A DNA stretch of 64,000 nucleotides from Corallium rubrum (Eukaryota > Cnidaria > Anthozoa > Scleralcyonacea > Coralliidae). Every line of letters starts with the position of its first letter. The first letter of the stretch is position 1. Below, in pieces: positions 1 to 64,000 of the stretch. The position numbers and the translations under genes are program-made. Where the stretch lies: assembly GCA_964035015.1 (NCBI GenBank), contig OZ035997.1:17564166-17628165 (forward strand), read 5' to 3'. Under the pieces are notes generated by a model, which was given only the letters and a program-made list of their open reading frames with translations, made no database searches and was not told the DNA's origin.

Positions 1-2531
1 CGGCTCTGTCTACATGTTTCTCTAGAAACTAGTTCATTTTTCCCTCGCCAGAGGAACTTGAATATAGCCCTGTCTAGTCGTTTGCACACTGCTCCTGGTA
101 CAGTAAAAACTGTCGCTAGGTACATGATGTGCGCCAGAACGAAGGTCTTAATGAGCATTGTCCGGCCCACTACTGTTAACGATCGTTTCACCCACCTTTC
201 CAAGGTCTTTTCCGTCTTGGTAACTCTCTTATCCCAGTCTTGTTCGTCCCGATGACCGATCTTCGATCCCAGGACCTCGATGTGGTTGGTTTTCCAGTTG
301 ATCGCTACTGGACCGTGGTCGTGACCGGCTTGAAGACCGATGTAAATTCCTTCTGTCTTGTTTGTATTAAGTTTGCTGTTCGACGCCTGTTCAAATTTGC
401 TGATGATGTCAAAACTCTTCACCACCGAAACATCGTCGCGAAGCGTGAGCGTACTGTCGTCTGCGTACTGTGATATCTTACTCTGTTTCTGCGTTCCTGG
501 TATCTTGATTCCCTTGATCTTGTCGTCCATGCGAATGGCGCATCCGATCGCTTCACCCACAATCGTGTATAACAAAGGGGATAGGGGACATCCCTGTCTC
601 ACTCCTCGTCGTAGGAGCACTGGATCTGAAATCCAGCCATTGTTCGTCAGTAAGCTCCGTTGTACAACACTTCGATCCAGTGTTGGAAGGAAAGGCCGAA
701 ATTCCTCATTTTCATTACTGCGTGTAAGAAGGATCGGTTAACTCAGTCGAATGCCTTTTCCTGATCGATATTAATCAAGATCAGGTCGTTGTTGTTCGTT
801 TTGGCGTCGTGTATCATGTCCCTAAGTCGTAGTAGGTTCTCGTAGATTGATCGTTCGTTGATCCCGCACGTTTGGTCCTCATGGATTACCTTAGGCAAGA
901 CGGTTTTCAGTCGTGCTGCCATAATTTTCGCTAGGATCTTGTAATCTGCATTAAGAAGTGAAATCGGTCGCCAGTTTTTAAGGAGAGTGCGTTCACCTTT
1001 TTTGAACAAGAGTTTCAGAAGAGCTTGTCGTTGTGAGTCTGTCATCGTATTTCGTTCGTAGTTGTTTTTGAAAACTAACAACAGGTCTTCTTGAATTTCC
1101 GTCAGGAATACTTTGTAGAACTCCACAGGTATGCCATCTGGGCCAGGTGTTTTATTGTCTTTTGTATCTTTAATGGCCTGCTCTATCTCTTTATTTGTGA
1201 TCGGTCCTTCACAGGATTCCCGATCCAGGTTCGATAGTTTTCTCTCTATTTGGTTGCAGAACCAACGTTGCAGTTGGTAGTCTACCGGTTCGTCTGTGTA
1301 GAGTTCTTGGTAGTATAGTCGCGTCATTTCTAGTATGTCAATGTCCGATTTTGTTGTTCCATTTCCTGTCGCTAGTTCAGTAATACAATGTTTAGATTGT
1401 TTAGCTTGCTCCAGATTGAAGAAATACTTTGTCGGTTTCTCTCCCTGCTCGACCCACTTGGCTCGGCTGCGTACTTGAATGCCTTTTATTTTTGAATCCG
1501 CAAGCTCCTTCAGCTTTTCTTCGAGTCCCCGAATTGCTTCTTTGTTAGGCGTTATTTGTTGTTTCAGCGAGGTTAGTTTCCGTATTAAGTCGCGTTCAGT
1601 TTTATCTCGGTTCCTCACTTTCCGAATACAATGTTTGATAGTGATTTCCTTGATTTTCAGCTTCCCTTTGTCCCACCAGTCGGCCGTATCGGCGAATTCT
1701 TTCTGTCTCAGCTTCCATAGTGCAAGGAAGGATTTCATTTCACGTTGGTAGAATCTGTCTTTCAAGATGGTCACGTTCATCTGCCAATGGCCTTTGCCCC
1801 GTTTTCTGTTAGTTGTCATGTTAGCTTGTAGTTCCACTGCACTGTGGTCGGAGTGAGGACATGCTCTAACATGGGCATGCGTGTCGTTCACCAGCTCATC
1901 CGATATGTACCAACGGTCCAGTCGGGACCGTAGCGTAAAATCTTTGTTGTGCCAAGTGAAAACTCTCGTCGTCTGGTTAATGTGTCGCCAAATGTCCGTT
2001 AGTCTTAGTGGTTCTGTTAGTTTGCATAGCTCATCGACTCCGAGGGTTCCACTACCTGGGTTTCCCCCTAACTTATCAAGGGCTGGATCCTCGACACAGT
2101 TGAAGTCCCCCCCCCAGGAAAAGGTTGTCGTGTCCTGTCAGGTAAGTCCAAATGTCATCGTAAAAGCGTTTCCGTTGCGTCGGTATTGTTGGTGCGTAGA
2201 TGGTCATCACTGTGAATTCTACGCCTCTTGTCCTAATTCTCAGTGATAGTATCCTTCCGTCTGTATTACGTCGCAGGTCTTTAATGTCAAAGTTTAGTTT
2301 TGCGTTGAAAAAAATCGCCACCCCCCGGCTCCTGTTACTACCATGGCTCCAAAAAGCCTCACCACCCCATTCAGTAGTCCATGCGTTTGTTTGTAAATTG
2401 TCTGTGTTGTGTGTTTCTTGAAGGCAGTAAATGTCAGCGTCTATAGTGCGTAAGTAGTTAAATATCAATTGTCTTTTCTTGTGTTCGGCTATTCCATTAA
2501 CGTTTAATGTGACAATTTTGATTTTAGCCAT
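1..2531 (-). pseudogene. LINE A ORF2: endonuclease-reverse transcriptase, frameshifted
   Basis: The frame opens at 2531 with MAKIKIVTLNVNGIAEH, overlapping the end of ORF1. The N-terminal endonuclease shows CLQETH and a GG(D/G) segment. The first frame runs 2531-2076, and a second frame 1891-743 carries the endonuclease-RT linker and RT start (KTPGPDGIPVEFYK, NWRPISLLN, DQEKAFD). Below 743 the minus strand keeps recognisable RT and C-terminal residues in shifted frames, for example a segment resembling KSFDIISKFEQASNSKLN near 400-340. At least two frameshifts are needed to join the pieces, so the copy is dead. The catalytic YADD region lies near 450-480. Confidence 0.8.
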
Positions 2532-3718
2532 TGATGTAAGGGTTCCGGTTCTTGGCCTCGGACATTACTACCGTTCTCTTTTTCGGTGGTTGTGGGGCCT
2601 CCGAGTCGGAGGTTCTTGTGCGTTTGCTGTTCTCCTTGTCAATATCCATTGTCTTGGGGTCATATCCCGCGGGGAAAATATCCTGTGTTGTCTTCTCGTT
2701 TTCGGTCGTTTCTGATTGGTTTCCCTCCATTCTTTCGATGGTAGTGGTTTCACCAATACCGTTTGAACTATGTTCTTTGGTTGTATTCGAATCAGAGTCT
2801 TTAGCGCCTTGCGTAGTCATCGCAATAAACTCGGTATTTTCTGTCTGGTTTATTAACTGCGGGGTTTCCTCTGTGCCTGGGTTGGTTGGTGCGCTGTGGT
2901 TGTTAAAATCGCGATTATTTCCCAAAACCCTTCGATTCCCGTTACCAGAACCCCACGTACAGTTAAGAGGAAGTGTCGATCGAAAACCGTGTTGATCTTC
3001 CTCGTTTCGTTCAGTGATCTGTTCGTCAGAATTTTCACCCAAAGATGGGAAGTTATCTTGGTATGTTGTGCAATCAAATTCTCTATGGCCTTGTTTGCCA
3101 CAGTGATAGCATCGTTGTTTTGGGCATTCTGCTTTGCCGTGGTCGGGAGATCCACATTCTTTACACACCTTACCGGCTTGGCAGTCTTTGGCTAGATGGT
3201 CTGGGCTTTGGCATTTTCTACAAGTTTGAGTTTGTCCCTCGTAACTTACTCGAACCTGGTTCTTCCCGACGTAGACAAAAGATGGAATGGCGTGAATAAT
3301 ATTTACCTCGGCCACTTTGACTCCGGTCTTGAGATCACAAACTCTGTCCGTTTGATCTCTAACATATTTAACGTGTTCGTAGAAAGATAAGACAGTGTTT
3401 ACCAGACGTGGATCAGAATCCAGCGGATAACCAAATAGTCGTATAAATCACTCGTGGTTTCGGTGGGTTCGGGTGGCATAATTTCACTTGTTTCCCTTCA
3501 TATTGAATCTGTTTACCCGCGTGGCTGTTTCTGTTTACATTGGATGAGAATACTATAAACCACTTGGTTTTGTTTGCTCTCTCGATTCCTTCGAGTTCTT
3601 CTTTATTAATTCCAATTTCTAGGAGCGCTTTCAGTAAATCCAAACGTGTATTGACATGACCATCTTCGGTGGCCGGGTCTGGTTCGAGATTTACGTACAG
3701 AGAGCGACTTCTGGACAT
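2524..3718 (-). pseudogene. LINE A ORF1: zinc-knuckle protein, frameshifted
   Basis: Two minus-strand frames (3718-3413 and 3315-2524) differ by one in phase and together make one ORF1. The first begins MSRSRSLYVNLEPD, matching the LINE B ORF1 start. The second carries three CCHC knuckles in a row (CRKCQSPDH, CKECGSPDH, CYHCGKQGH), then a long low-complexity T/N/E-rich tail ending NPYING. The stop overlaps the ORF2 ATG. In this family ORF1 is the nucleic-acid-binding partner of the retrotransposon RNP. One frameshift near 3320-3410 inactivates it. Confidence 0.8.
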
Positions 3719-3866
3719 CTTCGCATTGTTTTCTTCGCTACTTCTTAAAACTTCAGTATTCTTCTGTCTTTTCCTTCTTTCCTATTAGCCGAAGCTACTA
3801 GGATTAAGCTGAAAATAACTTCAAAAGGAGCAAATTAGCGGAGCTCGAAAAGACACGTCTGTTCTG

Positions 3867-3882
3867 GATAAGAACAGATACT
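3867..3882 (-). repeat. U2 nt 35-50, target duplication between LINE A and LINE B
   Basis: Sixteen bases identical to U2 nt 35-50. They lie between the 3' end of LINE B (T-run on the plus strand from 3883) and the 5' end of LINE A. The same 16 bases, with one mismatch, recur at 8830-8845 on the other side of LINE B. Confidence 0.9.
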
Positions 3883-3967
3883 TTTTTTTTCTCTTTAAAT
3901 AATTTATTTCTCTGTAACTTTACATTAAATCAATCCCACCGGACATAATAACTTATCCGTTTCTAAT

Positions 3968-6900
3968 TTATATCTTAAGAACTAATTTTAAGTTGTCATA
4001 TGAACAAAGAACATTTTTATAGTTCCATATATTCCGAATGTTACTAGGTCTTCGTTGTTCATCTATCTTTATCCTTTGCCGTCTTTCATACACGATGGTG
4101 TCGTACAGGTCACCTTCCTCAAAGGATTGGTTGAAAGTTCGTCTGTTTCTATTCTTCCAGAGCGTGAAAACCGTGAGGTTTAAGATATAACGAAGCAATA
4201 GTTGTGCTGATTCATCTGTCGGAAATCCGTCGGAAAAAACTAAGGAGTCAAAGGAAACTACCAATTGTGATCCAGCTATCGCCCACAACGTGTTCCTCAA
4301 ACGCACCCACAATTGTTTGGCGCGATCACAGTTTAGAAGCGCATGTAGCATATCCTCCGCTTGTGTACAAAACGAGCACGTCTTCGAAATTCTCAGTCCC
4401 CATTTCCTCAGATACATCTTGGTCGGCAGTACTCTATGAAAAAACTTCCAGATTGTCTCAGCTTCTTGACTTGTCGACAGTAGGTTCCAAATGCTTCCCC
4501 ACACTTCGGGGGGCCAAAGCCTTTACTGCCTTCACTGTAGGTTCTTTATGCTGAATTAAGTTGTAGATGTTCTTAGACGTCATTTTTTGTTTCTCCATTG
4601 TCTCATATGCGTCCCGGTCTTGTTGAATGGTCGTCTTGACAGTCTTGTACCATATCGGTGTGGTCGTGGGGTCAGCGTGTGGTTTTAAGCTTGTCCTAAG
4701 CCAAATCCACTCCCTTCGAATTGTACTTAATTCCATTCCAAGCCAGTATCTAGCGTAGTGTAGCCATATTGTTTGTTTCTCCTCATCCGTAATTTGTCGG
4801 ATCCACTTTGTTTTGAGTGCTTTGTTAATAGCATGGAAGTTGGGGATATCCAAGCCTCCTCTCTCTTTCGGTAGACTACATGTAGTTCTTGATACTAGTT
4901 CATTTTTCTTATCCCATAAAAAGGAGTATGTTAGTTTGTTTATCGCTGTGACAATCCTGTCCGGAATGTCGAAAACTGTCGTCAAATACGTTATGGTCGC
5001 TAGGGCATATGTCTTGATTAAAGTAGTTTTGCCGATCATTGTCAATGCTCTTGAAGTCCATCGATCTATTCTGTTCTCCAGTTTAATTAATTGGTTATCC
5101 CAATCTTGCTCCATTACATTCCCCATTTTAGTTCCCAAGGTCTCGATAGCGTCTGTCACCCAGTGAATTGGTACCGGTCCGTGAATTCTGCCGGCTTGTT
5201 GCCCTACATAAATGCCTTTGGTTTTATCCATGTTCAGTTTGCTAGTCGATGCCGCTTCAAATTTGTTGATAATGTCAAAGGATCATGTGACCGACATATC
5301 GTCCTTTAGTGTCAGTGTACTATCATCTGCATATTGTGCAATCTTGCTCCGTTTAATGCATCCTGGAATATGAATTCCGTGTATTCTGTCGTCATTGCGT
5401 ATTGCATTTCCCAATACTTCTGCCACCACAGTATATAGTAGGGGAGACAATGGGCATCCTTGACGTACTCCTTGTCTAAGATGAACTGGATCTGAAAACC
5501 ATCCATTGTTAATAATCTGGCTGTTCGCTCCTTCGTACAATATTGCAATCCAGTGACAAAAGGATTTGCCGAAATTCATTCGAGTCAGAATTTTATAGAG
5601 AAAGGTCCTGTTGATCCTGTCGAAGGTTTTTTCCTGATCAATATTTATCAAAATTAGGTTTGTATTATTCTTAGTTGTAGAGTAGATCATGTCGCGAAGT
5701 CTGAAAAGATTGTCGTAAATACTCCTATCTTGTATTCCGCAAGTCTGGTCTTCGTCTATCACAGACGGAAGTGCTCGTTTAAGTCTCTTGGCCATAATTT
5801 TGGCCAAAATTTTGTAGTCTGTATTTAAAAGTGATATGGGTCTCCAGTTCTTTAGTAGTTGTTTGTTATCTTTTTTGAAGATCAGGCGCAATAAGGCCCT
5901 TTTCTGAGATTGGGACATTTCTCCTTGGTCATAGTTTTGGTTGTAGATATCTGTTAAAACGCCATTTAGCTCTCGTTGAAAAACTTTGTAGAACTCAGCA
6001 GGTATCCCGTCGGGTCCTGGTGCTTTGTTAGATGTAAGGTCCTTTATTGCTTGCTCTGTTTCCTGTAAGGTCACTGGGCCGTCACACTCAACCCGCTCGT
6101 TGTCTGTCAGAATCGCTTGTATCTGGTCAAGAAACCAGGCTTGTTGCGCGTTGTCTGTCTGTTCGTCTGTGTATAGTTCTTGGTAATATCTTCTCGTTTC
6201 TTCTAAGATTTCGGCATCGTCTGTCACTGTTTTGTTTTGTGGAGTGATTAATTCCGTAATAGTGTTCCGGGGTTGTTTCTTTGTTTCAAGTGAAAAGAAA
6301 AACTTCGTGGGTTTTTCTCCATCTTCAAGCCATCTTGTATTTGTGCCCCACGTAGTTGTTCGTCATCAGTCTCTCGTATTTGTGCTTCGATTTCAAGTAT
6401 TTTCGCGATGTTTGGATTTAATTGTTGTTTCAAGGTCGTTAGTTTCTTAAGTAGCTCTTGTTTTAGCTTAAAACGTCTTCGTGATTTGGCCACACTATGC
6501 TTGATCGTTATTTCTTTCGTTCTTGTTTTGAAAATGTCCCACCACTCTGCCAAAGTTGGGTATTCTTGTTTCGTGGTTTTCCAGTAGGTTATGAATGCTC
6601 GCATTTCTCGTTGGTAATATTTATCACGCAAAATATTAACGTTCATCTTCCAAATACCCGGTCCTGCCCGGCGTTGCTTTTTAATTATAAAGTCAAGATC
6701 TACTGCGCAGTGGTCTGTATACGGGCATGCTCTAATGTGTGTCTTGGCTCCAGACATCGTGGAAATCGGTATATACCATCTGTCCAGTCTTGTTCGTATC
6801 GTAAAGTTCTTGTTATTCCATGTGAAAACTCGATCATCTTTGTGCAGTTGTCGCCATACGTCTGTCAGGTTTAATGTTTGTGTAAATCCGAGTAGTTCGT

Positions 6901-7366
6901 TGATTCCTTCCTTCCCACTGAGTGGGTTGCCACCTAATTTGTCCTTGGATGGGTCTTCAATACAATTGAAATCCCCTCCTATAATAACGTTTTTGTTTCC
7001 GGTATTAAAGTTCCATAAGTTATTAAAAAATTCTTTACGTTGTTTGTCTCCCGTAGGTGCGTAAACCGTCATTAAGTTTAGTTCTGACTCATTTATAAAG
7101 ATTTTCATTGCTGTTATACGTCCTTCTGTATCCATGACCACTTTTTCCAGCTCGGCTTCAAGGTTTTCTTTCAAAAATATTGCCGTCCCGCAGCTTCTAT
7201 TAGTGCCCAAGCTCCAAAAGCCCTTGCCACTCCACTCAGTTGTCCAATTTGTTGCGTTGCTTGACGTAGCGCAATGAGTTTCTTGTAAAAAAAATATATC
7301 AGCGTCAAATTGTTTTAAGTAATGAAATATTCTTGATCGTTTCGGTTGTTCTGCGATACCGTTCAC
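3968..7366 (-). pseudogene. LINE B ORF2: endonuclease-reverse transcriptase, broken
   Basis: The pieces read in order from high to low coordinate. 7366-6248 is the endonuclease (FLQETHC, GGDFNCIEDP, TRLDRWYI, YTDHCAVDL). 6227-5283 is the RT (KAPGPDGIPAEFYK, DQEKTFDRI, RQGCPLSPLL, QYADDSTL). 5231-4458 is the post-RT region. 4504-3968 is the C-terminus with a zinc-binding CSFCTQAEDMLHALLNC motif. The RT pieces are in one phase, separated by an in-frame TGA at 5283-5285. Frameshifts lie near 6230-6330 and near 4460-4500. The YADD core is kept, so decay looks recent. No ATG precedes the TLNVNGI start; upstream sequence is open in frame. Confidence 0.85.
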
Positions 7367-7383
7367 GTTTAGGGTTAAGAGTT

Positions 7384-8700
7384 TTAATTTGAATGTTTGA
7401 CCATATAAGGGTTTCTGACCTTGGCATGCGAGACCCTCGCTTTCTGTTTTTTGGCTGGTGGTTGTCGTTTAGGGCTCCACGGTACAGACTTGTCACGTCT
7501 CACCAGTGTTTTCCGTTTTGTTCCACCCTTCCCGGATGGTTTTGTGGTATTTACGTCGGTAGACAAATGATCTGATTCGGGGTTTCCCCCATCCGTCTCG
7601 CCGTCTTCGCTTTCGATATTATTCCCGTTGTTATTCTCCGCTGTGTTTACTTGATCAGTATTCTTCTCGGTTTCACTCGTTTCTGCTTTCTCTAACCCAG
7701 TTTCCATTTCCGTCTCGTGGGTTTTCTCTTTCTCTTCCTCTGTGTTGTTGACTGAGGTCTCTTCTATATTTATAGCAGTGTCGTCAGATGTCTGGGGTGT
7801 TAATGTAATTGGATCCGTGACAACAGCGTTGTCAACGACTGTCTGGTTTTGAAATTCTGTCTGGCTCTCTGAGGAGATATTTTCAGCCCCAATTTCAGTT
7901 TCGGTTGAAGTTGTTGATATCGTATTTGTTTGTCCCTCGCTTGAGCTTTCTCCGAATGGGGGAGTAAGGTTACTAGCTCCACCGGAGTTACCTTCATTTG
8001 TGTCGGTTAAAGCAGGAAATTCCTCTAGAAATTTCGGGCAGTTCGTCGCCAAATGACCTTGTTCTTGGCAATAATAACACCTTCGACTTGGGCAGTTCGG
8101 TTTGGCATGATCGGGCGATCCGCATTCTTTGCAGACTACCCCGGCTTCACAATCTATCGCCAGATGACCTGGCTTCTTGCATTTCCTGCATGTTTTAGTT
8201 TGACCATAGTAATCAATTCGTACTTGATATCTCCCGGCATAAATATATGACGGGATTTCACGTGTTAATTCCATGAGAATTTCTTTTACCCCGGTTTTGA
8301 CATCGCATGTTCTGTCAAACAAATCTCTCATTCCGGAAGATTTCCCATAGTAAACCAGCGCTTTGTCCAGCGCTTCTGTGTCGGCGTCTAAAGGATAGCC
8401 ATATATTCCAACTTTTGTGAGTTTACGCGTTGGTCTGGCCGGGTTGGGATGTTGCAATGTAAACACTTGGTCGTTGCCTTTTATCATTTTTCCAATGGCT
8501 TGATTTCGTTGAACTTGTGACTGGAAGACGACGAACCACTTCGTTCTAAGAGCAGTTTCGATTCCTTCGACTTGTTCTTTTGTAATTCCTGACTCTAACA
8601 GTCCGTTTAAGATCTCCAAACGAAGATTGACCTGGCCATCTTTGGTGGTCGCGTCAAAATTCCCTTCGTTGGACAGCACACACGAGCGTGCTCTACTCAT
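7384..8700 (-). CDS. LINE B ORF1: zinc-knuckle RNA-binding protein
   Basis: An open frame of 438 codons starting MSRARSCVLSNEG, the same start as LINE A ORF1. Residues about 1-170 form a conserved N-terminal domain containing KTKWFVVFQS-like segments. Three CCHC knuckles follow at about 175-240 (CRKCKKPGH, CKECGSPDH, CYYCQEQGH). The C-terminal 200 residues are T/E/N-rich and end with a basic stretch. The ORF2 frame begins next to its stop. This is the LINE ORF1 product that would bind element RNA. It is the only unbroken frame in LINE A or LINE B. Confidence 0.85.
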   Translation of the reverse strand: MSRARSCVLSNEGNFDATTKDGQVNLRLEILNGLLESGITKEQVEGIETALRTKWFVVFQSQVQRNQAIGKMIKGNDQVFTLQHPNPARPTRKLTKVGIYGYPLDADTEALDKALVYYGKSSGMRDLFDRTCDVKTGVKEILMELTREIPSYIYAGRYQVRIDYYGQTKTCRKCKKPGHLAIDCEAGVVCKECGSPDHAKPNCPSRRCYYCQEQGHLATNCPKFLEEFPALTDTNEGNSGGASNLTPPFGESSSEGQTNTISTTSTETEIGAENISSESQTEFQNQTVVDNAVVTDPITLTPQTSDDTAINIEETSVNNTEEEKEKTHETEMETGLEKAETSETEKNTDQVNTAENNNGNNIESEDGETDGGNPESDHLSTDVNTTKPSGKGGTKRKTLVRRDKSVPWSPKRQPPAKKQKARVSHAKVRNPYMVKHSN

Positions 8701-8829
8701 CCTGTTTTTTCTACAGAATCTTCCTAAAGACTTTGATAACCCATAGCCAAAAGGCTAAAGTCGTTGTTAAACTTGTAGTACCTAAAAAGATGAATATTCG
8801 AGAGCGCCAAAAACGTCTTCACCGGAAGT

Positions 8830-8857
8830 GATAAGAACAGATATTACACTTGATCTT
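8830..8857 (-). pseudogene. U2 fragment nt 23-50
   Basis: A 28-nt piece of U2 between LINE B (left) and S1 (right), with G36 changed to A inside the branch-point recognition sequence. It joins the LINE target duplication to the S1 3' junction. It shows that one U2 locus received S1, LINE B and LINE A. Confidence 0.9.
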
Positions 8858-9565
8858 GTATTGAAGGGACAAGATCTGATGCCCCGCACCCCCATAAGGG
8901 AGCCACGTTAGTGGGATCGACTCTTCGGCCGAGCCTTTACCCACTCGCCAGCCACCCGTCGAGCCTCTGGAACGCCATAGGGATGTGCAGTGACGTCATA
9001 CGGGAGCAGTGCGTTCCCTCGACAGAACCGTCTGTTAGGACTGCCTACGCTTAATGCAATCTCGGGCTCCCTAAAGCCGAACCTATTGCCGTCACTAGTA
9101 GTCCGAAGACTACATTATAGATCATAGGCGAGGCTACAATCATAGAATAATTAATTGGGACATTTTCCGCGCGAGCGCGATTTCTGACGGCATCGTAAAC
9201 TCTTTGAAAAAAAAAAATCCGTCGCCTGCTCCAAACCACCATCACAGGTCTTCCTCTACCCTCACAAGTCTACCCTCCCCCCTTCCCCCCACCATGCAAT
9301 GTTGGTCCCTGGGGGTAGGCCTTACCCGCACCTCATACCATGTTTCTGAACCAACATTGTATGGTGGGGGAGGGGGGGGGGAGGAGGAGGATAACTTAAC
9401 TGTGCAAAATGCATCTTTGCTTAGAAGTGACATTGTTGCAAGTTGTCCCAATGTAATTATTCCATGATTGTAGTCTTGCCACCACTAGTAGCCGAGGAGC
9501 ATGCGAGCTACATCATAGATCGTAGGCGAACTGGTATTCCATCACCGGAATCCGTTCATGGACTT
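8858..9565 (-). mobile_element. S1, short U2-inserted element (interrupted by a MITE)
   Basis: It sits between U2 nt 22/25 (right) and nt 23 (left), with AAG possibly duplicated. Without the MITE at 9137-9470 it is about 370 bp and closely matches S2 at 16592-16962. It has no reading frame of note. It contains a direct duplication (CATCATAGATCATAGGCGA-like blocks near 9113-9131 and 9508-9530). Its 3' end uses the same U2 junction as the K LINEs, but its sequence does not resemble the K 3' UTRs. It could be a SINE-like non-autonomous element or a 5'-truncated copy of an unseen LINE. Confidence 0.75.
9137..9470. mobile_element. MITE with TA target duplication, Tc1/mariner-like
   Basis: Terminal inverted repeats begin CAATCATAGAATAATTA on the left and CAATCATGGAATAATTA on the right (reverse complement). 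They are flanked by TA at 9135-9136 and 9471-9472. S2 gives the empty site: it reads GGCTAGTCTTGCC where S1 has the insert. The core holds a second inverted repeat of about 60 bp (9280-9315 and 9342-9385, C-rich then G-rich). There is no transposase, so it is non-autonomous. Confidence 0.88.
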
Positions 9566-9587
9566 AGCCAATAGGCCGAGAAGCGAT
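9566..9587 (-). pseudogene. U2: U2 5' fragment nt 1-22 (locus 0)
   Basis: Reverse complement reads ATCGCTTCTCGGCCTATTGG then CT, the U2 5' end. The rest of this U2 copy lies left of S1, and then beyond LINE B and LINE A. The RNA start is 9587. Confidence 0.93.
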
Positions 9588-9635
9588 AACGACCAATAAA
9601 AAAGTTATGTTTTGCCCGGGAAGAAGCTGAAGGAA

Positions 9636-9645
9636 CGATGTGGTT
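9636..9645 (-). promoter_or_regulatory. Candidate PSE of U2 (unit A)
   Basis: Plus-strand CGATGTGGTT, 49-58 bp upstream of the U2 start. The core ATGTGGTT is shared with the U1 upstream region at the same distance. snRNA genes use a proximal sequence element at about this distance. Confidence 0.6.
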
Positions 9646-9703
9646 CGGCCCAGGTCAGCCCACGCGCTCGAAGCGTCTGAAAGAAAAAAAAAAGGAAAAA
9701 GGT

Positions 9704-9725
9704 GTCTACAACACAGGGTATTCCC

Positions 9726-9760
<35 letters not shown>

Positions 9761-9821
9761 CTGGGCTTAACTTCGGTGATCAGACGAGAGCCAGTGCTTT
9801 CCCGGTGGTATGGTCGTAGAC
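9704..9821 (-). rRNA. 5S rRNA: 5S rRNA (unit A)
   Basis: 118 nt matching animal 5S from GTCTACGACCATACCACC to the complementary 3' end, with box A and box C regions present (GGATGGGTGACCGCCTGGGAA). A T-run on the minus strand (9696-9700) three bases past the end can stop RNA polymerase III. Compared with units C and E it has a few substitutions (GCACTGGCTCTCG, and the GTGTTGTAGAC end). Confidence 0.96.
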
Positions 9822-9843
9822 ATTCGAGGAGGTGAAAATATCG

Positions 9844-9851
9844 CTTTTATA
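9844..9851 (-). promoter_or_regulatory. 5S upstream TATA box (unit A)
   Basis: TATAAAAG on the minus strand, 23-30 bp upstream of the 5S start. It is kept at the same spacing in all six units. Confidence 0.65.
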
Positions 9852-9971
9852 GCGGTTGTTTGGCGATGTGGCACGAGAGGTCGACGAGGAACATAAGAAC
9901 GGTGAAATCGAATGTTCCACGAAGCCAGTGTGCTCGCGTTGGATGAGTTTGCTTTTGATTGGTTTGTTGTA

Positions 9972-10014
9972 AGGGGACGAGCGTGAACGCAGGTCCCCAC
10001 TACCAGAAATTATA

Positions 10015-10046
<32 letters not shown>

Positions 10047-10135
10047 GGAGTCAACCCAGTCGAAGTGCAATGAGAGGGCCTCATCCTGAGAGGACTTCCT
10101 TGTTGATCAAAGTACCTCTCGCGTCAGGTAAGTAT
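9972..10135 (-). ncRNA. U1: U1 snRNA (unit A)
   Basis: 164 nt starting ATACTTACCTG, the 5' splice-site recognition sequence. It contains ATTGCAC (the U1A-type loop motif), a stem-loop near GGTTGACTCCTGCG, and the Sm-like site AATTTCTGG between stems III and IV, ending in CGTCCCCTT. It lies 150 bp upstream of 5S on the same strand. Confidence 0.93.
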
Positions 10136-10184
10136 GCATGTGTTTGTTGCAGAAAGCCTATGACCGGGTACTACGAGTCAGCGG

Positions 10185-10193
10185 CATGTGGTT
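10185..10193 (-). promoter_or_regulatory. Candidate PSE of U1 (unit A)
   Basis: Plus-strand CATGTGGTT, 50-58 bp upstream of the U1 start. It shares ATGTGGTT with the U2 element. Confidence 0.6.
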
Positions 10194-10478
10194 AATAGGG
10201 TGATTTGTCGGCAACTTAATTTCGGCAGCCAGAATGCCAAGTAAGCAAAAATGACGAAAGAAATGTGCTTACCTCTCCCGGTCTTTAACAACGGCGTTGT
10301 CGTGCGGCGTCGAACTCGATGTGTGCGGGTGGACTGAAGCCGGTTTTTATTGATATCTGTAAAAATATAAACAATTGATGTGCAGAATTAGTGTAAGGAA
10401 GCCGTGTGTATATACTTGCGTTGTTGTTGATGATGATTATTTTTTGCTTTATTTTCGATGGTGATGTTCTTTCCCGAA

Positions 10479-10632
10479 GGGAAGAGGGCCGTACTCGGAG
10501 GTAGTGCAATACCGAGACAACCCATGGCCAGGGCGAAGCAAGCTTCAATCCCATGGCCGAAGCCCAAAAATCAGTTTAATATATGAGCCAGGCGTTGCCT
10601 GGCATATCAGATATTAAGCTGATAAGAACAGA
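10479..10632 (-). pseudogene. U2: U2 3' fragment nt 39-192 (locus 1)
   Basis: It covers TCTGTTCTTATCAGC through the Sm site (GATTTTTGG), stem III/IV and the CCCTCTTCCC end. The cut is exactly at nt 39, where Utopia-1 begins. The rest of the gene is at 16578-16591 and 16963-16984. Confidence 0.95.
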
Positions 10633-13600
10633 ATTGATTTTTATTACAAATTAAAGAAACATACAAGTGATGGGACTAGCTTAGTAACGTACATAATTAC
10701 GAATAGTGCCTTAAAAGGTCAAGCAAATAAAGAGAAAAGGATAAAATATACAAATATATCCTTTTGTATGAATAGATAGGAAGAGTTAGAATAAGGAAAA
10801 TAAAATCTAAGGTGTGTGGAGCCATGTGAGGACTTAGTGAGTGTGGGGTACTCTTATTTCGAGTCTAATCGTGAAGGGAAGATCAATAAAAGACAACCAG
10901 ACAAACGGACGAATCATTTACAACTAACTAAATACGAAAGGTTCATTCCAACTAGATTTTTCAAAGTTCGAATGACGATATTCAAGTTCGAAGAAAGATA
11001 AAAACGTTTAAAAAGTTAATTAATTATTATAAGTTAATAAACTAATAATAATGTCACTGACATCACAGCTATGTGTCAGGAGAGAAGGTAGCAGAAGCAA
11101 CGGAGTCGGCATCGTAGGCAGGACCGGTTTTACCAGGACGATCTTCAATTGTAACGGGGAGACATCAGAACTGGAAACGGATGAACAAGGACCACCAACG
11201 GAAGAGATGTATGGAGTTTCATCAAGAGGAGTGGCACCACCCAAAACATGGTCGTCAGGGGCAACATTTCCAGAATCAACAACACCAGAGGAGGCAGAAG
11301 TATGCGGAACATCAGTTGGAGCAGCATCACCATCATCAGCCAAACCAAGGTGATCGCGGTAGATATCAGTAGATCCTTGAATCACATCAGAACAGCATAA
11401 TTTCCGGAATAATGAGCGATAGGATTTAGCCATTCCGATGTGACGCAAGATGTTTTCGTTGGAAGGGTACCACGTTCCGAGCGCGCCAATGACGAAACCA
11501 AAAACTTCACACTTCTTGCCTTGGTCGACGAAGAACTGTTTCAAACCCGCGTATTTGGTTATTTTACGTTCTTCCGCCATACGAAGAGCGTCGACGTCAT
11601 TGTCAAAGGGACAACAAACATCAATAATGATAACATTGTTGTTATCCACAATGACAATATCAGGGCGAAGAAGGGAGTTGGATCCAACGACCGTCTGATC
11701 AATGGAGACAGTGCCAAACCTAACTGCATTAGAAATGCGGGCCACGATCTTGTTGTGGCGACGAGTGATGTTGACCATGTTCATGTTCGGTTTGCAATGG
11801 CACAGAACGTGAGGAAGGGTCTCTGTAGATGAGCATTGACGGCATTTTGGACTTGCATTGGACCAGCGGCTCTTGACACTATTCAGCGGAATACAGTTAA
11901 GGCGGGCACAGTGAATAAAACGCCAGTCCTTGAAGCGTAGGTTAAGGCCATTGTATTGCCACGTTGAGCCGTTAGCGAAGGTGTCAAGAGTAAGTGCGCG
12001 GGCTACTTTACCGTGATCGGGAAGAGATAGCAGAGTGGAGGCATACTGATCCTGAACATAAAAATGGAGAAATCTGCTAGCGTTCTTAACAGCCACAGGG
12101 TCAGATTCTGGTGAGGATAGAGTAGGAAGTGCGTTGTCGTTGAACTGGATCTGAACACCGAGCTTGTGCATTGATTGACGGGTTCTAGTCCAGATGGAAC
12201 GGACGCGATAGTGGATTTTCTTGAGCCGATCATCAGGCAGGTAGGACAGGTAATTGGACTTGAGAGCTTGTGTAGGAGTGGATTGAGAAGCATGTGTCAC
12301 GGTTTGAGCTAGTTCAGCATTGGCGATGTGGACCACCGCAGGATCAGAAGACGAAAGGATTTTCACAGCATGGATGATAGCTTGGGCATCAGCTTCTTTA
12401 ACAGGGTCAAGAAGTCCCAAACCACCAACACGTTTGTGAGAGAAGATATACGATACAGAAGCACGAGTTGGAAGAGAGCAAATCCTTCGGATGGTGGCAA
12501 CAAGCAGCGTGCGATATTCACGGAGATGGACCAAATTTGGAAAACGAGCACGGAGGGCGAAGGTAAGGGAGGGTTGGAGGAAAGTTCGAATCATGTCAAG
12601 TTTCTGCCAAGGCGCAAGTTGGGACAGCTCAATCTTACCCAAATCACGAGAAATGGTCTGGACTAGATCAGCGATGTTATCAGGATCGTGGATGAGACCA
12701 ATCGGAACACCAAGATATTTATAGGGGTTTTCACGATCTAGAGGAGGGATGACTTTGTCTTGAACCACGAAATCATTCATTTCAAAGTTCTCTGGATACA
12801 GATCCTTTCTTTTGGAGCATGTCAGACTAATCGACGCACATTTATCAGGGCGGAAAGACAGACCAAGGATCGAAGCGGTAGAAGAGGCAGCATCCAGGAG
12901 TTTCTGAAGGCGATCTTCTTGCCTGGAGATGATAATGAGGTCATCTGCATAGGCAAGTACAGAAAAAGGAGTGCCATGATGTTTGGCAGAACCAGAAGTG
13001 GACGTTGTGGACTTGATGGTACGGAGGATGATATCGATGGTCAGGTTGAAGATGATAGGACTAAGAGGACACCCTTGCTTGACGCCAGAAAGGACAGGAA
13101 TGTCAGCAGTGAGAGTGGAAGGTGTACGAATTTGGGTAGAGGCACCATTGTAGGAGTTGGTGATCATGTCAATGAGAGGTTGACGGACACCCATGTGGGA
13201 CAAGGTGGTGGTGATAGTGGAATGAGGTATGCTCCCAAAAGCATTTCTTAGATCAAGCCAAGCAACAAACACATTCTTCTGGTTTCTACGAGCATCTCCG
13301 ATGATGGACTGAAGAAATGAATGTTCGTAGCAACCCTCAGATGGACGGGCACTTTCCTGCTCGTTGGAAAGAAGGTCGTGGTTGATGGCCCAGGAAGTCA
13401 GGCATTTCGCAATGATTCCCAAGACCAACTTGTACAAACAAGAGATCAAGGCAATGGGTCTGAAGTTGGACGGATCATCTGTGGGGCCTTTCTTGTAGAT
13501 CAGGACCGTAGTGGCTGATTTCCAAGCTGGAGGCACGTCTAGCTTCCTGAAGCAGTGTTGAAAAAGAAGAGCCAGGATGGAGCAAGAAGGATCAATACAC

Positions 13601-16577
13601 TTTAAGTGGCGATATTCAACACGGTCAGGACCAGGGGATGTGTTTGCTGCAGAACGAAGTTTACGGCGTAGTTCCTCGGCAGAAGGGGCAGAGAAGAGGA
13701 AATCATCACTAGGAGCAGGTGTTATGAGCTCGGACAGTTTGGCTTTAAGGGCTGCGGTGTCACATTGACGGAGAGAAAAGGTGTCTCGGAAAAAGGACTC
13801 GGCGGAGTCGGTCGTACCAGAGTAGGATGGACTATCAGGAGACAAGATCTTGCGGGCAGCCCTTTTCTTAGAGTGACGGTAAAGTGTCTGTATGCGTTGA
13901 GCGGCAACTCTGTTGAACAGCAAAGGGCGATGGCGGAAGGCAGGACGACGGCCAGAAGGACGATTGAGGCGAGGAAGAGGTTGAGGACGACGGATGGACG
14001 AAGAAGACACGTCGGAGATTTTAACAGCGAGGGAGCATGATTCGGTTGCAAACTCGTCGCAAGAAGAGCAAAAGTCAGACCATGAAAGGTCACCAGAAAA
14101 AATGGAGGTCCACTTAGAACGGAAGGCGTTGCATTCCTGTTGGATTTCTGGTGGCACAGATTGAGGTTGTGAGGCGGAAGGGTCTTCAGTTTTATCCACG
14201 AAGGAGGAGGGCTCAACAGAAGGAGAGACAGGTGAAGCAGGTTGGGCAGGCGATGCAGGCCAATCAGGAGGATCAGGCGAGACAGGCGGGGCTGGCGGAG
14301 ATGGCGAAACAGGAGGAGCAGGTACCACGGACGAGGGAGTCGACAGGGATGAAAAAGACAAGGAGTCAGACGATGGGCTGAGAGGTGAGTGAATGTTGGG
14401 CATGGAAGAGCAACAGGAGGAGAAAAAATCAGCAGCTACAGCTCTTGAAGGACGTCTCGGGTAAGGATTGGTGGCCAAAGGTTCAAAACGAGGTGAGACA
14501 TCATGGGTAGATGGGTGCGAAAAGGAAGGAGATCCAATGGAACGAGGGTCTTGAGGCGGAGTGGAAGGTGGAATAAGACGACAGTCATTGATGAAACGGG
14601 ACAGGGACGAAGGAACAAGGGAAGAGGACTGGGGAATGATTATATGTGAGATAATAACACGATCTGGAGAGATGTTGACAATCGGGGGTGAAGGAGGGTT
14701 GGATTCCATCGGAGCTGGATGAGATGAACTTGAAAGGCCAGTCTTGAATTCAGAACCAGTGGGGGAAGCTGTTGTGTAGATTGAAGGAATTTGAGTAAGA
14801 GGTGATAACGGAGGAGGAACAACAAAGGCATTGTCATTATCAGTACAGTTCGAACCAAGGTCAGGTGAAATGAAACAGGAACTGGAGTCGGCCATAGACT
14901 TAGGAGGGCTGATAAATGAAAGAGTCCGAGGAGCCACAGGAGATGAATTAGACGAATGACATGAAGGAAGAAGTGGGTCAATCAGCTGCGAGAGAGACGG
15001 AGTTTGAACTGAATGACACGTAGGGTTACAGGATGTTGATGAGACATCAGCAGCTGGAGAATGTTGAGGTGGAGGACGGGCAGGACGTGATCTTGTAGAA
15101 CGAGGTAGAAAACGGGAGGATGAGGACGCATCAGAATCAACCAAGAATGGATCAGGAAAAATGTTAGAAGGTTGTTGTGAGGTCTCAGAAGGTTGTGATT
15201 CATCAGGAAGACTTGTAGAAACAGAGTTGATTGTAGACAAGATAGGAGATGAACTTGGGCTCGGCGGGGAAAATTTGGATTTCTTCTTTTTAGAAATACC
15301 ATGTGTACGACTGCAGTGGACGCTGACAGATTTGGCATCCGGAAAATCTTGTTTACAAACAGAGCAATAACCAGAGGCCTGGAGGAGAGTTGACGGGTAA
15401 ATGTTTTCAAAATGACGCTTAAAATTAGGAAAACTGGCAATAATATTGTCACAGATACAGCAGTGAAACTTTTTTCCTTCAGGGTACGAGCGAACTACAG
15501 AGACGGACTTTATGGATAAATCTTCAACTAGGTGACGTTTTGCGCGATGGACACCGAGACCACCTTGAGTGGACGAAAGAAATTTACACTCCGGGCAATT
15601 AAACATTTTAGGAACCGCAGCCATGGCGACGAATAATTAGGGAATTCCTCTTACACGCTACAAGTTAGAAAGCCGAATAAAAAACCAAACCAATTGAACA
15701 AAAGATATCAAATTTTGTCCAAATGTTAGGAAAAGTCATGCGATGAACTAGATATCGGTGAAAAGTTTGTAGGAAGCTCGTAGAGCGAGCGCGAAGATGA
15801 AAAATAATCCAAAGGTGACAGCCAAGTCGATGAATAATAAAAACTTTACGGCCGAAAACGGGAGAGACGATAATTCCAAAAATATGCAGCTAGGTAATCC
15901 AATGATAGAATCAATAGAAAGAGGACGATGTAGCGAACAATTTGGGTTGAAAATAACAAAATAGAGGCCACGGAGAGCGAGAAAATTCGAATTTAGTTGT
16001 TGCTAGGCAACGTAAGCACAGACAAGGTGAAGCCAACGGTCAAATGGGAAAAGATGAATAATTCAAATTTGACTGTATAGATCCGGATGAAACTTGGTGG
16101 AAATGAAGCAAATGACAAAACCAAAGTATTGAAGAAGTTTCAGAACACCAGCTTTAAAATTGAAGAAGATATGTCAAAAATATTAATTCGCGAGATTGTA
16201 AACAAACAAGGCCAACGAACCAAAAATAGATATATGAATAATTCAAATTTCCCGCTGTGCATGAAAAATAAAAGTAGACTGTAGAACAGGAACAGTTCAA
16301 TGAAAGTACTGATGAAGTAGCAAGGCGACGAACGAAGTAAAACCAAAGATAAAATGAAAATCAAAATCTTGAAATCACTGACGAGACAGGAACAAACGGC
16401 CAAATATAGAGATCAAAAATAAAACCACGGACGTTGAAAAAACACTCCAAAAATGATACCACAATGATCACAATATTCTTACCAGTAGAAAAATAAAAAA
16501 AAGCATCAACGGAAACCCAATGGATAGTAATGTAAGGAGGACAGAGACCGGGAGCACACTACATGTACACTACATCT
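10633..16577 (-). mobile_element. Utopia-1, RLE-type LINE inserted in U2
   Basis: 5945 bp between U2 nt 36 (right) and nt 39 (left), so two target bases (TA) are missing and there is no duplication. One long frame (11020-15624) carries zinc fingers, RT and a restriction-like endonuclease. The 3' UTR is 10633-11019. The 5' UTR is 15625-16577, AT-rich with no frame. The domain order and U2 target match the published Utopia family of R2-group elements. The name rests on that match and not on a search. Confidence 0.9.
11020..15624 (-). CDS. Utopia-1 polyprotein: zinc fingers, reverse transcriptase, restriction-like endonuclease
   Basis: A single intact 1534-codon frame. The N-terminus has three C2H2-like fingers at about residues 8-110 (FNCPECKFL...H..KRH, FHCCICDN, GYCSVCKQDF...H...TH). 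Next comes a long S/P-rich linker (about 110-490), then RT with PGPDRVEYRHLK, FRPIALISC, GVKQGCPLSP and AYADDLIII at about 888-896. A CX2CX7HX4C-type knuckle (CRQCSSTETLPHVLCHC) lies at about 1260, and the endonuclease follows with RPDIVIVD, IDVCCPFDND (about 1337) and KITKYAGL. In R2-type elements the fingers and RLE recognise and nick the target, and RT primes from the nick. All catalytic motifs seen are intact, so this copy may be active. Confidence 0.93.
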   Translation of the reverse strand: MAAVPKMFNCPECKFLSSTQGGLGVHRAKRHLVEDLSIKSVSVVRSYPEGKKFHCCICDNIIASFPNFKRHFENIYPSTLLQASGYCSVCKQDFPDAKSVSVHCSRTHGISKKKKSKFSPPSPSSSPILSTINSVSTSLPDESQPSETSQQPSNIFPDPFLVDSDASSSSRFLPRSTRSRPARPPPQHSPAADVSSTSCNPTCHSVQTPSLSQLIDPLLPSCHSSNSSPVAPRTLSFISPPKSMADSSSCFISPDLGSNCTDNDNAFVVPPPLSPLTQIPSIYTTASPTGSEFKTGLSSSSHPAPMESNPPSPPIVNISPDRVIISHIIIPQSSSLVPSSLSRFINDCRLIPPSTPPQDPRSIGSPSFSHPSTHDVSPRFEPLATNPYPRRPSRAVAADFFSSCCSSMPNIHSPLSPSSDSLSFSSLSTPSSVVPAPPVSPSPPAPPVSPDPPDWPASPAQPASPVSPSVEPSSFVDKTEDPSASQPQSVPPEIQQECNAFRSKWTSIFSGDLSWSDFCSSCDEFATESCSLAVKISDVSSSSIRRPQPLPRLNRPSGRRPAFRHRPLLFNRVAAQRIQTLYRHSKKRAARKILSPDSPSYSGTTDSAESFFRDTFSLRQCDTAALKAKLSELITPAPSDDFLFSAPSAEELRRKLRSAANTSPGPDRVEYRHLKCIDPSCSILALLFQHCFRKLDVPPAWKSATTVLIYKKGPTDDPSNFRPIALISCLYKLVLGIIAKCLTSWAINHDLLSNEQESARPSEGCYEHSFLQSIIGDARRNQKNVFVAWLDLRNAFGSIPHSTITTTLSHMGVRQPLIDMITNSYNGASTQIRTPSTLTADIPVLSGVKQGCPLSPIIFNLTIDIILRTIKSTTSTSGSAKHHGTPFSVLAYADDLIIISRQEDRLQKLLDAASSTASILGLSFRPDKCASISLTCSKRKDLYPENFEMNDFVVQDKVIPPLDRENPYKYLGVPIGLIHDPDNIADLVQTISRDLGKIELSQLAPWQKLDMIRTFLQPSLTFALRARFPNLVHLREYRTLLVATIRRICSLPTRASVSYIFSHKRVGGLGLLDPVKEADAQAIIHAVKILSSSDPAVVHIANAELAQTVTHASQSTPTQALKSNYLSYLPDDRLKKIHYRVRSIWTRTRQSMHKLGVQIQFNDNALPTLSSPESDPVAVKNASRFLHFYVQDQYASTLLSLPDHGKVARALTLDTFANGSTWQYNGLNLRFKDWRFIHCARLNCIPLNSVKSRWSNASPKCRQCSSTETLPHVLCHCKPNMNMVNITRRHNKIVARISNAVRFGTVSIDQTVVGSNSLLRPDIVIVDNNNVIIIDVCCPFDNDVDALRMAEERKITKYAGLKQFFVDQGKKCEVFGFVIGALGTWYPSNENILRHIGMAKSYRSLFRKLCCSDVIQGSTDIYRDHLGLADDGDAAPTDVPHTSASSGVVDSGNVAPDDHVLGGATPLDETPYISSVGGPCSSVSSSDVSPLQLKIVLVKPVLPTMPTPLLLLPSLLTHSCDVSDIIISLLTYNN

Positions 16578-16591
16578 CTACACTTGATCTT
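16578..16591 (-). pseudogene. U2: U2 fragment nt 23-36 (locus 1)
   Basis: Fourteen bases, AAGATCAAGTGTAG, left between S2 and Utopia-1. It ends inside GUAGUA, showing the upper-strand break of Utopia-1 at nt 36. Confidence 0.88.
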
Positions 16592-16962
16592 GTATTGAAG
16601 GGACAAGATCTGGTGCCCCACACCCCCATAAGGGAGCCACGTTAGTGGGATCGACTCTTCCGCCAAGCCTTTACCCACTCGCCAGCCACCCGTCGGGCCT
16701 CTGGAACGCCATAGGGATGTGCAGTGGCGTCATACGGGAGCAGTGCGTTCCCTCGACAGACCGTCTGTTAGGACTGCCTACGCTTAGTGCAATCTCGGGC
16801 TCCCTAAAGCCGAACCTATTGCCGTCACTAGTAGTCCGAAGACTACATCATAGATCATAGGCGAGGCTAGTCTTGCCATCACTAGTAGCCGAGGAGCATG
16901 CGAGCTACATCATAGATCATAGGCGAACTGGTATTCCATCACCGGAATCCGTTCATGGACTT
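16592..16962 (-). mobile_element. S2, short U2-inserted element
   Basis: About 370 bp, the uninterrupted version of S1. It lies between U2 nt 22-25 and nt 23. It has no long frame. It shares a repeated block (CATCATAGATCATAGGCGA at 16848-16866 and 16909-16927) that may be an internal duplication. Its 3' end reads CCCTTCAATAC before the U2 AAGATC. Its parent element is not in this window. Confidence 0.78.
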
Positions 16963-16984
16963 AGCCAATAGGCCGAGAAGCGAT
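16963..16984 (-). pseudogene. U2: U2 5' fragment nt 1-22 (locus 1)
   Basis: The 5' end of the U2 copy split by S2 and Utopia-1. The RNA start is at 16984, with the promoter region to its right. Confidence 0.93.
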
Positions 16985-17032
16985 AACGACCAATAAAAAA
17001 GTTATGTTTTGCCTGGGAAGAAGCTGAAGGAA

Positions 17033-17042
17033 CGATGTGGTT
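17033..17042 (-). promoter_or_regulatory. Candidate PSE of U2 (unit B)
   Basis: CGATGTGGTT on the plus strand, 49-58 bp upstream of the U2 start, as in the other units. Confidence 0.6.
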
Positions 17043-17100
17043 CGGCCCAGGTCAGCCCACGCGCTCGAAGCGTCTGAAAGAAAAAAAAAAGGAAAAAGGT

Positions 17101-17126
17101 GTCTACAACACAGGGTATTCCCAGGT

Positions 17127-17157
<31 letters not shown>

Positions 17158-17218
17158 CCAGGCGTAACTTCGGTGATCAGACGACAACCGGTGCTTTCCC
17201 GGTGGTATGGTCCTAGAC
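17101..17218 (-). rRNA. 5S rRNA: 5S rRNA, diverged copy (unit B)
   Basis: 118 nt, but with several changes from the other copies: GTCTAGGACC at the start, GAAGTTACGCCTGG in the centre, and GACCACCTGGG in box C. The changes hit paired and promoter bases, so this copy may be a pseudogene. The minus-strand T-run downstream is kept. Confidence 0.9.
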
Positions 17219-17240
17219 ATTCGAAGAGGTGAAAATATCG

Positions 17241-17248
17241 CTTTTATA
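17241..17248 (-). promoter_or_regulatory. 5S upstream TATA box (unit B)
   Basis: TATAAAAG, 23-30 bp upstream of the 5S start. Confidence 0.6.
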
Positions 17249-17368
17249 GCGGTTGTTCGGCGATGTGGCACGAGAGGTCGACGAGGAACATAAGAACGGT
17301 GAAATCGAATGTTCCACGAAGCTGTGTGCTCGCATTGGAGGAGTTTGCTTTTCGATTGGTTCGTTGTA

Positions 17369-17416
17369 AGGGGACGAGCGTGAACGCAGCGCAGGTCCCC
17401 ACTACCAGAAATTATA

Positions 17417-17448
<32 letters not shown>

Positions 17449-17537
17449 GGAGTCAACCCAGTCGAAGTGCAATGAGAGGGCCTCATCCTGAGAGGACTTC
17501 CTTGTTGATCAAAGTACCTCTCGCGTCAGGTAAGTAT
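17369..17537 (-). ncRNA. U1: U1 snRNA with a 5-bp insertion (unit B)
   Basis: Starts ATACTTACCTG and follows the other copies, but is 169 nt because the 3' stem holds an extra CGCTG-like block (GAACGCAGCGCAGG on the plus strand near 17391-17404). The insertion sits in stem-loop IV and breaks its symmetry. Confidence 0.9.
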
Positions 17538-17586
17538 GCATGTGTTTGTTGCAGAAAGCCTATGACCGGGAACTACGAGTCAGCGG

Positions 17587-17595
17587 CATGTGGTT
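17587..17595 (-). promoter_or_regulatory. Candidate PSE of U1 (unit B)
   Basis: CATGTGGTT on the plus strand, 50-58 bp upstream of the U1 start. Confidence 0.6.
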
Positions 17596-17858
17596 AATAG
17601 GGTGATTTGTCGGCAACTTAATTTCGGCAGCCAGAATGCCAAGTAAGCAAAAATGACGAAAGAAACGTGCTTACCTCTCCCGGTCTTTAACAACGGTGTT
17701 GTCGTGCGGCGTCGAACTCGATGTGTGCGGGTGGACTGAAGCCGGTTTTTGTTGATATCTGTAAAAATATAAACAATTGATGTGCAATTTTGTGCACAAT
17801 TTTGTGCAATTGATGTGCAAAATTGATTGAATTTTCGATGGTGATGTTCTTCCCCAAA

Positions 17859-18028
17859 GGGAAGAGGGCCGTACTCGGAGGTAGTGCAATACCGAGACAA
17901 CCCGTGGCCAGGGCGAGGCAAGCTTCAATCCCATGGCTGAAGCCCAAAAATCAGTTTAATATATGAGCCAGGCGTTGCCTGGCATATCAGATATTAAGCT
18001 AATAAGAACAGATACTACACTTGATCTT
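17859..18028 (-). pseudogene. U2: U2 fragment nt 23-192 (locus 2)
   Basis: All of U2 except its first 22 nt, cut where K1 begins. The 3' flank differs from the other units: the spacer at 17760-17830 repeats GATGTGCAATTTTGTGCA-like blocks. The matching 5' fragment is missing, because the K1 right end joins spacer DNA at about 30254. Confidence 0.94.
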
Positions 18029-18700
18029 GTTTCGGGTTTAAGTCCTCACGATTGACTAATGGACTCGACGGTGCAAATGAGCCCTGAAACCGTGTGAATG
18101 AGAACTTATCCTGCGGAGGTGGCTACTAGCCACATGGATTTCACATGAGGGATGTGGACCCTCCTCCAACGCCTGATAAGACACATGGGTGTGCAAATGG
18201 TCTTACAAATGGCCTTATGAGAAAATTAAATGGATTGGATAATGTGATGTGACGAGCCACACAGGCCAGAGCAAAGCTCAGGAAAAAAACTCACCGGGTG
18301 TTTGCCCAAATCGGAGGTGGACCTCTGGCTTAACGTCCTTATCCGAGAAGACGACGCCAGGTCAAAAGTCCTGACAATTTGCCAAAAACTAAGGAGATCT
18401 CCGTGTATCTCCCCAACAAAGTTGAGGTCAACGGCGCTATCCCCTAAGGCGGGACAAGGAAAGTAAGCCAATTAAGTCGACCCTCCATGCCTCGCGGAAA
18501 ACAGTAGATATCCTAATTAAAAAAAAGGCCTAAAGACACCCAAACCGTAGTATGGGCAAAGCTTCGACTCGCCTCAACCGATACCGAACGGTACCGGGAG
18601 ACACCTAAAAAGTCGGTCTTTCCAGGAGTCAAAAGCTAAGAAGAAACCAAGGGAGGACAACGCGTTAAAAAAAGTAAAAAACAGCCAGAATGCCATAATA

Positions 18701-21700
18701 TTAGCGCAGCGCCGCATGCAGCACTAGATCGCCATACATGTTCGCGGACCCAAATGCCCCTCCAGCGAGCCAAACCTCCTCATAGACAACTGCACGACAG
18801 TGCTGTTTCTGAACATGTAAGAGGAACGCGAACGATGACATGATCTTCCTAATTGTACGATCGAGGTCAGGGTGGACACCGTCGAAACGGTATTCATTGC
18901 GGGCAAGCCAAATGCCATGGTGAGCTATGCCCATCAAGGCAGAATAGCCAAGTGGTACTGGAGAACCCTTGTCGAATCCTAACAAAATGTCGCATGGAGT
19001 TGGGCGACCGAAGGATGGATCAAAACGACGCAGCTGACGATCGAACCAATCCACCACACCGGATGAAAAAGGGCATTCCGTGAAGAGATGTAATAGATCC
19101 TCCATCGCCCCACAAAAACACAGTGGGTTCATGTACATACCAAATCGTACCAAGCGATCTGCCGTTGGCAGAACAGCATGGGTGACAAGCCAGGAGGTAT
19201 CCAGCACAGGGCGAAGAAATTTCCATAGTCCCATGCAAGCCCTGATGTGACCCCATGATATGCCAATCATATCGAAGCTGCGATACTTTTCTACACACCG
19301 ATGTGGCTGGCACCGCTCAGTGAGAGTGTAAGCCAAACGAGCTGTGAGATCACCCAGAGCAATGGGGTCCTGCCGTGGATGCGGAACAATCGAAACACCA
19401 AAGGCTTCGTGGCCCCCAACCTCGTACCAAGCTGCTAAGACTGAGCGATAAAACGGCGGAATACGTCGAAGGGTTGTTTCAGGGACATTAGCGAGATCAA
19501 AAACGCGCTCGACGGGGTTGGCCAAAAAAGCTCTCCGGAGATAGTACCGAAAAAAGCATTGCCAACCACGATTCGGACCAAGAAAAAATCGTTCTACCCA
19601 TAAAATCCGCAGAGACGCCAGTTTTCGGGACAGGTCCACGACTCCCAGCCCACCATGTTTACGTAACTGCGTTACCGATGAGCGACTTATCCATTCCCGC
19701 TTTTTGCTCCAAACGAAGGGGAAGATGAGGCGATTGATTTCTCTGATAACAGAGTCCGGCGTCACCGATACCAAAGCCAAGTACCAGAACAAGCTAAAAC
19801 CAAGCATATTTGCGATTAGCGCCCTGCCGCCCAATGACAACTGATGCTGTTTCCATGACACCAACATCACCTCAAGCTTTTTTATCGCTACACTCCATTC
19901 CTCTACACCGTCATTGGCAAGCCGGCTTCCCAGTGCATGGATATGACTTGACGACCATCTCAACTGGACAGGAAAGGGAGTGCGGGACGACCAAGGACCC
20001 AAAAGAAGGCCGTAACACTTGGCCAAGTTAAGCTTCGCCCCGGAGGCACGCTCATATCGGTCAAACAGTGCAAAAAGAGCAAGAATGGAACTGTCCGATG
20101 TGACCAAAACGGATGTATCATCCGCATATTGGGAAATCTTGGATCGCTGGCATCCACCAGGGAGGGGAAAACCATCTATCTCAGGGTGAGCACGAATGGC
20201 ACACGCTAATGTCTCAACCACTAAAACGTAAAGCAAAGGTGAAAGAGGGCACCCTTGTTGCACACCCCGAGAAACTGGAAAAAACTCTGTCAGGAATCCA
20301 TTAACCAAGACAGCAGAAGAAACGTCAGCGTACAAAACACTGATCCATTTGCAAAAAGAAGGGCCGAGACCCATCTTAACGAGAACCTTCTCCAGGTAGG
20401 ACCACTCGACCCGGTCAAAAGCTTTTTCTTGGTCTAAGGATAGGACAGCTGCGGAGATGTGCTCCGAATTGGCAAACTGAACAACATCTTGTAACAGGCG
20501 AACATTCTCATCCATAAAACGACCGGGGACGCCACACGACTGATCGGGAGAGACAACGGTACCAATCACCTGCAGCAACCGATTAGCTAAGGCCTTAGCG
20601 GCAATTTTGTACTCTACACAGAGCAGCGTAATCGGCCGCCAGTTTGCCGTATTCAGCGGATCTTCCTTCTTATATAAAGGAGTTATAGCACCAGACCGTT
20701 GAGACCGAGATAGCTTACCGTTGCGATAACAGGTATTGAGGACGTTTACTAGGTCTGAGCCAAACACACGCCAAAAACGAATATAAAATTCGGCTGGCAA
20801 CCGATCTATCCCAGGGGACTTCTGCTTAGGCATTTGCCCTAGTGCGGCCAGGCATTCCTGTTCTGTTAAATCACCCTCTCACGAATCAGAATCAGCCTGA
20901 GAGAGACGACGTTCCAGCGAATCAAGGAAGGTAACCTGCTCTTCCGCGACCAACTGGGTTGAGCTGAACAAGAGGAAATAATAATCCCGCCATATTCTTT
21001 TCATCTCCTTTGATGTTGAGACGACCAGACCATCAGGTCGGCGGACCCCACGGATAACATCTTTTTGGTGCTGAAGCGTTTCCTGGCAAAAAAAGTAAGC
21101 AGAAGAAGTTTCACCCTCCTCCGCCCACCTTATATAGGCCCGCACACGCGCTCCATGCACCCTGGACTGTAGCTCCTGCGCAAGTAACTCTTTTGCCTCT
21201 GCAAGCTCTTGGTGCACCGATTCGCCATTATTAAGGCGACGTTGTAAATGGAAGATCACGGCGCTATTCGAATCAACCCTAGCTCGCTTAGCTGCGGCTT
21301 TTTCTCGGGAAAATTGCCGAATGAAACGCTTTAGGCGTACCTTTCCCGCATCCCACCAAGCCGAAACGAACGTAAAATGCTGACGTTGAGTACGCCACTG
21401 TTCCCACAGATCGGTAACACCATCGCAAAACGACTGATCCTTGAGATGAGACGTATTAAATTTCCACAGACCTGGACCATGCTCAACCGACGAAGGGAGA
21501 CTGATTTTCATGTACACATAGGCATGATCCGAACGAAAGAAAGGCAGAATATCAATGGTTGTCACATGCGGCAAAAGCTCCTGTGGCAACCAGATCATGT
21601 CGATCTGCGACCCTTGGGCGCCATTTGGGCGATGCCATGAATATTCCGATACACCCGGATGCTTAATCCGCCATACATCACAGAGGTCATAGGCAGACAT

Positions 21701-22234
21701 AAGCTGCTCCAAAGGTGGAGACCAATTATAAGCCCAATACGATACTGGGTTGTTACCAAAACGGTCTAGAATAGGATCAACTACAGTATTAAAATCGCCA
21801 CATAAGAAGACCGGAAGGTCTGGATCCAAGGCCTGATAAAAGGATTCGAAAAACGTTTGGCCTGCGACTTTGTTGTTAGGGCCATACAAGCACGCAACTT
21901 GAAAGTGATAATCAGAACACTGCAGTTCACTGACGATTAACCGACCTCCATCATCTTTAAAAGACTGAACCACAGCAAGGGGCGGCTTAAAAAGGATGGC
22001 AACTCCACTACTACGAGCTGTACCCGGAGATGAAATACATTTGTACGCTTTAAGATTGTTTCCACACAATGACTCGTTAGCAACCCAGTCCGAAAACTCA
22101 CTCTCCGAAACTGAGTGGGTCTCTTGGAGACAAACGATGTCAGGAGCAAAGCAATTGAGCCACTGAAATAATGTCTGTCTGTTTACCGAGGATCGCAATC
22201 CTTGACAATTCAGCGTGATAATGCTGACCGCCAT
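18701..22234 (-). pseudogene. K1 ORF2: endonuclease-reverse transcriptase with one nonsense codon
   Basis: One continuous frame of about 1177 codons interrupted only by TGA at 20879-20881. Sister copies have Cys there (SCEGDLTE). The endonuclease is at residues about 1-235 (TLNCQGLRSS, CLQETHSVS, LCGDFNTVVDP, RSDHAYVY). The RT shows KSPGIDRLPAEFY, NWRPITLLC, DQEKAFDRVEW, VQQGCPLSPLL and QYADDTSVL. A C-terminal zinc-binding CFCGAMEDLLHLFTEC motif follows. The start ATG overlaps the ORF1 stop as TAATG. A single base change would explain the loss. Confidence 0.9.
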
Positions 22235-22697
22235 TAATCAATATTAATATCATGAGATGGCGCACTACCAGCGTGACCATCACCTACACCCGGGACCTGG
22301 GCTGAGCAAAACGTCAGCTGTCCCGTAACCTTAGGAAGGTTCAAATGGGCAATTCCCCCTATAGCAATGCATCATGGGAGTTGTGGTAGGCTTTCACTTT
22401 CGAGCGAAATGGCCGCCGCGAGGCGAGGATTTTGTCTGAAAGAGTAACTAGTTGTTTTACAATATTTCTTTCCGCAATGAGGATTTTAGACTTCTCAATG
22501 GGACTGGGAGGGTGTAAACCACTTTTTGTACAAAAGACAGCGAAATCGCAGCTAAAATAAGCGAGGAAATTACTTCAGAGTGACTCGACAAGCGAATATT
22601 GATCAAATAAATACGATTCGAAGACGGTCCTTCCCGGACGTGAACAGGTGAGTAAGTAGATCGATTATAGCTCAGTATATAATTCAGCTTTTGTGAC

Positions 22698-23667
22698 ATG
22701 TGTAAGTTGTTTGTCAGTCACGATCGCTTAGTTGTTGTGCTCGGAAGTCTTTCTTCCTGGCGTATTTGCTTGTTGAAATCAACATGGTTGCATGATGCAC
22801 TCGACCTGTTGTTCGTAATTGCCTCTGTATTTACACGATGTTTTTTAAACTTTTCGGCGCGAAAAAACCCCCATTTCTTGAGCAAGAATTGAGATATTTT
22901 ACAAAGACGTCAAGGGTAAAATAGTCTTGTCAGGGTTTTCATTCGTTGTTTTCCTCTTCTGTTCCCATTGTTGTCGTCGGTTCCTATCCGCTCAGAATAA
23001 CAAGTAGGTTCTAGAATTAGTGTAGGCTGTAAATGTATATTTGGACTATAAATTTACTAAATATTTTGAAAAACTGTTGAGTTTCCAGCCGTGTTGTGTA
23101 CAATAAACTTTTTAGTAAATATAAAAAATAATCAAATATCTAATTCTAATCAGTTAACTAGATAGCATATTTAAACCATATTAAATACATAGTTAATTTT
23201 AAATAGTAGATAGTTTGTTAAAATGTACATATTTTTTTAAACATATTTGAATAAGTTATGAATTTTACAATGGAGGATGAACCTTATACTTCAATGGAGA
23301 GTCAGAGAGAAAAACAATTGCCAGTTCCTTAGTGTAACTGAAATGTGGACAAAGAATTTAACAGCTATCCCAGCATTTTCATACCAAAAATTGGAAGAAC
23401 ACCTAATCTTTACATGTGAAAAAACATCAGACCATAAGCCAGCAGAGGCCTTGAAACACAAGAAAGGTGGATATTGACTTTTTAAGGCAGGGTTTGCAAC
23501 CCAAATCAAGGTCAAGTCCAATGTAAAGAAAGGTGATGACACAATTTATTTTCTTGTCCACTGCAAAGTAAGTGCTCAAATGGAGGAAAAAAGTGTACCA
23601 GGTCTATGCTCACTTTGATCAAACCTCTGGGAATATTGTGTTTGCAAAATGCTACTGTCCTTATGGA
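22698..23667 (+). pseudogene. Left-arm inverted copy of the SWIM protein region, decayed
   Basis: The plus strand at 23277-23660 encodes pieces matching the right arm: TAIPAFSYQKLEEHLIFTC, then FKAGFATQIKVKSNVKKGDD, then VYAHFDQTSGNIVFAKCYCP, broken by a TGA at 23477 and by phase changes. It continues after the hAT-like insert at 26530-26713 (GAGGHCKHVAALLFQLLDYI-like). The 22698-23270 part is AT-rich and non-coding. Confidence 0.7.
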
Positions 23668-24269
23668 CCAGACTGCAGAGTTGGGCAGCGGCGCACCCGA
23701 GATAAATTGAAATAGACTTTTTGGCGCACCTGAAATGTATTACGTAATAATTCTCGTCATTACTCGCGCACCTACAAGCGAGTAAGACGACAGTCGTTGT
23801 TTAGTTGCTGTGCTATATCCCAACCATGCAATGTATTATTAAATTAATTTAAATGCATACCGTTTACAATTCTTTAAGTGTGCATACATTGTACACATAA
23901 TTCATAAATCACATTGCAGTTATTTGATGTTGTATATGTGTATATATATATAGATGTTGGCAGTTTTGATCGCTATTATCTACAAGTACAATGTACAGCT
24001 ACGAAAAAACGACAGCAGTATTCTAGTTATCAGCTTTATTCACGTTGGGACATCTCGGAGTCTCCGTTCTCAGCCTGTCAATGACTTTACTGACATCATG
24101 TCTTCTGGCTGCTCGCTCATCAGTAAATAAAGGCAACCGATGCCTTGGTATACCACCTTTCTTATCTCTTTCAGTGTACAGGCGGGCTATTTCTTCCATT
24201 AAAACGTTCAAATTCAATGTCTCCGAAGAAATTTCAAGCAATGAGTTATAATAAAATGATCCCGAATAA

Positions 24270-26250
24270 GGGACGGTTCATTATTTATAGGGAGGACCGG
24301 GTTATAGAATTTTTTTGCTACAGAAAGACGTGTTGTGAAAATATTTGCGGCCAAAATGACGGGTTATGAAAAATTCTGTCACTTTGTTGCCAAACTATTA
24401 TAAAAGAGACTTCTTCCCTTGACAGTTGACAAGTATTAAAATCGCCAGAGTAAAGTACTAAAATCTGCATGCTTCCATAACGGGATGAATAGATTTACGG
24501 ATCGGCGTTTCGGTTTCGGTCTTTCATTAATATTACAACTTTTATTTTCTTTGAGCGACAGCGGTCTATGTAATACATGTACCTTGTGAGACGATATGCT
24601 ATTAATTATACATTTAATACCGCTTTCTGGCTTTTACTTTACGTTCTGAGAAGTTATGCTACATTCTGAAAAGTTTCGTTCATAATATATAGTTCCTGTA
24701 TGCTACATTCTTATAAGTTACGCTACGTTCAGAAAAGTTACGCTATACGTTCTGTAAGTTACATATATAACGTTCCGAGAAGTTACGCTACAAACGTTCT
24801 GAAAAATTATGCGTTGTTCTACGAAGTTGCACTGCCATATACGTTCAGAATAGTCGCTACATTTAAGTTATATGCCACGTTCTGAAAAATTACGCTACAT
24901 GTACATTCAGAAAAGTTATGCTATGTTCAGAAGTTATCCTTCGTTCAGAGAAGTTGCGCTACGTTCAGAGAAGTTAAGATACATTAAGAAAAGTTGCGCT
25001 ACGCTTGTAAGAAATCACTCTAAAGTATGTTCTGAAATGTTACCTTACGTTATAAAAAGTTCACGTTACGTTGTGTTTTGAGTTGTTACGGTACATGTGA
25101 GACGATACAACCTTAGTTAGTCGTTACGCTACATTTTTCAAAGATGAGCTTCGGTGGCTTCGCAATTTTTGGTAGAACTGCTTCGCAGTTTTCAGAAATT
25201 TTAATATTAAATTGCTTCGCAATTAATTCGGACCTTGGCGTACTTGATAATATTGACGTTAATGCTGTCAATTTCAGCAATAAACTGGGCTTAGAAAACG
25301 AGAATTTGAATAGCTCGCGATAAGTTCTAACAAGCCATTTTGTGACACTCACTTCTTCAGGCCACTGCTTTTCATGGATGTATTAAGTTAAAACGTTTCC
25401 TCCATATTTCGGCCACCGAGGCTGCAGCAGCGTTTGAAACTGACAAACGTTTGAAACGAATTTCCTTGAGGGTCAAAGTTTAAAGTTAATTTGTCTGCAT
25501 TACACTTCTGTGTTTTAATAACAGAGTTCCTTTATGTATAATTATAAACACAATTATAGCAACGAAATCGAGCCATGCACAGACACATGACATGATCATT
25601 TGCGAACCAGTTAAAATATATTATTGCTTTGACCTTCACAGCGCAGTGAGGCTGAGGAAGAAGAATTTGTAGGCTTTCATATTCACACATAAGATAGTGG
25701 TAGTCACGTGTGCAAAATAGGATATCTTACGAGTTACGTTAAATTTGAAGTTTACTTTACTGTAATATATCGTACATACTGCACTTCTTTCAATTTCTAT
25801 TGTATTAAACTTTCCAGCCAGTTGCAAGTGTATGCTTACGAGTTTAACTTTTGTTTACTTCTAATAATGTACTGTTTCATGGTTTTGCGCAATATCACTG
25901 AGCAAGGCAATAATTTATTACGTTTGCTCTTCGTTAGCTTGAATAATTTTGATTAACATTTATTAAAACTACCTTTACTAAACTGTAAAGTGGAACTGGC
26001 AAGGGAAAAGGTTCAATACTGTGCATTATACATGTACATAATAAAAATCATGGTCATGGAAACGAAACATTGCCCAGTTTTTGGTTGTTTTATTTTTTAT
26101 TTGAGATGGACGGGTGTTAAAAATTTAAAACATTTTCCGGACGGGTGTTGAAAAATTAAAACGCGTTCAGGGCGGGCTTTGAAAAAAAAAGAGATTTTTT
26201 TAGTCTAGAGTTATCCGACCCGGTCCTCCCTATAAATAATGAACTGTCCC
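24270..26250. mobile_element. Harbinger-like non-autonomous transposon with TAA duplication
   Basis: 1981 bp with inverted ends (GGGACGGTTCATTATTTATA left, GGGACAGTTCATTATTTATA right as reverse complement), flanked by TAA at 24267-24269 and 26251-26253. A 3-bp TWA duplication is typical of PIF/Harbinger. There is no transposase frame. The interior is AT-rich and includes a degenerate tandem repeat at 24640-25090. Confidence 0.82.
24640..25090. repeat. Degenerate tandem repeat, unit about 20-25 bp
   Basis: About twenty loose copies of a block like ACGTTCTGAGAAGTTACGCT, with unit length and sequence varying (TACGTTCAGAAAAGTTACGC, ACATTCTGAAAAGTT). It lies inside the Harbinger-like element. The short open frames across it (SEKLRY..) only reflect the repeat. 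Confidence 0.8.
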
Positions 26251-26658
26251 TAAGTAAAACTGTAATAAATCCAACGTTAAATAATTCTTTACGCTTTTTC
26301 GATCACACGTGGGAATTTGCAATTTTCGCATAATGTATACAGATCAGCGGGCCAGCGGCTGCTCATGTTTTATTTTCTAAATACTTCATATTAGCGTGCA
26401 CATTGCGCACTTAGCCCGCACCTGGGGGCGCTCCTCAAGCTATTTTGCGCACCCGCACTTGGATTTGGTCGATTTTGCGCACCCGAGATCTCGTCGAAAA
26501 GTGCCCAACTCTGCAGTCTGGCTTATGGAGCTGGAGGTCACTGCAAACATGTAGCAGCCCTTTTGTTTCAGTTGTTGGACTACATTGAAGGACTAACTGA
26601 GATACCCGATGACAAAACATGCACTCAGGAACTTCAGCAGTGGCATGTTCCCAAGAAA

Positions 26659-27496
26659 TCACAACCACAGGATGCTGTTCTTTTTGAGGATCTTATTTTC
26701 CCCCAAGACAGCTATGCTCTTTGGGTATATAGTTTTCCGTCTCTTCATCACCGAGCCAAATATGGATGGTGTCAACCTACATCTTTGGGCATACCATTCT
26801 AAACAAGCACTCTGTGTATGTGTGTTTTTTTCAATTTCTTCACAACTCTTACAGTCAACTTGTAATCTGACTTTGACAAACTCTGTGCATTTTGGTTCCA
26901 AAGGAACAGTGGAATAATCAGGTTTTTCATTCAATCTTGCCAGTATATTCTCTCTTAATTATATTTGTTGCTTGAAGTTTACTTCCCTCTGCCTCTGCAT
27001 TAGTCATTCTCTGCCTAGATGGTAGTGTGTTAACATCAAATTCACATGGAACACAGTCATTGTCAGTGAGAAGCCCAATCACAGAACAGTTACTACCAGC
27101 TGTTACCAAACCAATTTTAAGCTTTTCCAAGTCACTTTTGCTAACCTTTTCTGAAGTAGAACTGTATATCTGCCTCTTACCTTCCACAATAGGGCATTTG
27201 CAGCCATGTTTATCTTTCTCGTAGCTGTCTTGGGGGAAAATAAGATCCTCGAAAAGAACAGCATCCTGTGGTTGTGATTTCTTGGGAACATGCCACTGCT
27301 GAAGTTCCTGAGTGCATGTTTTGTCATCGGGTATCTCAGTCAGTCCTAGCTCAATGTAGTCCAACAACTGAAACAAAAGGGCTGCTACATGTTTGCAGCA
27401 ACCTCCAGCTCCATAAGGACAGTAGCATTTTGCAAACACAATATTCCCAGAGGTTTGATCAAAGTGAACATAGACCTGGTACACTTTTTTCTGCAT
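26659..27496 (-). pseudogene. SWIM zinc-finger protein with start of a YqaJ nuclease domain
   Basis: The minus-strand frame 27496-26927 encodes a SWIM-type finger (CYCPYGAGGCCKHVAALLF, a CXCX6CXH pattern). A frame 26934-26659 in another phase then encodes QSACLEWYAQRCRLTPSIFG, the start of a YqaJ-type exonuclease domain. The phase change lies near 26930. The nuclease domain is lost where the arm begins at about 26713. Upstream N-terminal pieces continue in the right arm to 28252 (ALSYQKLEEHLIFTC), broken by a MITE and stops. Such SWIM/YqaJ proteins are common in cnidarian genomes; here it is a transposon relic. Confidence 0.7.
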
Positions 27497-27511
27497 TTGA
27501 GCACTTACTTG

Positions 27512-27902
27512 CAGGGATGTAGCCAGGATTTTGAAAGGGGGGGAGCCAAAGTCAAAATAAATTTTTAGGGGGGTCCAGGGGCATGCTCCCCCAGGAAATA
27601 ATTAGTGTTAAACTACAAAAAGGGTAATTAAACTGATTATTATTATTAAATTTTGAAATCAAGAGTCACTGAAATGCCATTTCCTGGCTTTTGGAGGAAG
27701 ATTTTACAGACTCTAAAGGTTAAAAGATGTCATATAAAATACTCAAAACATGCAAACGTCACATAGATACTCAAAATGCACTCAGTAGATTGAATACACT
27801 GTTTACAGTTTATTTCCTGACACAATGGCATATTGCATCAGTTTTGTAGTTACATGTCTGTTGTTTTATATCAAAGGGGGGGGAGTCATGGCTATGTCCC
27901 TG
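27512..27902. mobile_element. hAT MITE with 8-bp duplication
   Basis: 391 bp with inverted ends CAGGGATGTAGCC (left) and CAGGGACATAGCC (right, reverse complement), flanked by CTTACTTG at 27504-27511 and 27903-27910. The left palindrome arm shows the empty site near 23570. The CAGGG start and 8-bp duplication fit hAT. There is no coding capacity. Confidence 0.88.
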
Positions 27903-29178
27903 CTTACTTGGCAGTGGACAAGAAAAAAAATTGTGTCATCACCTTTCTTTACATTGGACTTGACCTTGATATTGGACTTGACTTTGATTTGGGTTGCAAA
28001 CCCTGCCTTAAAAAGTCAATATCCACCTTTCTTGTGTTTCAAGGCCTCTGCTGGCTTATCGTCTGATGTTTTTTCACATGTAAAGATTAGGTGTTCTTCC
28101 AATTTTTGGTATGATAATGCTGGGATAGCTGTTAAATTCGTTGTCCGCCTTTCAGTTACACTAGGAACTGGCAATTGTTTTTCTCTCTGACTCTCCATTG
28201 AAGTTAGCCTGCGAGCAGATGTTCTTTTGGGGGGAGAAACATTGAAGTACAAGGTTCATCCTCCATTGTAAAATTTATAACTTATTCAAATATGTTTAAA
28301 AAAATATGTACATTTTAACAAATTAACTATGTATTTAATATGGTTTAAATATGCTATCTAGTTAACTGATAAAATTAGAATTAGATATTTGATTATTTCT
28401 TATATTTACTAAAAAGTTTATTGCAACACAACACGGCTGGAAACTCAAAGTTTTTCAAAATATTTAGTAAATTTATAGTCCAAATATATATTTACAGCCT
28501 ACACTAATTCTAGGACCTACTTGTTATTCTAAGAGGATAGCAACCGACGACAACAATGGGAACAGAAGAGCAAAACAACGAACGAAAACCCTGACAAGAC
28601 TATTTTACGCTTGGCGTCTTTGTAAAATATCTCAACTCTTGCTCAAGAAATGGGGGTTTTTTCGCGCCAAAAAGTTTAAAAAACATCGTGTAAATACAGA
28701 GGCAATTACGAACAACAGGTCGAGTGCATCATGCAACCATGTTGATTTCAACAAGCAAATACGCCAGGAAGAAAGACTTCCGAGCACAACAACTAAGCGA
28801 TCGTGACTGACAAACAACTTATACATGTCACAAAAGCTGAATTATATACTGAGCTATAATCGATCTACTTACTCACCTGTTCACGTCCGGGAAGGACCGT
28901 CTTCGAATCGTATTTATTTGATCAATATTCGCTTGTCGAGTCACTCTGAAGTAATTTCCTCGCTTATTTTAGCTGCGATTTCGCTGTCTTTTGTACAAAA
29001 AGTGGTTTACGCCCTCCCAGTCCCATTGAGAAGTCTAAAATCCTCATTGCGGAAAGGAAATATTGTAAAACAACTAGTTACTCTTTCAGACAAAATGCTC
29101 GCCTCGCGGTGGCCATTTCGCTCGAAAGTGAAAGCCTACCACAACTCCCATGATGCATTGCTATAGGGGGAATTGCCC

Positions 29179-30253
29179 ATTAGCCGCCGCGGGGAAAAGC
29201 GCGGAGGTTTTCTTCCCATGATAAGGGAGAGGGGCTGGGTTCGCTTTCGGCAAAACATAGCACCAGATTCCGAGCCACACGGGGACGGTACCCGCGGAGG
29301 CCTTACCTTAGACTTCGGGCGTAAGTTACGTCCAAGGGTTAACCTATCATGCCATGCAGGCAGCTCTTCAGTGGGCGGCAATAATCCGGAAGGCAACCCT
29401 GAAAAAGATTCAGAAGAACCTTGCAAAACAGGCAGATTTGGCGGAAACTGCGTTAACGAATCCGAGGCATCTTAGCGTGCGACGTAGGAGGGGATTCTTC
29501 CTGCTCAACCACTACTGCTTGTTCAGTAATACCTGCGGATGTCCCCGCAGTGCTTTCCAGGGGTAATTCCTCGGCAACTTTGTCCTTCTGAAAGGGGACA
29601 ATGGCGAGTTCAGTAGAAGATGGACCAAGGGCATGACCCAGCTCAGTGCCGGTTGGGTCAATATCCAAGTCTTCGGCTGAAGATTTTTCAACCTCCTCTT
29701 GTGAAGACTCATATTCCGCAAGATCTGACTCGCTGCCGAATTCATCGTCCACTGCGTCCGGTTGACCAGCCGCAGAAGAAACACTCGGGGCCGCAGAACT
29801 ACTGCCCCCCGCGGCAACAGACGTCGACACCGAAACACCGCCGGCTACCGAGGTGTATGTCGCCAAACCACCAGCACCTGCCGGTGGGTCCACCACCGAA
29901 ACCTGATGCTGGCCCGGTGGATGGTGCCTAGTGGGAGGATGGTCCGTCCGAGCGGAACGACCCTCACGATTGCAAGCGCTGCTCAAATGGCCAAGGGCCC
30001 CACAGCGAAAGCAAGTACGAGGCTGATCTCGATAGAAAATGTGGCATAAATGGCCACGAATATGGAGCTGGGAGGGTATGTGCTGTTGAACGTCCATTAG
30101 CACCGACCGAGTGCCGATGTAAACTCCCAAATAAGCCTCAATTTTAGTCCTTTTGATAGGACCGTAGGGCGCAAGAGCTTTACGTAGGTCTTCATCCGGA
30201 ATACCGTACGCAAGGCGAGTTACTGATACCCATTTGAATTTGGACACTGGCAA
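29179..30253 (-). pseudogene. K1 ORF1: RRM-like/zinc-knuckle protein, truncated, frameshifted, split
   Basis: The frame 30253-29453 lacks the start. It begins in the RRM-like part (FKWVSVTRLAYGIPDEDLRKAL, GTRSVLMDVQQHIP) and carries a CCHC knuckle (CFRCGALGHLSSAC), then an acidic, S/P-rich tail. A shift near 29450 leads to a second frame (29426-29179, LPSGLLPPTEELPAW). That frame resumes beyond the transposon at 22346-22233 (NLPKVTGQLTFCSAQ..NID) and stops in TAATG with ORF2. It would bind element RNA. In sister K copies the start is MxxPxxNRxxxxxLP. Confidence 0.82.
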
Positions 30254-30254
30254 G

Positions 30255-30421
30255 ATCTCGACGGTGTGCGGGTGGACTGAAGCCGGTTTTTGTTGATATC
30301 TGTAAAAATATAAACAATTGATGTGCAGAATTAGTGTAAGGAAGCCGTGTGTATATACTTGCGTTGTTGTTGATGATGATGATTTTTTGCTTTATTTTCG
30401 ATGGTGATGTTCTTCCCCGAA
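30255..30421. other. U1-U2 spacer remnant
   Basis: The spacer part next to the U2 3' end, matching 10315-10478. It is joined at its left to K1 ORF1, through the shared CTCGA. The rest of this array unit (5S, U1, PSEs) is absent. Confidence 0.8.
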
Positions 30422-30591
30422 GGGAAGAGGGCCGTACTTGGAGGTAGTGCAATACCGAGACAACCCGTGGCCAGGGCGAAGCAAGCTTCAATCCCATGGC
30501 CGAAGCCCAAAAATCAGTTTAATATATGAGCCAGGCGTTGCCTGGCATATCAGATATTAAGCTGATAAGAACAGATACTACACTTGATCTT
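30422..30591 (-). pseudogene. U2: U2 fragment nt 23-192 (locus 3)
   Basis: It has one change in the 3' stem (GTACTTGGAGG on the plus strand). It is cut at nt 23 by K2; the 5' fragment is at 31789-31810. Confidence 0.94.
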
Positions 30592-31788
30592 ATTTTGGGT
30601 TTATACTCCCCCACGGATCTGAAGGCCACATCTGATGACCCCGAGCCCGACGGTGCAATGAGCTCCGAAACCGTGTGAATGGAGAGTAAGGCCCGCGGTG
30701 GTGACTACTAGTCACATCGATCTCTCATGAAGGTTGTGAACCTTCCACCACGCCTGAATAGACACATGATAATGATGGTCCTAAGGGTGGCATTATGAGA
30801 CTAGTTTAATGAAAAACTAAGGTGGAATATGTCAATGTGATGAGCCGCACGGGCGAAAGCTCAAAAATAAGCTTAAAACCTCACCGGGTATTAGCCAAAT
30901 CGGAGGTGGACCTCAGGCTTAACGTCCTTATCCGAGAAGACGACGTCAAGCGCAAGGCTTGACGATTTCCAGAAAAATTAGATCCCCATGTGTCGCCCCA
31001 AACTTATGCTCCAAATAAATTTGGTAACACCGGCGCTATCTCCAACAGACCATAAAATTATTCAAAAGACTCGTAGAGCCTTGAATAATTACTATTATTT
31101 AAAGGGTAACTGATCAACACAGCGGAGCAAACTATGCTGATCAATCATAAACGTAAAACAGAAACAACACACTCAGTCTCATACACGTTTACAGCCGGTT
31201 AAGGGTCAGACCACCATTAAATTGATGTTTATCCTTCCCAAAAGGACCGAAGTCCCTTCCGACCCGGGCAAGAAAGCTAAGCCTGCATGAACCGTCAACA
31301 AATAAACACCACCGAGAGCGGGCAACCAACAAAACTTAAAACAAGATCACCATTTTTCAGAATATTGGCTTAAAAGAATACTGCAAAGAGAGAGGACGAA
31401 GACCAGCCCTTCCCCACGGGGGGAGGGACGAGACGACCACGGACTGGACCACAAACGCGGGCTCCAAACACGAACGACACCGAACAGGGTGTCGGAGCGA
31501 CGAAGACACAAAACAGGGTGTCAGAAACGACCAATCCACGGAAGGTGCCAAACAGGGTACCAGGAGAACCACAACCAGATGGCAGCACCAAGGTTCTGAA
31601 GAGAACCACCAGAAAGGCACGGTCCAATGCCACCAACTGAAAACGGCGTAGAGTATCTCGAAGAGGAGTAGCAGTGTTACCAGAGTAAACTCTGGAGCAT
31701 GGATCCACCACAGTCTCCTGTACAGCTCGAAGAACACGTAGAACTCGGAAGAACTCGTAGACAACTCACGAACTTCGATCGTTTCAAA
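30592..31788 (-). mobile_element. K2, internally deleted Keno-like element
   Basis: Only 1197 bp. The left about 740 bp is a K3-type 3' UTR (the GGCCACATCTGATGACCCCG block, then the conserved K block). The right about 440 bp is a K3-type 5' UTR (CCAGCCCTTCCCCACGGGG, GGTACCAGGAGAACC-like repeats). Both ORFs are missing. Both U2 junctions are intact (nt 22 and nt 23), as for full-length copies. A 135-codon frame at 31357-31764 is 5' UTR sequence and not a gene. Confidence 0.87.
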
Positions 31789-31810
31789 AGCCGATAGGCC
31801 GAGAAGCGAT
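31789..31810 (-). pseudogene. U2: U2 5' fragment nt 1-22 (locus 3)
   Basis: The 5' end with CCTATCGG where other copies have CCTATTGG. The RNA start is 31810. Confidence 0.93.
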
Positions 31811-31858
31811 AACGACCAATAAAAAAGTTATGTTTTGCCCGGGAAGAAGCTGAAGCAA

Positions 31859-31868
31859 CGATGTGGTT
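31859..31868 (-). promoter_or_regulatory. Candidate PSE of U2 (unit C)
   Basis: CGATGTGGTT on the plus strand, 49-58 bp upstream of the U2 start. Confidence 0.6.
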
Positions 31869-31925
31869 CGGCCCAGGTCAGCCCACGCGCTCGAAGCGTC
31901 TGAAAGAAAAAGAAAAGAAAAAGGT

Positions 31926-31947
31926 GTCTACGACACGGGGTATTCCC

Positions 31948-31982
<35 letters not shown>

Positions 31983-32043
31983 CCGGGCTTAACTTCGGTG
32001 ATCAGACGAGAACCGGTGCTTTCCCGGTGGTATGGTCGTAGAC
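31926..32043 (-). rRNA. 5S rRNA: 5S rRNA (unit C)
   Basis: 118 nt. This is the most canonical copy (GCACCGGTTCTCGTCTGATC, GAAGTTAAGCCCGGTCGGG). Its ends GTCTACGACC and GTGTCGTAGAC pair fully. A minus-strand T-run follows. Confidence 0.97.
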
Positions 32044-32065
32044 ATTCGGGGAGGTGAAAATATCG

Positions 32066-32073
32066 CTTTTATA
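32066..32073 (-). promoter_or_regulatory. 5S upstream TATA box (unit C)
   Basis: TATAAAAG, 23-30 bp upstream of the 5S start. Confidence 0.65.
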
Positions 32074-32193
32074 GCGGTCGCTTGGCGTTGTGGCACGAGA
32101 GGTCGACGAGGAACATAAGAACGGTGAAATCGAATGTTCCACGAAGCCAGTGTGCTCGCGTTGGATGAGTTCGCTTCTGATTGGTTTGTTGTA

Positions 32194-32236
32194 AGGGGAC
32201 GAGCGCGAACGCAGGTCCCCACTACCAGAAATTATA

Positions 32237-32268
<32 letters not shown>

Positions 32269-32357
32269 GGAGTCAACCCAGTCGAAGTGCAATGAGAGGG
32301 CCTCATCCTGAGAGGACTTCCTTGTTGATCAAAGTACCTCTCGCGTCAGGTAAGTAT
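32194..32357 (-). ncRNA. U1: U1 snRNA (unit C)
   Basis: 164 nt with canonical ATACTTACCTG, the ATTGCAC loop motif, the AATTTCTGG Sm-like site and GCGTTCGCGCTCG in the last stem. It is intact. Confidence 0.94.
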
Positions 32358-32406
32358 GCATGTGTTTGTCGCAGAAAGCCTATGACCGGCTACTACGAGT
32401 CAGCGG

Positions 32407-32415
32407 CATGTGGTT
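32407..32415 (-). promoter_or_regulatory. Candidate PSE of U1 (unit C)
   Basis: CATGTGGTT on the plus strand, 50-58 bp upstream of the U1 start. Confidence 0.6.
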
Positions 32416-32694
32416 AATAGGGTAATTTGTCGGCAACTGAATTTCGACAGCCAGCATGCCGATTAGAGAAGAATGAGGAAAGAAATGTGCTTACCTACCC
32501 CTCTCGGTCTTTAACGAACGATGTTGTCGTGCGGCGTCGAAGTCGATGTGTGCGGGGCACTGGGTCGATGGGTTCTGTTGACATCTGTAAAATATAAAGA
32601 ATTGATGTGCAGAATTAGTGGAAAGAAGCCGTGTATGTACTTGCGTTGTTGATGAGTTTTTGCTTTATTTTCGATGGTGATGTTCTTCCCCGAA

Positions 32695-32864
32695 GGGAAG
32701 AGGGCCGTACTCGGAGGTAGTGCGATACCGAGACAACCCGTGGCCAGGGCGAAGCAAGCTTCAATCCCATGGCCGAAGCCCAAAAATCAGTTTAATATAT
32801 GAGCCAGGCGTTGCCTGGCATATCAGATATTAAGCTGATAAGAACAGATACTACACTTGATCTT
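32695..32864 (-). pseudogene. U2: U2 fragment nt 23-192 (locus 4)
   Basis: Complete from nt 23 to the 3' end. It is separated from its 5' fragment (39417-39438) by K3. Confidence 0.95.
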
Positions 32865-33290
32865 GTTTTAAGTTTAGACTCCCCTACAGATCTGAGGGCC
32901 ACATCTGATGACCCCGAGCCCGACGGTGCAATGGACTCCGAAACTGCGTGAATGAAGAGTAAACCCGCGGAGGTGGCACTTAGCCACATCGATCTCGCAT
33001 GAGGGCTACGAACCCTCCTCCACGCCTGAACCGACACATGAAAAATATGAAGGCCCTAAGTGTGGCATTATGAGAGAATTAGTTGGAAAACTAATGATGG
33101 AATTGCAATGTGGTGGGCCCCGCAGGCCAAAGCCAAAAAAGACTTTAAAAACCTCACTAGGTGTTTGCCCAAATCGGAGGCGGACCTCAGGTTTAACGTC
33201 CTAATCCGAGAAGACGACGCCGGGTACAAGGACCCGACGATTCTGGAAAAATTGACCGGGAGATCCACTGATTGACCCGCCGAAAACGGT

Positions 33291-33453
33291 CCGACCCCGA
33301 CAACAGAAGTAACACCAATTAAGGAGACCGCTGAAGCCGAAACCGAGGCCGAAATGACGATCACCGCCGCTATCTCCCAAAAACACACGAAACAGCTCGA
33401 CCCTGACAACAGAAGTGCACCAATTAAGGAGACCGCTGAAGCCAGAGCCGAGG
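33291..33453. repeat. Tandem duplication in the K3 3' UTR
   Basis: A block of about 55-60 bp (GACAACAGAAGT, CACCAATTAAGGAGACCGCT) occurs at about 33291-33352 and again at about 33397-33453, offset by about 106 bp. It was not seen in the other K 3' UTRs. Confidence 0.75.
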
Positions 33454-33833
33454 CCAAAAATAAACAAGGAAAAAACACGATTACACTAAGTTATACAGTG
33501 CGCTCCCCCCTGTCAACGCACCGAGGTACGAAGACAACGGGGAGATCATAATTAATACGCTTCGTAGTATTACATATTTTCAAGTTATTATTAATTAATT
33601 ACGTAATTATTACAAGTTACCAGGATGTTTAAGCCTAAGAAGCTCAAACCGGAGTATGAGTGCTGCACAGCTCAGCCACAAAACTCCCGAGCGAGAGTTT
33701 GCGGCGCCCGGACTCAGGTCTATCTGGGGAGCATGTACCTCTAGACAGAACCCAGGACGGAAAGGGGCGTGCAACGCAAAGGCAAAGGCACTAAGACCTC
33801 AGCGTGGAAGAAAAGCAAAGTGTCCCGGACGAG

Positions 33834-36800
33834 TCAATGCCGCCGAGACACCCGCAAAAGATAATGAAAGGACGATCGGATGATCGTTAACGATCGCAAA
33901 GAGTCAGGCTGGAGACCATTGTACCGAAAGGAGTTGCGGGCTGTCCAAATGTTGTGGCGTACAACACCGAGGAGAGCCAGCAAGCCCTTAGGGACATTGG
34001 CCGATCCAGAGAAACCGAACCTGACCTCGATAGGTGACGGACGAGGAGCACCAGGTCGGAAAGCCTGCCAAAAACCAAAAAACCAAAGTAAAAGGGACTG
34101 GGCAAAGGGACATTGCACAAACAAGTGCAACATCGACTCTGTGCCCCCACAGTGACACCCAGGTGCCACAGGGATCCGAAACCGGATCAGGCGATCCGCA
34201 GTTGGAAAAATACCATGCGCCAACTTCCAATTCGTGTCCCAAGCAGGACGAACAAAGCGAAGGACAGATAGGTTGCGCCACACCGCTGACCAGTCAATAG
34301 GTGAGGCGGAAAACTTCACCACACAACGATGGGGCTGCTCGGCAGACTGGCGAAGGATGACATACGCCAGACTAGCCGAGACATCCTCCAGTGGTAAAGG
34401 AACGGAAGGCGGACAACGAGCGATGACGAGAGCACCAGAAGCTCTGTGACCCCCAATAGCCAGCCAAGCAGTCATAACCGACCGGTAAAAAGGAGGCAAG
34501 CGTTGAAGTGTAGACGGCCCAATGGTCGACAAATTAAAGGCTCGTACTACTGGCTCCGCCAAAAGAGCATGACGAAGGTGGAGATGGAAGAAACACTTCC
34601 AACCAGAACCCTCTGGAGCGAAGAAACGCTTCACCCACAAAGTCGCAAGCGATTGCAACTTCCGAGTCACATCAACCACCCCCAAGCCACCCTTGGCAAG
34701 TGGCTGCACAACAGAAGCCCGACAAAGATTTTCTGGCTTCCAAGGAAAAAACAAGACGATTAATTTTAGTGATGACGTCATCGGGAATACAGATGACGGA
34801 GCCCAAGTACCACAAGGTACTAAGGACAAGCGTATTAATTATAACAGCCCTCCCCCGGAACGATAAAACACGATCGCGCCAAGAAGAGAGACGATTGCGC
34901 ATTCTCTGCAACAAAGTCGGCCAGTCCTCATCTGCCCCAAGAATGCTCCCAAGCACCTTCAGGGGACCCGAAGACAACCGAAAGGCAACCGGAAAGGAAG
35001 TGCGATGCCGCCAAGGCCCTAAAAGAAGAGCTTGACATTTGGACTGGTTCAGTTTGGCCCCAGACGCGCGTTGATAACGACGAAACAAGTCCACCAGAGC
35101 TAGAATGGAAGAGTCCGAAGTGACCAAGGTCGACGTATCATCAGCATATTGCGAGAATTTAACTCGTTGGCGACCACCAGGAAGGGGGAACCCATCAATG
35201 GATGAATTCGCCCGGATCGCACATGCCAACGATTCCGCCACCAGAACATAAAGTAAAGGAGACAAAGGACAACCCTGGCGAACCCCCCGCGTAACCGGAA
35301 ACGGATCCGACAGAAATCCGTTCACAGTCACCCGTGAGTTCACACCAGAGTGCAACAAAGACACCCACTTACAAAAAGAAGGTCCAAAACCCATCTTGAC
35401 CAGGACCTTTCGCATGTAGCCCCACTCTACCCTATCAAAAGCCTTTTCCTGATCAAGAGACAGAATAGCCGCAGGCACTGCCTCTGAATTAGCATAATCT
35501 ACGACGTCGTGAAGCAGACGGACGTTCCCCCCCAAGAACCGCCCCGGAATGCCACAGGACTGATCAGGTGACACCACCGAAGCAATAACAGAGAGGAGGC
35601 GATTAGATAACACTTTAGCAGCAATCTTGTAGTCCGCACAAAGCAACGTTATGGGACGCCAATTTGCTGTGTCAAGAAGGTCACCCTTCTTAAACAAGAG
35701 TGTTATCGCACCAGAGCGTTGAGTCAAGGACAATTGGCCAGAGTGAAAACAAGAGTTGATGACACCAACAAAATCCGGGCCCAACAGACTCCAGAACCGA
35801 ACATAAAATTCAGCCGGGAAACCATCGACCCCAGGAGATTTGCCAGTAGCCATATGACGAAGAGCGTGCAAACACTCCTCCTCAGTGAGGTCACCCTCAC
35901 ACGACTCTGCCTCCACCTGAGACAATTTACGCTCGAGACTGTCAACGAAGAGCGATTGCTCCTCCTCCTCAAGAGACTGAGAAGAAAACAGCCCGAAATA
36001 AAAGTCTCGCCAGACGCAAAGAATATCCGCAGTGGAATCAGCAACAGAGCCATCAGGACGACGAACGCCACTAATGAGTCGCCGCTGACCACGAACAACC
36101 TCCTGACGTAAGAAATAGGCCGAAGAAACCTCCCCCTCTTCCGCCCACTGAACATTAGCACGCACCTGAGCCCCCTTCGCTTCCGAGAGAAGCTCAGAGG
36201 CCAGGGCGGCCTTTGCAGTGTCGGGAAGACCAGGGAGGGTCTCGCCGCTATTAAGACGCGCCTGAATATCAATAACCGCAGCGTTCAGCTCCTCGATTTG
36301 GCAACGCTTGGCACGAGACGAAACCCGCGACAACCGCTGAATCAAGAGCTTCAGCCGCAGCTTGCTGGCATCCCACCAAGAAGAGAGAGAAAGGAAACGA
36401 CCCTTCTCAGCCCGCCAATCCGACCAAAATCGTTCGATTTCAGCACAGAAGGCCTCATCCTTAAGGTGGGATGTGTTGAACTTCCACAGTCCTTTACCAC
36501 GCTGCACAGCAGAGGGCAAGTCAATCTCCAGGAACACATGAGTGGTCCGAGCGGAAAAAAGAAAAGATGCCAACGGACTTGACAAGACCCAGATACCGGT
36601 TAGGCATCCAGATCATGTCAATCCGAGACCCTTGAGCCCCATTTGGCCGACGCCAAGTGAACTCCCGAGCACCCGGGTTGGTGACACGCCAAACGTCACA
36701 GAGGTCATACACGGCCATCAAGTCGCGAAGACTTGACGACCAATTATATGCCCACTGCGACGTCGGGTTACACCCAAAACGATCAGCAACGGGATCAACC

Positions 36801-37252
36801 ACCGTGTTGAAATCCCCACACAAAAACACCGGGATGTCACAATCAATGGCCTGATAAAAGGACTCAAAGAAAGCCGCACCATCCACCTTAACATTTGGAC
36901 CGTACAAACAAGCAACCTGGAAGTTAAAGTTATCGCGGCAAAACTCCGCGATAACCAACCGCCCGGGCCTATCACGCCACTGATGAACGAGTTCAAAGCG
37001 CGGAAGAAACAAAATAGCCACACCGCAACTGCGTACCGTTCCGGGGGAGGACACACACTGGTAATTTAAACTATTGTTAACATTACGGTTACTAGGCGCA
37101 AACCATCGAGAAAGCTCGCGCTCCGTGGTCGCATGCGTCTCCTGAAGGCAAACTATATCAGGCGCAAAGCAATTCAACCAAGACATGAGCGTTTGACGGC
37201 TACCCAATGAACGTAACCCTTGCACGTTCAAGGTTAGGACTTTGACCGCCAT
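33834..37252 (-). pseudogene. K3 ORF2: endonuclease-reverse transcriptase, two frameshifts and early stop
   Basis: Three phases. 37252-36521 is the endonuclease (TLNVQGLRSLG, CLQETHATT, LCGDFNTVVDP). 36585-34672 is the linker and RT (KSPGVDGFPAEFY, NWRPITLLC, DQEKAFDRVEW, VRQGCPLSPLL, QYADDTSTL). 34829-33834 is the post-RT region and CHCGGTESMLHLFVQC zinc motif. Shifts lie near 36521-36585 and 34672-34829. The frame ends at 33834 with RRH and TGA, about 30 codons before the K4 end. The ATG at 37252 overlaps the ORF1 stop as TGATG. Confidence 0.87.
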
Positions 37253-38928
37253 CAAACAGATGAGGAATCAAGCTCCTCAAAAGGAAGAGCAGGACGCTTG
37301 GATAAGGTCTCCGGGTCAACCGGATCTGGACCAGCCAGATTCCCAGACCCCGTCAACAAACTTTCTGAGCGTCGCTCCGCTAAAAAAGCCTGGTCAAAAC
37401 AAAACTCCTCCGAAAAAAGCTCATCAGAGAGAGTCGCAAAAGGGTTGTCAGAAAGAAGATCCCCCATACCCCAAGGGGGGTCAACGTGGGAGGAAGGACC
37501 GGGTTTCTTACCCGAGGTAGGCACTGGGACAGGTCGGGTCGTTGTACTGGCACCAGCCGCCAAACACGGTTCAGCAACGGAGGCAGAAGATACAGGGGGA
37601 GGAAGGTCATCCTCGCTGTCCTTGCTCAACCCCCCCCTGCGAGGAAGAGTTTTACGCCCGACAGAACCGGCCTCAGGAGAGTCGTGGAGCCTCGGGAGAG
37701 GGTCGAAGTTTTCTCCGAAGGCGATAGAGCCAGTCGAGTATCCGGCGAAGAGCAACGCTTCGCCTGCTTTTTCTTCTTCACGTTAAGAGTAGAAACAGGC
37801 GGGAAAGGGGAGTCGGCGGACTCATCGGCCCGGATATCCAGTATCCGAGGCGGAGGGGGCAAAACCCCAACACCAGAAACCGCCGATGCGTAGGAGCGTT
37901 GGTTTGCACCAGCAGTCAGGACAGGTGGCACAGACCCACCGGTCGAAGCAGGCAGCACAGACCCACCTGCAGTAGCAGGCGGCACCGACCCACCCGCAGA
38001 GTCAGGCGGCACTGGCCCACCTGCAGAATCAGGTGGCACAGACCCACCCGCAGAATCAGGTGGCACAGGCCCACCTGCAGAATCAGGTGGCACAGACCCA
38101 CCCACAGAATCAGGCGGCGCAGCCCCACCCGCAGAAACAGGTGGCACAGGCCCACCCACAGTGTCATGCATCACAGATGCACCCGCAGTAGTAGGTGGCA
38201 CAGGCCCACCCGCGGTGTCAAGCGACACAGATCCACCCGCCACATCAGGCGGCACAGACCCACCCTCAAAATTAGGTGAAACAGATCCACCAGTAGGACC
38301 CGGCCCACCAGCGGCGGAGCGCGAAGCACCCCCAGGAAGAGAGCCAGAGTCAGGACGCTGGCCACCCGATTCACGAGAACCGGGGGCAGAGCGCTGGGGG
38401 CACTGCTGGGCGATATGCCCAATGTCAGCACACCGAAAACACGTGCGAACCTGGCCACGATACCATACATGGCATGGATGGCCCTTTATCTGGACCTTTG
38501 ACGGGATAGCCCGCGAAAGCTTCATTCGTAGCTTGATATCCCCATTTGGGATACCATTAACCAGGACGCGCTGTACTGAATCGTCAACCCCGTACCGGGA
38601 CAAGACCAATTGGACTTCCGCCAATGGGATCCCATAGGGGAGACGAGAAACTGTCACCCAGGTGTACGGGGACATGCTCGAACACAAGGGGATGAGCCTG
38701 AAAGGACAACCCTCGGTTAAGAGTGTCTTCCATCTTTGCGGAGCTGGTAAAGACCAGTCGCAACTGAGTGGAAGAACAGAGTTCGATGCAGGCAAAAAAC
38801 TCGCTTAGTGGTGCGACCACGGAGCGGAGATTGCGCTGTACCTCCTCGACAGTAGCGTTAGCCTGCCCACGCAAAGCAAGGTCCGGGAGGGTGGTACGAA
38901 CAGCCCGGTTAGCGTAAGGGAACGACAT
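37252..38928 (-). pseudogene. K3 ORF1: RRM-like/zinc-knuckle protein with repeat tract, frameshifted
   Basis: It starts MSFPYANRAVRTTLPDLAL at 38928, a start conserved in K4 and K5. The three phases are 38928-38584, 38795-37626 and 37755-37252, so there are two shifts. It has an RRM-like region (TVSRLPYGIPLAEVQLVLSRYG), a CCHC knuckle (CFRCADIGHIAQQC), and a run of 9-residue GG(S/P)VPPDSA repeats encoded at about 37920-38290. The tail is acidic and S-rich. Confidence 0.83.
37920..38290. repeat. 27-bp minisatellite in K3 ORF1
   Basis: About a dozen copies of a 27-bp unit (GGCACAGACCCACCCGCAGA then ATCAGGT on the plus strand) encode GGSVPPDSA-type repeats on the minus strand. The middle copies are nearly identical, and divergence grows toward both ends. 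Confidence 0.88.
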
Positions 38929-39416
38929 CGTGCCCAAAAAACCCGGACTGAAACACGGTCCAAACCAAAGGACCAGGAACACACAAAAAGGAGAAAAACA
39001 CACAGACCTCAAAGAGAGAGGACCACGACCAGCCCTTCCCCACAGGGGGAGGGACGAGACGACCACGGACTGGACCACACACACGGGCTCCAAGACACCA
39101 AAGGCACCGAACAGGGCGCCGGAAAGACGAAGACTCCAAACAGGGAGTCAGAAGCAACCAGTCCACGGGAGGTACCAAACAGGGTACCAGGAGAACCACA
39201 ACCAGAAGGCAGCACCAAGGTTCTGAAGAGAACCACCAAAAAGGCACGGTCCAATGCCACCAACTGGAAACGGCGTAGAACAACTCGAAGAGGAGTAGCA
39301 GTGTTACCAGAGTAAACTCTGGAGCATGGATCCACCACAGTCTCCTGTACAGCTCGAAGAACTCGTAGAACACTAAGGAACTTGTAGAACGATGACACGA
39401 ACTTCGATCGATTCAA

Positions 39417-39438
39417 AGCCAATAGGCCGAGAAGCGAT
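39417..39438 (-). pseudogene. U2: U2 5' fragment nt 1-22 (locus 4)
   Basis: The 5' end of the U2 copy split by K3. The RNA start is 39438. Confidence 0.93.
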
Positions 39439-39486
39439 AACGAGCAATAAAAAAGTTATCTTTTGCCCGGGAAGAAGCTGAAGCAA

Positions 39487-39496
39487 CGATGTGGTT
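39487..39496 (-). promoter_or_regulatory. Candidate PSE of U2 (unit D)
   Basis: CGATGTGGTT on the plus strand, 49-58 bp upstream of the U2 start. Confidence 0.6.
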
Positions 39497-39552
39497 CGGC
39501 CCAGGTCAGCCCACGCGCTCGAAGCGTCTGAAAGAAGAAAAAAGAAAAAGGT

Positions 39553-39574
39553 GTCTACGACACGGGGTATTCCC

Positions 39575-39609
<35 letters not shown>

Positions 39610-39670
39610 CCAGGTTTAACTTCGGTGATCAGACGAGAACCGGTGCTTTCCCGGTGGTATGGTCGTAGAC
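39553..39670 (-). rRNA. 5S rRNA: 5S rRNA (unit D)
   Basis: 118 nt, canonical except GAAGTTAAACCTGGTCGGG in the centre. Ends pair, and a minus-strand T-run follows. Confidence 0.96.
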
Positions 39671-39692
39671 ATTGGAGGAGGTGAAAATATCG

Positions 39693-39700
39693 CTTTTATA
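39693..39700 (-). promoter_or_regulatory. 5S upstream TATA box (unit D)
   Basis: TATAAAAG, 23-30 bp upstream of the 5S start. Confidence 0.65.
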
Positions 39701-39822
39701 GCGGTCGTTCGGCGTTGTGGCACGAGAGGTCGACGAGGAACATAAGAACGGTGAAATCGAATGTTCCACGAAGCCAGTGTGCTCGCGCGTTGGATGAGTT
39801 TGCTTTTGATTGGTTTGTTGTA

Positions 39823-39865
39823 AGGGGACGAGCGCGAACGCAGGTCCCCACTACCAGAAATTATA

Positions 39866-39897
<32 letters not shown>

Positions 39898-39986
39898 GGA
39901 GTCAACGCAGTCGAAGTGCAATGAGAGGGCCTCATCCTGAGAGGACTTCCTTGTTGATCAAAGTACCTCTCGCGTCAGGTAAGTAT
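39823..39986 (-). ncRNA. U1: U1 snRNA (unit D)
   Basis: 164 nt, intact, differing from unit C by one base (GTTGCGTT in place of GGTTG near 39906, in stem III). Confidence 0.94.
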
Positions 39987-40035
39987 GCATGTGTTTGTCG
40001 CAGAAAGCCTATGACCGGGTACTACGAGTCAGCGG

Positions 40036-40044
40036 CATGTGGTT
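40036..40044 (-). promoter_or_regulatory. Candidate PSE of U1 (unit D)
   Basis: CATGTGGTT on the plus strand, 50-58 bp upstream of the U1 start. Confidence 0.6.
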
Positions 40045-40268
40045 AATAGGGTAATTTGTCGGCAACTGAATTCCGACAGCCAGCATGCCGATTAAGTTAA
40101 AATGAGGAAAGAAACGTGCTTACCTACCCCTCTCGGTCTTTCACGACGGTGTTGTCTTGCGGCGTCGAACTCGATGGGTTTCTGTTGATATCTGTAAAAT
40201 ATAAAGAATTGATGTGCGAAATTAGTGGAAGGAAGCCGTGTATGTACTTGTGTTGTTGATGAGTTTTT

Positions 40269-40421
40269 GGAAGAGGGCCGTACTCGGAGGTAGTGCGATA
40301 CCGAGACAACCCGTGGCCAGGGCGAAGCAAGCTTCAATCCCATGGCCGAAGCCCAAAAATCAGTTTAATATATGAGCCAGGCGTTGCCTGGCATATCAGA
40401 TATTAAGCTGATAAGAACAGA
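40269..40421 (-). pseudogene. U2: U2 3' fragment nt 39-191 (locus 5), 3' flank deleted
   Basis: It is cut at nt 39 by the Utopia derivative. A deletion of about 35 bp removes the last base of U2 and its immediate 3' flank (TTTTTG joins GAAGAGGG), so any 3' box is lost. Confidence 0.93.
40401..40421 (-). repeat. Left copy of 21-bp U2 target duplication (nt 39-59)
   Basis: Identical to 43256-43276 across the Utopia-derived element. It shows staggered cleavage in U2 with the lower nick at nt 38/39. Confidence 0.9.
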
Positions 40422-43255
40422 ATTTTTCCTATTCATGTTTGCAAGTGATGGGTCTGGTGTGTGTGGCCTAGCTAATGACAAAGACTTGCCATTTATGGTT
40501 GTTTCTATACTGAGTTGTTGTATCTGTCCTGATGACGTCTTATTTCATGTTTTACTAGTTTTGGGTGTCTGCAGTTTGAAATGAGGAGGATTATGCTCAT
40601 AGAGGGTTGGGTTGTCATAATCTCCTGTGACTTATAGTATGAGTCCTAGTGACTACTATGTATGATTATAAATGAAATAATAAGGTGCCACGAGTTGGCA
40701 AAATAACAGTTAAAGTGTGTGTACGCATGTCCGCCTAATGCGGGAGTTCAGTAATCATCGTCATCGGTACCCTCTTCCAGGACGTCGTAGCCCCAATATT
40801 CATCGATATCAAGGAGTTCCACGTCTTCCTGGCATTCTTCAAACTTGGTTTGTGTAGAGGTTCTTGGTTTGTTAAACGCACTGGTGTTGGAGGTCGTCCT
40901 CGCCGGGAGGAATTCAGGGTCTGAGTCAGGGAATAGCTCTTCAGAGTCAGAGTCAACAAAAAGTTCAGATAGTAGGTGATCACTGTGTAGATTCAGGCGG
41001 GACATTGTTTCATCAATAAGAAGGCGAGTAACTTCGTCAAACTCGTGGTTGAAGCATTCTAGTTCCGTTTCTTTGACAACCGACCCCACGATGGAGTCTG
41101 AGAGGACCTTCAACGAGTCTAGGCTTGTGCTGTCCGGAACAGTGAAGGCCGCGCAGAGCTTAAGAATGTTTGAGAAAGCGTCGACGTTTAATCCAGCTTT
41201 GCCAGCCCAGGTGGAAACAAAATTGGATACACGATGGAACGTTGCCGAGTGTAAATCCGGGCAGGTCAGCAGATGTTGAAGTGGGCTTGAGTCTATGGCC
41301 ATGTCTTTGCAAAAACGGCAGTAGTCTCGGGATGGGTGTTTCAAAGCGGGAGATGTCTGACAGGCAGCGTCCGAGGTCGCATGGGCGGAGGAAGAGACCG
41401 AGGGAGTAGTACCAACAGTTGAATTCGCAAGTCTCTTCTGACGGCGTCTGCGGTTCTTCTTCGGGTTTGGTGTCAGAATGTGCTGGATCACCGGAGGCTG
41501 TTTGTGGAGTGTTTGAGGAGGGACAAAGTCGGTTTGAGTATCGGAAGTGGAGAGGACAGGAGAGTCGTTGGCTTCACAGGAGACAGAGCAAGAGGTGGTA
41601 GAGGTTTGGCAGCAGGAGTCGGAGGTGGTGGTTTCGTACAACGAGGTGGAGGTGGAGGTGGAGACGGACGCTTGTTCTGGTTTTGTTTTTAGTTCGATGA
41701 CAGGCGACGTCTGCGTATCCACACTTGCAAGGGAGATAGAGGTTTGGGTTGAGGAGACAGATGTTGCGGAGGGTGTTGTTTGGCAGGAAGAGTTGGTGGC
41801 TTCATTGCTCGAGGTGGAAGTAGACACGGACGCTTGTTCTTTTGTTGCTTTGGGTTCGGTGACGAGCGTGGTCTGGGTTTCAGCCGTCGAGGTCTGGGCG
41901 CCAGTAGTGGGTTGAGAGCGAGGAAGGTTGAAAGGTACAGGAGATGTTAGAGGGATTTGTCTGCAGGATGTTGGGGTTCCAGGTGACGAGGGGACAGGAG
42001 AAGCGGAGAAGTAGCCATCGGGTGAGGTGGTTGAAGAGGAAATAGGAGCCCGAGGTGTAGATGGTTCAGGAACAGGAGCAGGTTTAGGTGGATTGGTCGG
42101 TTCATCGGTAGTTGTCCAGAAGAGTTCGCAGGTAATGATTTCGTTCTCAAGATTTATGGACCAGGTGTCGAGTGGAAGATCAATGTCACTGATAACGCTT
42201 AGGACCGATGGCGGGAAAGGACAAAATGGTTTTCGTCTGGTCTCTCCGAGGGCTTTTGGTTGGTCCATTGGCCATCGGAAGGCAACGGTGAAGCCATGTC
42301 GGGATTGTCGTAGATGGCAATGCTCAGGTGGACCACTGGCGGTAGCTTCGACAACACGGCGAACTGCAGGTGGGAGACAGGATCCCGGCGGGCCTAGAAT
42401 ACCCGGCGCACAAGCACAGCGCCAATTCCGTGGCGTTTGCAACATAGAGTTCCCGCCAAAACGGGCTTGTGGCGCCCACGTGTTTGATAATTATTCACCA
42501 GGTTGAAAATTCGGACAGAAAGCACTGACCGTGTCGGAAAGTTTTTTATTATTAATGATAAGGGTAAACTAAACAGATTCCGACTAGCTCGGTACTTGGA
42601 TAACCCATAGTCTTCGCTAGTCGGGAAATAATAATATAATGTCAAATAATAAGGGAACGACTCAGAAGGTATTCTTATCTGAGCCGCAAAAACGAAAGAA
42701 GAGCCTACTTACAGGAGTAAAAACAAAGAGAGAAATAATAAAGCGAAAGCTAAACGAGCCGAAGCCGCCGTTGACCGACGAAAACGTCTCGCGTAGGATT
42801 CGCTGCGAAGCAGAGAATAAAACGCCTATCGCTATAAGCGTTAGACTAGCGTCTTCTCAGCGGTGTCAGGGTAGGCAGCACGCGTTCTTAAGAGAACGGC
42901 CAGGTCCTGAGGCGCACAAGAAGAGCTAACGACAGTCTTCTTCCGAGGAAGTCGACCGCCGCTAACGCGTATAGCGAACTAAACTATAGCACTGACGAAT
43001 AGACAATTGTTTGAGCGGTGCTCAAACAAGTGCCTAGACACCTGTACTGCGTTGCGAACCTTACTAGTTTTCGAGATCAGTCCGAAGACTGAAAACTACT
43101 GACTAGCAAGCGCCCTAACTAACTAAGCGAGCGAGGCAAGGTCACAATGGGATCGCTGGCGGTGAAAAACCGGTCAACGTATGTCGCGAGGCAAAGCGCA
43201 AACGACGTTAAACACCCGAGGACCTGCTCAACTTCTCGACAGCGAAATAGTAAAC
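40422..43255 (-). mobile_element. Utopia-derived element with its own ORF and no reverse transcriptase
   Basis: 2834 bp flanked by a 21-bp duplication of U2 nt 39-59. The 3' UTR (40422-40747) is clearly related to that of Utopia-2: TTTGAAATGAGGA then GCTCATAGAGGGTTGGGTTG are shared. The body has one 565-codon frame on the minus strand with no RT or endonuclease motifs. The 5' UTR (42446-43255, 810 bp) holds no convincing frame. It is probably mobilised by Utopia enzymes recognising the shared 3' end. Confidence 0.82.
40748..42445 (-). CDS. Uncharacterised zinc-finger protein of the Utopia derivative
   Basis: An open frame of 565 codons that I do not recognise. Residues about 1-110 include GFTVAFRWPMDQPK and hydrophobic stretches. 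About 115-370 is S/T/P/Q-rich low complexity, with repeated ETQT/SVSTSTSS-like pieces. About 385-410 is a cysteine motif (CRFCKDMAIDSSPLQHLLTC, then PDLH), resembling the CX2C..HX3-4C knuckles after the RT of R2-type elements. The C-terminal 150 residues are acidic and helical-looking (LFVDSDSEELFPDSDPEF, then an aromatic D-rich end). There is no RT or PD-D/E endonuclease. It could be a nucleic-acid-binding ORF1-like protein or a captured host sequence. The start used is the first ATG of the frame; MDQPKALGE (about residue 59) is an alternative. Confidence 0.65.
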   Translation of the reverse strand: MLQTPRNWRCACAPGILGPPGSCLPPAVRRVVEATASGPPEHCHLRQSRHGFTVAFRWPMDQPKALGETRRKPFCPFPPSVLSVISDIDLPLDTWSINLENEIITCELFWTTTDEPTNPPKPAPVPEPSTPRAPISSSTTSPDGYFSASPVPSSPGTPTSCRQIPLTSPVPFNLPRSQPTTGAQTSTAETQTTLVTEPKATKEQASVSTSTSSNEATNSSCQTTPSATSVSSTQTSISLASVDTQTSPVIELKTKPEQASVSTSTSTSLYETTTSDSCCQTSTTSCSVSCEANDSPVLSTSDTQTDFVPPQTLHKQPPVIQHILTPNPKKNRRRRQKRLANSTVGTTPSVSSSAHATSDAACQTSPALKHPSRDYCRFCKDMAIDSSPLQHLLTCPDLHSATFHRVSNFVSTWAGKAGLNVDAFSNILKLCAAFTVPDSTSLDSLKVLSDSIVGSVVKETELECFNHEFDEVTRLLIDETMSRLNLHSDHLLSELFVDSDSEELFPDSDPEFLPARTTSNTSAFNKPRTSTQTKFEECQEDVELLDIDEYWGYDVLEEGTDDDDY

Positions 43256-43292
43256 TATTAAGCTGATAAGAACAGATACTACACTTGATCTT
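43256..43292 (-). pseudogene. U2: U2 fragment nt 23-59 (locus 5)
   Basis: 37 nt between K4 and the Utopia derivative. It contains the right copy of the 21-bp duplication (43256-43276) and an intact GTAGTA. Confidence 0.93.
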
Positions 43293-43872
43293 GTTTTGGG
43301 ATAACTCTCACGGTCATTGAGCCACTTTCGTGACAACGAGCCCGACGGTGCAAATGGACTCTGAGACCGCGTGTAGGAGAGAACTCCTGCGGAGGTGGCT
43401 CAAGCCACATCGATCGCACATACGAGGAATGGCCTCGTCTCCACGCCTGGTTAAACACGTAGGATGATCGGAAAGGGAACGAGCTTGTCCGCAGACCGAG
43501 AAAAATAAAGTACCTCACCGGGGTTTTAGCCCAAATCGGAGGTGGACCTCCGGCTTAACATCCTATCCGAGAAGACGACGTCAGGCTAGAGCCTGGCGAT
43601 TTCCAAAGATTGGGAGATCCCCGAATGCCCCCCTGTCAAAACAGGGTTCACCGGCGCTACCTCCGAAAGTATACTATATTAACCTAATTAAAAAATGTAA
43701 GCCTAAAGAAGCCCAAACCGGAGTATGGGCCTGACACTGATTCGCCTCAACCGGTGCCGAGCGCCACCCGGAGACACCTAAGAAGTCGGTCGTTCCAAGA
43801 ACCAGAGTCTTAAAAAGAACTCGAGAAGGGGTACCCCATTAAAAATATTAAAAACGCCCTAATGGCTTCATG

Positions 43873-46800
43873 TCATTGCAGGTCAGCGTGAAGCACTAAA
43901 GACCCATCGAAATTGACCGTGCCAAAGGTTCCACACGCCAGCCAGACCGTGTCAAAAGTGGAAGCTAGGCAATGGCGTTTCTGGATCTTAAGAAGGAACC
44001 TAAATGACGACTTAACTTTAGACAATGCCAGATCAAGGACTGGCCCCACTCCTTCAAACTTGAAGGCATTGCGGCATAACCAAACTCGGTGCCGGATGAT
44101 GCCCAATAGCGCCGAAAATCCGAGGGGTATTGAAGAGCCCTTACCATATCCCAACAGAATGGAACAGGGAGAAGGACGGGCAGCAGTTGCACTGAAACGT
44201 TGTAACTGGACGACAAACCAATCGATAAGCTGGGAGACAAACTGGCATTCAGTGAATAGATGGAGAAGGTCTTCCACAGCGCCACAGAAGCACCACGGAT
44301 CCACATTCATCCCGAACCGAATTAAACGATCCGTAGTCGGCAGAATAGCGTGCGCAATTAGCCATGAGGTATCTTGTACAGGGCGAACAAAGCGCCAAAG
44401 GCCCAGACAAGCCCACAGATATTTCCAGGAACGTACGAGGAGACCCCAAGAGCGATATTTCTCTACACATCGATGGGCCTGTTGCACTAGGTTGCCTAAA
44501 ATGACATAAGCAAGCTTTGCCGAAAGGTCCATGAGCAAGACCGGATCTTTGTTCCGTCGGGGAATGAGCCAGACGTCAAATGGTTTGCACCCTTTGATGA
44601 GAATCCAAGCTTCCAACACAGAGCGATAAAATACTGATAGTCGGCGAAGAGTGGCGGGAGGCACACTGCTCAATTCAAAAATTCGCTCTATTGGATTAGC
44701 TAAAAACACCTTCCGAAGGTGATTGCGGAAGAAAAAATGCCAATCTCGAGCTGTCTCGGAGAAAAACCGCTTAACCCACAGGACTCGTAGCGACGCGATT
44801 TTGCGGGCGACATCAACCACACCCAGACCACCCTGGTCGAGGGGCTGCGTGACAGATGAGCGCGCTAACCATTCACGTTTTTTCCCCCATACAAAAGGGA
44901 AAACTAACTTATTAATAGTCTGGACGACATGGTCTGGCATGGCACAAAAGGAAGCCAAATACCAGAATAGACTTAGCCCAAGAACGTTGACAATAGTAGC
45001 GCGACCGCGAAATGATAATGAGCGACCCTCCCAAGAAGTGAGTAGGGTCTCTAACTTTTTAACAATTACATCCCAGTCCTGTTTGCCGTCGTTACCTAAG
45101 CGACAGCCAAGCGCCTTAATATGACTTGCCGACCACTGCAGCCGAACAGGTAGGCTAGTACGAAATTTCCATGCTCCTAACAGGAGACCATGGCACTTAG
45201 TTAGATTAAGTCTAGCCCCAGACGCGCACTCATATTTACGGAACAACTCGAAGAGCGCTAAAATAGAGGCATCCGAAGTGACAAGAACAGACGTATCATC
45301 GGCATACTGGCACAATTTTGTGCGCCTACGACTTCCCGGGAGGGGAAAACCTACTATAGCCACGTCAGCACGAATAGCGCAGGCCAACGATTCAGCAACT
45401 AAAACATACAAAAGGGGAGATAGAGGACACCCTTGCCGAACGCCACGCGTTACAGGAAAGAATTGCGTCAAAAACCCGTTGACCTTTACGGCTGAGATGA
45501 CCTCAGTATACAAAAGCTTAATCCACTTTCGAAACGACGGGCCAAAACCCATTTTCAGTAGAACTGCTTGGAGGTACGACCATTCAACCCGGTCAAATGC
45601 TTTTTCCTGATCTGAAGACAGGATAGCAGCCTCTATATTCTGAGAGTTGGCATATTCGACTATGTCGAGGAGTAAACGGACGTTCTCACCTGTATAGCGA
45701 CCAGGGACACCACATGACTGCTCTGGGGAAACAACAGAGGCTATAACTGCTAGCAATCTATTGGCAAGAGCCTTGGCAGCAACCTTGTAATCAACGCACA
45801 ATAGTGTAATAGGGCGCCAGTTGGGGGTCTCCACCGGGTCACCCCTTTTAAAGAGTAGAGTAATAACACCGGACCTCTGGGACAATGACATTTTCCCCGA
45901 ATCGTAGCAGTTATTAATAACCTCGACGAGATCAGGCCCCAATAAGTTCCAGAACCTAATATAGAATTCTGCGGGGAACCCGTCAACGCCAGGAGACTTA
46001 TTGCTTTTCATCTGGCTCAATGCCCTACGACATTCAGATTCCGAGAGAAGACCCTCGCACGATTCTGCTTTCTCGGAAGACAAAGTGCGCTCAAGATGGT
46101 CTAAAAAGGAAGATTGTTCTTGCTCGTCCAGGCTTTCAGTGCTGAAGAGCTTATAGTAATAATCACGCCACACGCGCATTATATCAGGGGAAGACGACGC
46201 GATAGAGCCGTCTGGCCGCTTAATTTTCTTTATTAGTTTTTGCTGGCTAACGACTTTCTCCTGGCGCAAAAAATAGGCAGTCGAGGATTCACCTTCTTCC
46301 GCCCATCTAACTCGCGCGCGGATTTGAGCACCTTGAGCCTGCGTCTTCAGGACAGCGTCTAACTCCGATTTTGTATCATCTAGGAGGTGCTGCACGGGCT
46401 TGCCTTGATTTATACGGCGTTGTAAATGAAACATGGCAGCATTCAACGACTTTGTGCGGTCTCTCTGCAAGCGCGCTTTCTCACGAGAAAATTGCCGGGC
46501 GAGATTTTTAAGGCCCGCTTTGCCAGCATCCCACCATGCTGAAAGAGAAAAGAATTTAGTTCGCTCGCGACGCCAAGACTCCCAAAACTCTCTTATTTTG
46601 TCAGAAAACTGTTGATCCTTAAGAAGGGATACGTTAAACTTCCAAAGTGCGTTGCCTCGTTCGATATTGGACGGAATATTTATTTTTAAAAACACATACG
46701 AGTGGTCAGACCTAAAAAAAGGGAATATGTCAACAGTGGAAACAAAACCTAAAAGAGTAGATGGCATCCAGATCATATCTATCCTGGAGCCTTGAGAACC

Positions 46801-47412
46801 GTTAGGTCTCCTCCATGTAAATTCTGAGGAACCAGTATGTCTAGAACGCCAAACGTCGCAAAGATCGAAGGTTGACATTAATGTGTTCAGGGCCGAAGAC
46901 CAATTATAAGCCCAATACGAATTGGGATTACAGCCGAACCGATCAGTTGATGCATTGACCACCGTATTAAAATCCCCGCATAAAAACGAAGGGATAGCGG
47001 GATCCAATGCTTGGTAAAAGGATTCGAAAAAGGGTACCCCAGCCGCCTTTGTGTTTGGGCCGTACAAGCAAGCCACCTGAAAAAGGAAATCGTCAGATTT
47101 AAATTCTGTGACGATCAGACGACCCTGGTCATCTCTCCATGATTTAACTGCCTCTAGATTGGGACGAAACAGAATAGCAACCCCACAACTACGGGCCGAG
47201 CCTGGGGACGATGAACATTTATATTTATACTTATTATTGACATTAAGATTATTTGGGGAAAACCAATTTTGGAGCTCCTCCTCCGAGGAAGAATGAGTCT
47301 CCTGTAGGCAAACTATATCTGGACCGAAGCAATTCAGCCATTCAATTAATGTCTGCCGATTTCCCAAGGCCCGGAGTCCTTGCACATTAAGCGTCATTAT
47401 TGTTAACGCCAT
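43873..47412 (-). CDS. K4 ORF2: apurinic-type endonuclease and reverse transcriptase
   Basis: Open frame of 1179 codons from ATG at 47412 (MALTIMTLNVQGLRAL); the frame is open 13 codons further upstream. The endonuclease at about 1-235 has TLNVQG, CLQETHSSS, CGDFNTVV, GSRIDMIWMP and RSDHSYVF. The RT at about 450-760 has KSPGVDGFPAEFY, NWRPITLLC, DQEKAFDRVEW, VTRGVRQGCPLSP and QYADDTSVL (YADD near residue 700). The C-terminus has a CFCGAVEDLLHLFTEC zinc motif near 1060. The enzyme nicks target DNA and primes cDNA from it. The domain order and DQEKAFD motif place it in the L1/Tx1 group, to which the U2-specific Keno family belongs. All motifs seen are intact. Confidence 0.93.
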   Translation of the reverse strand: MALTIMTLNVQGLRALGNRQTLIEWLNCFGPDIVCLQETHSSSEEELQNWFSPNNLNVNNKYKYKCSSSPGSARSCGVAILFRPNLEAVKSWRDDQGRLIVTEFKSDDFLFQVACLYGPNTKAAGVPFFESFYQALDPAIPSFLCGDFNTVVNASTDRFGCNPNSYWAYNWSSALNTLMSTFDLCDVWRSRHTGSSEFTWRRPNGSQGSRIDMIWMPSTLLGFVSTVDIFPFFRSDHSYVFLKINIPSNIERGNALWKFNVSLLKDQQFSDKIREFWESWRRERTKFFSLSAWWDAGKAGLKNLARQFSREKARLQRDRTKSLNAAMFHLQRRINQGKPVQHLLDDTKSELDAVLKTQAQGAQIRARVRWAEEGESSTAYFLRQEKVVSQQKLIKKIKRPDGSIASSSPDIMRVWRDYYYKLFSTESLDEQEQSSFLDHLERTLSSEKAESCEGLLSESECRRALSQMKSNKSPGVDGFPAEFYIRFWNLLGPDLVEVINNCYDSGKMSLSQRSGVITLLFKRGDPVETPNWRPITLLCVDYKVAAKALANRLLAVIASVVSPEQSCGVPGRYTGENVRLLLDIVEYANSQNIEAAILSSDQEKAFDRVEWSYLQAVLLKMGFGPSFRKWIKLLYTEVISAVKVNGFLTQFFPVTRGVRQGCPLSPLLYVLVAESLACAIRADVAIVGFPLPGSRRRTKLCQYADDTSVLVTSDASILALFELFRKYECASGARLNLTKCHGLLLGAWKFRTSLPVRLQWSASHIKALGCRLGNDGKQDWDVIVKKLETLLTSWEGRSLSFRGRATIVNVLGLSLFWYLASFCAMPDHVVQTINKLVFPFVWGKKREWLARSSVTQPLDQGGLGVVDVARKIASLRVLWVKRFFSETARDWHFFFRNHLRKVFLANPIERIFELSSVPPATLRRLSVFYRSVLEAWILIKGCKPFDVWLIPRRNKDPVLLMDLSAKLAYVILGNLVQQAHRCVEKYRSWGLLVRSWKYLWACLGLWRFVRPVQDTSWLIAHAILPTTDRLIRFGMNVDPWCFCGAVEDLLHLFTECQFVSQLIDWFVVQLQRFSATAARPSPCSILLGYGKGSSIPLGFSALLGIIRHRVWLCRNAFKFEGVGPVLDLALSKVKSSFRFLLKIQKRHCLASTFDTVWLACGTFGTVNFDGSLVLHADLQ

Positions 47413-47422
47413 CAATGTAATT

Positions 47423-48886
47423 TTAAAAAGACGCGGAAGAACCAGCCTCATCGGCGGGTCTGGGTATAAGGCCCGTCTGTCCGGGGGGATCTACTCGGAG
47501 ATTGCCGGATTCTGTCAGTAAAGAGGCAGTTTCACATTCGTCTTCAAGTGCTGCAAATGAGTTGAGGCCAGCCACTTCGGCAGCAGACGAGTCACTATCG
47601 GTGTCTGCAGGGGACCCCCGAATGCGGGACCGCGAACGACTAACTCTGTTGGTTACCAAAGCCGGCGATTGGTGCCCGGTACCAGCCAAAGAAGGGCGTG
47701 TCCGAACGCGAGAAGGCGGTTGATCAGAATTTGCTGAGTTGGCCGTGGTTTTCTTACTCTTGGACCGGCTCTGCCTATCCTTAACTTCGCGCCAAGGGTT
47801 CTCTTTTTCACGAGGTCTTTTAAAGACGTCCTTATCCGCCCCACCCTCAGTACCCTGAGGTACTAATTCAGATGAATTAGTCGCAACTGATTGAACGTTC
47901 CCCGTAGGGGGACCCAGACTGGTTGAAGGAAAGGCTGGATTTATTTCACTTCCCTGCTGATTGTCCACCAGAATCAAGGGAGGAGGGATTTGCTCAACGG
48001 CAAATGGAGCATTCACACTCGACGCGCCCTCTACTGGCGCCACTTCCCCAACCAATTGGCCAGGGTGAGGGGGATCAGTGGTATTGCCCACGGTGTGAGG
48101 CGTGTCTGCATGCGAGTGGTCACCCGCAGTAGATTCAGGGCCATTATTCGAGGGGTCATCCACGGGGTCGGTAAGGTTTCCCGTTGTGTGTGGAGGAACA
48201 TTATCCTCAGGGTTTCCCTCGGTATGTGGAGGGTCTTCATTCATGGGGGTCCCTCCAGTATGCGAAGGGTCTACCCCAGGGGGACTAGTGGCATTAGAGG
48301 GACCTGCCCCAGGATCCTCAGCCGTGCCGTTACCAGCAGGCTGCCGACGGTTAGGGCACTGGTTAATTGAATGACCAGTCAAACCACACCGAAAACAAGT
48401 ACGGGGTTGACCGCTATAGAAAATGAGCGCCCAGTGACCCGCAATTCGCAATTGAGAAGGGATCTCCTTGGCGAGTTTCATTAGTAGGGAGCGAGTGCCG
48501 GTATACACTTCCCTATACTTCTCCATCTTACTACCCTGAACCGAACCGTAGGGAGCAAGGGCACGAACTATGGCATCCATAGGGATGCCGTATGGTAGCC
48601 GAACTACCGATACCCATTTCTTAGAAGAAAGAGGGGTGAGCTCCACCGGGTGACCCCGGAATTTCAACCCCTCAAACAGAGCGTTCTGCATCATTACAGA
48701 CGACACAAAACAAACACGAATTTTATTCGCAGCAATCATTTGCACACATTCGAATACCTGGCCCATATGAGTAACTTGGGCCGCAAAATCATCCATAACA
48801 CTGTTTCCAGTGACCCGGGGGCCAGACACAAGAGCCAGGTCCGGAAGAATAGCAATGGCCGTCCGGTTAGAATGAGGGATGGCCAT
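47423..48886 (-). CDS. K4 ORF1: RRM-like/zinc-knuckle RNA-binding protein
   Basis: 487 codons from MAIPHSNRTAIAILPDLAL. The frame extends upstream to 49081, but this ATG matches the conserved start in K3 and K5. Residues about 85-150 form an RRM-like fold region (WVSVVRLPYGIPMDAIVRAL, GTRSLLMKLAKEIPSQLRI), followed by a CCHC knuckle (CFRCGLTGHSINQC) near 165. The rest is P/T/N-rich with repeated HTGG/HTEGN units, a basic RSKSKK patch and an acidic tail (LLTESGNLR, conserved in K5). The product would coat element RNA. Its stop lies 10 nt before the ORF2 ATG. Confidence 0.9.
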   Translation of the reverse strand: MAIPHSNRTAIAILPDLALVSGPRVTGNSVMDDFAAQVTHMGQVFECVQMIAANKIRVCFVSSVMMQNALFEGLKFRGHPVELTPLSSKKWVSVVRLPYGIPMDAIVRALAPYGSVQGSKMEKYREVYTGTRSLLMKLAKEIPSQLRIAGHWALIFYSGQPRTCFRCGLTGHSINQCPNRRQPAGNGTAEDPGAGPSNATSPPGVDPSHTGGTPMNEDPPHTEGNPEDNVPPHTTGNLTDPVDDPSNNGPESTAGDHSHADTPHTVGNTTDPPHPGQLVGEVAPVEGASSVNAPFAVEQIPPPLILVDNQQGSEINPAFPSTSLGPPTGNVQSVATNSSELVPQGTEGGADKDVFKRPREKENPWREVKDRQSRSKSKKTTANSANSDQPPSRVRTRPSLAGTGHQSPALVTNRVSRSRSRIRGSPADTDSDSSAAEVAGLNSFAALEDECETASLLTESGNLRVDPPGQTGLIPRPADEAGSSASF

Positions 48887-49456
48887 CATACACACAAATA
48901 TTAATGAAATACAACTTCTATGTAGCGATAGAAGAACACACTCGTAGTGTAAAACCACTACGCAACTAGAAAAAGAAAATAGCTTAGCTGCCAATGAACA
49001 AGAGCCACGTCTCGCCACGGACAGCACCAAACAGGGTACTAGGAAAGGCCCAATGGGGCTACGAACGAGGGCCAAGACCAAACAAAGCCAAGACCACGAA
49101 CAGACACCAACGGAACGACTACCCCGCCACGGAAGTGGGGGGTACCACGAGCCAAACTACACCAAGGCCAAGAACTGCGCAGACTTTAGAATGGCACCGA
49201 ACAGGGCACCAGAACGACCAAAGCCCCAAGGCCAAGGAGACACCAAGCAGGGTGCCAGACAAGAGCCAACCACCAGGCGAGGAGAGCACCAAGGTTCTAA
49301 CAAGAACCACCACAAAGCACAGTCGTGTGCTTCCAAACAGGCAGGCGTTGAGTACACTCGAAGAAGAGTAGCAGTGTTACCAAGAGTAGCACTCTTGGAG
49401 CATGGATCCACCACAGTCTCTTGTAAACTCGTAGAAGAACGAACTTCGATCGCTTA

Positions 49457-49477
49457 ACCGATAGGCCGAGAAGCGAT
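49457..49477 (-). pseudogene. U2: U2 5' fragment (locus 5)
   Basis: The U2 5' end up to CCTATCGG. The expected CT before the junction is changed to T, so one base appears altered or lost on K4 insertion. Confidence 0.88.
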
Positions 49478-49525
49478 AACGAGCAATAAAAAAGTTATGT
49501 TTTGCCCGGGAAGAAGCTGAAGCAA

Positions 49526-49535
49526 CGATGTGGTT
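49526..49535 (-). promoter_or_regulatory. Candidate PSE of U2 (unit E)
   Basis: CGATGTGGTT on the plus strand, 49-58 bp upstream of the U2 start. Confidence 0.6.
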
Positions 49536-49591
49536 CGGCCCAGGTCAGCCCACGCGCTCGAAGCGTCTGAAAGAAAAAAAAAGAAAAAGGT

Positions 49592-49613
49592 GTCTACGAC
49601 ACGGGGTATTCCC

Positions 49614-49648
<35 letters not shown>

Positions 49649-49709
49649 CCGGGCTTAACTTCGGTGATCAGACGAGAACCGGTGCTTTCCCGGTGGTATG
49701 GTCGTAGAC
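49592..49709 (-). rRNA. 5S rRNA: 5S rRNA (unit E)
   Basis: 118 nt, identical by eye to unit C. A minus-strand T-run follows. Confidence 0.97.
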
Positions 49710-49731
49710 ATTGGAGGAGGTGAAAATACCG

Positions 49732-49739
49732 CTTTTATA
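49732..49739 (-). promoter_or_regulatory. 5S upstream TATA box (unit E)
   Basis: TATAAAAG, 23-30 bp upstream of the 5S start. Confidence 0.65.
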
Positions 49740-49859
49740 GCGGTCGCTTGGCGTTGTGGCACGAGAGGTCGACGAGGAACACAAGAACGGTGAAATCGAA
49801 TGTTCCACGAAGCCAGTGTGCTCGCGTTGGATGAGTTTGCTTTTGATTGGTTTGTTGTA

Positions 49860-49902
49860 AGGGGACGAGCGCGAACGCAGGTCCCCACTACCAGAAATTA
49901 TA

Positions 49903-49934
<32 letters not shown>

Positions 49935-50023
49935 GGAGTCAACCCAGTCGAAGTGCAATGAGAGGGCCTCATCCTGAGAGGACTTCCTTGTTGATCAAAG
50001 TACCTCTCGCGTCAGGTAAGTAT
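49860..50023 (-). ncRNA. U1: U1 snRNA (unit E)
   Basis: 164 nt, intact, with ATACTTACCTG, ATTGCAC and AATTTCTGG. Confidence 0.94.
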
Positions 50024-50072
50024 GCATGTGTTTGTCGCAGAAAGCCTATGACCGGGTACTACGAGTCAGCGG

Positions 50073-50081
50073 CATGTGGTT
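50073..50081 (-). promoter_or_regulatory. Candidate PSE of U1 (unit E)
   Basis: CATGTGGTT on the plus strand, 50-58 bp upstream of the U1 start. Confidence 0.6.
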
Positions 50082-50338
50082 AATAGGGTAATTTGTCGGC
50101 AACTGAATTCCGACAGCCAGCATGCCGATTAAGTTAAAATGAGGAAAGAAACGTGCTTACCTACCCCTCTCGGTCTTTCACGACGGTGTTGTCTTGCGGC
50201 GTCGAACTCGATGGGTTTCTGTTGATATCTGTAAAATATAAAGAATTGATGTGCGAAATTAGTGGAAGGAAGCCGTGTATGTACTTGTGTTGTTGATGAG
50301 TTTTTGCTTTATTTTCGATGGTGATGTTCTTCCCCGAA

Positions 50339-50508
50339 GGGAAGAGGGCCGTACTCGGAGGTAGTGCGATACCGAGACAACCCGTGGCCAGGGCGAAGCA
50401 AGCTTCAATCCCATGGCCGAAGCCCAAAAATCAGTTTAATATATGAGCCAGGCGTTGCCTGGCATATCAGATATTAAGCTGATAAGAACAGATACTACAC
50501 TTGATCTT
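50339..50508 (-). pseudogene. U2: U2 fragment nt 23-192 (locus 6)
   Basis: Complete from nt 23. It is separated from its 5' fragment (56586-56607) by K5. Confidence 0.95.
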
Positions 50509-51125
50509 GTTTTGGGTTAACTCTCCCGATTAACTAACGGACTCGACGGTGCAAATGAGCCCCGAAATCGCGTGAATGAGAGTTTTCCTGCGGAGGTGGC
50601 TACGAGCCACATCGATGTCACATGAAGGTTACGAACCTTCCTCCACGCCTGAATAGACACATGGTGGTGCAAAGGGTCCAATGGGTGGCCTTATGAGACA
50701 AAATTAAAGAACGAACGAAAAAAAGCGTTGCGATATGACGAGCCCGCAGGCCGTGAGAAGACTCACTTCAGAACCTCACCGGGTGTTTGCCCAAATCGGA
50801 GGTGGACCTCCGGCTTAACGTCCTTATCCGAGAAGACGACGCCAAGCCCGAAGACTTGGCGATTTTCAATAAAAATATTAAAAAGGAGATCCCCATGCGG
50901 CCCCCTGCAAGCAGGTTCCGCCGGCGCTATCCCCTACACACAGCCAAATTAAAACAATAAGCTCAAAGGACCCAAATCGGAGTATGGGCCACGACTTTGA
51001 CCCGTCTCAACTGATACCAAGCGGCACCAGGAGGCGCCTACGAAGTCGGTCTTTCCTGGGGCCAATGTCTAGAAAAGAAGCAAGGAACGGGTGACGCGTT
51101 AAAAACGGTAAAAATGCCCTAGTGG

Positions 51126-54100
51126 CTATTGTAAATCAGGATGGAACACGAGTGAGCCATCCAGTTGCACTGAACCAAAAATGCCGGAGGCAAGCCAGAC
51201 ACTATCAAAAATTGTAGCTCTGCTATGGCGCTGCTGCATGGGAAGCAAAAACCGGAAGGAGGACTTGATGGCACAAATAGCATCCTCAGAACAGGGAACC
51301 AAACCATCGAACCGGAACTGGTTTCTTGTCAACCAAATACGGTGACGCACGATGCGCAGAAGAGCAGAAAACCCAAGTGGAATGTTCGAACCACAGCCAT
51401 AACCGACCAAGATGTCGCACGGCGATGGGCGAACAGAGACTGGATCGAAACGACGAAGGGGACAAAGGAACCAATCGATGACAGCCATCGCAAAAGCACA
51501 CTCAGTGAAAAGGTGGATGAAGTCCTCGGCGGCGCCACAAAAACAGAGAGGACTGACATTCATGCCGAAACGAATTAGCCTATCCGCAGTGGGCAAGATA
51601 CCGTGAGCTACCTTCCAAGAGGTATCCTGAACCGGACGTAGAAAGCGCCATAACCCCAAACAGGCCCAAACGTACTTCCAGTTGACATTGAAGCCCCACT
51701 CGCGGTATTTCAGCACACAGCGGTGCTGAGTTTGAGCGGAGTTGCCTAAAATAAAATAGGCGACACGGGCACTGAGATCGCCAAGAGGAACAGGGTCCCT
51801 GGGCTGGCAAGGAACCATCCATTGACCAAAGGCTCGGCAACCCCCCATGGAAAACCAAGCCCTCAGAACAGAGCAGTAAAAGGCAGGCAGGTGACGCAAA
51901 GTGGCTGGACTGACAGTCTTCAAATCAAAGACGCGCTCAACCGGATTGGCCAGAAAAACACGGCGGAGGTAGTGGGCAAAGAAACTTTTCCAACCCCGCT
52001 CTTCGCCGCATAGAAAACGCTTAACCCACTGGAATGGAGCGATCTGAGCTTACGGGAAACGTCAACAACCCCAAGCCCCCCACGAGTGACTGGCTGGGTA
52101 ACAGAGGTACAAGCCAGCCCTTCGCGCTTTTTGGCCCAAACAAAAGGGGAAATGACCTTGTTAATGTCGGAAACAATCGCTTCAGGCATCACCCTCATGG
52201 AACCTAAGTACCAGAAGGCACTCAAGCCCAACGAGTTAGTAATCAAGGCCCTACCTTGGAAGGATAAAGTGCGATGCGACCAGGACGCTAAGACCATTTC
52301 TAGCTTTTTGACTAGGGGATCCCAGTCTTCTTTCTCATCATTGGCTAAACGGCTGCCCAGAGCAGTGATATGCGATGCAGACCAACGAAGCTGCACAGGG
52401 AAGGTTGATCGGCTCTTCCATGGGCCCAAAAGAAGACCATAGCACTTCCCAAGATTGAGCTTCGCCCCAGAAGCAAGTTCGTAGCGACCGAATAGGCGAA
52501 ATAAAGCTAGAATGGACGCATCGGAGGCGACCAGCGTAGAAGTATCATTTGCATACTGTGCGAGCTTAGCATGACGGCGACCGCCAGGAAGCGGAAACTC
52601 ATCAATGGAGGCGTCAGCGCGAATGGCACAGGCCAAGGACTCGGCCACTAGCACGTAGAGCAATGGCGAAAGGGGGCATCCCTGACGAACCCCACGAGTG
52701 ACTGGAAATGACTCAGAAATGAAACCATTAACCATGACGGCAGAAAACACACCAGAATACAGGAGCCGAATCCATTGGAAAAACGACGGGCCAAAGCCCA
52801 TTTTAACAAGGACCAACCCCATGTATGACCAATCCACCCTATCAAAGGCTTTTTCTTGGTCTAGAGAGAGGATAGCCGCCGGGAAATTTTCGAGGTTCGC
52901 GTAATGGACCACATCATGAAGAAGGCGGACGTTCTCGCCCATAAACCGCCCCGGAACACCACAAGACTGGTCGGGAGAGACAACAGAAGCAATAACCCTA
53001 AGAAGCCGGTTAGCAAGCGCTTTAGCCATAATTTTATAATCAGCGCAAAGGAGCGTGATCGGACGCCAATTGGTGGTCTCCAGGGGGTCCCCCCTTTTGA
53101 ACAAAAGCGTGATAACACCCGAACGCTGAGACAAGGACAGCTTGCCATCCTGATAACAAGCATTAAAAACTGAAACGAGGTCTTCTCCCAACAGACCCCA
53201 AAAACGAACGTAAAACTCAGCAGGAAGACCATCAAGCCCAGGGGCCTTTTTAGTGGCCATCTGCTTTAACGCATTATGGCATTCCTCGACAGACAGGTCC
53301 CCCTCGCAGAGATCAGCATCCGATGGAGACAGGCGACGCTCTAGCTTATCGAGGAACTCCGGTTGCAACGATGCATCCAAGGCCTCCGATGAAAACAAAG
53401 AGAAGTAATAGTCCCTCCAGACACGTAAAATGCCGAGAGTGCTCGAAGCTTTACTGCCATCTGGACGCTTGATCTCACTGATCAAGCGCCTCTGACCCTG
53501 AACTTTTTCCTGGCGCAAGAAATAGGCGGTAGAAGATTCACCCTCCTCTGCCCAACGAATTCTGGTGCGCACTTGGGCCCCCTTTGCCTCAACGCGAAGC
53601 GCAGCCTCCAGGTCATCCTTGGCGTCAGCCATCTCAAGCGAAACTTGGTCGCCATTATTCATGCGTCGCTGCAGGTGACAAAGGACAGCATTAAGCGACT
53701 TGATCTTGTGCCGAGCGGAGCTAGATTTCTTACGGGAAAAGTCACGAATAATGCGTTTTAGACGCACCTTTCCAGCATCCCACCAAGAAGAGAGATGGTA
53801 AAACCGACCTTTTTCTTTTTGCCAGGCCGACCAAAACTCTTTAATTGAAGTACAAAATGACGCATCTTGCAAATGAGCGCAATTGAACTTCCACATCCCA
53901 CGCCCCCGCTCAACCTGCGAAGGGAGGTTAATTTCGAGGTACAAACAGGAATGGTCAGAACGAAAAAAAGGGGAGATTTCAACTGACCGAACTGAACCGA
54001 CAAGTCGCTGGGGCATCCAAATCATATCGATTCGGGAACCCTGAGCTCCATTGGGCCGACGCCAAGTAAATTCAGACAACGAAGGATGTTTAATGCGCCA

Positions 54101-54661
54101 AACATCACACAAGTCATTGGACGACATTAAGTCAGCCAGGGCGGGAGACCAATTGTATGCCCAAGGTGATGAGGGGTTGCAACCAAACCTATCCACAAGG
54201 GGGTCAACTACCGTATTAAAATCCCCACATAGAAAAGCAGGGATATCTGAGTCAAGAACCTGATAAAAGGATTCAAAAAAGGTCGTGCCGTCCTTTTTGT
54301 TATTGGGCGCATATAAACACGCGACTTGAAAATTAAAATTATCATGACTAAACTCCGCTACCACTAACCGGCCGTGGTCATCTTTCCAGCTCCCCTGTAC
54401 CTTAAAGCGCGGAAGGTACAAAATTGCAACACCGCAGCTCCTGGCCGCGCCGGGCGACGACAAGCACTGATAATTATATACATTATTAATGTTAACATTA
54501 TTTTTGTTAAACCAGGAAGAGAACTCAGACTCTGAAGTGGAATGAGTCTCCTCTAAGCAAACGATATCGGGTTTAAAACAGTTAAGCCAAGACATCAATG
54601 TTTGGCGATGTTCCAAGGCACGAAGGCCCTGGACATTCAGGGTGACTACAGAAGTAGCCAT
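51126..54661 (-). pseudogene. K5 ORF2: endonuclease-reverse transcriptase, frameshift and YADD to YAND
   Basis: The frame 54661-51920 covers the endonuclease (TLNVQGLRAL, CLEETHSTS, CGDFNTVVDP, RSDHSCLY) and the RT (KAPGLDGLPAEFY, DQEKAFDRVDW, VRQGCPLSPLL). The active-site box reads QYANDTSTL (52544-52555), with Asn for the first catalytic Asp. A shift near 52035 moves the frame to one continuing through 51923-51126 (SPATLRHLPAF, zinc motif CFCGAAEDFIHLFTEC, end SLVFHPDLQ). Both lesions would abolish RT function. Confidence 0.88.
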
Positions 54662-56134
54662 TAAGACAGCGATGGTGGATCCCCACGAGGTTGCAAATGC
54701 TTGCTCGGAGGGTGGTGTTCACGGAGGTTACCGGACTCGGTCAAAAGTGGAGAGTCATCTTCGTTATCGCATTGATCCTGTAAAGCCTGGAAACGGTTAG
54801 CAAGAGCAGGACCACCAGGAGAAGATTTTTCGATCGGAGAACGACTACGATCCCGGCTACGTTCCCGACTACGTTCCCGAACTTGAGACTGGGCGGAGGA
54901 TAAAGTATGATGGGAAGAGGGCTTACGTTTAGAATTTATTGCCGATCCGGACGGGCCAGGTTGCAGTGGAGCGTTAGCTGCAGTCGATACAGGGACTTGA
55001 CCATGGGCTCGGCCCAAAACAACAGACGGGGTTTCAGGGATTACAAAATCTCCCTCCGAGTCGGCAGGAAGAGCGAGATCGTCAGGGGGGAGATACTTAT
55101 CTAGGAACTCATGCAAGGGCAGGGCTTCATGGTCCTGCCTTAATTTCTTGGGGGGAGGGAAATCATCCCCATCTGAACCATCAGACGGCGTGTAGCCAGT
55201 TACCTCAGGCTCATTAGAGAAGGCCGGAGGAGAAATTCCCATCTGCTGCTCACCCGGGAGGCCGGAAGCAGAATTACCAGTAGCCTGCAATGCAGGCTCG
55301 ACATGCGGTTCATTGCCCTGCTGCTCAGTGAAGGAAGGAACAGACGCGCCATCCACAAGCGGATGAGTAGAGGGGGCAACTGCCCCCCGGAAGTAGATGG
55401 TCGGTCAGAAGACGGGCCATCTGCGGGATGAATGATTGGTGGGTGTACAGACTCCCCTGAAGTTGACAGACCTTCAAAAGGTGGGGGAGTCCCACCACCA
55501 GTGGGTTGATTTACAAGCGAGGGTGCAACCCCCCGGATGCAGCCAAATCACCAGATGGAGGAGCAGCCCAACCCCGAGGGCGATGCTCCTGCTGCTGATT
55601 ACGCGGACACTGGGAAGACTGATGGCCAGGGATCCCACACCTGAAACAAGTGCGAACCTGACCCTTATAAAAAATGGGGCACAAATGCCCTCTGATCCGC
55701 ACCTGAGACGGTATGGGTGCATTGATTTCCATGCGGACTGATCGTGTTCCAATAGGTAACCCACGGCAAACCTCCTGTTTAACACTAAAGATCTTGCCAT
55801 AGGCCCCCAAAACCATTTTAACATCGTCGTCCGGGATGCTGTATGGAAGACGAAGAACAGTCACCCATTTAGAGCGTGACAGGGGGGCAAAGGTGACCGG
55901 ATGACCTCTAAAGGTGAGGCCAGCACTAATAACCTCCTCCATTAAGGCAGGGGAGGGGAAGGTGACACGCACCTTGTTGGCAGCTATGAGCTGCAAACAC
56001 GCAAAAGTGGTCAATAACCCCTGCACCTGTCGGTCGAATTCTGCGACCACCTGAGCGATCGTCACTGGTGTGTCCTTTAAGGACAACTCCGGCAGGGTTA
56101 TAAACCCGGAACGGTTAGCGTACGGCTGAGCCAT
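54661..56134 (-). pseudogene. K5 ORF1: RRM-like/zinc-knuckle protein, frameshifted
   Basis: It starts MAQPYANRSGFITLPELSL at 56134. The first phase runs to 55511 with the RRM-like part (WVTVLRLPYSIPDDDVKMVLG) and a CCHC knuckle (CFRCGIPGHQSSQC). The second phase, 55356-54661, has an acidic P-rich region, an RERSRERSRDRSRS basic repeat and LLTESGNLR. The shift lies between 55356 and 55511. The stop overlaps the ORF2 start as TAATG. Confidence 0.85.
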
Positions 56135-56585
56135 CACAGCAAACACACAAAGATAAAAAATACAAAGAACGGAGAAAACTCACGTCCCTCCACAGCCCAG
56201 GTGGAGGACCTCCGACTAACACGAAGCGACAACCAAGGGGGAGACATCCATGCACGGCACCGAACAGGGCACCAGAAAGCCAAGGTCGAAGAGACCAACA
56301 ACGGGCACCGAAGAGGGCACCAAAAAGCAAAGGCCGACGAGACCAACCAAAGGTACCAAACAGGGCACCGGAAAACCACGAGTCCACCACACGAACGAGG
56401 CGCAAAGGCTCCAAGAAGAACCACCAGAAAGGCACGGTCTTGCACCAGGACGAACAGCAGGCGTTGAAAAAACTCGTAGACAGAGCAGTAGTGTTACTAG
56501 GAGTAGCACTCCTAGAGCATGGATCCACCACAGTCTCTAATACTGAAACTCGCAAGAAGAATCAGAGATCGCTAAGACTCGATTA

Positions 56586-56607
56586 AGCCAATAGGCCGAG
56601 AAGCGAT
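56586..56607 (-). pseudogene. U2: U2 5' fragment nt 1-22 (locus 6)
   Basis: The 5' end of the U2 copy split by K5. The RNA start is 56607. Confidence 0.93.
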
Positions 56608-56655
56608 AACGACCAATAAAAAAGTTATGTTTTGCCCGGGAAGAAGCTGAAGCAA

Positions 56656-56665
56656 CGATGTGGTT
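56656..56665 (-). promoter_or_regulatory. Candidate PSE of U2 (unit F)
   Basis: CGATGTGGTT on the plus strand, 49-58 bp upstream of the U2 start. Confidence 0.6.
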
Positions 56666-56722
56666 CGGCCCAGGTCAGCCCACGCGCTCGAAGCGTCTGA
56701 AAGAAAAAAAAAAGAAAAAGGT

Positions 56723-56744
56723 GTCTACGACACGGGGTATTCCC

Positions 56745-56779
<35 letters not shown>

Positions 56780-56840
56780 CCGGGCTTAACTTCGGTGATC
56801 AGACGAGAACCGGTGCTTTCCCGGTGGTATGGTCGTAGAC
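56723..56840 (-). rRNA. 5S rRNA: 5S rRNA (unit F)
   Basis: 118 nt, identical by eye to units C and E. A minus-strand T-run follows. Confidence 0.97.
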
Positions 56841-56862
56841 ATTGGAGGAGGTGAAAATATCG

Positions 56863-56870
56863 CTTTTATA
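56863..56870 (-). promoter_or_regulatory. 5S upstream TATA box (unit F)
   Basis: TATAAAAG, 23-30 bp upstream of the 5S start. Confidence 0.65.
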
Positions 56871-56990
56871 GCGGTCGTTCGGCGTTGTGGCACGAGAGGT
56901 CGACGAGGAACATAAGAACGGTGAAATTGAATGTTCCACGAAGCCAGTGTGCTCGCGTTGGATGAGTTTGCTTTTGATTGGTTTGTTGTA

Positions 56991-57033
56991 AGGGGACGAG
57001 CGCGAACGCAGGTCCCCACTACCAGAAATTATA

Positions 57034-57065
<32 letters not shown>

Positions 57066-57154
57066 GGAGTCAACCCAGTCGAAGTGCAATGAGAGGGCCT
57101 CATCCTGAGAGGACTTCCTTGTTGATCAAAGTACCTCTCGTGTCAAGTAAGTAT
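56991..57154 (-). ncRNA. U1: U1 snRNA with altered 5' splice-site recognition sequence (unit F)
   Basis: 164 nt. The 5' end reads ATACTTACTTGACACG where the other five copies read ATACTTACCTGACGCG. C9 is T, plus a second change at nt 14. C9 pairs with the last exon base (G-1). The rest of the gene, including the Sm-like site, is unchanged. It may be a variant U1 or the first step of decay. Confidence 0.92.
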
Positions 57155-57203
57155 GCATGTGTTTGTCGCAGAAAGCCTATGACCGGGTACTACGAGTCAG
57201 CGG

Positions 57204-57212
57204 CATGTGGTT
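57204..57212 (-). promoter_or_regulatory. Candidate PSE of U1 (unit F)
   Basis: CATGTGGTT on the plus strand, 50-58 bp upstream of the U1 start. Confidence 0.6.
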
Positions 57213-57469
57213 AATAGGGTAATTTGTCGGCAACTGAATTCCGACAGCCAGCATGCCGATTAAGTTAAAATGAGGAAAGAAACGTGCTTACCTACCCCTC
57301 TCGGTCTTTCACGACGGTGTTGTCTTGCGGCGTCGAACTCGATGGGTTTCTGTTGATATCTGTAAAATATAAAGAATTGATGTGCGAAATTAGTGGAAGG
57401 AAGCCGTGTATGTACTTGTGTTGTTGATGAGTTTTTGCTTTATTTTCGATGGTGATGTTCTTCCCCGAA

Positions 57470-57623
57470 GGGAAGAGGGCCGTACTCGGAGGTAGTGCGA
57501 TACCGAGACAACCCGTGGCCAGGGCGAAGCAAGCTTCAATCCCATGGCCGAAGCCCAAAAATAAGTTTAATATATGAGCCAGGCGTTGCCTGGCATATCA
57601 GATATTAAGCTGATAAGAACAGA
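57470..57623 (-). pseudogene. U2: U2 3' fragment nt 39-192 (locus 7)
   Basis: It is cut at nt 39 by Utopia-2. It has one change beside the Sm site (AAAATAAGTTT for AAAATCAGTTT on the plus strand). The 5' part lies beyond Utopia-2 and is not in the window. Confidence 0.94.
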
Positions 57624-58800
57624 ACATAGTTCTTTATTACTTCTAAATGTTACCTAAGTTTTGGTGTGTGTTGTGGTCGAAAGAAGGTTGCATATGCTCA
57701 TTTATGTCGTAGCTTCCAAACTATTGCATGTGTCCTAGTGACTTCTTATTTCTTGTTTGCTAGTTTTAGGTGTGTGTATTTTGAAATGAGGAGAGTTACG
57801 CTCATAGAGGGTTGGGTTGTCGTAACTTCCTGTAATCTTATTGTATGTGTCCGAGTGACCCTAGGTGACTTTTATTGTGTCAGGCATGAGTTAAATTACG
57901 TTAAAACAAAAAAGTGCCATGAGAGGGCAAATGAATAAGTTTAAGTGTATGTGACCGTGTGCACCTAGTGTGCGAACAAAACAACTGTAACTATTCGACA
58001 CCAAAGATTGGGAAAGCCATAAACATCGGAGACGGATGGGGAAAGCCATAAGGATTTGAGGGAGTGGCGACGACCTATTGGTTGCCGCCGAGGAGGTGAT
58101 CAACATAGATATTTCGTGAGACTTGGATGACGTCAGTACAGCAGAGTTTACGAAATAACGTGCGATAACGATGGCTGATGCGGAGGGCGTTAAGGACCTT
58201 TTCGTTGTCGGTGTACCAAGAGCCAAGCGAACGCACAATGAAGCCATATACTGTCGCAGTGAGGCCACGAGAAGCAAAATGAGGAATGAGGTAACTGTAC
58301 TTCTCGATCTTTCGGTTGGCAGCAGTGGAGAGAGCTTCAGAGTCGTTCTCGAATGGGCAAGAGACATCAATAATGGAGACTTTGTTCCCATCAGTTACGA
58401 CGATGTCGGGTCTATCTCGACCAGGTGCATCAGGAATGGTAAGGTCTACGGTGACTTCGCCGCGATAGATGGCATTGGTTAGGCGATGAGCGATCTTGTC
58501 ATGCCTCTCTCGGATGGCGACCATGTTGGGTTTGCAGTGACATATGACGTGTGGAAGAGTTTCTGCGTGTGCATGGCAACGTCGGCAGGCAGGATTGGTA
58601 TCGGACCATCGACTCTTATTTGCGTTGGTGGCGCGGTGGATGAATCGCCAGTCGCAAAAACGAAGGCCCTTGCCAGTGAACATCCAATCAGAGCTGGTGG
58701 CAAAACGGTCATTCTGGATGCAGCGGGCGACTTTGCCTTGGTCAGGTTTGGCTTTCAGGTCATCGGCATGACGGTCCTGGCACATTCGGTGGAGGTAGAA
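57624..58800 (-). mobile_element. Utopia-2, 3' part, running into the assembly gap
   Basis: Its 3' junction is at U2 nt 39, as for Utopia-1 and the derivative. The 3' UTR (57624-58074) matches the derivative's 3' UTR over long stretches. The C-terminal coding part is at 58075-58800. The 5' portion is in or beyond the gap. Plus-strand PLE sequence follows the gap, so the element may be broken or misassembled there. Confidence 0.85.
58075..58800 (-). CDS. Utopia-2 C-terminal part: zinc knuckle and restriction-like endonuclease
   Basis: 242 codons open into the gap. They start with a pre-knuckle region resembling Utopia-1 (GKGLRFCDWRFIHRATNANKS, against the Utopia-1 GLNLRFKDWRFIHCARLNCI). A CRRCHAHAETLPHVICHC knuckle follows, then the endonuclease (RPDIVVTD, IDVSCPFEND, KIEKYSYL) and a C-terminal FRKLCCTDVIQ, also found in Utopia-1. 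The frame ends NIYVDHLLGGNQ, about 100 residues shorter than Utopia-1, which has a long S/P/D-rich tail. The RT is not in the window. Confidence 0.88.
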   Translation of the reverse strand, partial: FYLHRMCQDRHADDLKAKPDQGKVARCIQNDRFATSSDWMFTGKGLRFCDWRFIHRATNANKSRWSDTNPACRRCHAHAETLPHVICHCKPNMVAIRERHDKIAHRLTNAIYRGEVTVDLTIPDAPGRDRPDIVVTDGNKVSIIDVSCPFENDSEALSTAANRKIEKYSYLIPHFASRGLTATVYGFIVRSLGSWYTDNEKVLNALRISHRYRTLFRKLCCTDVIQVSRNIYVDHLLGGNQ

Positions 58801-59000
58801 NNNNNNNNNNNNNNNNNNNNNNNNNNNNNNNNNNNNNNNNNNNNNNNNNNNNNNNNNNNNNNNNNNNNNNNNNNNNNNNNNNNNNNNNNNNNNNNNNNNN
58901 NNNNNNNNNNNNNNNNNNNNNNNNNNNNNNNNNNNNNNNNNNNNNNNNNNNNNNNNNNNNNNNNNNNNNNNNNNNNNNNNNNNNNNNNNNNNNNNNNNNN
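58801..59000. other. Assembly gap (200 N)
   Basis: Exactly 200 N, probably a fixed-size scaffold gap of unknown true length. Reading frames drawn across it are not meaningful. Confidence 0.97.
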
Positions 59001-59002
59001 GA

Positions 59003-61192
59003 AAACTGGAAAGCACAAAACAATACCGATTATGCAACACCACCACAGAGAAATGGGTCAAAAACTTATCAGACAGACAACTCACAGAACAAGAAACAAA
59101 CGTACTGGCCAAAGGAATGAACTACAATACCAAAGACGCCGACCCCCTAGATTTCATCGCCGAACTAGAATCCGCACTCAAAACAAATACTCTAACAGAA
59201 GACACCAGAAACAACATACGACACGAAGTAACTAACAGTCTCTTACGCCACCAACAACCAATAGATCTGACTAAAACAGAAAAACAAGCCTTGAAAGACC
59301 TGAAAAAAGACGACAATATTGTCATCCTACCAGCAGACAAAGGACGCACCACCGTAATAATGAACAAGACGGAATACATCAACAAAGCTACTGCACAACT
59401 CCAAGACACCAACACTTACCTACCGTTAGACGCCGATCCCACCAAAACAACAGTATCTCGCATCAACAGTAAACTTAAAACACTCAAAGACAAGAAGAAA
59501 CTGGACCCACAAACTTACTACAGAATCGGACTACCTAAAATCCATAAACAAAGCATTCCTCTCCGCCCTATAGTCTCCCTTCCTGGATCACCAACCTACC
59601 AGTTATCAAAATACCTAGCCCAAGTACTCCAACCTTTAGTAAAGACTTCAACACATTCAATCGACAATGTCAACACCTTCATAACACAGATAGAAAACCT
59701 CAAAATCAAACCCGACGAAACCATGGTATCATTTGACGTCGTCTCTTTGTTTACCTCCATACCACTACCAACAGCCAAGACAATTACAGACAGACTACTA
59801 ACTAACGATCAATCATGGAAAGCGAGAACCAACCTAGACAAGGACGACATCCTGGACCTCCTAGACCTCTGCCTCTCCACCGAATTCCGCTTCCAAGACT
59901 CCTTTTACAAACAAATATCTGGTACACCTATGGGATCACCTCTCTCCAGTTTCCTCGCAGAAGCTGTAATACAAGACCTGGAACAAAAAACCGTCACCAA
60001 CAACAACGACATTAGTTTATGGAAGAGATACGTCGACGACGTATTCTCAGTAATAAAGACAAACCAAATCTACAACGTACTACAAACTATCAACAACACC
60101 ACTGACCACATTACGTTTACGAAAGAAGAAGAACATGACAACAAACTTGCTTTCCTAGATGTCCTTCTAACCAAAACCAACGACGGCACTCTCGACACAC
60201 AAGTATACAGAAAGAAAACGCATACAGACCAAATACTAAACTACAACAGCAACCACCCAATCCAACACAAGATCAGCTGCATCAAAACACTATTCAACCG
60301 AATTGAAACACACTGCAACACGCAACAATCTAAACAAGACGAACAAAGCTACCTCTACAACACCTTTCTTAAGAACAACTACCCCAAAAACTTTATCAAC
60401 AAAGTCACAACCCTAAAGAAAAAGAACACTACAACACAACCGAACCAGACTAAACAAGAAAAGATATGGACAACCTTACCATATATTCACACCATATCTG
60501 AGATGACAGCCAGATTACTACGACAACATGATATAGAGGTAGCCCACCCAAAACCAGTCCACAAACTGGCAACCAACTTCACTAAACACAAAGATAGGAT
60601 TACCAACACAGACCGACGCAACGCCATCTACATGTTTCCATGCCATGACTGTCCACAACAATACATAGGAGAGACATCAAAGAAAGTAGAAACACGACTG
60701 ACAGAACACAAAAACGCTATTAGACGACACGACCCTAGATCTCTTCCGGCAAACCACGCAGACGACTATGGACACACTTTTGACTGGTCAGAAACAAAGA
60801 TACTAGGCCAAGCTACTACAAGATTTTCTCGCGAATTCAAAGAAGCCTGGCACAGCATCGACAGATCCACATTCAATCGACACATAGAAATACCCCCAGC
60901 CTACCATCAACTTAAACACGCTGCATTCCATCAACACAAACAATCAGATCATAATCCATCAACGAAAACCCGCAACTCAAGTGCTCAATATAAGGATAAG
61001 AAGAAACCCAATACCGGAGTTTCCCCTGAGGACAGTACGATTCATAATCAACCAACGGACAAAACAACCAATCACTACACGACGGCAACAAACAATCAAC
61101 CAATTAGACGCTCACAACGATTACAATCACGAAGACACATGGATGGTCAACACACTAAAACACTAGACCTATCATCTTTCTCTCACTTCTGA
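59003..61192 (+). CDS. Penelope-like reverse transcriptase with GIY-YIG endonuclease (5' partial)
   Basis: The frame is open from the gap: KLESTKQYRLCNTTTEKWVK precedes the first ATG at 59117 and resembles the N-terminal part of PLE proteins (NLSDRQLTEQETNVLAKGMNY). The RT has KDDNIVILPADKG, YRIGLPKIHK, LRPIVSLPGSPTY, SFDVVSLFTSIP, GTPMGSPLSSFLAE, WKRYVDDVFSVIK (YVDD at 60029-60040) and LAFLDVLLTK. The C-terminal endonuclease has the AIYMFPCHDCPQQYIGET core (about 60620-60690), EHKNAIRRHD and DWSETKILG. The last 90 residues are Q/T/N-rich. The frame is intact to its stop. PLEs copy their RNA and use GIY-YIG for target cleavage. Confidence 0.93.
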   Translation, partial: KLESTKQYRLCNTTTEKWVKNLSDRQLTEQETNVLAKGMNYNTKDADPLDFIAELESALKTNTLTEDTRNNIRHEVTNSLLRHQQPIDLTKTEKQALKDLKKDDNIVILPADKGRTTVIMNKTEYINKATAQLQDTNTYLPLDADPTKTTVSRINSKLKTLKDKKKLDPQTYYRIGLPKIHKQSIPLRPIVSLPGSPTYQLSKYLAQVLQPLVKTSTHSIDNVNTFITQIENLKIKPDETMVSFDVVSLFTSIPLPTAKTITDRLLTNDQSWKARTNLDKDDILDLLDLCLSTEFRFQDSFYKQISGTPMGSPLSSFLAEAVIQDLEQKTVTNNNDISLWKRYVDDVFSVIKTNQIYNVLQTINNTTDHITFTKEEEHDNKLAFLDVLLTKTNDGTLDTQVYRKKTHTDQILNYNSNHPIQHKISCIKTLFNRIETHCNTQQSKQDEQSYLYNTFLKNNYPKNFINKVTTLKKKNTTTQPNQTKQEKIWTTLPYIHTISEMTARLLRQHDIEVAHPKPVHKLATNFTKHKDRITNTDRRNAIYMFPCHDCPQQYIGETSKKVETRLTEHKNAIRRHDPRSLPANHADDYGHTFDWSETKILGQATTRFSREFKEAWHSIDRSTFNRHIEIPPAYHQLKHAAFHQHKQSDHNPSTKTRNSSAQYKDKKKPNTGVSPEDSTIHNQPTDKTTNHYTTATNNQPIRRSQRLQSRRHMDGQHTKTLDLSSFSHF

Positions 61193-61218
61193 TGAAGACT
61201 CGAAGTACCGAGTCGAAA
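61189..61218 (+). ncRNA. Candidate hammerhead-ribozyme core in the PLE
   Basis: CTGATGA (61189-61195), then a perfect 6-bp stem GACTCG/CGAGTC (61197-61202 with 61209-61214, loop AAGTAC), then GAAA (61215-61218). These are the conserved hammerhead core blocks in order, with one extra A after CTGATGA. The ORF stop (61190-61192) lies inside the core. PLEs are known to carry hammerhead motifs. Stems I and III were not resolved. Confidence 0.5.
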
Positions 61219-61261
61219 GCTCAAGAAAAAGTACACTGAATCCGGAGAACTCTTAACGAAC

Positions 61262-61281
61262 ATATATATATATATATATAT
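61262..61281. repeat. AT microsatellite
   Basis: About ten AT repeats just after the PLE 3' end. Confidence 0.95.
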
Positions 61282-61399
61282 ACAGACGGTACCGTTTCTG
61301 CCTTTTGGGCCTCATCAGTGTAGTGCTGATGAGCAGGATGAAGGTAACTGCTATTTACAGTCACCTTTGGTGCCTCACAAATTGTGGGACATCAAAACC

Positions 61400-61401
<2 letters not shown>

Positions 61402-61440
<39 letters not shown>

Positions 61441-61467
61441 TACATATATACATATATACATATATAC
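61402..61467. repeat. AT and ACATAT microsatellite
   Basis: A pure TA run followed by TACATATA-type repeats. Confidence 0.95.
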
Positions 61468-61738
61468 CAGACTTCATTCTTTGGAAAGTGCGCGCGGAAG
61501 ATAAAAACTGGAAAAAAAATGCGCGCCAAAAAAATCAAACCGGAAGTAATCTACTACTTCCGGTCAGCGGCTGTACACATGATTATATATACATAATTTA
61601 TATTTAAACAAACTGAAATGCAATAAATGAAACACAAATCGTAAAATAGAAAAGTTCAGGTTGGTGTTGGTGCAATGGTGTACAACCAAAATTTGGAATG
61701 TGAGATCGAGTGCTAAAGACCATTTCACCTTTGAATAT

Positions 61739-63908
61739 TTACAACAAAAATGGAAGACGTGGCTGGCTGGCAGAAATTCTAGATAGTACTTTTGACATGC
61801 CAGTTTCATTATGTATTGTTCGTCTGTGTCTGAAAATAGGAATGTGATGCCTCTTCGATTTGTGTTCCTTGTCTCCAACCAAATACAATTTGGCCATTTC
61901 TTTGATGGGTCGTTCACACTGAAGCACATTGGGTAGACACCAATCAACTCTAGATCGGAGAGCGAGGGTTTCTAGCTTCTGACCACCATCTTGTTCTTGC
62001 ATGTTCATTACTCGGTAAAATGACTCTGCTACTGCTTCAGTACCGGTTTTGGCATAAAATATGTCAAATATGAGAGAGAACTCTCTTCCAACTGCGTTAT
62101 ACAGAGTAGCATCTGTATGCAGAAAGCGAATAAAGTTGTCTTCTTGAAATACCACTCGCTGGGATGACTCATCATTTAATTTCAAAACATATTTTTCTCG
62201 AAGATCGAAAGGACCGTCACAGATCTTCTCGAATGTCACGACGGTAGCTTTCTGGTCAAGTTTGAGACGCTGCGGTTTTTCTGCAGTCTTCAGAGTCTTC
62301 GTCTTTTGAGCAGACTTCAATTCTGGCAATTTCATGAAACATTCCACGAAGAAATCAGGGAAGAACTCGCCCCAAACAATACTGATCAGAACTTTCTCTA
62401 AGCGCCAGAAGATGATATTAGCAAACTGGGGATCAAGTTCTAAACTGCCGTCATCGATGTGAGGTTTCACATGGGGAAGCTGGGAGACGAATGTTACACA
62501 TCTTAAAAATTCAGCTTGGCCTACCATCATAAATGTTGCCTTATTCACAGGTGCCTGGTTTTGGATTTTGCTTCCACAGACGTTGTCAAACAAAACCCCA
62601 AAATGCAGACATTGGTGCAGCAACAGTATTAATGGTGGTAAGCAGTCATTGTACCGGATTTGCAATTCTTTCAGCATGTTGTTAGCTAAATCTGCTAAGT
62701 CGTTCTTACAGTCATCAATCTCTCGAAGTTGCCAACTAACTGGTTTAGGGCCATATACAGCCTGATTTTCCAACTCACCATGACACCATCCTGGACAATC
62801 AGCCAACCCTCCACGAGATTAGTGCTCCCATATTTCCTGCGCTGAATAGACTTTCCATGTTCATGGAGACGAGGGCAAGCGGAATCAGCTGAGTGATCTT
62901 TTTTCACTTCTTTGGCAAAGCGGCGAAGCTGTTTTTCCACCAAGGGGATCCAACCTGGGTATTTCCAAGCTGGACACCACACCAACTGTCCTCGAGTCAT
63001 CAGGAGAGCTAAAGGCCACAGCAGATCAATAGTTCCCAGTAAATCGAAAACAAAATCGGTACCAGCAATTTTGTACTCGTTGATCTCGCTGTCATCATGG
63101 TCACAGAAAGTTTCAATGTAGACCTCTAAACTCTTCTCAAGCTTCAAAAATTGCTGGTAAGAACTGCTCGTGAATCGTTGGGCCGCAAACGAGACAGTGA
63201 CTTGGAAAGGAAGGTTCAAATCTGCAGCTGTTGCTTTGGAAACACTGTGCAGTTTCCCATAACCAAACTGACGATGAACGAGATTTGTGCGACCAAGAAG
63301 CCTGGTGATGAACTCTTGTGCTTTAAACTTCTCAAAGACAAGGTCAAGCCAATGCAGATTTTGTCTTCACAATACCAAGGGCCGTTCTAATTTGGTTCTC
63401 CACCACTCGAGTTTTTCTTTGTCGAACCGCTTTGGTGAAGTGCCACCAGGCAAGTGCATCCATGTGCGTTTTGCTCTCACTGCAATTGAAGTGATCCAAT
63501 ATCCTCTTTTAAGGCGATACCATGTGCTGTTGTCGCCTAAAACACAGTTCTGGTAGGACTCTGGGTGTATCGGCATACCTGTGGAAATACATCCCGAACT
63601 GGACAGGTGATCGGCACGTTGCAAAGCGGTCTTGCTATTCAAATAAACAAAACAAATTTTACAACGTAAAATCTTATGTTCTGAGTCACCAATAACTTCA
63701 ATATCTTTATTTAGCTCCAAAAAACTGATATATTTGCAGCAGAACTTCCTGGAATGGTGTCGACGGAACTTTTTTCCTTTGGAACGTTTTTTTTTTCTGT
63801 TATGCCGCTGCTCTCATTCCCGGTCAGTAAGTTTATCACTTTGTCAAGTTTACCTGACATAGCTGACAACTTCTCCGCAGTCACAGTAGGATCTGAGGTG
63901 TGTTTCAT
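61739..63908 (-). pseudogene. Decayed coding region of unknown family
   Basis: Four minus-strand frames in order, each in a different phase from the next: 63908-63711, 63720-63367, 63219-62695 and 62806-61739. They overlap or nearly abut, so they look like one protein of roughly 700 residues broken by about three shifts. Visible motifs are CKICFVYLN with later H and C residues (a possible zinc finger near the N-terminus), NCVLGDNSTWYRLKRGYW, and LWPLALLMTRGQLVWCPAWK. The last frame (355 codons) has RYNDCLPPLILLLHQCLHFG and ends RLPFLL. I do not recognise the family. It could be a transposase-derived or lineage-specific repeat gene. An intron-containing live gene is less likely, because no clear splice sites explain the phase changes. 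Confidence 0.5.
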
Positions 63909-64000
63909 CTTTGGAACTGGTAAAAAAACTGTCCAATGCAGTCCGAGTTGGCTGAACGTTGCCTGAGATTTTCGACTCTTTTTGAGGGAACGAACAAATC

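Follow-up and report, generated by a model that had tools for sequence, protein, structure and literature searches.

Site-specific retrotransposon insertions in U2 and U1 genes of a U2-U1-5S tandem locus in the octocoral Corallium rubrum

Introduction

Keno is a LINE found in the U2 genes of fish, frogs, lancelet and hydra (Kojima & Fujiwara 2004, as described in PMC4640811). Utopia is an R2-like LINE in U2, of which the 3' flank is U2 nucleotide (nt) 39; that of Keno is called identical, and several families co-reside in one Phytophthora array (PMC4640811). For U1, the sections of Kojima & Jurka 2015 (PMC4640811) drawn on here give only Dada-U1, a DNA transposon, which in zebrafish is located in U1 with a 6-nt target-site duplication (TSD), GCGAAT/GCGAAC (PMC3706591). 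An open problem raised in section 11 of Kojima & Jurka 2015 (PMC4640811) is how elements live on tens of essential target copies. Zhou et al. 2013 (PMC3542110) model R2 with a contrast between clean and inserted units, and R2 insertions are seldom seen duplicated.

The window analysed here is a 64-kb stretch of C1 from the genome of the octocoral Corallium rubrum, and its repeat unit is U2-U1-5S of about 1.06 kb. The COX1 sequence agrees with octocorals (97%), and a ceriantharian host, considered from the mitochondrial contig, was rejected on this basis. The window represents an insertion-laden part of a larger locus and not an array without a working U2, because 30 unbroken U2 genes are located about 0.4 Mb away.

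Structure of the window

All eight U2 loci are interrupted, each carrying one to three retroelements, while none of the six U1 and none of the six 5S genes is interrupted (blastn and junction reading). For U2 against U1 (8/8 vs 0/6 occupied) the Fisher test gives p=3.3e-4, with units treated as independent. These counts were claimed in an earlier sequence-only reading of the window, and they agree with it; the order of the junctions matches its list of occupants, and the two ends that it gave, 3867 and 57623, coincide with real boundaries of U2. The features are as follows.

9563..9587, minus, locus 0: U2 nt 1-25 (blastn + junction)
8858..9562, minus, locus 0: S1, short non-autonomous element, 368-bp type with foreign repeat of ~335 bp, TSD AAG
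8829..8857, minus, locus 0: U2 nt 23-51 (junction)
3883..8828, minus, locus 0: LINE B (CCHC gag, APE endonuclease, RT; several ORFs), 3' flank U2 nt 35
3867..3882, minus, locus 0: U2 nt 35-50, target duplication separating LINE B and LINE A (junction)
1..3866, minus, locus 0: LINE A, extending left beyond the window to U2 nt 35-192 at C1:17562885
16960..16984, minus, locus 1: U2 nt 1-25 (blastn + junction)
16592..16959, minus, locus 1: S2 (368 bp)
16578..16591, minus, locus 1: U2 nt 23-36
10633..16577, minus, locus 1: Utopia-1, ORF 11020-15624 (1534 aa, R2-like RT)
10477..10632, minus, locus 1: U2 nt 39-192 (blastn)
17857..18028, minus, locus 2: U2 nt 23-192 (blastn + junction)
18029..30284, minus, locus 2: K1, ORF2 region 18701-22234, gag piece ~29900-30260
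30420..30592, minus, locus 3: U2 nt 22-192 (blastn + junction)
30593..31788, minus, locus 3: K2, short copy, similar to K4 in its end parts only
31789..31810, minus, locus 3: U2 nt 1-22 (blastn)
32693..32864, minus, locus 4: U2 nt 23-192 (blastn)
32865..39416, minus, locus 4: K3
39417..39438, minus, locus 4: U2 nt 1-22 (blastn)
40273..40421, minus, locus 5: U2 nt 39-187 (blastn)
40422..43255, minus, locus 5: Utopia-site element, 565-aa ORF (40748-42445), 21-nt target duplication (U2 39-59)
43256..43292, minus, locus 5: U2 nt 23-59 (junction)
43293..49452, minus, locus 5: K4, open ORF2 of 1192 aa (43873-47451), ORF1 47423-49081
49453..49477, minus, locus 5: U2 nt 1-25 (blastn)
50337..50508, minus, locus 6: U2 nt 23-192 (blastn)
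50509..56585, minus, locus 6: K5
56586..56607, minus, locus 6: U2 nt 1-22 (blastn + junction)
57468..57623, minus, locus 7: U2 nt 39-192 (blastn)
57624..58800, minus, locus 7: Utopia-2, 3' portion, then a 200-N gap at 58801-59000
9972..10135, minus: U1 gene, uninterrupted
17369..17537, minus: U1 gene, uninterrupted, 5 nt longer
32194..32357, minus: U1 gene, uninterrupted
39823..39986, minus: U1 gene, uninterrupted
49860..50023, minus: U1 gene, uninterrupted
56991..57154, minus: U1 gene, uninterrupted
9703..9821, minus: 5S rRNA gene
17100..17218, minus: 5S rRNA gene
31925..32043, minus: 5S rRNA gene
39552..39670, minus: 5S rRNA gene
49591..49709, minus: 5S rRNA gene
56722..56840, minus: 5S rRNA gene

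No intact U2 is present in the 64 kb, as had been stated: a search of the window with the intact 24-nt U2 target GGCTAAGATCAAGTGTAGTATCTG gave nothing at ≤2 mismatches, and the sole hit at 3 mismatches (30572) is a 3' junction of K. All six U1 copies retain an intact target. The window has eight U2 but six U1 and 5S genes because the interval from locus 2 to locus 3, with a break at 30285, has neither U1 nor 5S, and the U1 and 5S of locus 0 are located left of the window. The 5' U2 piece of K1 is missing at the same break, and K1 itself is split by other DNA (about 7 kb). Locus 0 reads in the order U2 1-25, S1, U2 23-51, LINE B, U2 35-50, LINE A and U2 35-192, of which the final piece is immediately outside the window on the left. 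The S1 insertion proposed for this locus was found there, but its composition has to be corrected to a 368-bp element that carries some 335 bp of a foreign repeat.

The inserted elements

The main U2 family, K, is inserted at U2 nt 22|23, with nt 23 as its 3' flank. Its ORF2 contains Pfam domains PF03372 and PF00078, and the best PDB match is L1 ORF2p (E=2e-79). Several K ORF2 are open, and identity between the copy at 17.16 Mb and that at 76.00 Mb is 97%. The K site is also occupied by gag-only elements, the ORFs of which show dN/dS of 0.42-0.57 over four copies, a suggestive value given without a significance test. LINE A/B elements have U2 nt 35 or 36 as 3' flank; an endonuclease piece of LINE B matches PF03372 and a piece of LINE A matches PF00078.

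The RT of Utopia-1 has the R2 protein as best PDB match (E=3e-49). The Utopia 3' flank is U2 nt 39 at window loci 1, 5 and 7 and at C1:17318046, and it reads U2 nt 35 in the copy at C1:17326315. The target duplication is 21 nt at locus 5, and none is seen at locus 1. For a restriction-like endonuclease, the Utopia protein gave no Pfam match; close to its C-terminus it has a PD...D-type stretch, a candidate for the motif of such an enzyme. These data support the earlier claim of U2-directed elements with exact sites, similar to R1/R2 in rDNA. As to the names given, Utopia agrees by site, but K is off the published Keno site.

Not every occupant is strictly U2-specific, since Utopia relatives and S are mostly dispersed among the matches listed. 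All but one of the Utopia-1 relatives listed are outside the U2 arrays; diverged copies inside the array were found by local tblastn. S was considered as a U2-specific SINE and rejected, with 6 of the 31 S2 matches listed (4-5 copies) in the 17-Mb locus and the remaining ones on other contigs or at distant C1 positions. An origin of the S head from a known RNA was also rejected; the matches (up to E 1) are below gathering scores and located at a nested-repeat palindrome.

Genome-wide census

A genome-wide search for intact U2 genes, which the sequence-only reading had suggested, gave 30 matches of the unbroken target (≤2 mismatches; reversed-pattern control 0). All are in a single block at C1:17.133-17.188 Mb, on the same chromosome as a filled array, and 24 of them are consecutive. 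The absence of a working U2 from the genome is rejected by these 30 copies, and the proposed saturation holds for the window but not for the whole array. The filled U2 22|23 junction has 65 matches genome-wide (reversed-pattern control 0), spread over three main arrays, contig C192 and C1:14.8 Mb. The other filled sites are about ten of A/B type and eight of U1 type. The U2 core pattern has no match in viral contigs and occurs in four stretches on three genome contigs, none matching element proteins.

In the degraded 17-Mb DNA examined, all 23 U2 loci are occupied vs 2/21 for U1 (Fisher test, p=1.5e-10, units treated as independent). In the clean array 8/38 U2 loci are occupied. Insertions are absent from the first 24 whole U2 loci, and the eight occupied ones all fall among the final 14 (post hoc P=6e-5). 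For U1 the difference between degraded (2/21) and clean (0/38) units is not significant (p=0.12). The mean spacer difference from the reference unit is 0.1-0.3% in the clean array vs 4-8% in degraded 17-Mb units.

The occupied units at C1:17377862 and in the 76-Mb array (L035) are about 98-100% like clean units, and so is one in L044 over its aligned part. This suggests exchange with the clean block or recent origin from it, ongoing or until lately. Adjacency and relative orientation of the clean and filled parts rest on scaffolding, since a 200-N gap at the clean-block end is followed by 5 kb of N. Copy numbers are lower bounds because of assembly gaps, and in the 17-Mb locus about 190 kb was covered through searches alone.

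Insertions in U1

A LINE clade related to LINE A/B, with an RT and an A-rich 3' tail, is inserted in U1 at nt 23-27 with TSD ACTTT. Eight U1 3' junctions were found, about seven of them independent, at C1:14.8, 17.29, 17.30, 76.01 and 76.04 Mb and on C15. The C15 junctions at 16265349 and 16401344 have common SNPs and tail and apparently represent a single duplicated event; at the former, one of the eight, U1 continues just to nt 110. Assignment of the C1:14.79 Mb copy to a mere U1-like 12-mer was rejected, and U1 resumes about 1.3 kb on, past a second insertion. A copy at C8:52.94 Mb, 95% identical to the U1-site element, is flanked on both sides by stretches without U1, and the relatives at C8:15.48 and C1:92.61 have a 3' flank without U1 (the 3' flank alone was read). 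In the tree the U1 group has support of 92/67, with the bootstrap not settled and with composition warnings.

The observation of occupied U2 with uncut U1 and 5S is confirmed within the window and does not extend beyond it. The U1 junctions on C1 and C15 overturn the rule that every U1 is spared, and with it the sparing of U1 by mechanism. We favor, with some reservation, the view that one LINE clade split its target between U2 nt 35 and U1 nt 23-27 of the same unit, which would make it the first reported U1-specific retrotransposon. It would have the array in common with a LINE at a new U2 site (22|23), gag-only parasites of that LINE and Utopia, all persisting on about 30 clean copies via an R2-like homogenised domain.

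Interpretation

The best explanation, to which we assign a probability of about 0.77, is that the window belongs to a stretch rich in insertions within an octocoral U2-U1-5S tandem locus, in which a mostly element-free block is homogenised and insertions accumulate elsewhere. The insertion sites and their orientation, the counts of empty and filled U2, the difference in homogeneity and the gradient within the clean array are direct observations. Several non-LTR retrotransposon lineages would use target-primed reverse transcription for integration at fixed snRNA-gene nucleotides: K and the gag-only elements at U2 22|23, LINE A/B at U2 ~35, Utopia at U2 39 and the LINE A/B relative at U1 23-27. 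Unequal exchange may keep the units of C1:17.133-17.188 Mb near-identical and mostly insertion-free, recombination serving as the clearing process. This block presumably supplies U2, and transcription may be limited to it. Most outside units would no longer be homogenised, so that each empty U2 is eventually occupied and never cleared. The near-identity of some occupied units to clean ones, the scaffold gaps and the dispersed Utopia and S relatives were counted against this explanation.

The sequence-only reading suggested that the array looks like a dedicated haven. In such a case the host would maintain a U2-derived block as a sink shielding the working U2 genes. The confinement of intact U2 to the clean block, the filled sites in three main arrays and the location in those arrays of 48 of the 50 K ORF2 matches listed (39 candidates scored) are in line with this. 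However, nothing shows host maintenance, and the clean block itself is being hit. In degraded units U1 (mean divergence 1.3%) is little better conserved than dead U2 3' pieces (1.5%), with no sign of kept function. Passive accumulation outside the homogenised block is enough to explain the pattern, and a haven appears improbable.

Multiplication of occupied units from a few insertions by unequal crossing-over, with every U2 hit only as a result of duplicated units, is improbable to a similar degree. The arrays do recombine, and both the C15 pair and the occupied units near-identical to clean ones agree with such a process, but the occupants differ in family, site and truncation state. Similarity among the gag-only copies of the clean array is 86-98%, against a mean difference of <0.3% among their host units. 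These copies look like separate insertions and not duplicated units, because they diverge while the host units are near-identical.

A mis-assembly or retained second haplotype, although compatible with the gaps at the clean-block end, inside the window and in 17.37-17.39 Mb and with two filled junctions on the separate contig C192, is the least probable alternative, since identical 3' junctions recur in the 17-Mb, 76-Mb and C15 arrays, with target duplications where both sides were read, and the divergence of the U2-U1 spacer of the window units (and the adjoining left stretch) from the clean unit, 4-12%, is much for assembly noise.

This locus bears on the problem of life on few essential targets: empty sites are countable (30), filled ones can be located, and a clean block shares its chromosome with a filled one. 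Because the targets of two sister lineages belong to neighbouring genes, target switching can be put to a direct test by comparison of the two endonucleases and of the two short sites in the DNA. The new U1 and U2 sites extend the set of natural precise-insertion systems.

Comparison with known systems

The elements described here resemble Keno in their APE-type endonuclease, L1-like RT, U2 target and precise 3' junction. However, the 3' flank is nt 23 for K and nt 35 or 36 for LINE A/B, versus nt 39, which sets them apart from Keno by site. With Utopia the likeness extends to the R2-like RT, the U2 nt 39 flank and the co-residence of families in one array, while the mostly dispersed relatives and the TSD, present at locus 5 and absent at locus 1, are different. 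Dada-U1 also has U1 as target, but the insertion here is of a retrotransposon and at a different place, nt 23-27 (ACTTT). HAL1-type half-LINEs are gag-only LINE derivatives; unlike these, the gag-only copies here share an snRNA site with the full element. The targets are U2 and U1 and not the 28S rRNA gene of R1/R2. The pattern appears to fit the R2 transcription-domain model, in that a contiguous clean homogenised block is found beside inserted units (with a scaffold gap between) and duplicated insertions are rare. It differs from that system in that each unit contains three small-RNA genes, of which two are hit by different lineages, and in having only about 30 clean units.

Organization of the array in the window

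The window (C1:17564166-17628165 of a 474-Mb genome) carries units of an array whose reference copy is 1057 nt in length:

nt 1-194, U2
nt 509-672, U1
nt 825-943, 5S

The COX1 of this genome (333 aa) has 97% identity to octocorals, for example, Ellisellidae and Protoptilum; separately, on the 97-kb contig C129, COX1 is present in one full-length open copy and in several that are partial or broken.

On the minus strand of the window, Rfam identified six U1 genes, six 5S genes and the large U2 pieces. An intact U2 from this genome served as blastn query to locate the small pieces, and the piece spanning U2 23-36 in locus 1 was identified by reading the sequence. The eight U2 loci (0-7) and the contents listed for them by the sequence-only reading were borne out by Rfam and blastn. 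Locus 0 consists of serial insertions, in the order U2 1-25, short element S1, U2 23-51, LINE B, U2 35-50, LINE A and U2 35-192, the terminal piece being located just beyond the window edge in the adjoining left stretch.

Three further features were observed in the window:

9136-9471, inside S1: an inserted repeat, about 335 bp long, that shares 97-99% identity with 40 copies listed from other parts of the genome
22250-29900: about 7 kb with short tandem repeats, splitting K1, a LINE of family K; for 22200-29500, no match of 80/150 nt or more was listed elsewhere in the window or in 17.12-17.35 Mb
59117-61192 (+): a 691-aa ORF adjoining the array end on the opposite strand, with no Pfam match, which we take to be Penelope-like from its appearance; a diverged relative is located at C1:17213219-17214978

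Intact and occupied U2 genes

No intact U2 target (up to 2 mismatches) was found in the window, while six intact U1 targets are present. In the whole genome the same U2 search gave 30 matches, all at C1 17132883-17187912 (reversed-pattern control, 0). The proposal of saturation with no functional U2 is thus valid for the window but not beyond it. Within the part read at 17.12-17.35 Mb, a plus-strand array contains 30 intact, 8 occupied and one truncated U2. Its clean block terminates at a 200-N gap followed by 5 kb of N, which makes the block size a minimum and its connection with the inverted part a product of scaffolding. The minus-strand array, which includes the window, starts at 17.256 Mb beyond the gaps.

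In the degraded 17-Mb DNA that was read, U2 is occupied in 23/23 loci (8 in the window and 15 outside), U1 is split in 2/21 units and 5S in 0/21, with two of the 21 cut by the stretch end. The suggestion that U1 and 5S are spared therefore describes the window but fails for U1 elsewhere; the sparing is explained by most endonucleases present acting on U2. Between 17.35 and 17.56 Mb, 20 kb (17.37-17.39) and the stretch adjoining the window were read directly, and the remainder is known from searches. Limited sampling at 76.04-76.07 Mb, C15:16.34 Mb and C1:92.25 Mb gave U2 pieces, and the U2 loci there were occupied (6/6). At C1:17303544 / 17297664, the 3' U2 part of a locus with a K insertion was not found and the neighbouring U1 follows; it seems that array units are lost by deletion.

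Target sites and kinship of the elements

Four target sites were found in all, and the copies read are inserted in sense relative to the gene, the only orientation that the junction patterns can detect:

K: U2 to ..GGCT (nt 22), element ending ..AAAAC, U2 from AAGATC (nt 23); mostly without target duplication
LINE A/B: 5' flank to U2 nt 50/51, A-rich tail, U2 resuming at nt 35 (or 36, obscured by the tail); duplication of 16-17 nt
Utopia (R2-like): 3' flank at U2 nt 39
U1-site element: 5' flank to U1 nt 27, A-rich tail followed by U1 from nt 23; target duplication ACTTT

The K-type filled junction has 65 genome matches (control 0): 35 at 17 Mb (7 in the clean array), 15 at 76 Mb, 12 in C15, 2 in C192 and 1 at 14.79 Mb; at least 2 of them are short elements S. 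The A/B-type junction has 10 matches (control 0). That at 17326456 adjoins Utopia coding sequence, leaving 9, and the window-internal junction at 3867 brings the number to ten. Family and protein searches rank only the best candidates, and their counts are lower bounds.

In the reverse transcriptase tree (34 rows, including only two U1-site copies), the U1-site elements (92/67) and LINE A/B (92/89) form one clade with support 100/100, and the K group is separate from the other labelled rows (100/100). These clades indicate that U2 is a target of two or more LINE lineages in addition to Utopia, and that one LINE clade uses U1 as well as U2. Utopia relatives also occur outside U2 arrays (C18, C22, C13, C12, C30, C20 and others), many with open frames and 63-76% identity to Utopia-1; a second, uniform group there is 51% identical, with frames of about 1223 aa.

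At 17.29 and 17.30 Mb, elements 5.4 and 5.2 kb long, respectively, interrupt two U1 genes. The 17.30-Mb element has separate ORFs for CCHC gag, APE endonuclease and reverse transcriptase, and its 17.29-Mb counterpart matches the same proteins. A third copy is located at 76.04 Mb. The pattern of an A-tail followed by U1 from nt 23 gave six matches (control 0). Three of the four new ones reach the U1 end and one (C15) stops at nt 110. A 12-nt duplicate is located at 14.79 Mb, in a U1 gene that is hit twice; counting this duplicate and the 17.29-Mb copy, there are eight 3' junctions. The two C15 junctions have SNPs and tail in common, which leaves about seven independent ones. The clade's reverse transcriptase is found about 1.1-1.3 kb upstream of the junction in five cases. 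No U1 adjoins three relatives, one of them 95% identical, which counts against strict specificity. Searches of the open-access literature on LINEs in U1 and on Keno/Tx1 gave no LINE targeting U1 among the papers listed. The sources include Kojima & Jurka 2015 (PMC4640811), PMC3706591 and PMC8869645.

Six 1.8-kb inserts of the clean array match gag-like protein only (CCHC, up to 481 aa). They are found at the K site with a K-like 3' end, and in 4/6 the ORF exceeds 400 aa (pairwise dN/dS 0.42-0.57). They resemble parasites of K with a gag that has been constrained in the past.

Homogeneity of the units

A run of 24 consecutive U2 genes in the clean array is free, and all eight insertions are within the last 14 loci. 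These look like separate events, because they differ among near-identical units. Mean identity of the unit parts to the reference is 99.7-100%, with single deviating copies; in one unit the 5S is at 96.6%. Spacer divergence in the degraded 17-Mb units averages 4-8%. Their U1 genes (1.3%) are little better conserved than the dead U2 pieces (1.5%), suggesting that U1 and 5S genes may be "spared" without being functional.

PMC3542110 describes a transcription-domain model for R2, in which a clean block is maintained by exchange and insertions are retained beyond it. The separation here is not sharp, however: occupied units at 17377862 and at 76 Mb, and another stretch (L044) where alignable, are about 98-100% like the clean units, so some exchange or recent dispersal reaches the filled arrays. 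This slightly lowers our confidence, to roughly 0.77, in an R2-like explanation of the locus, whose clean block and insertion-laden units resemble that model.
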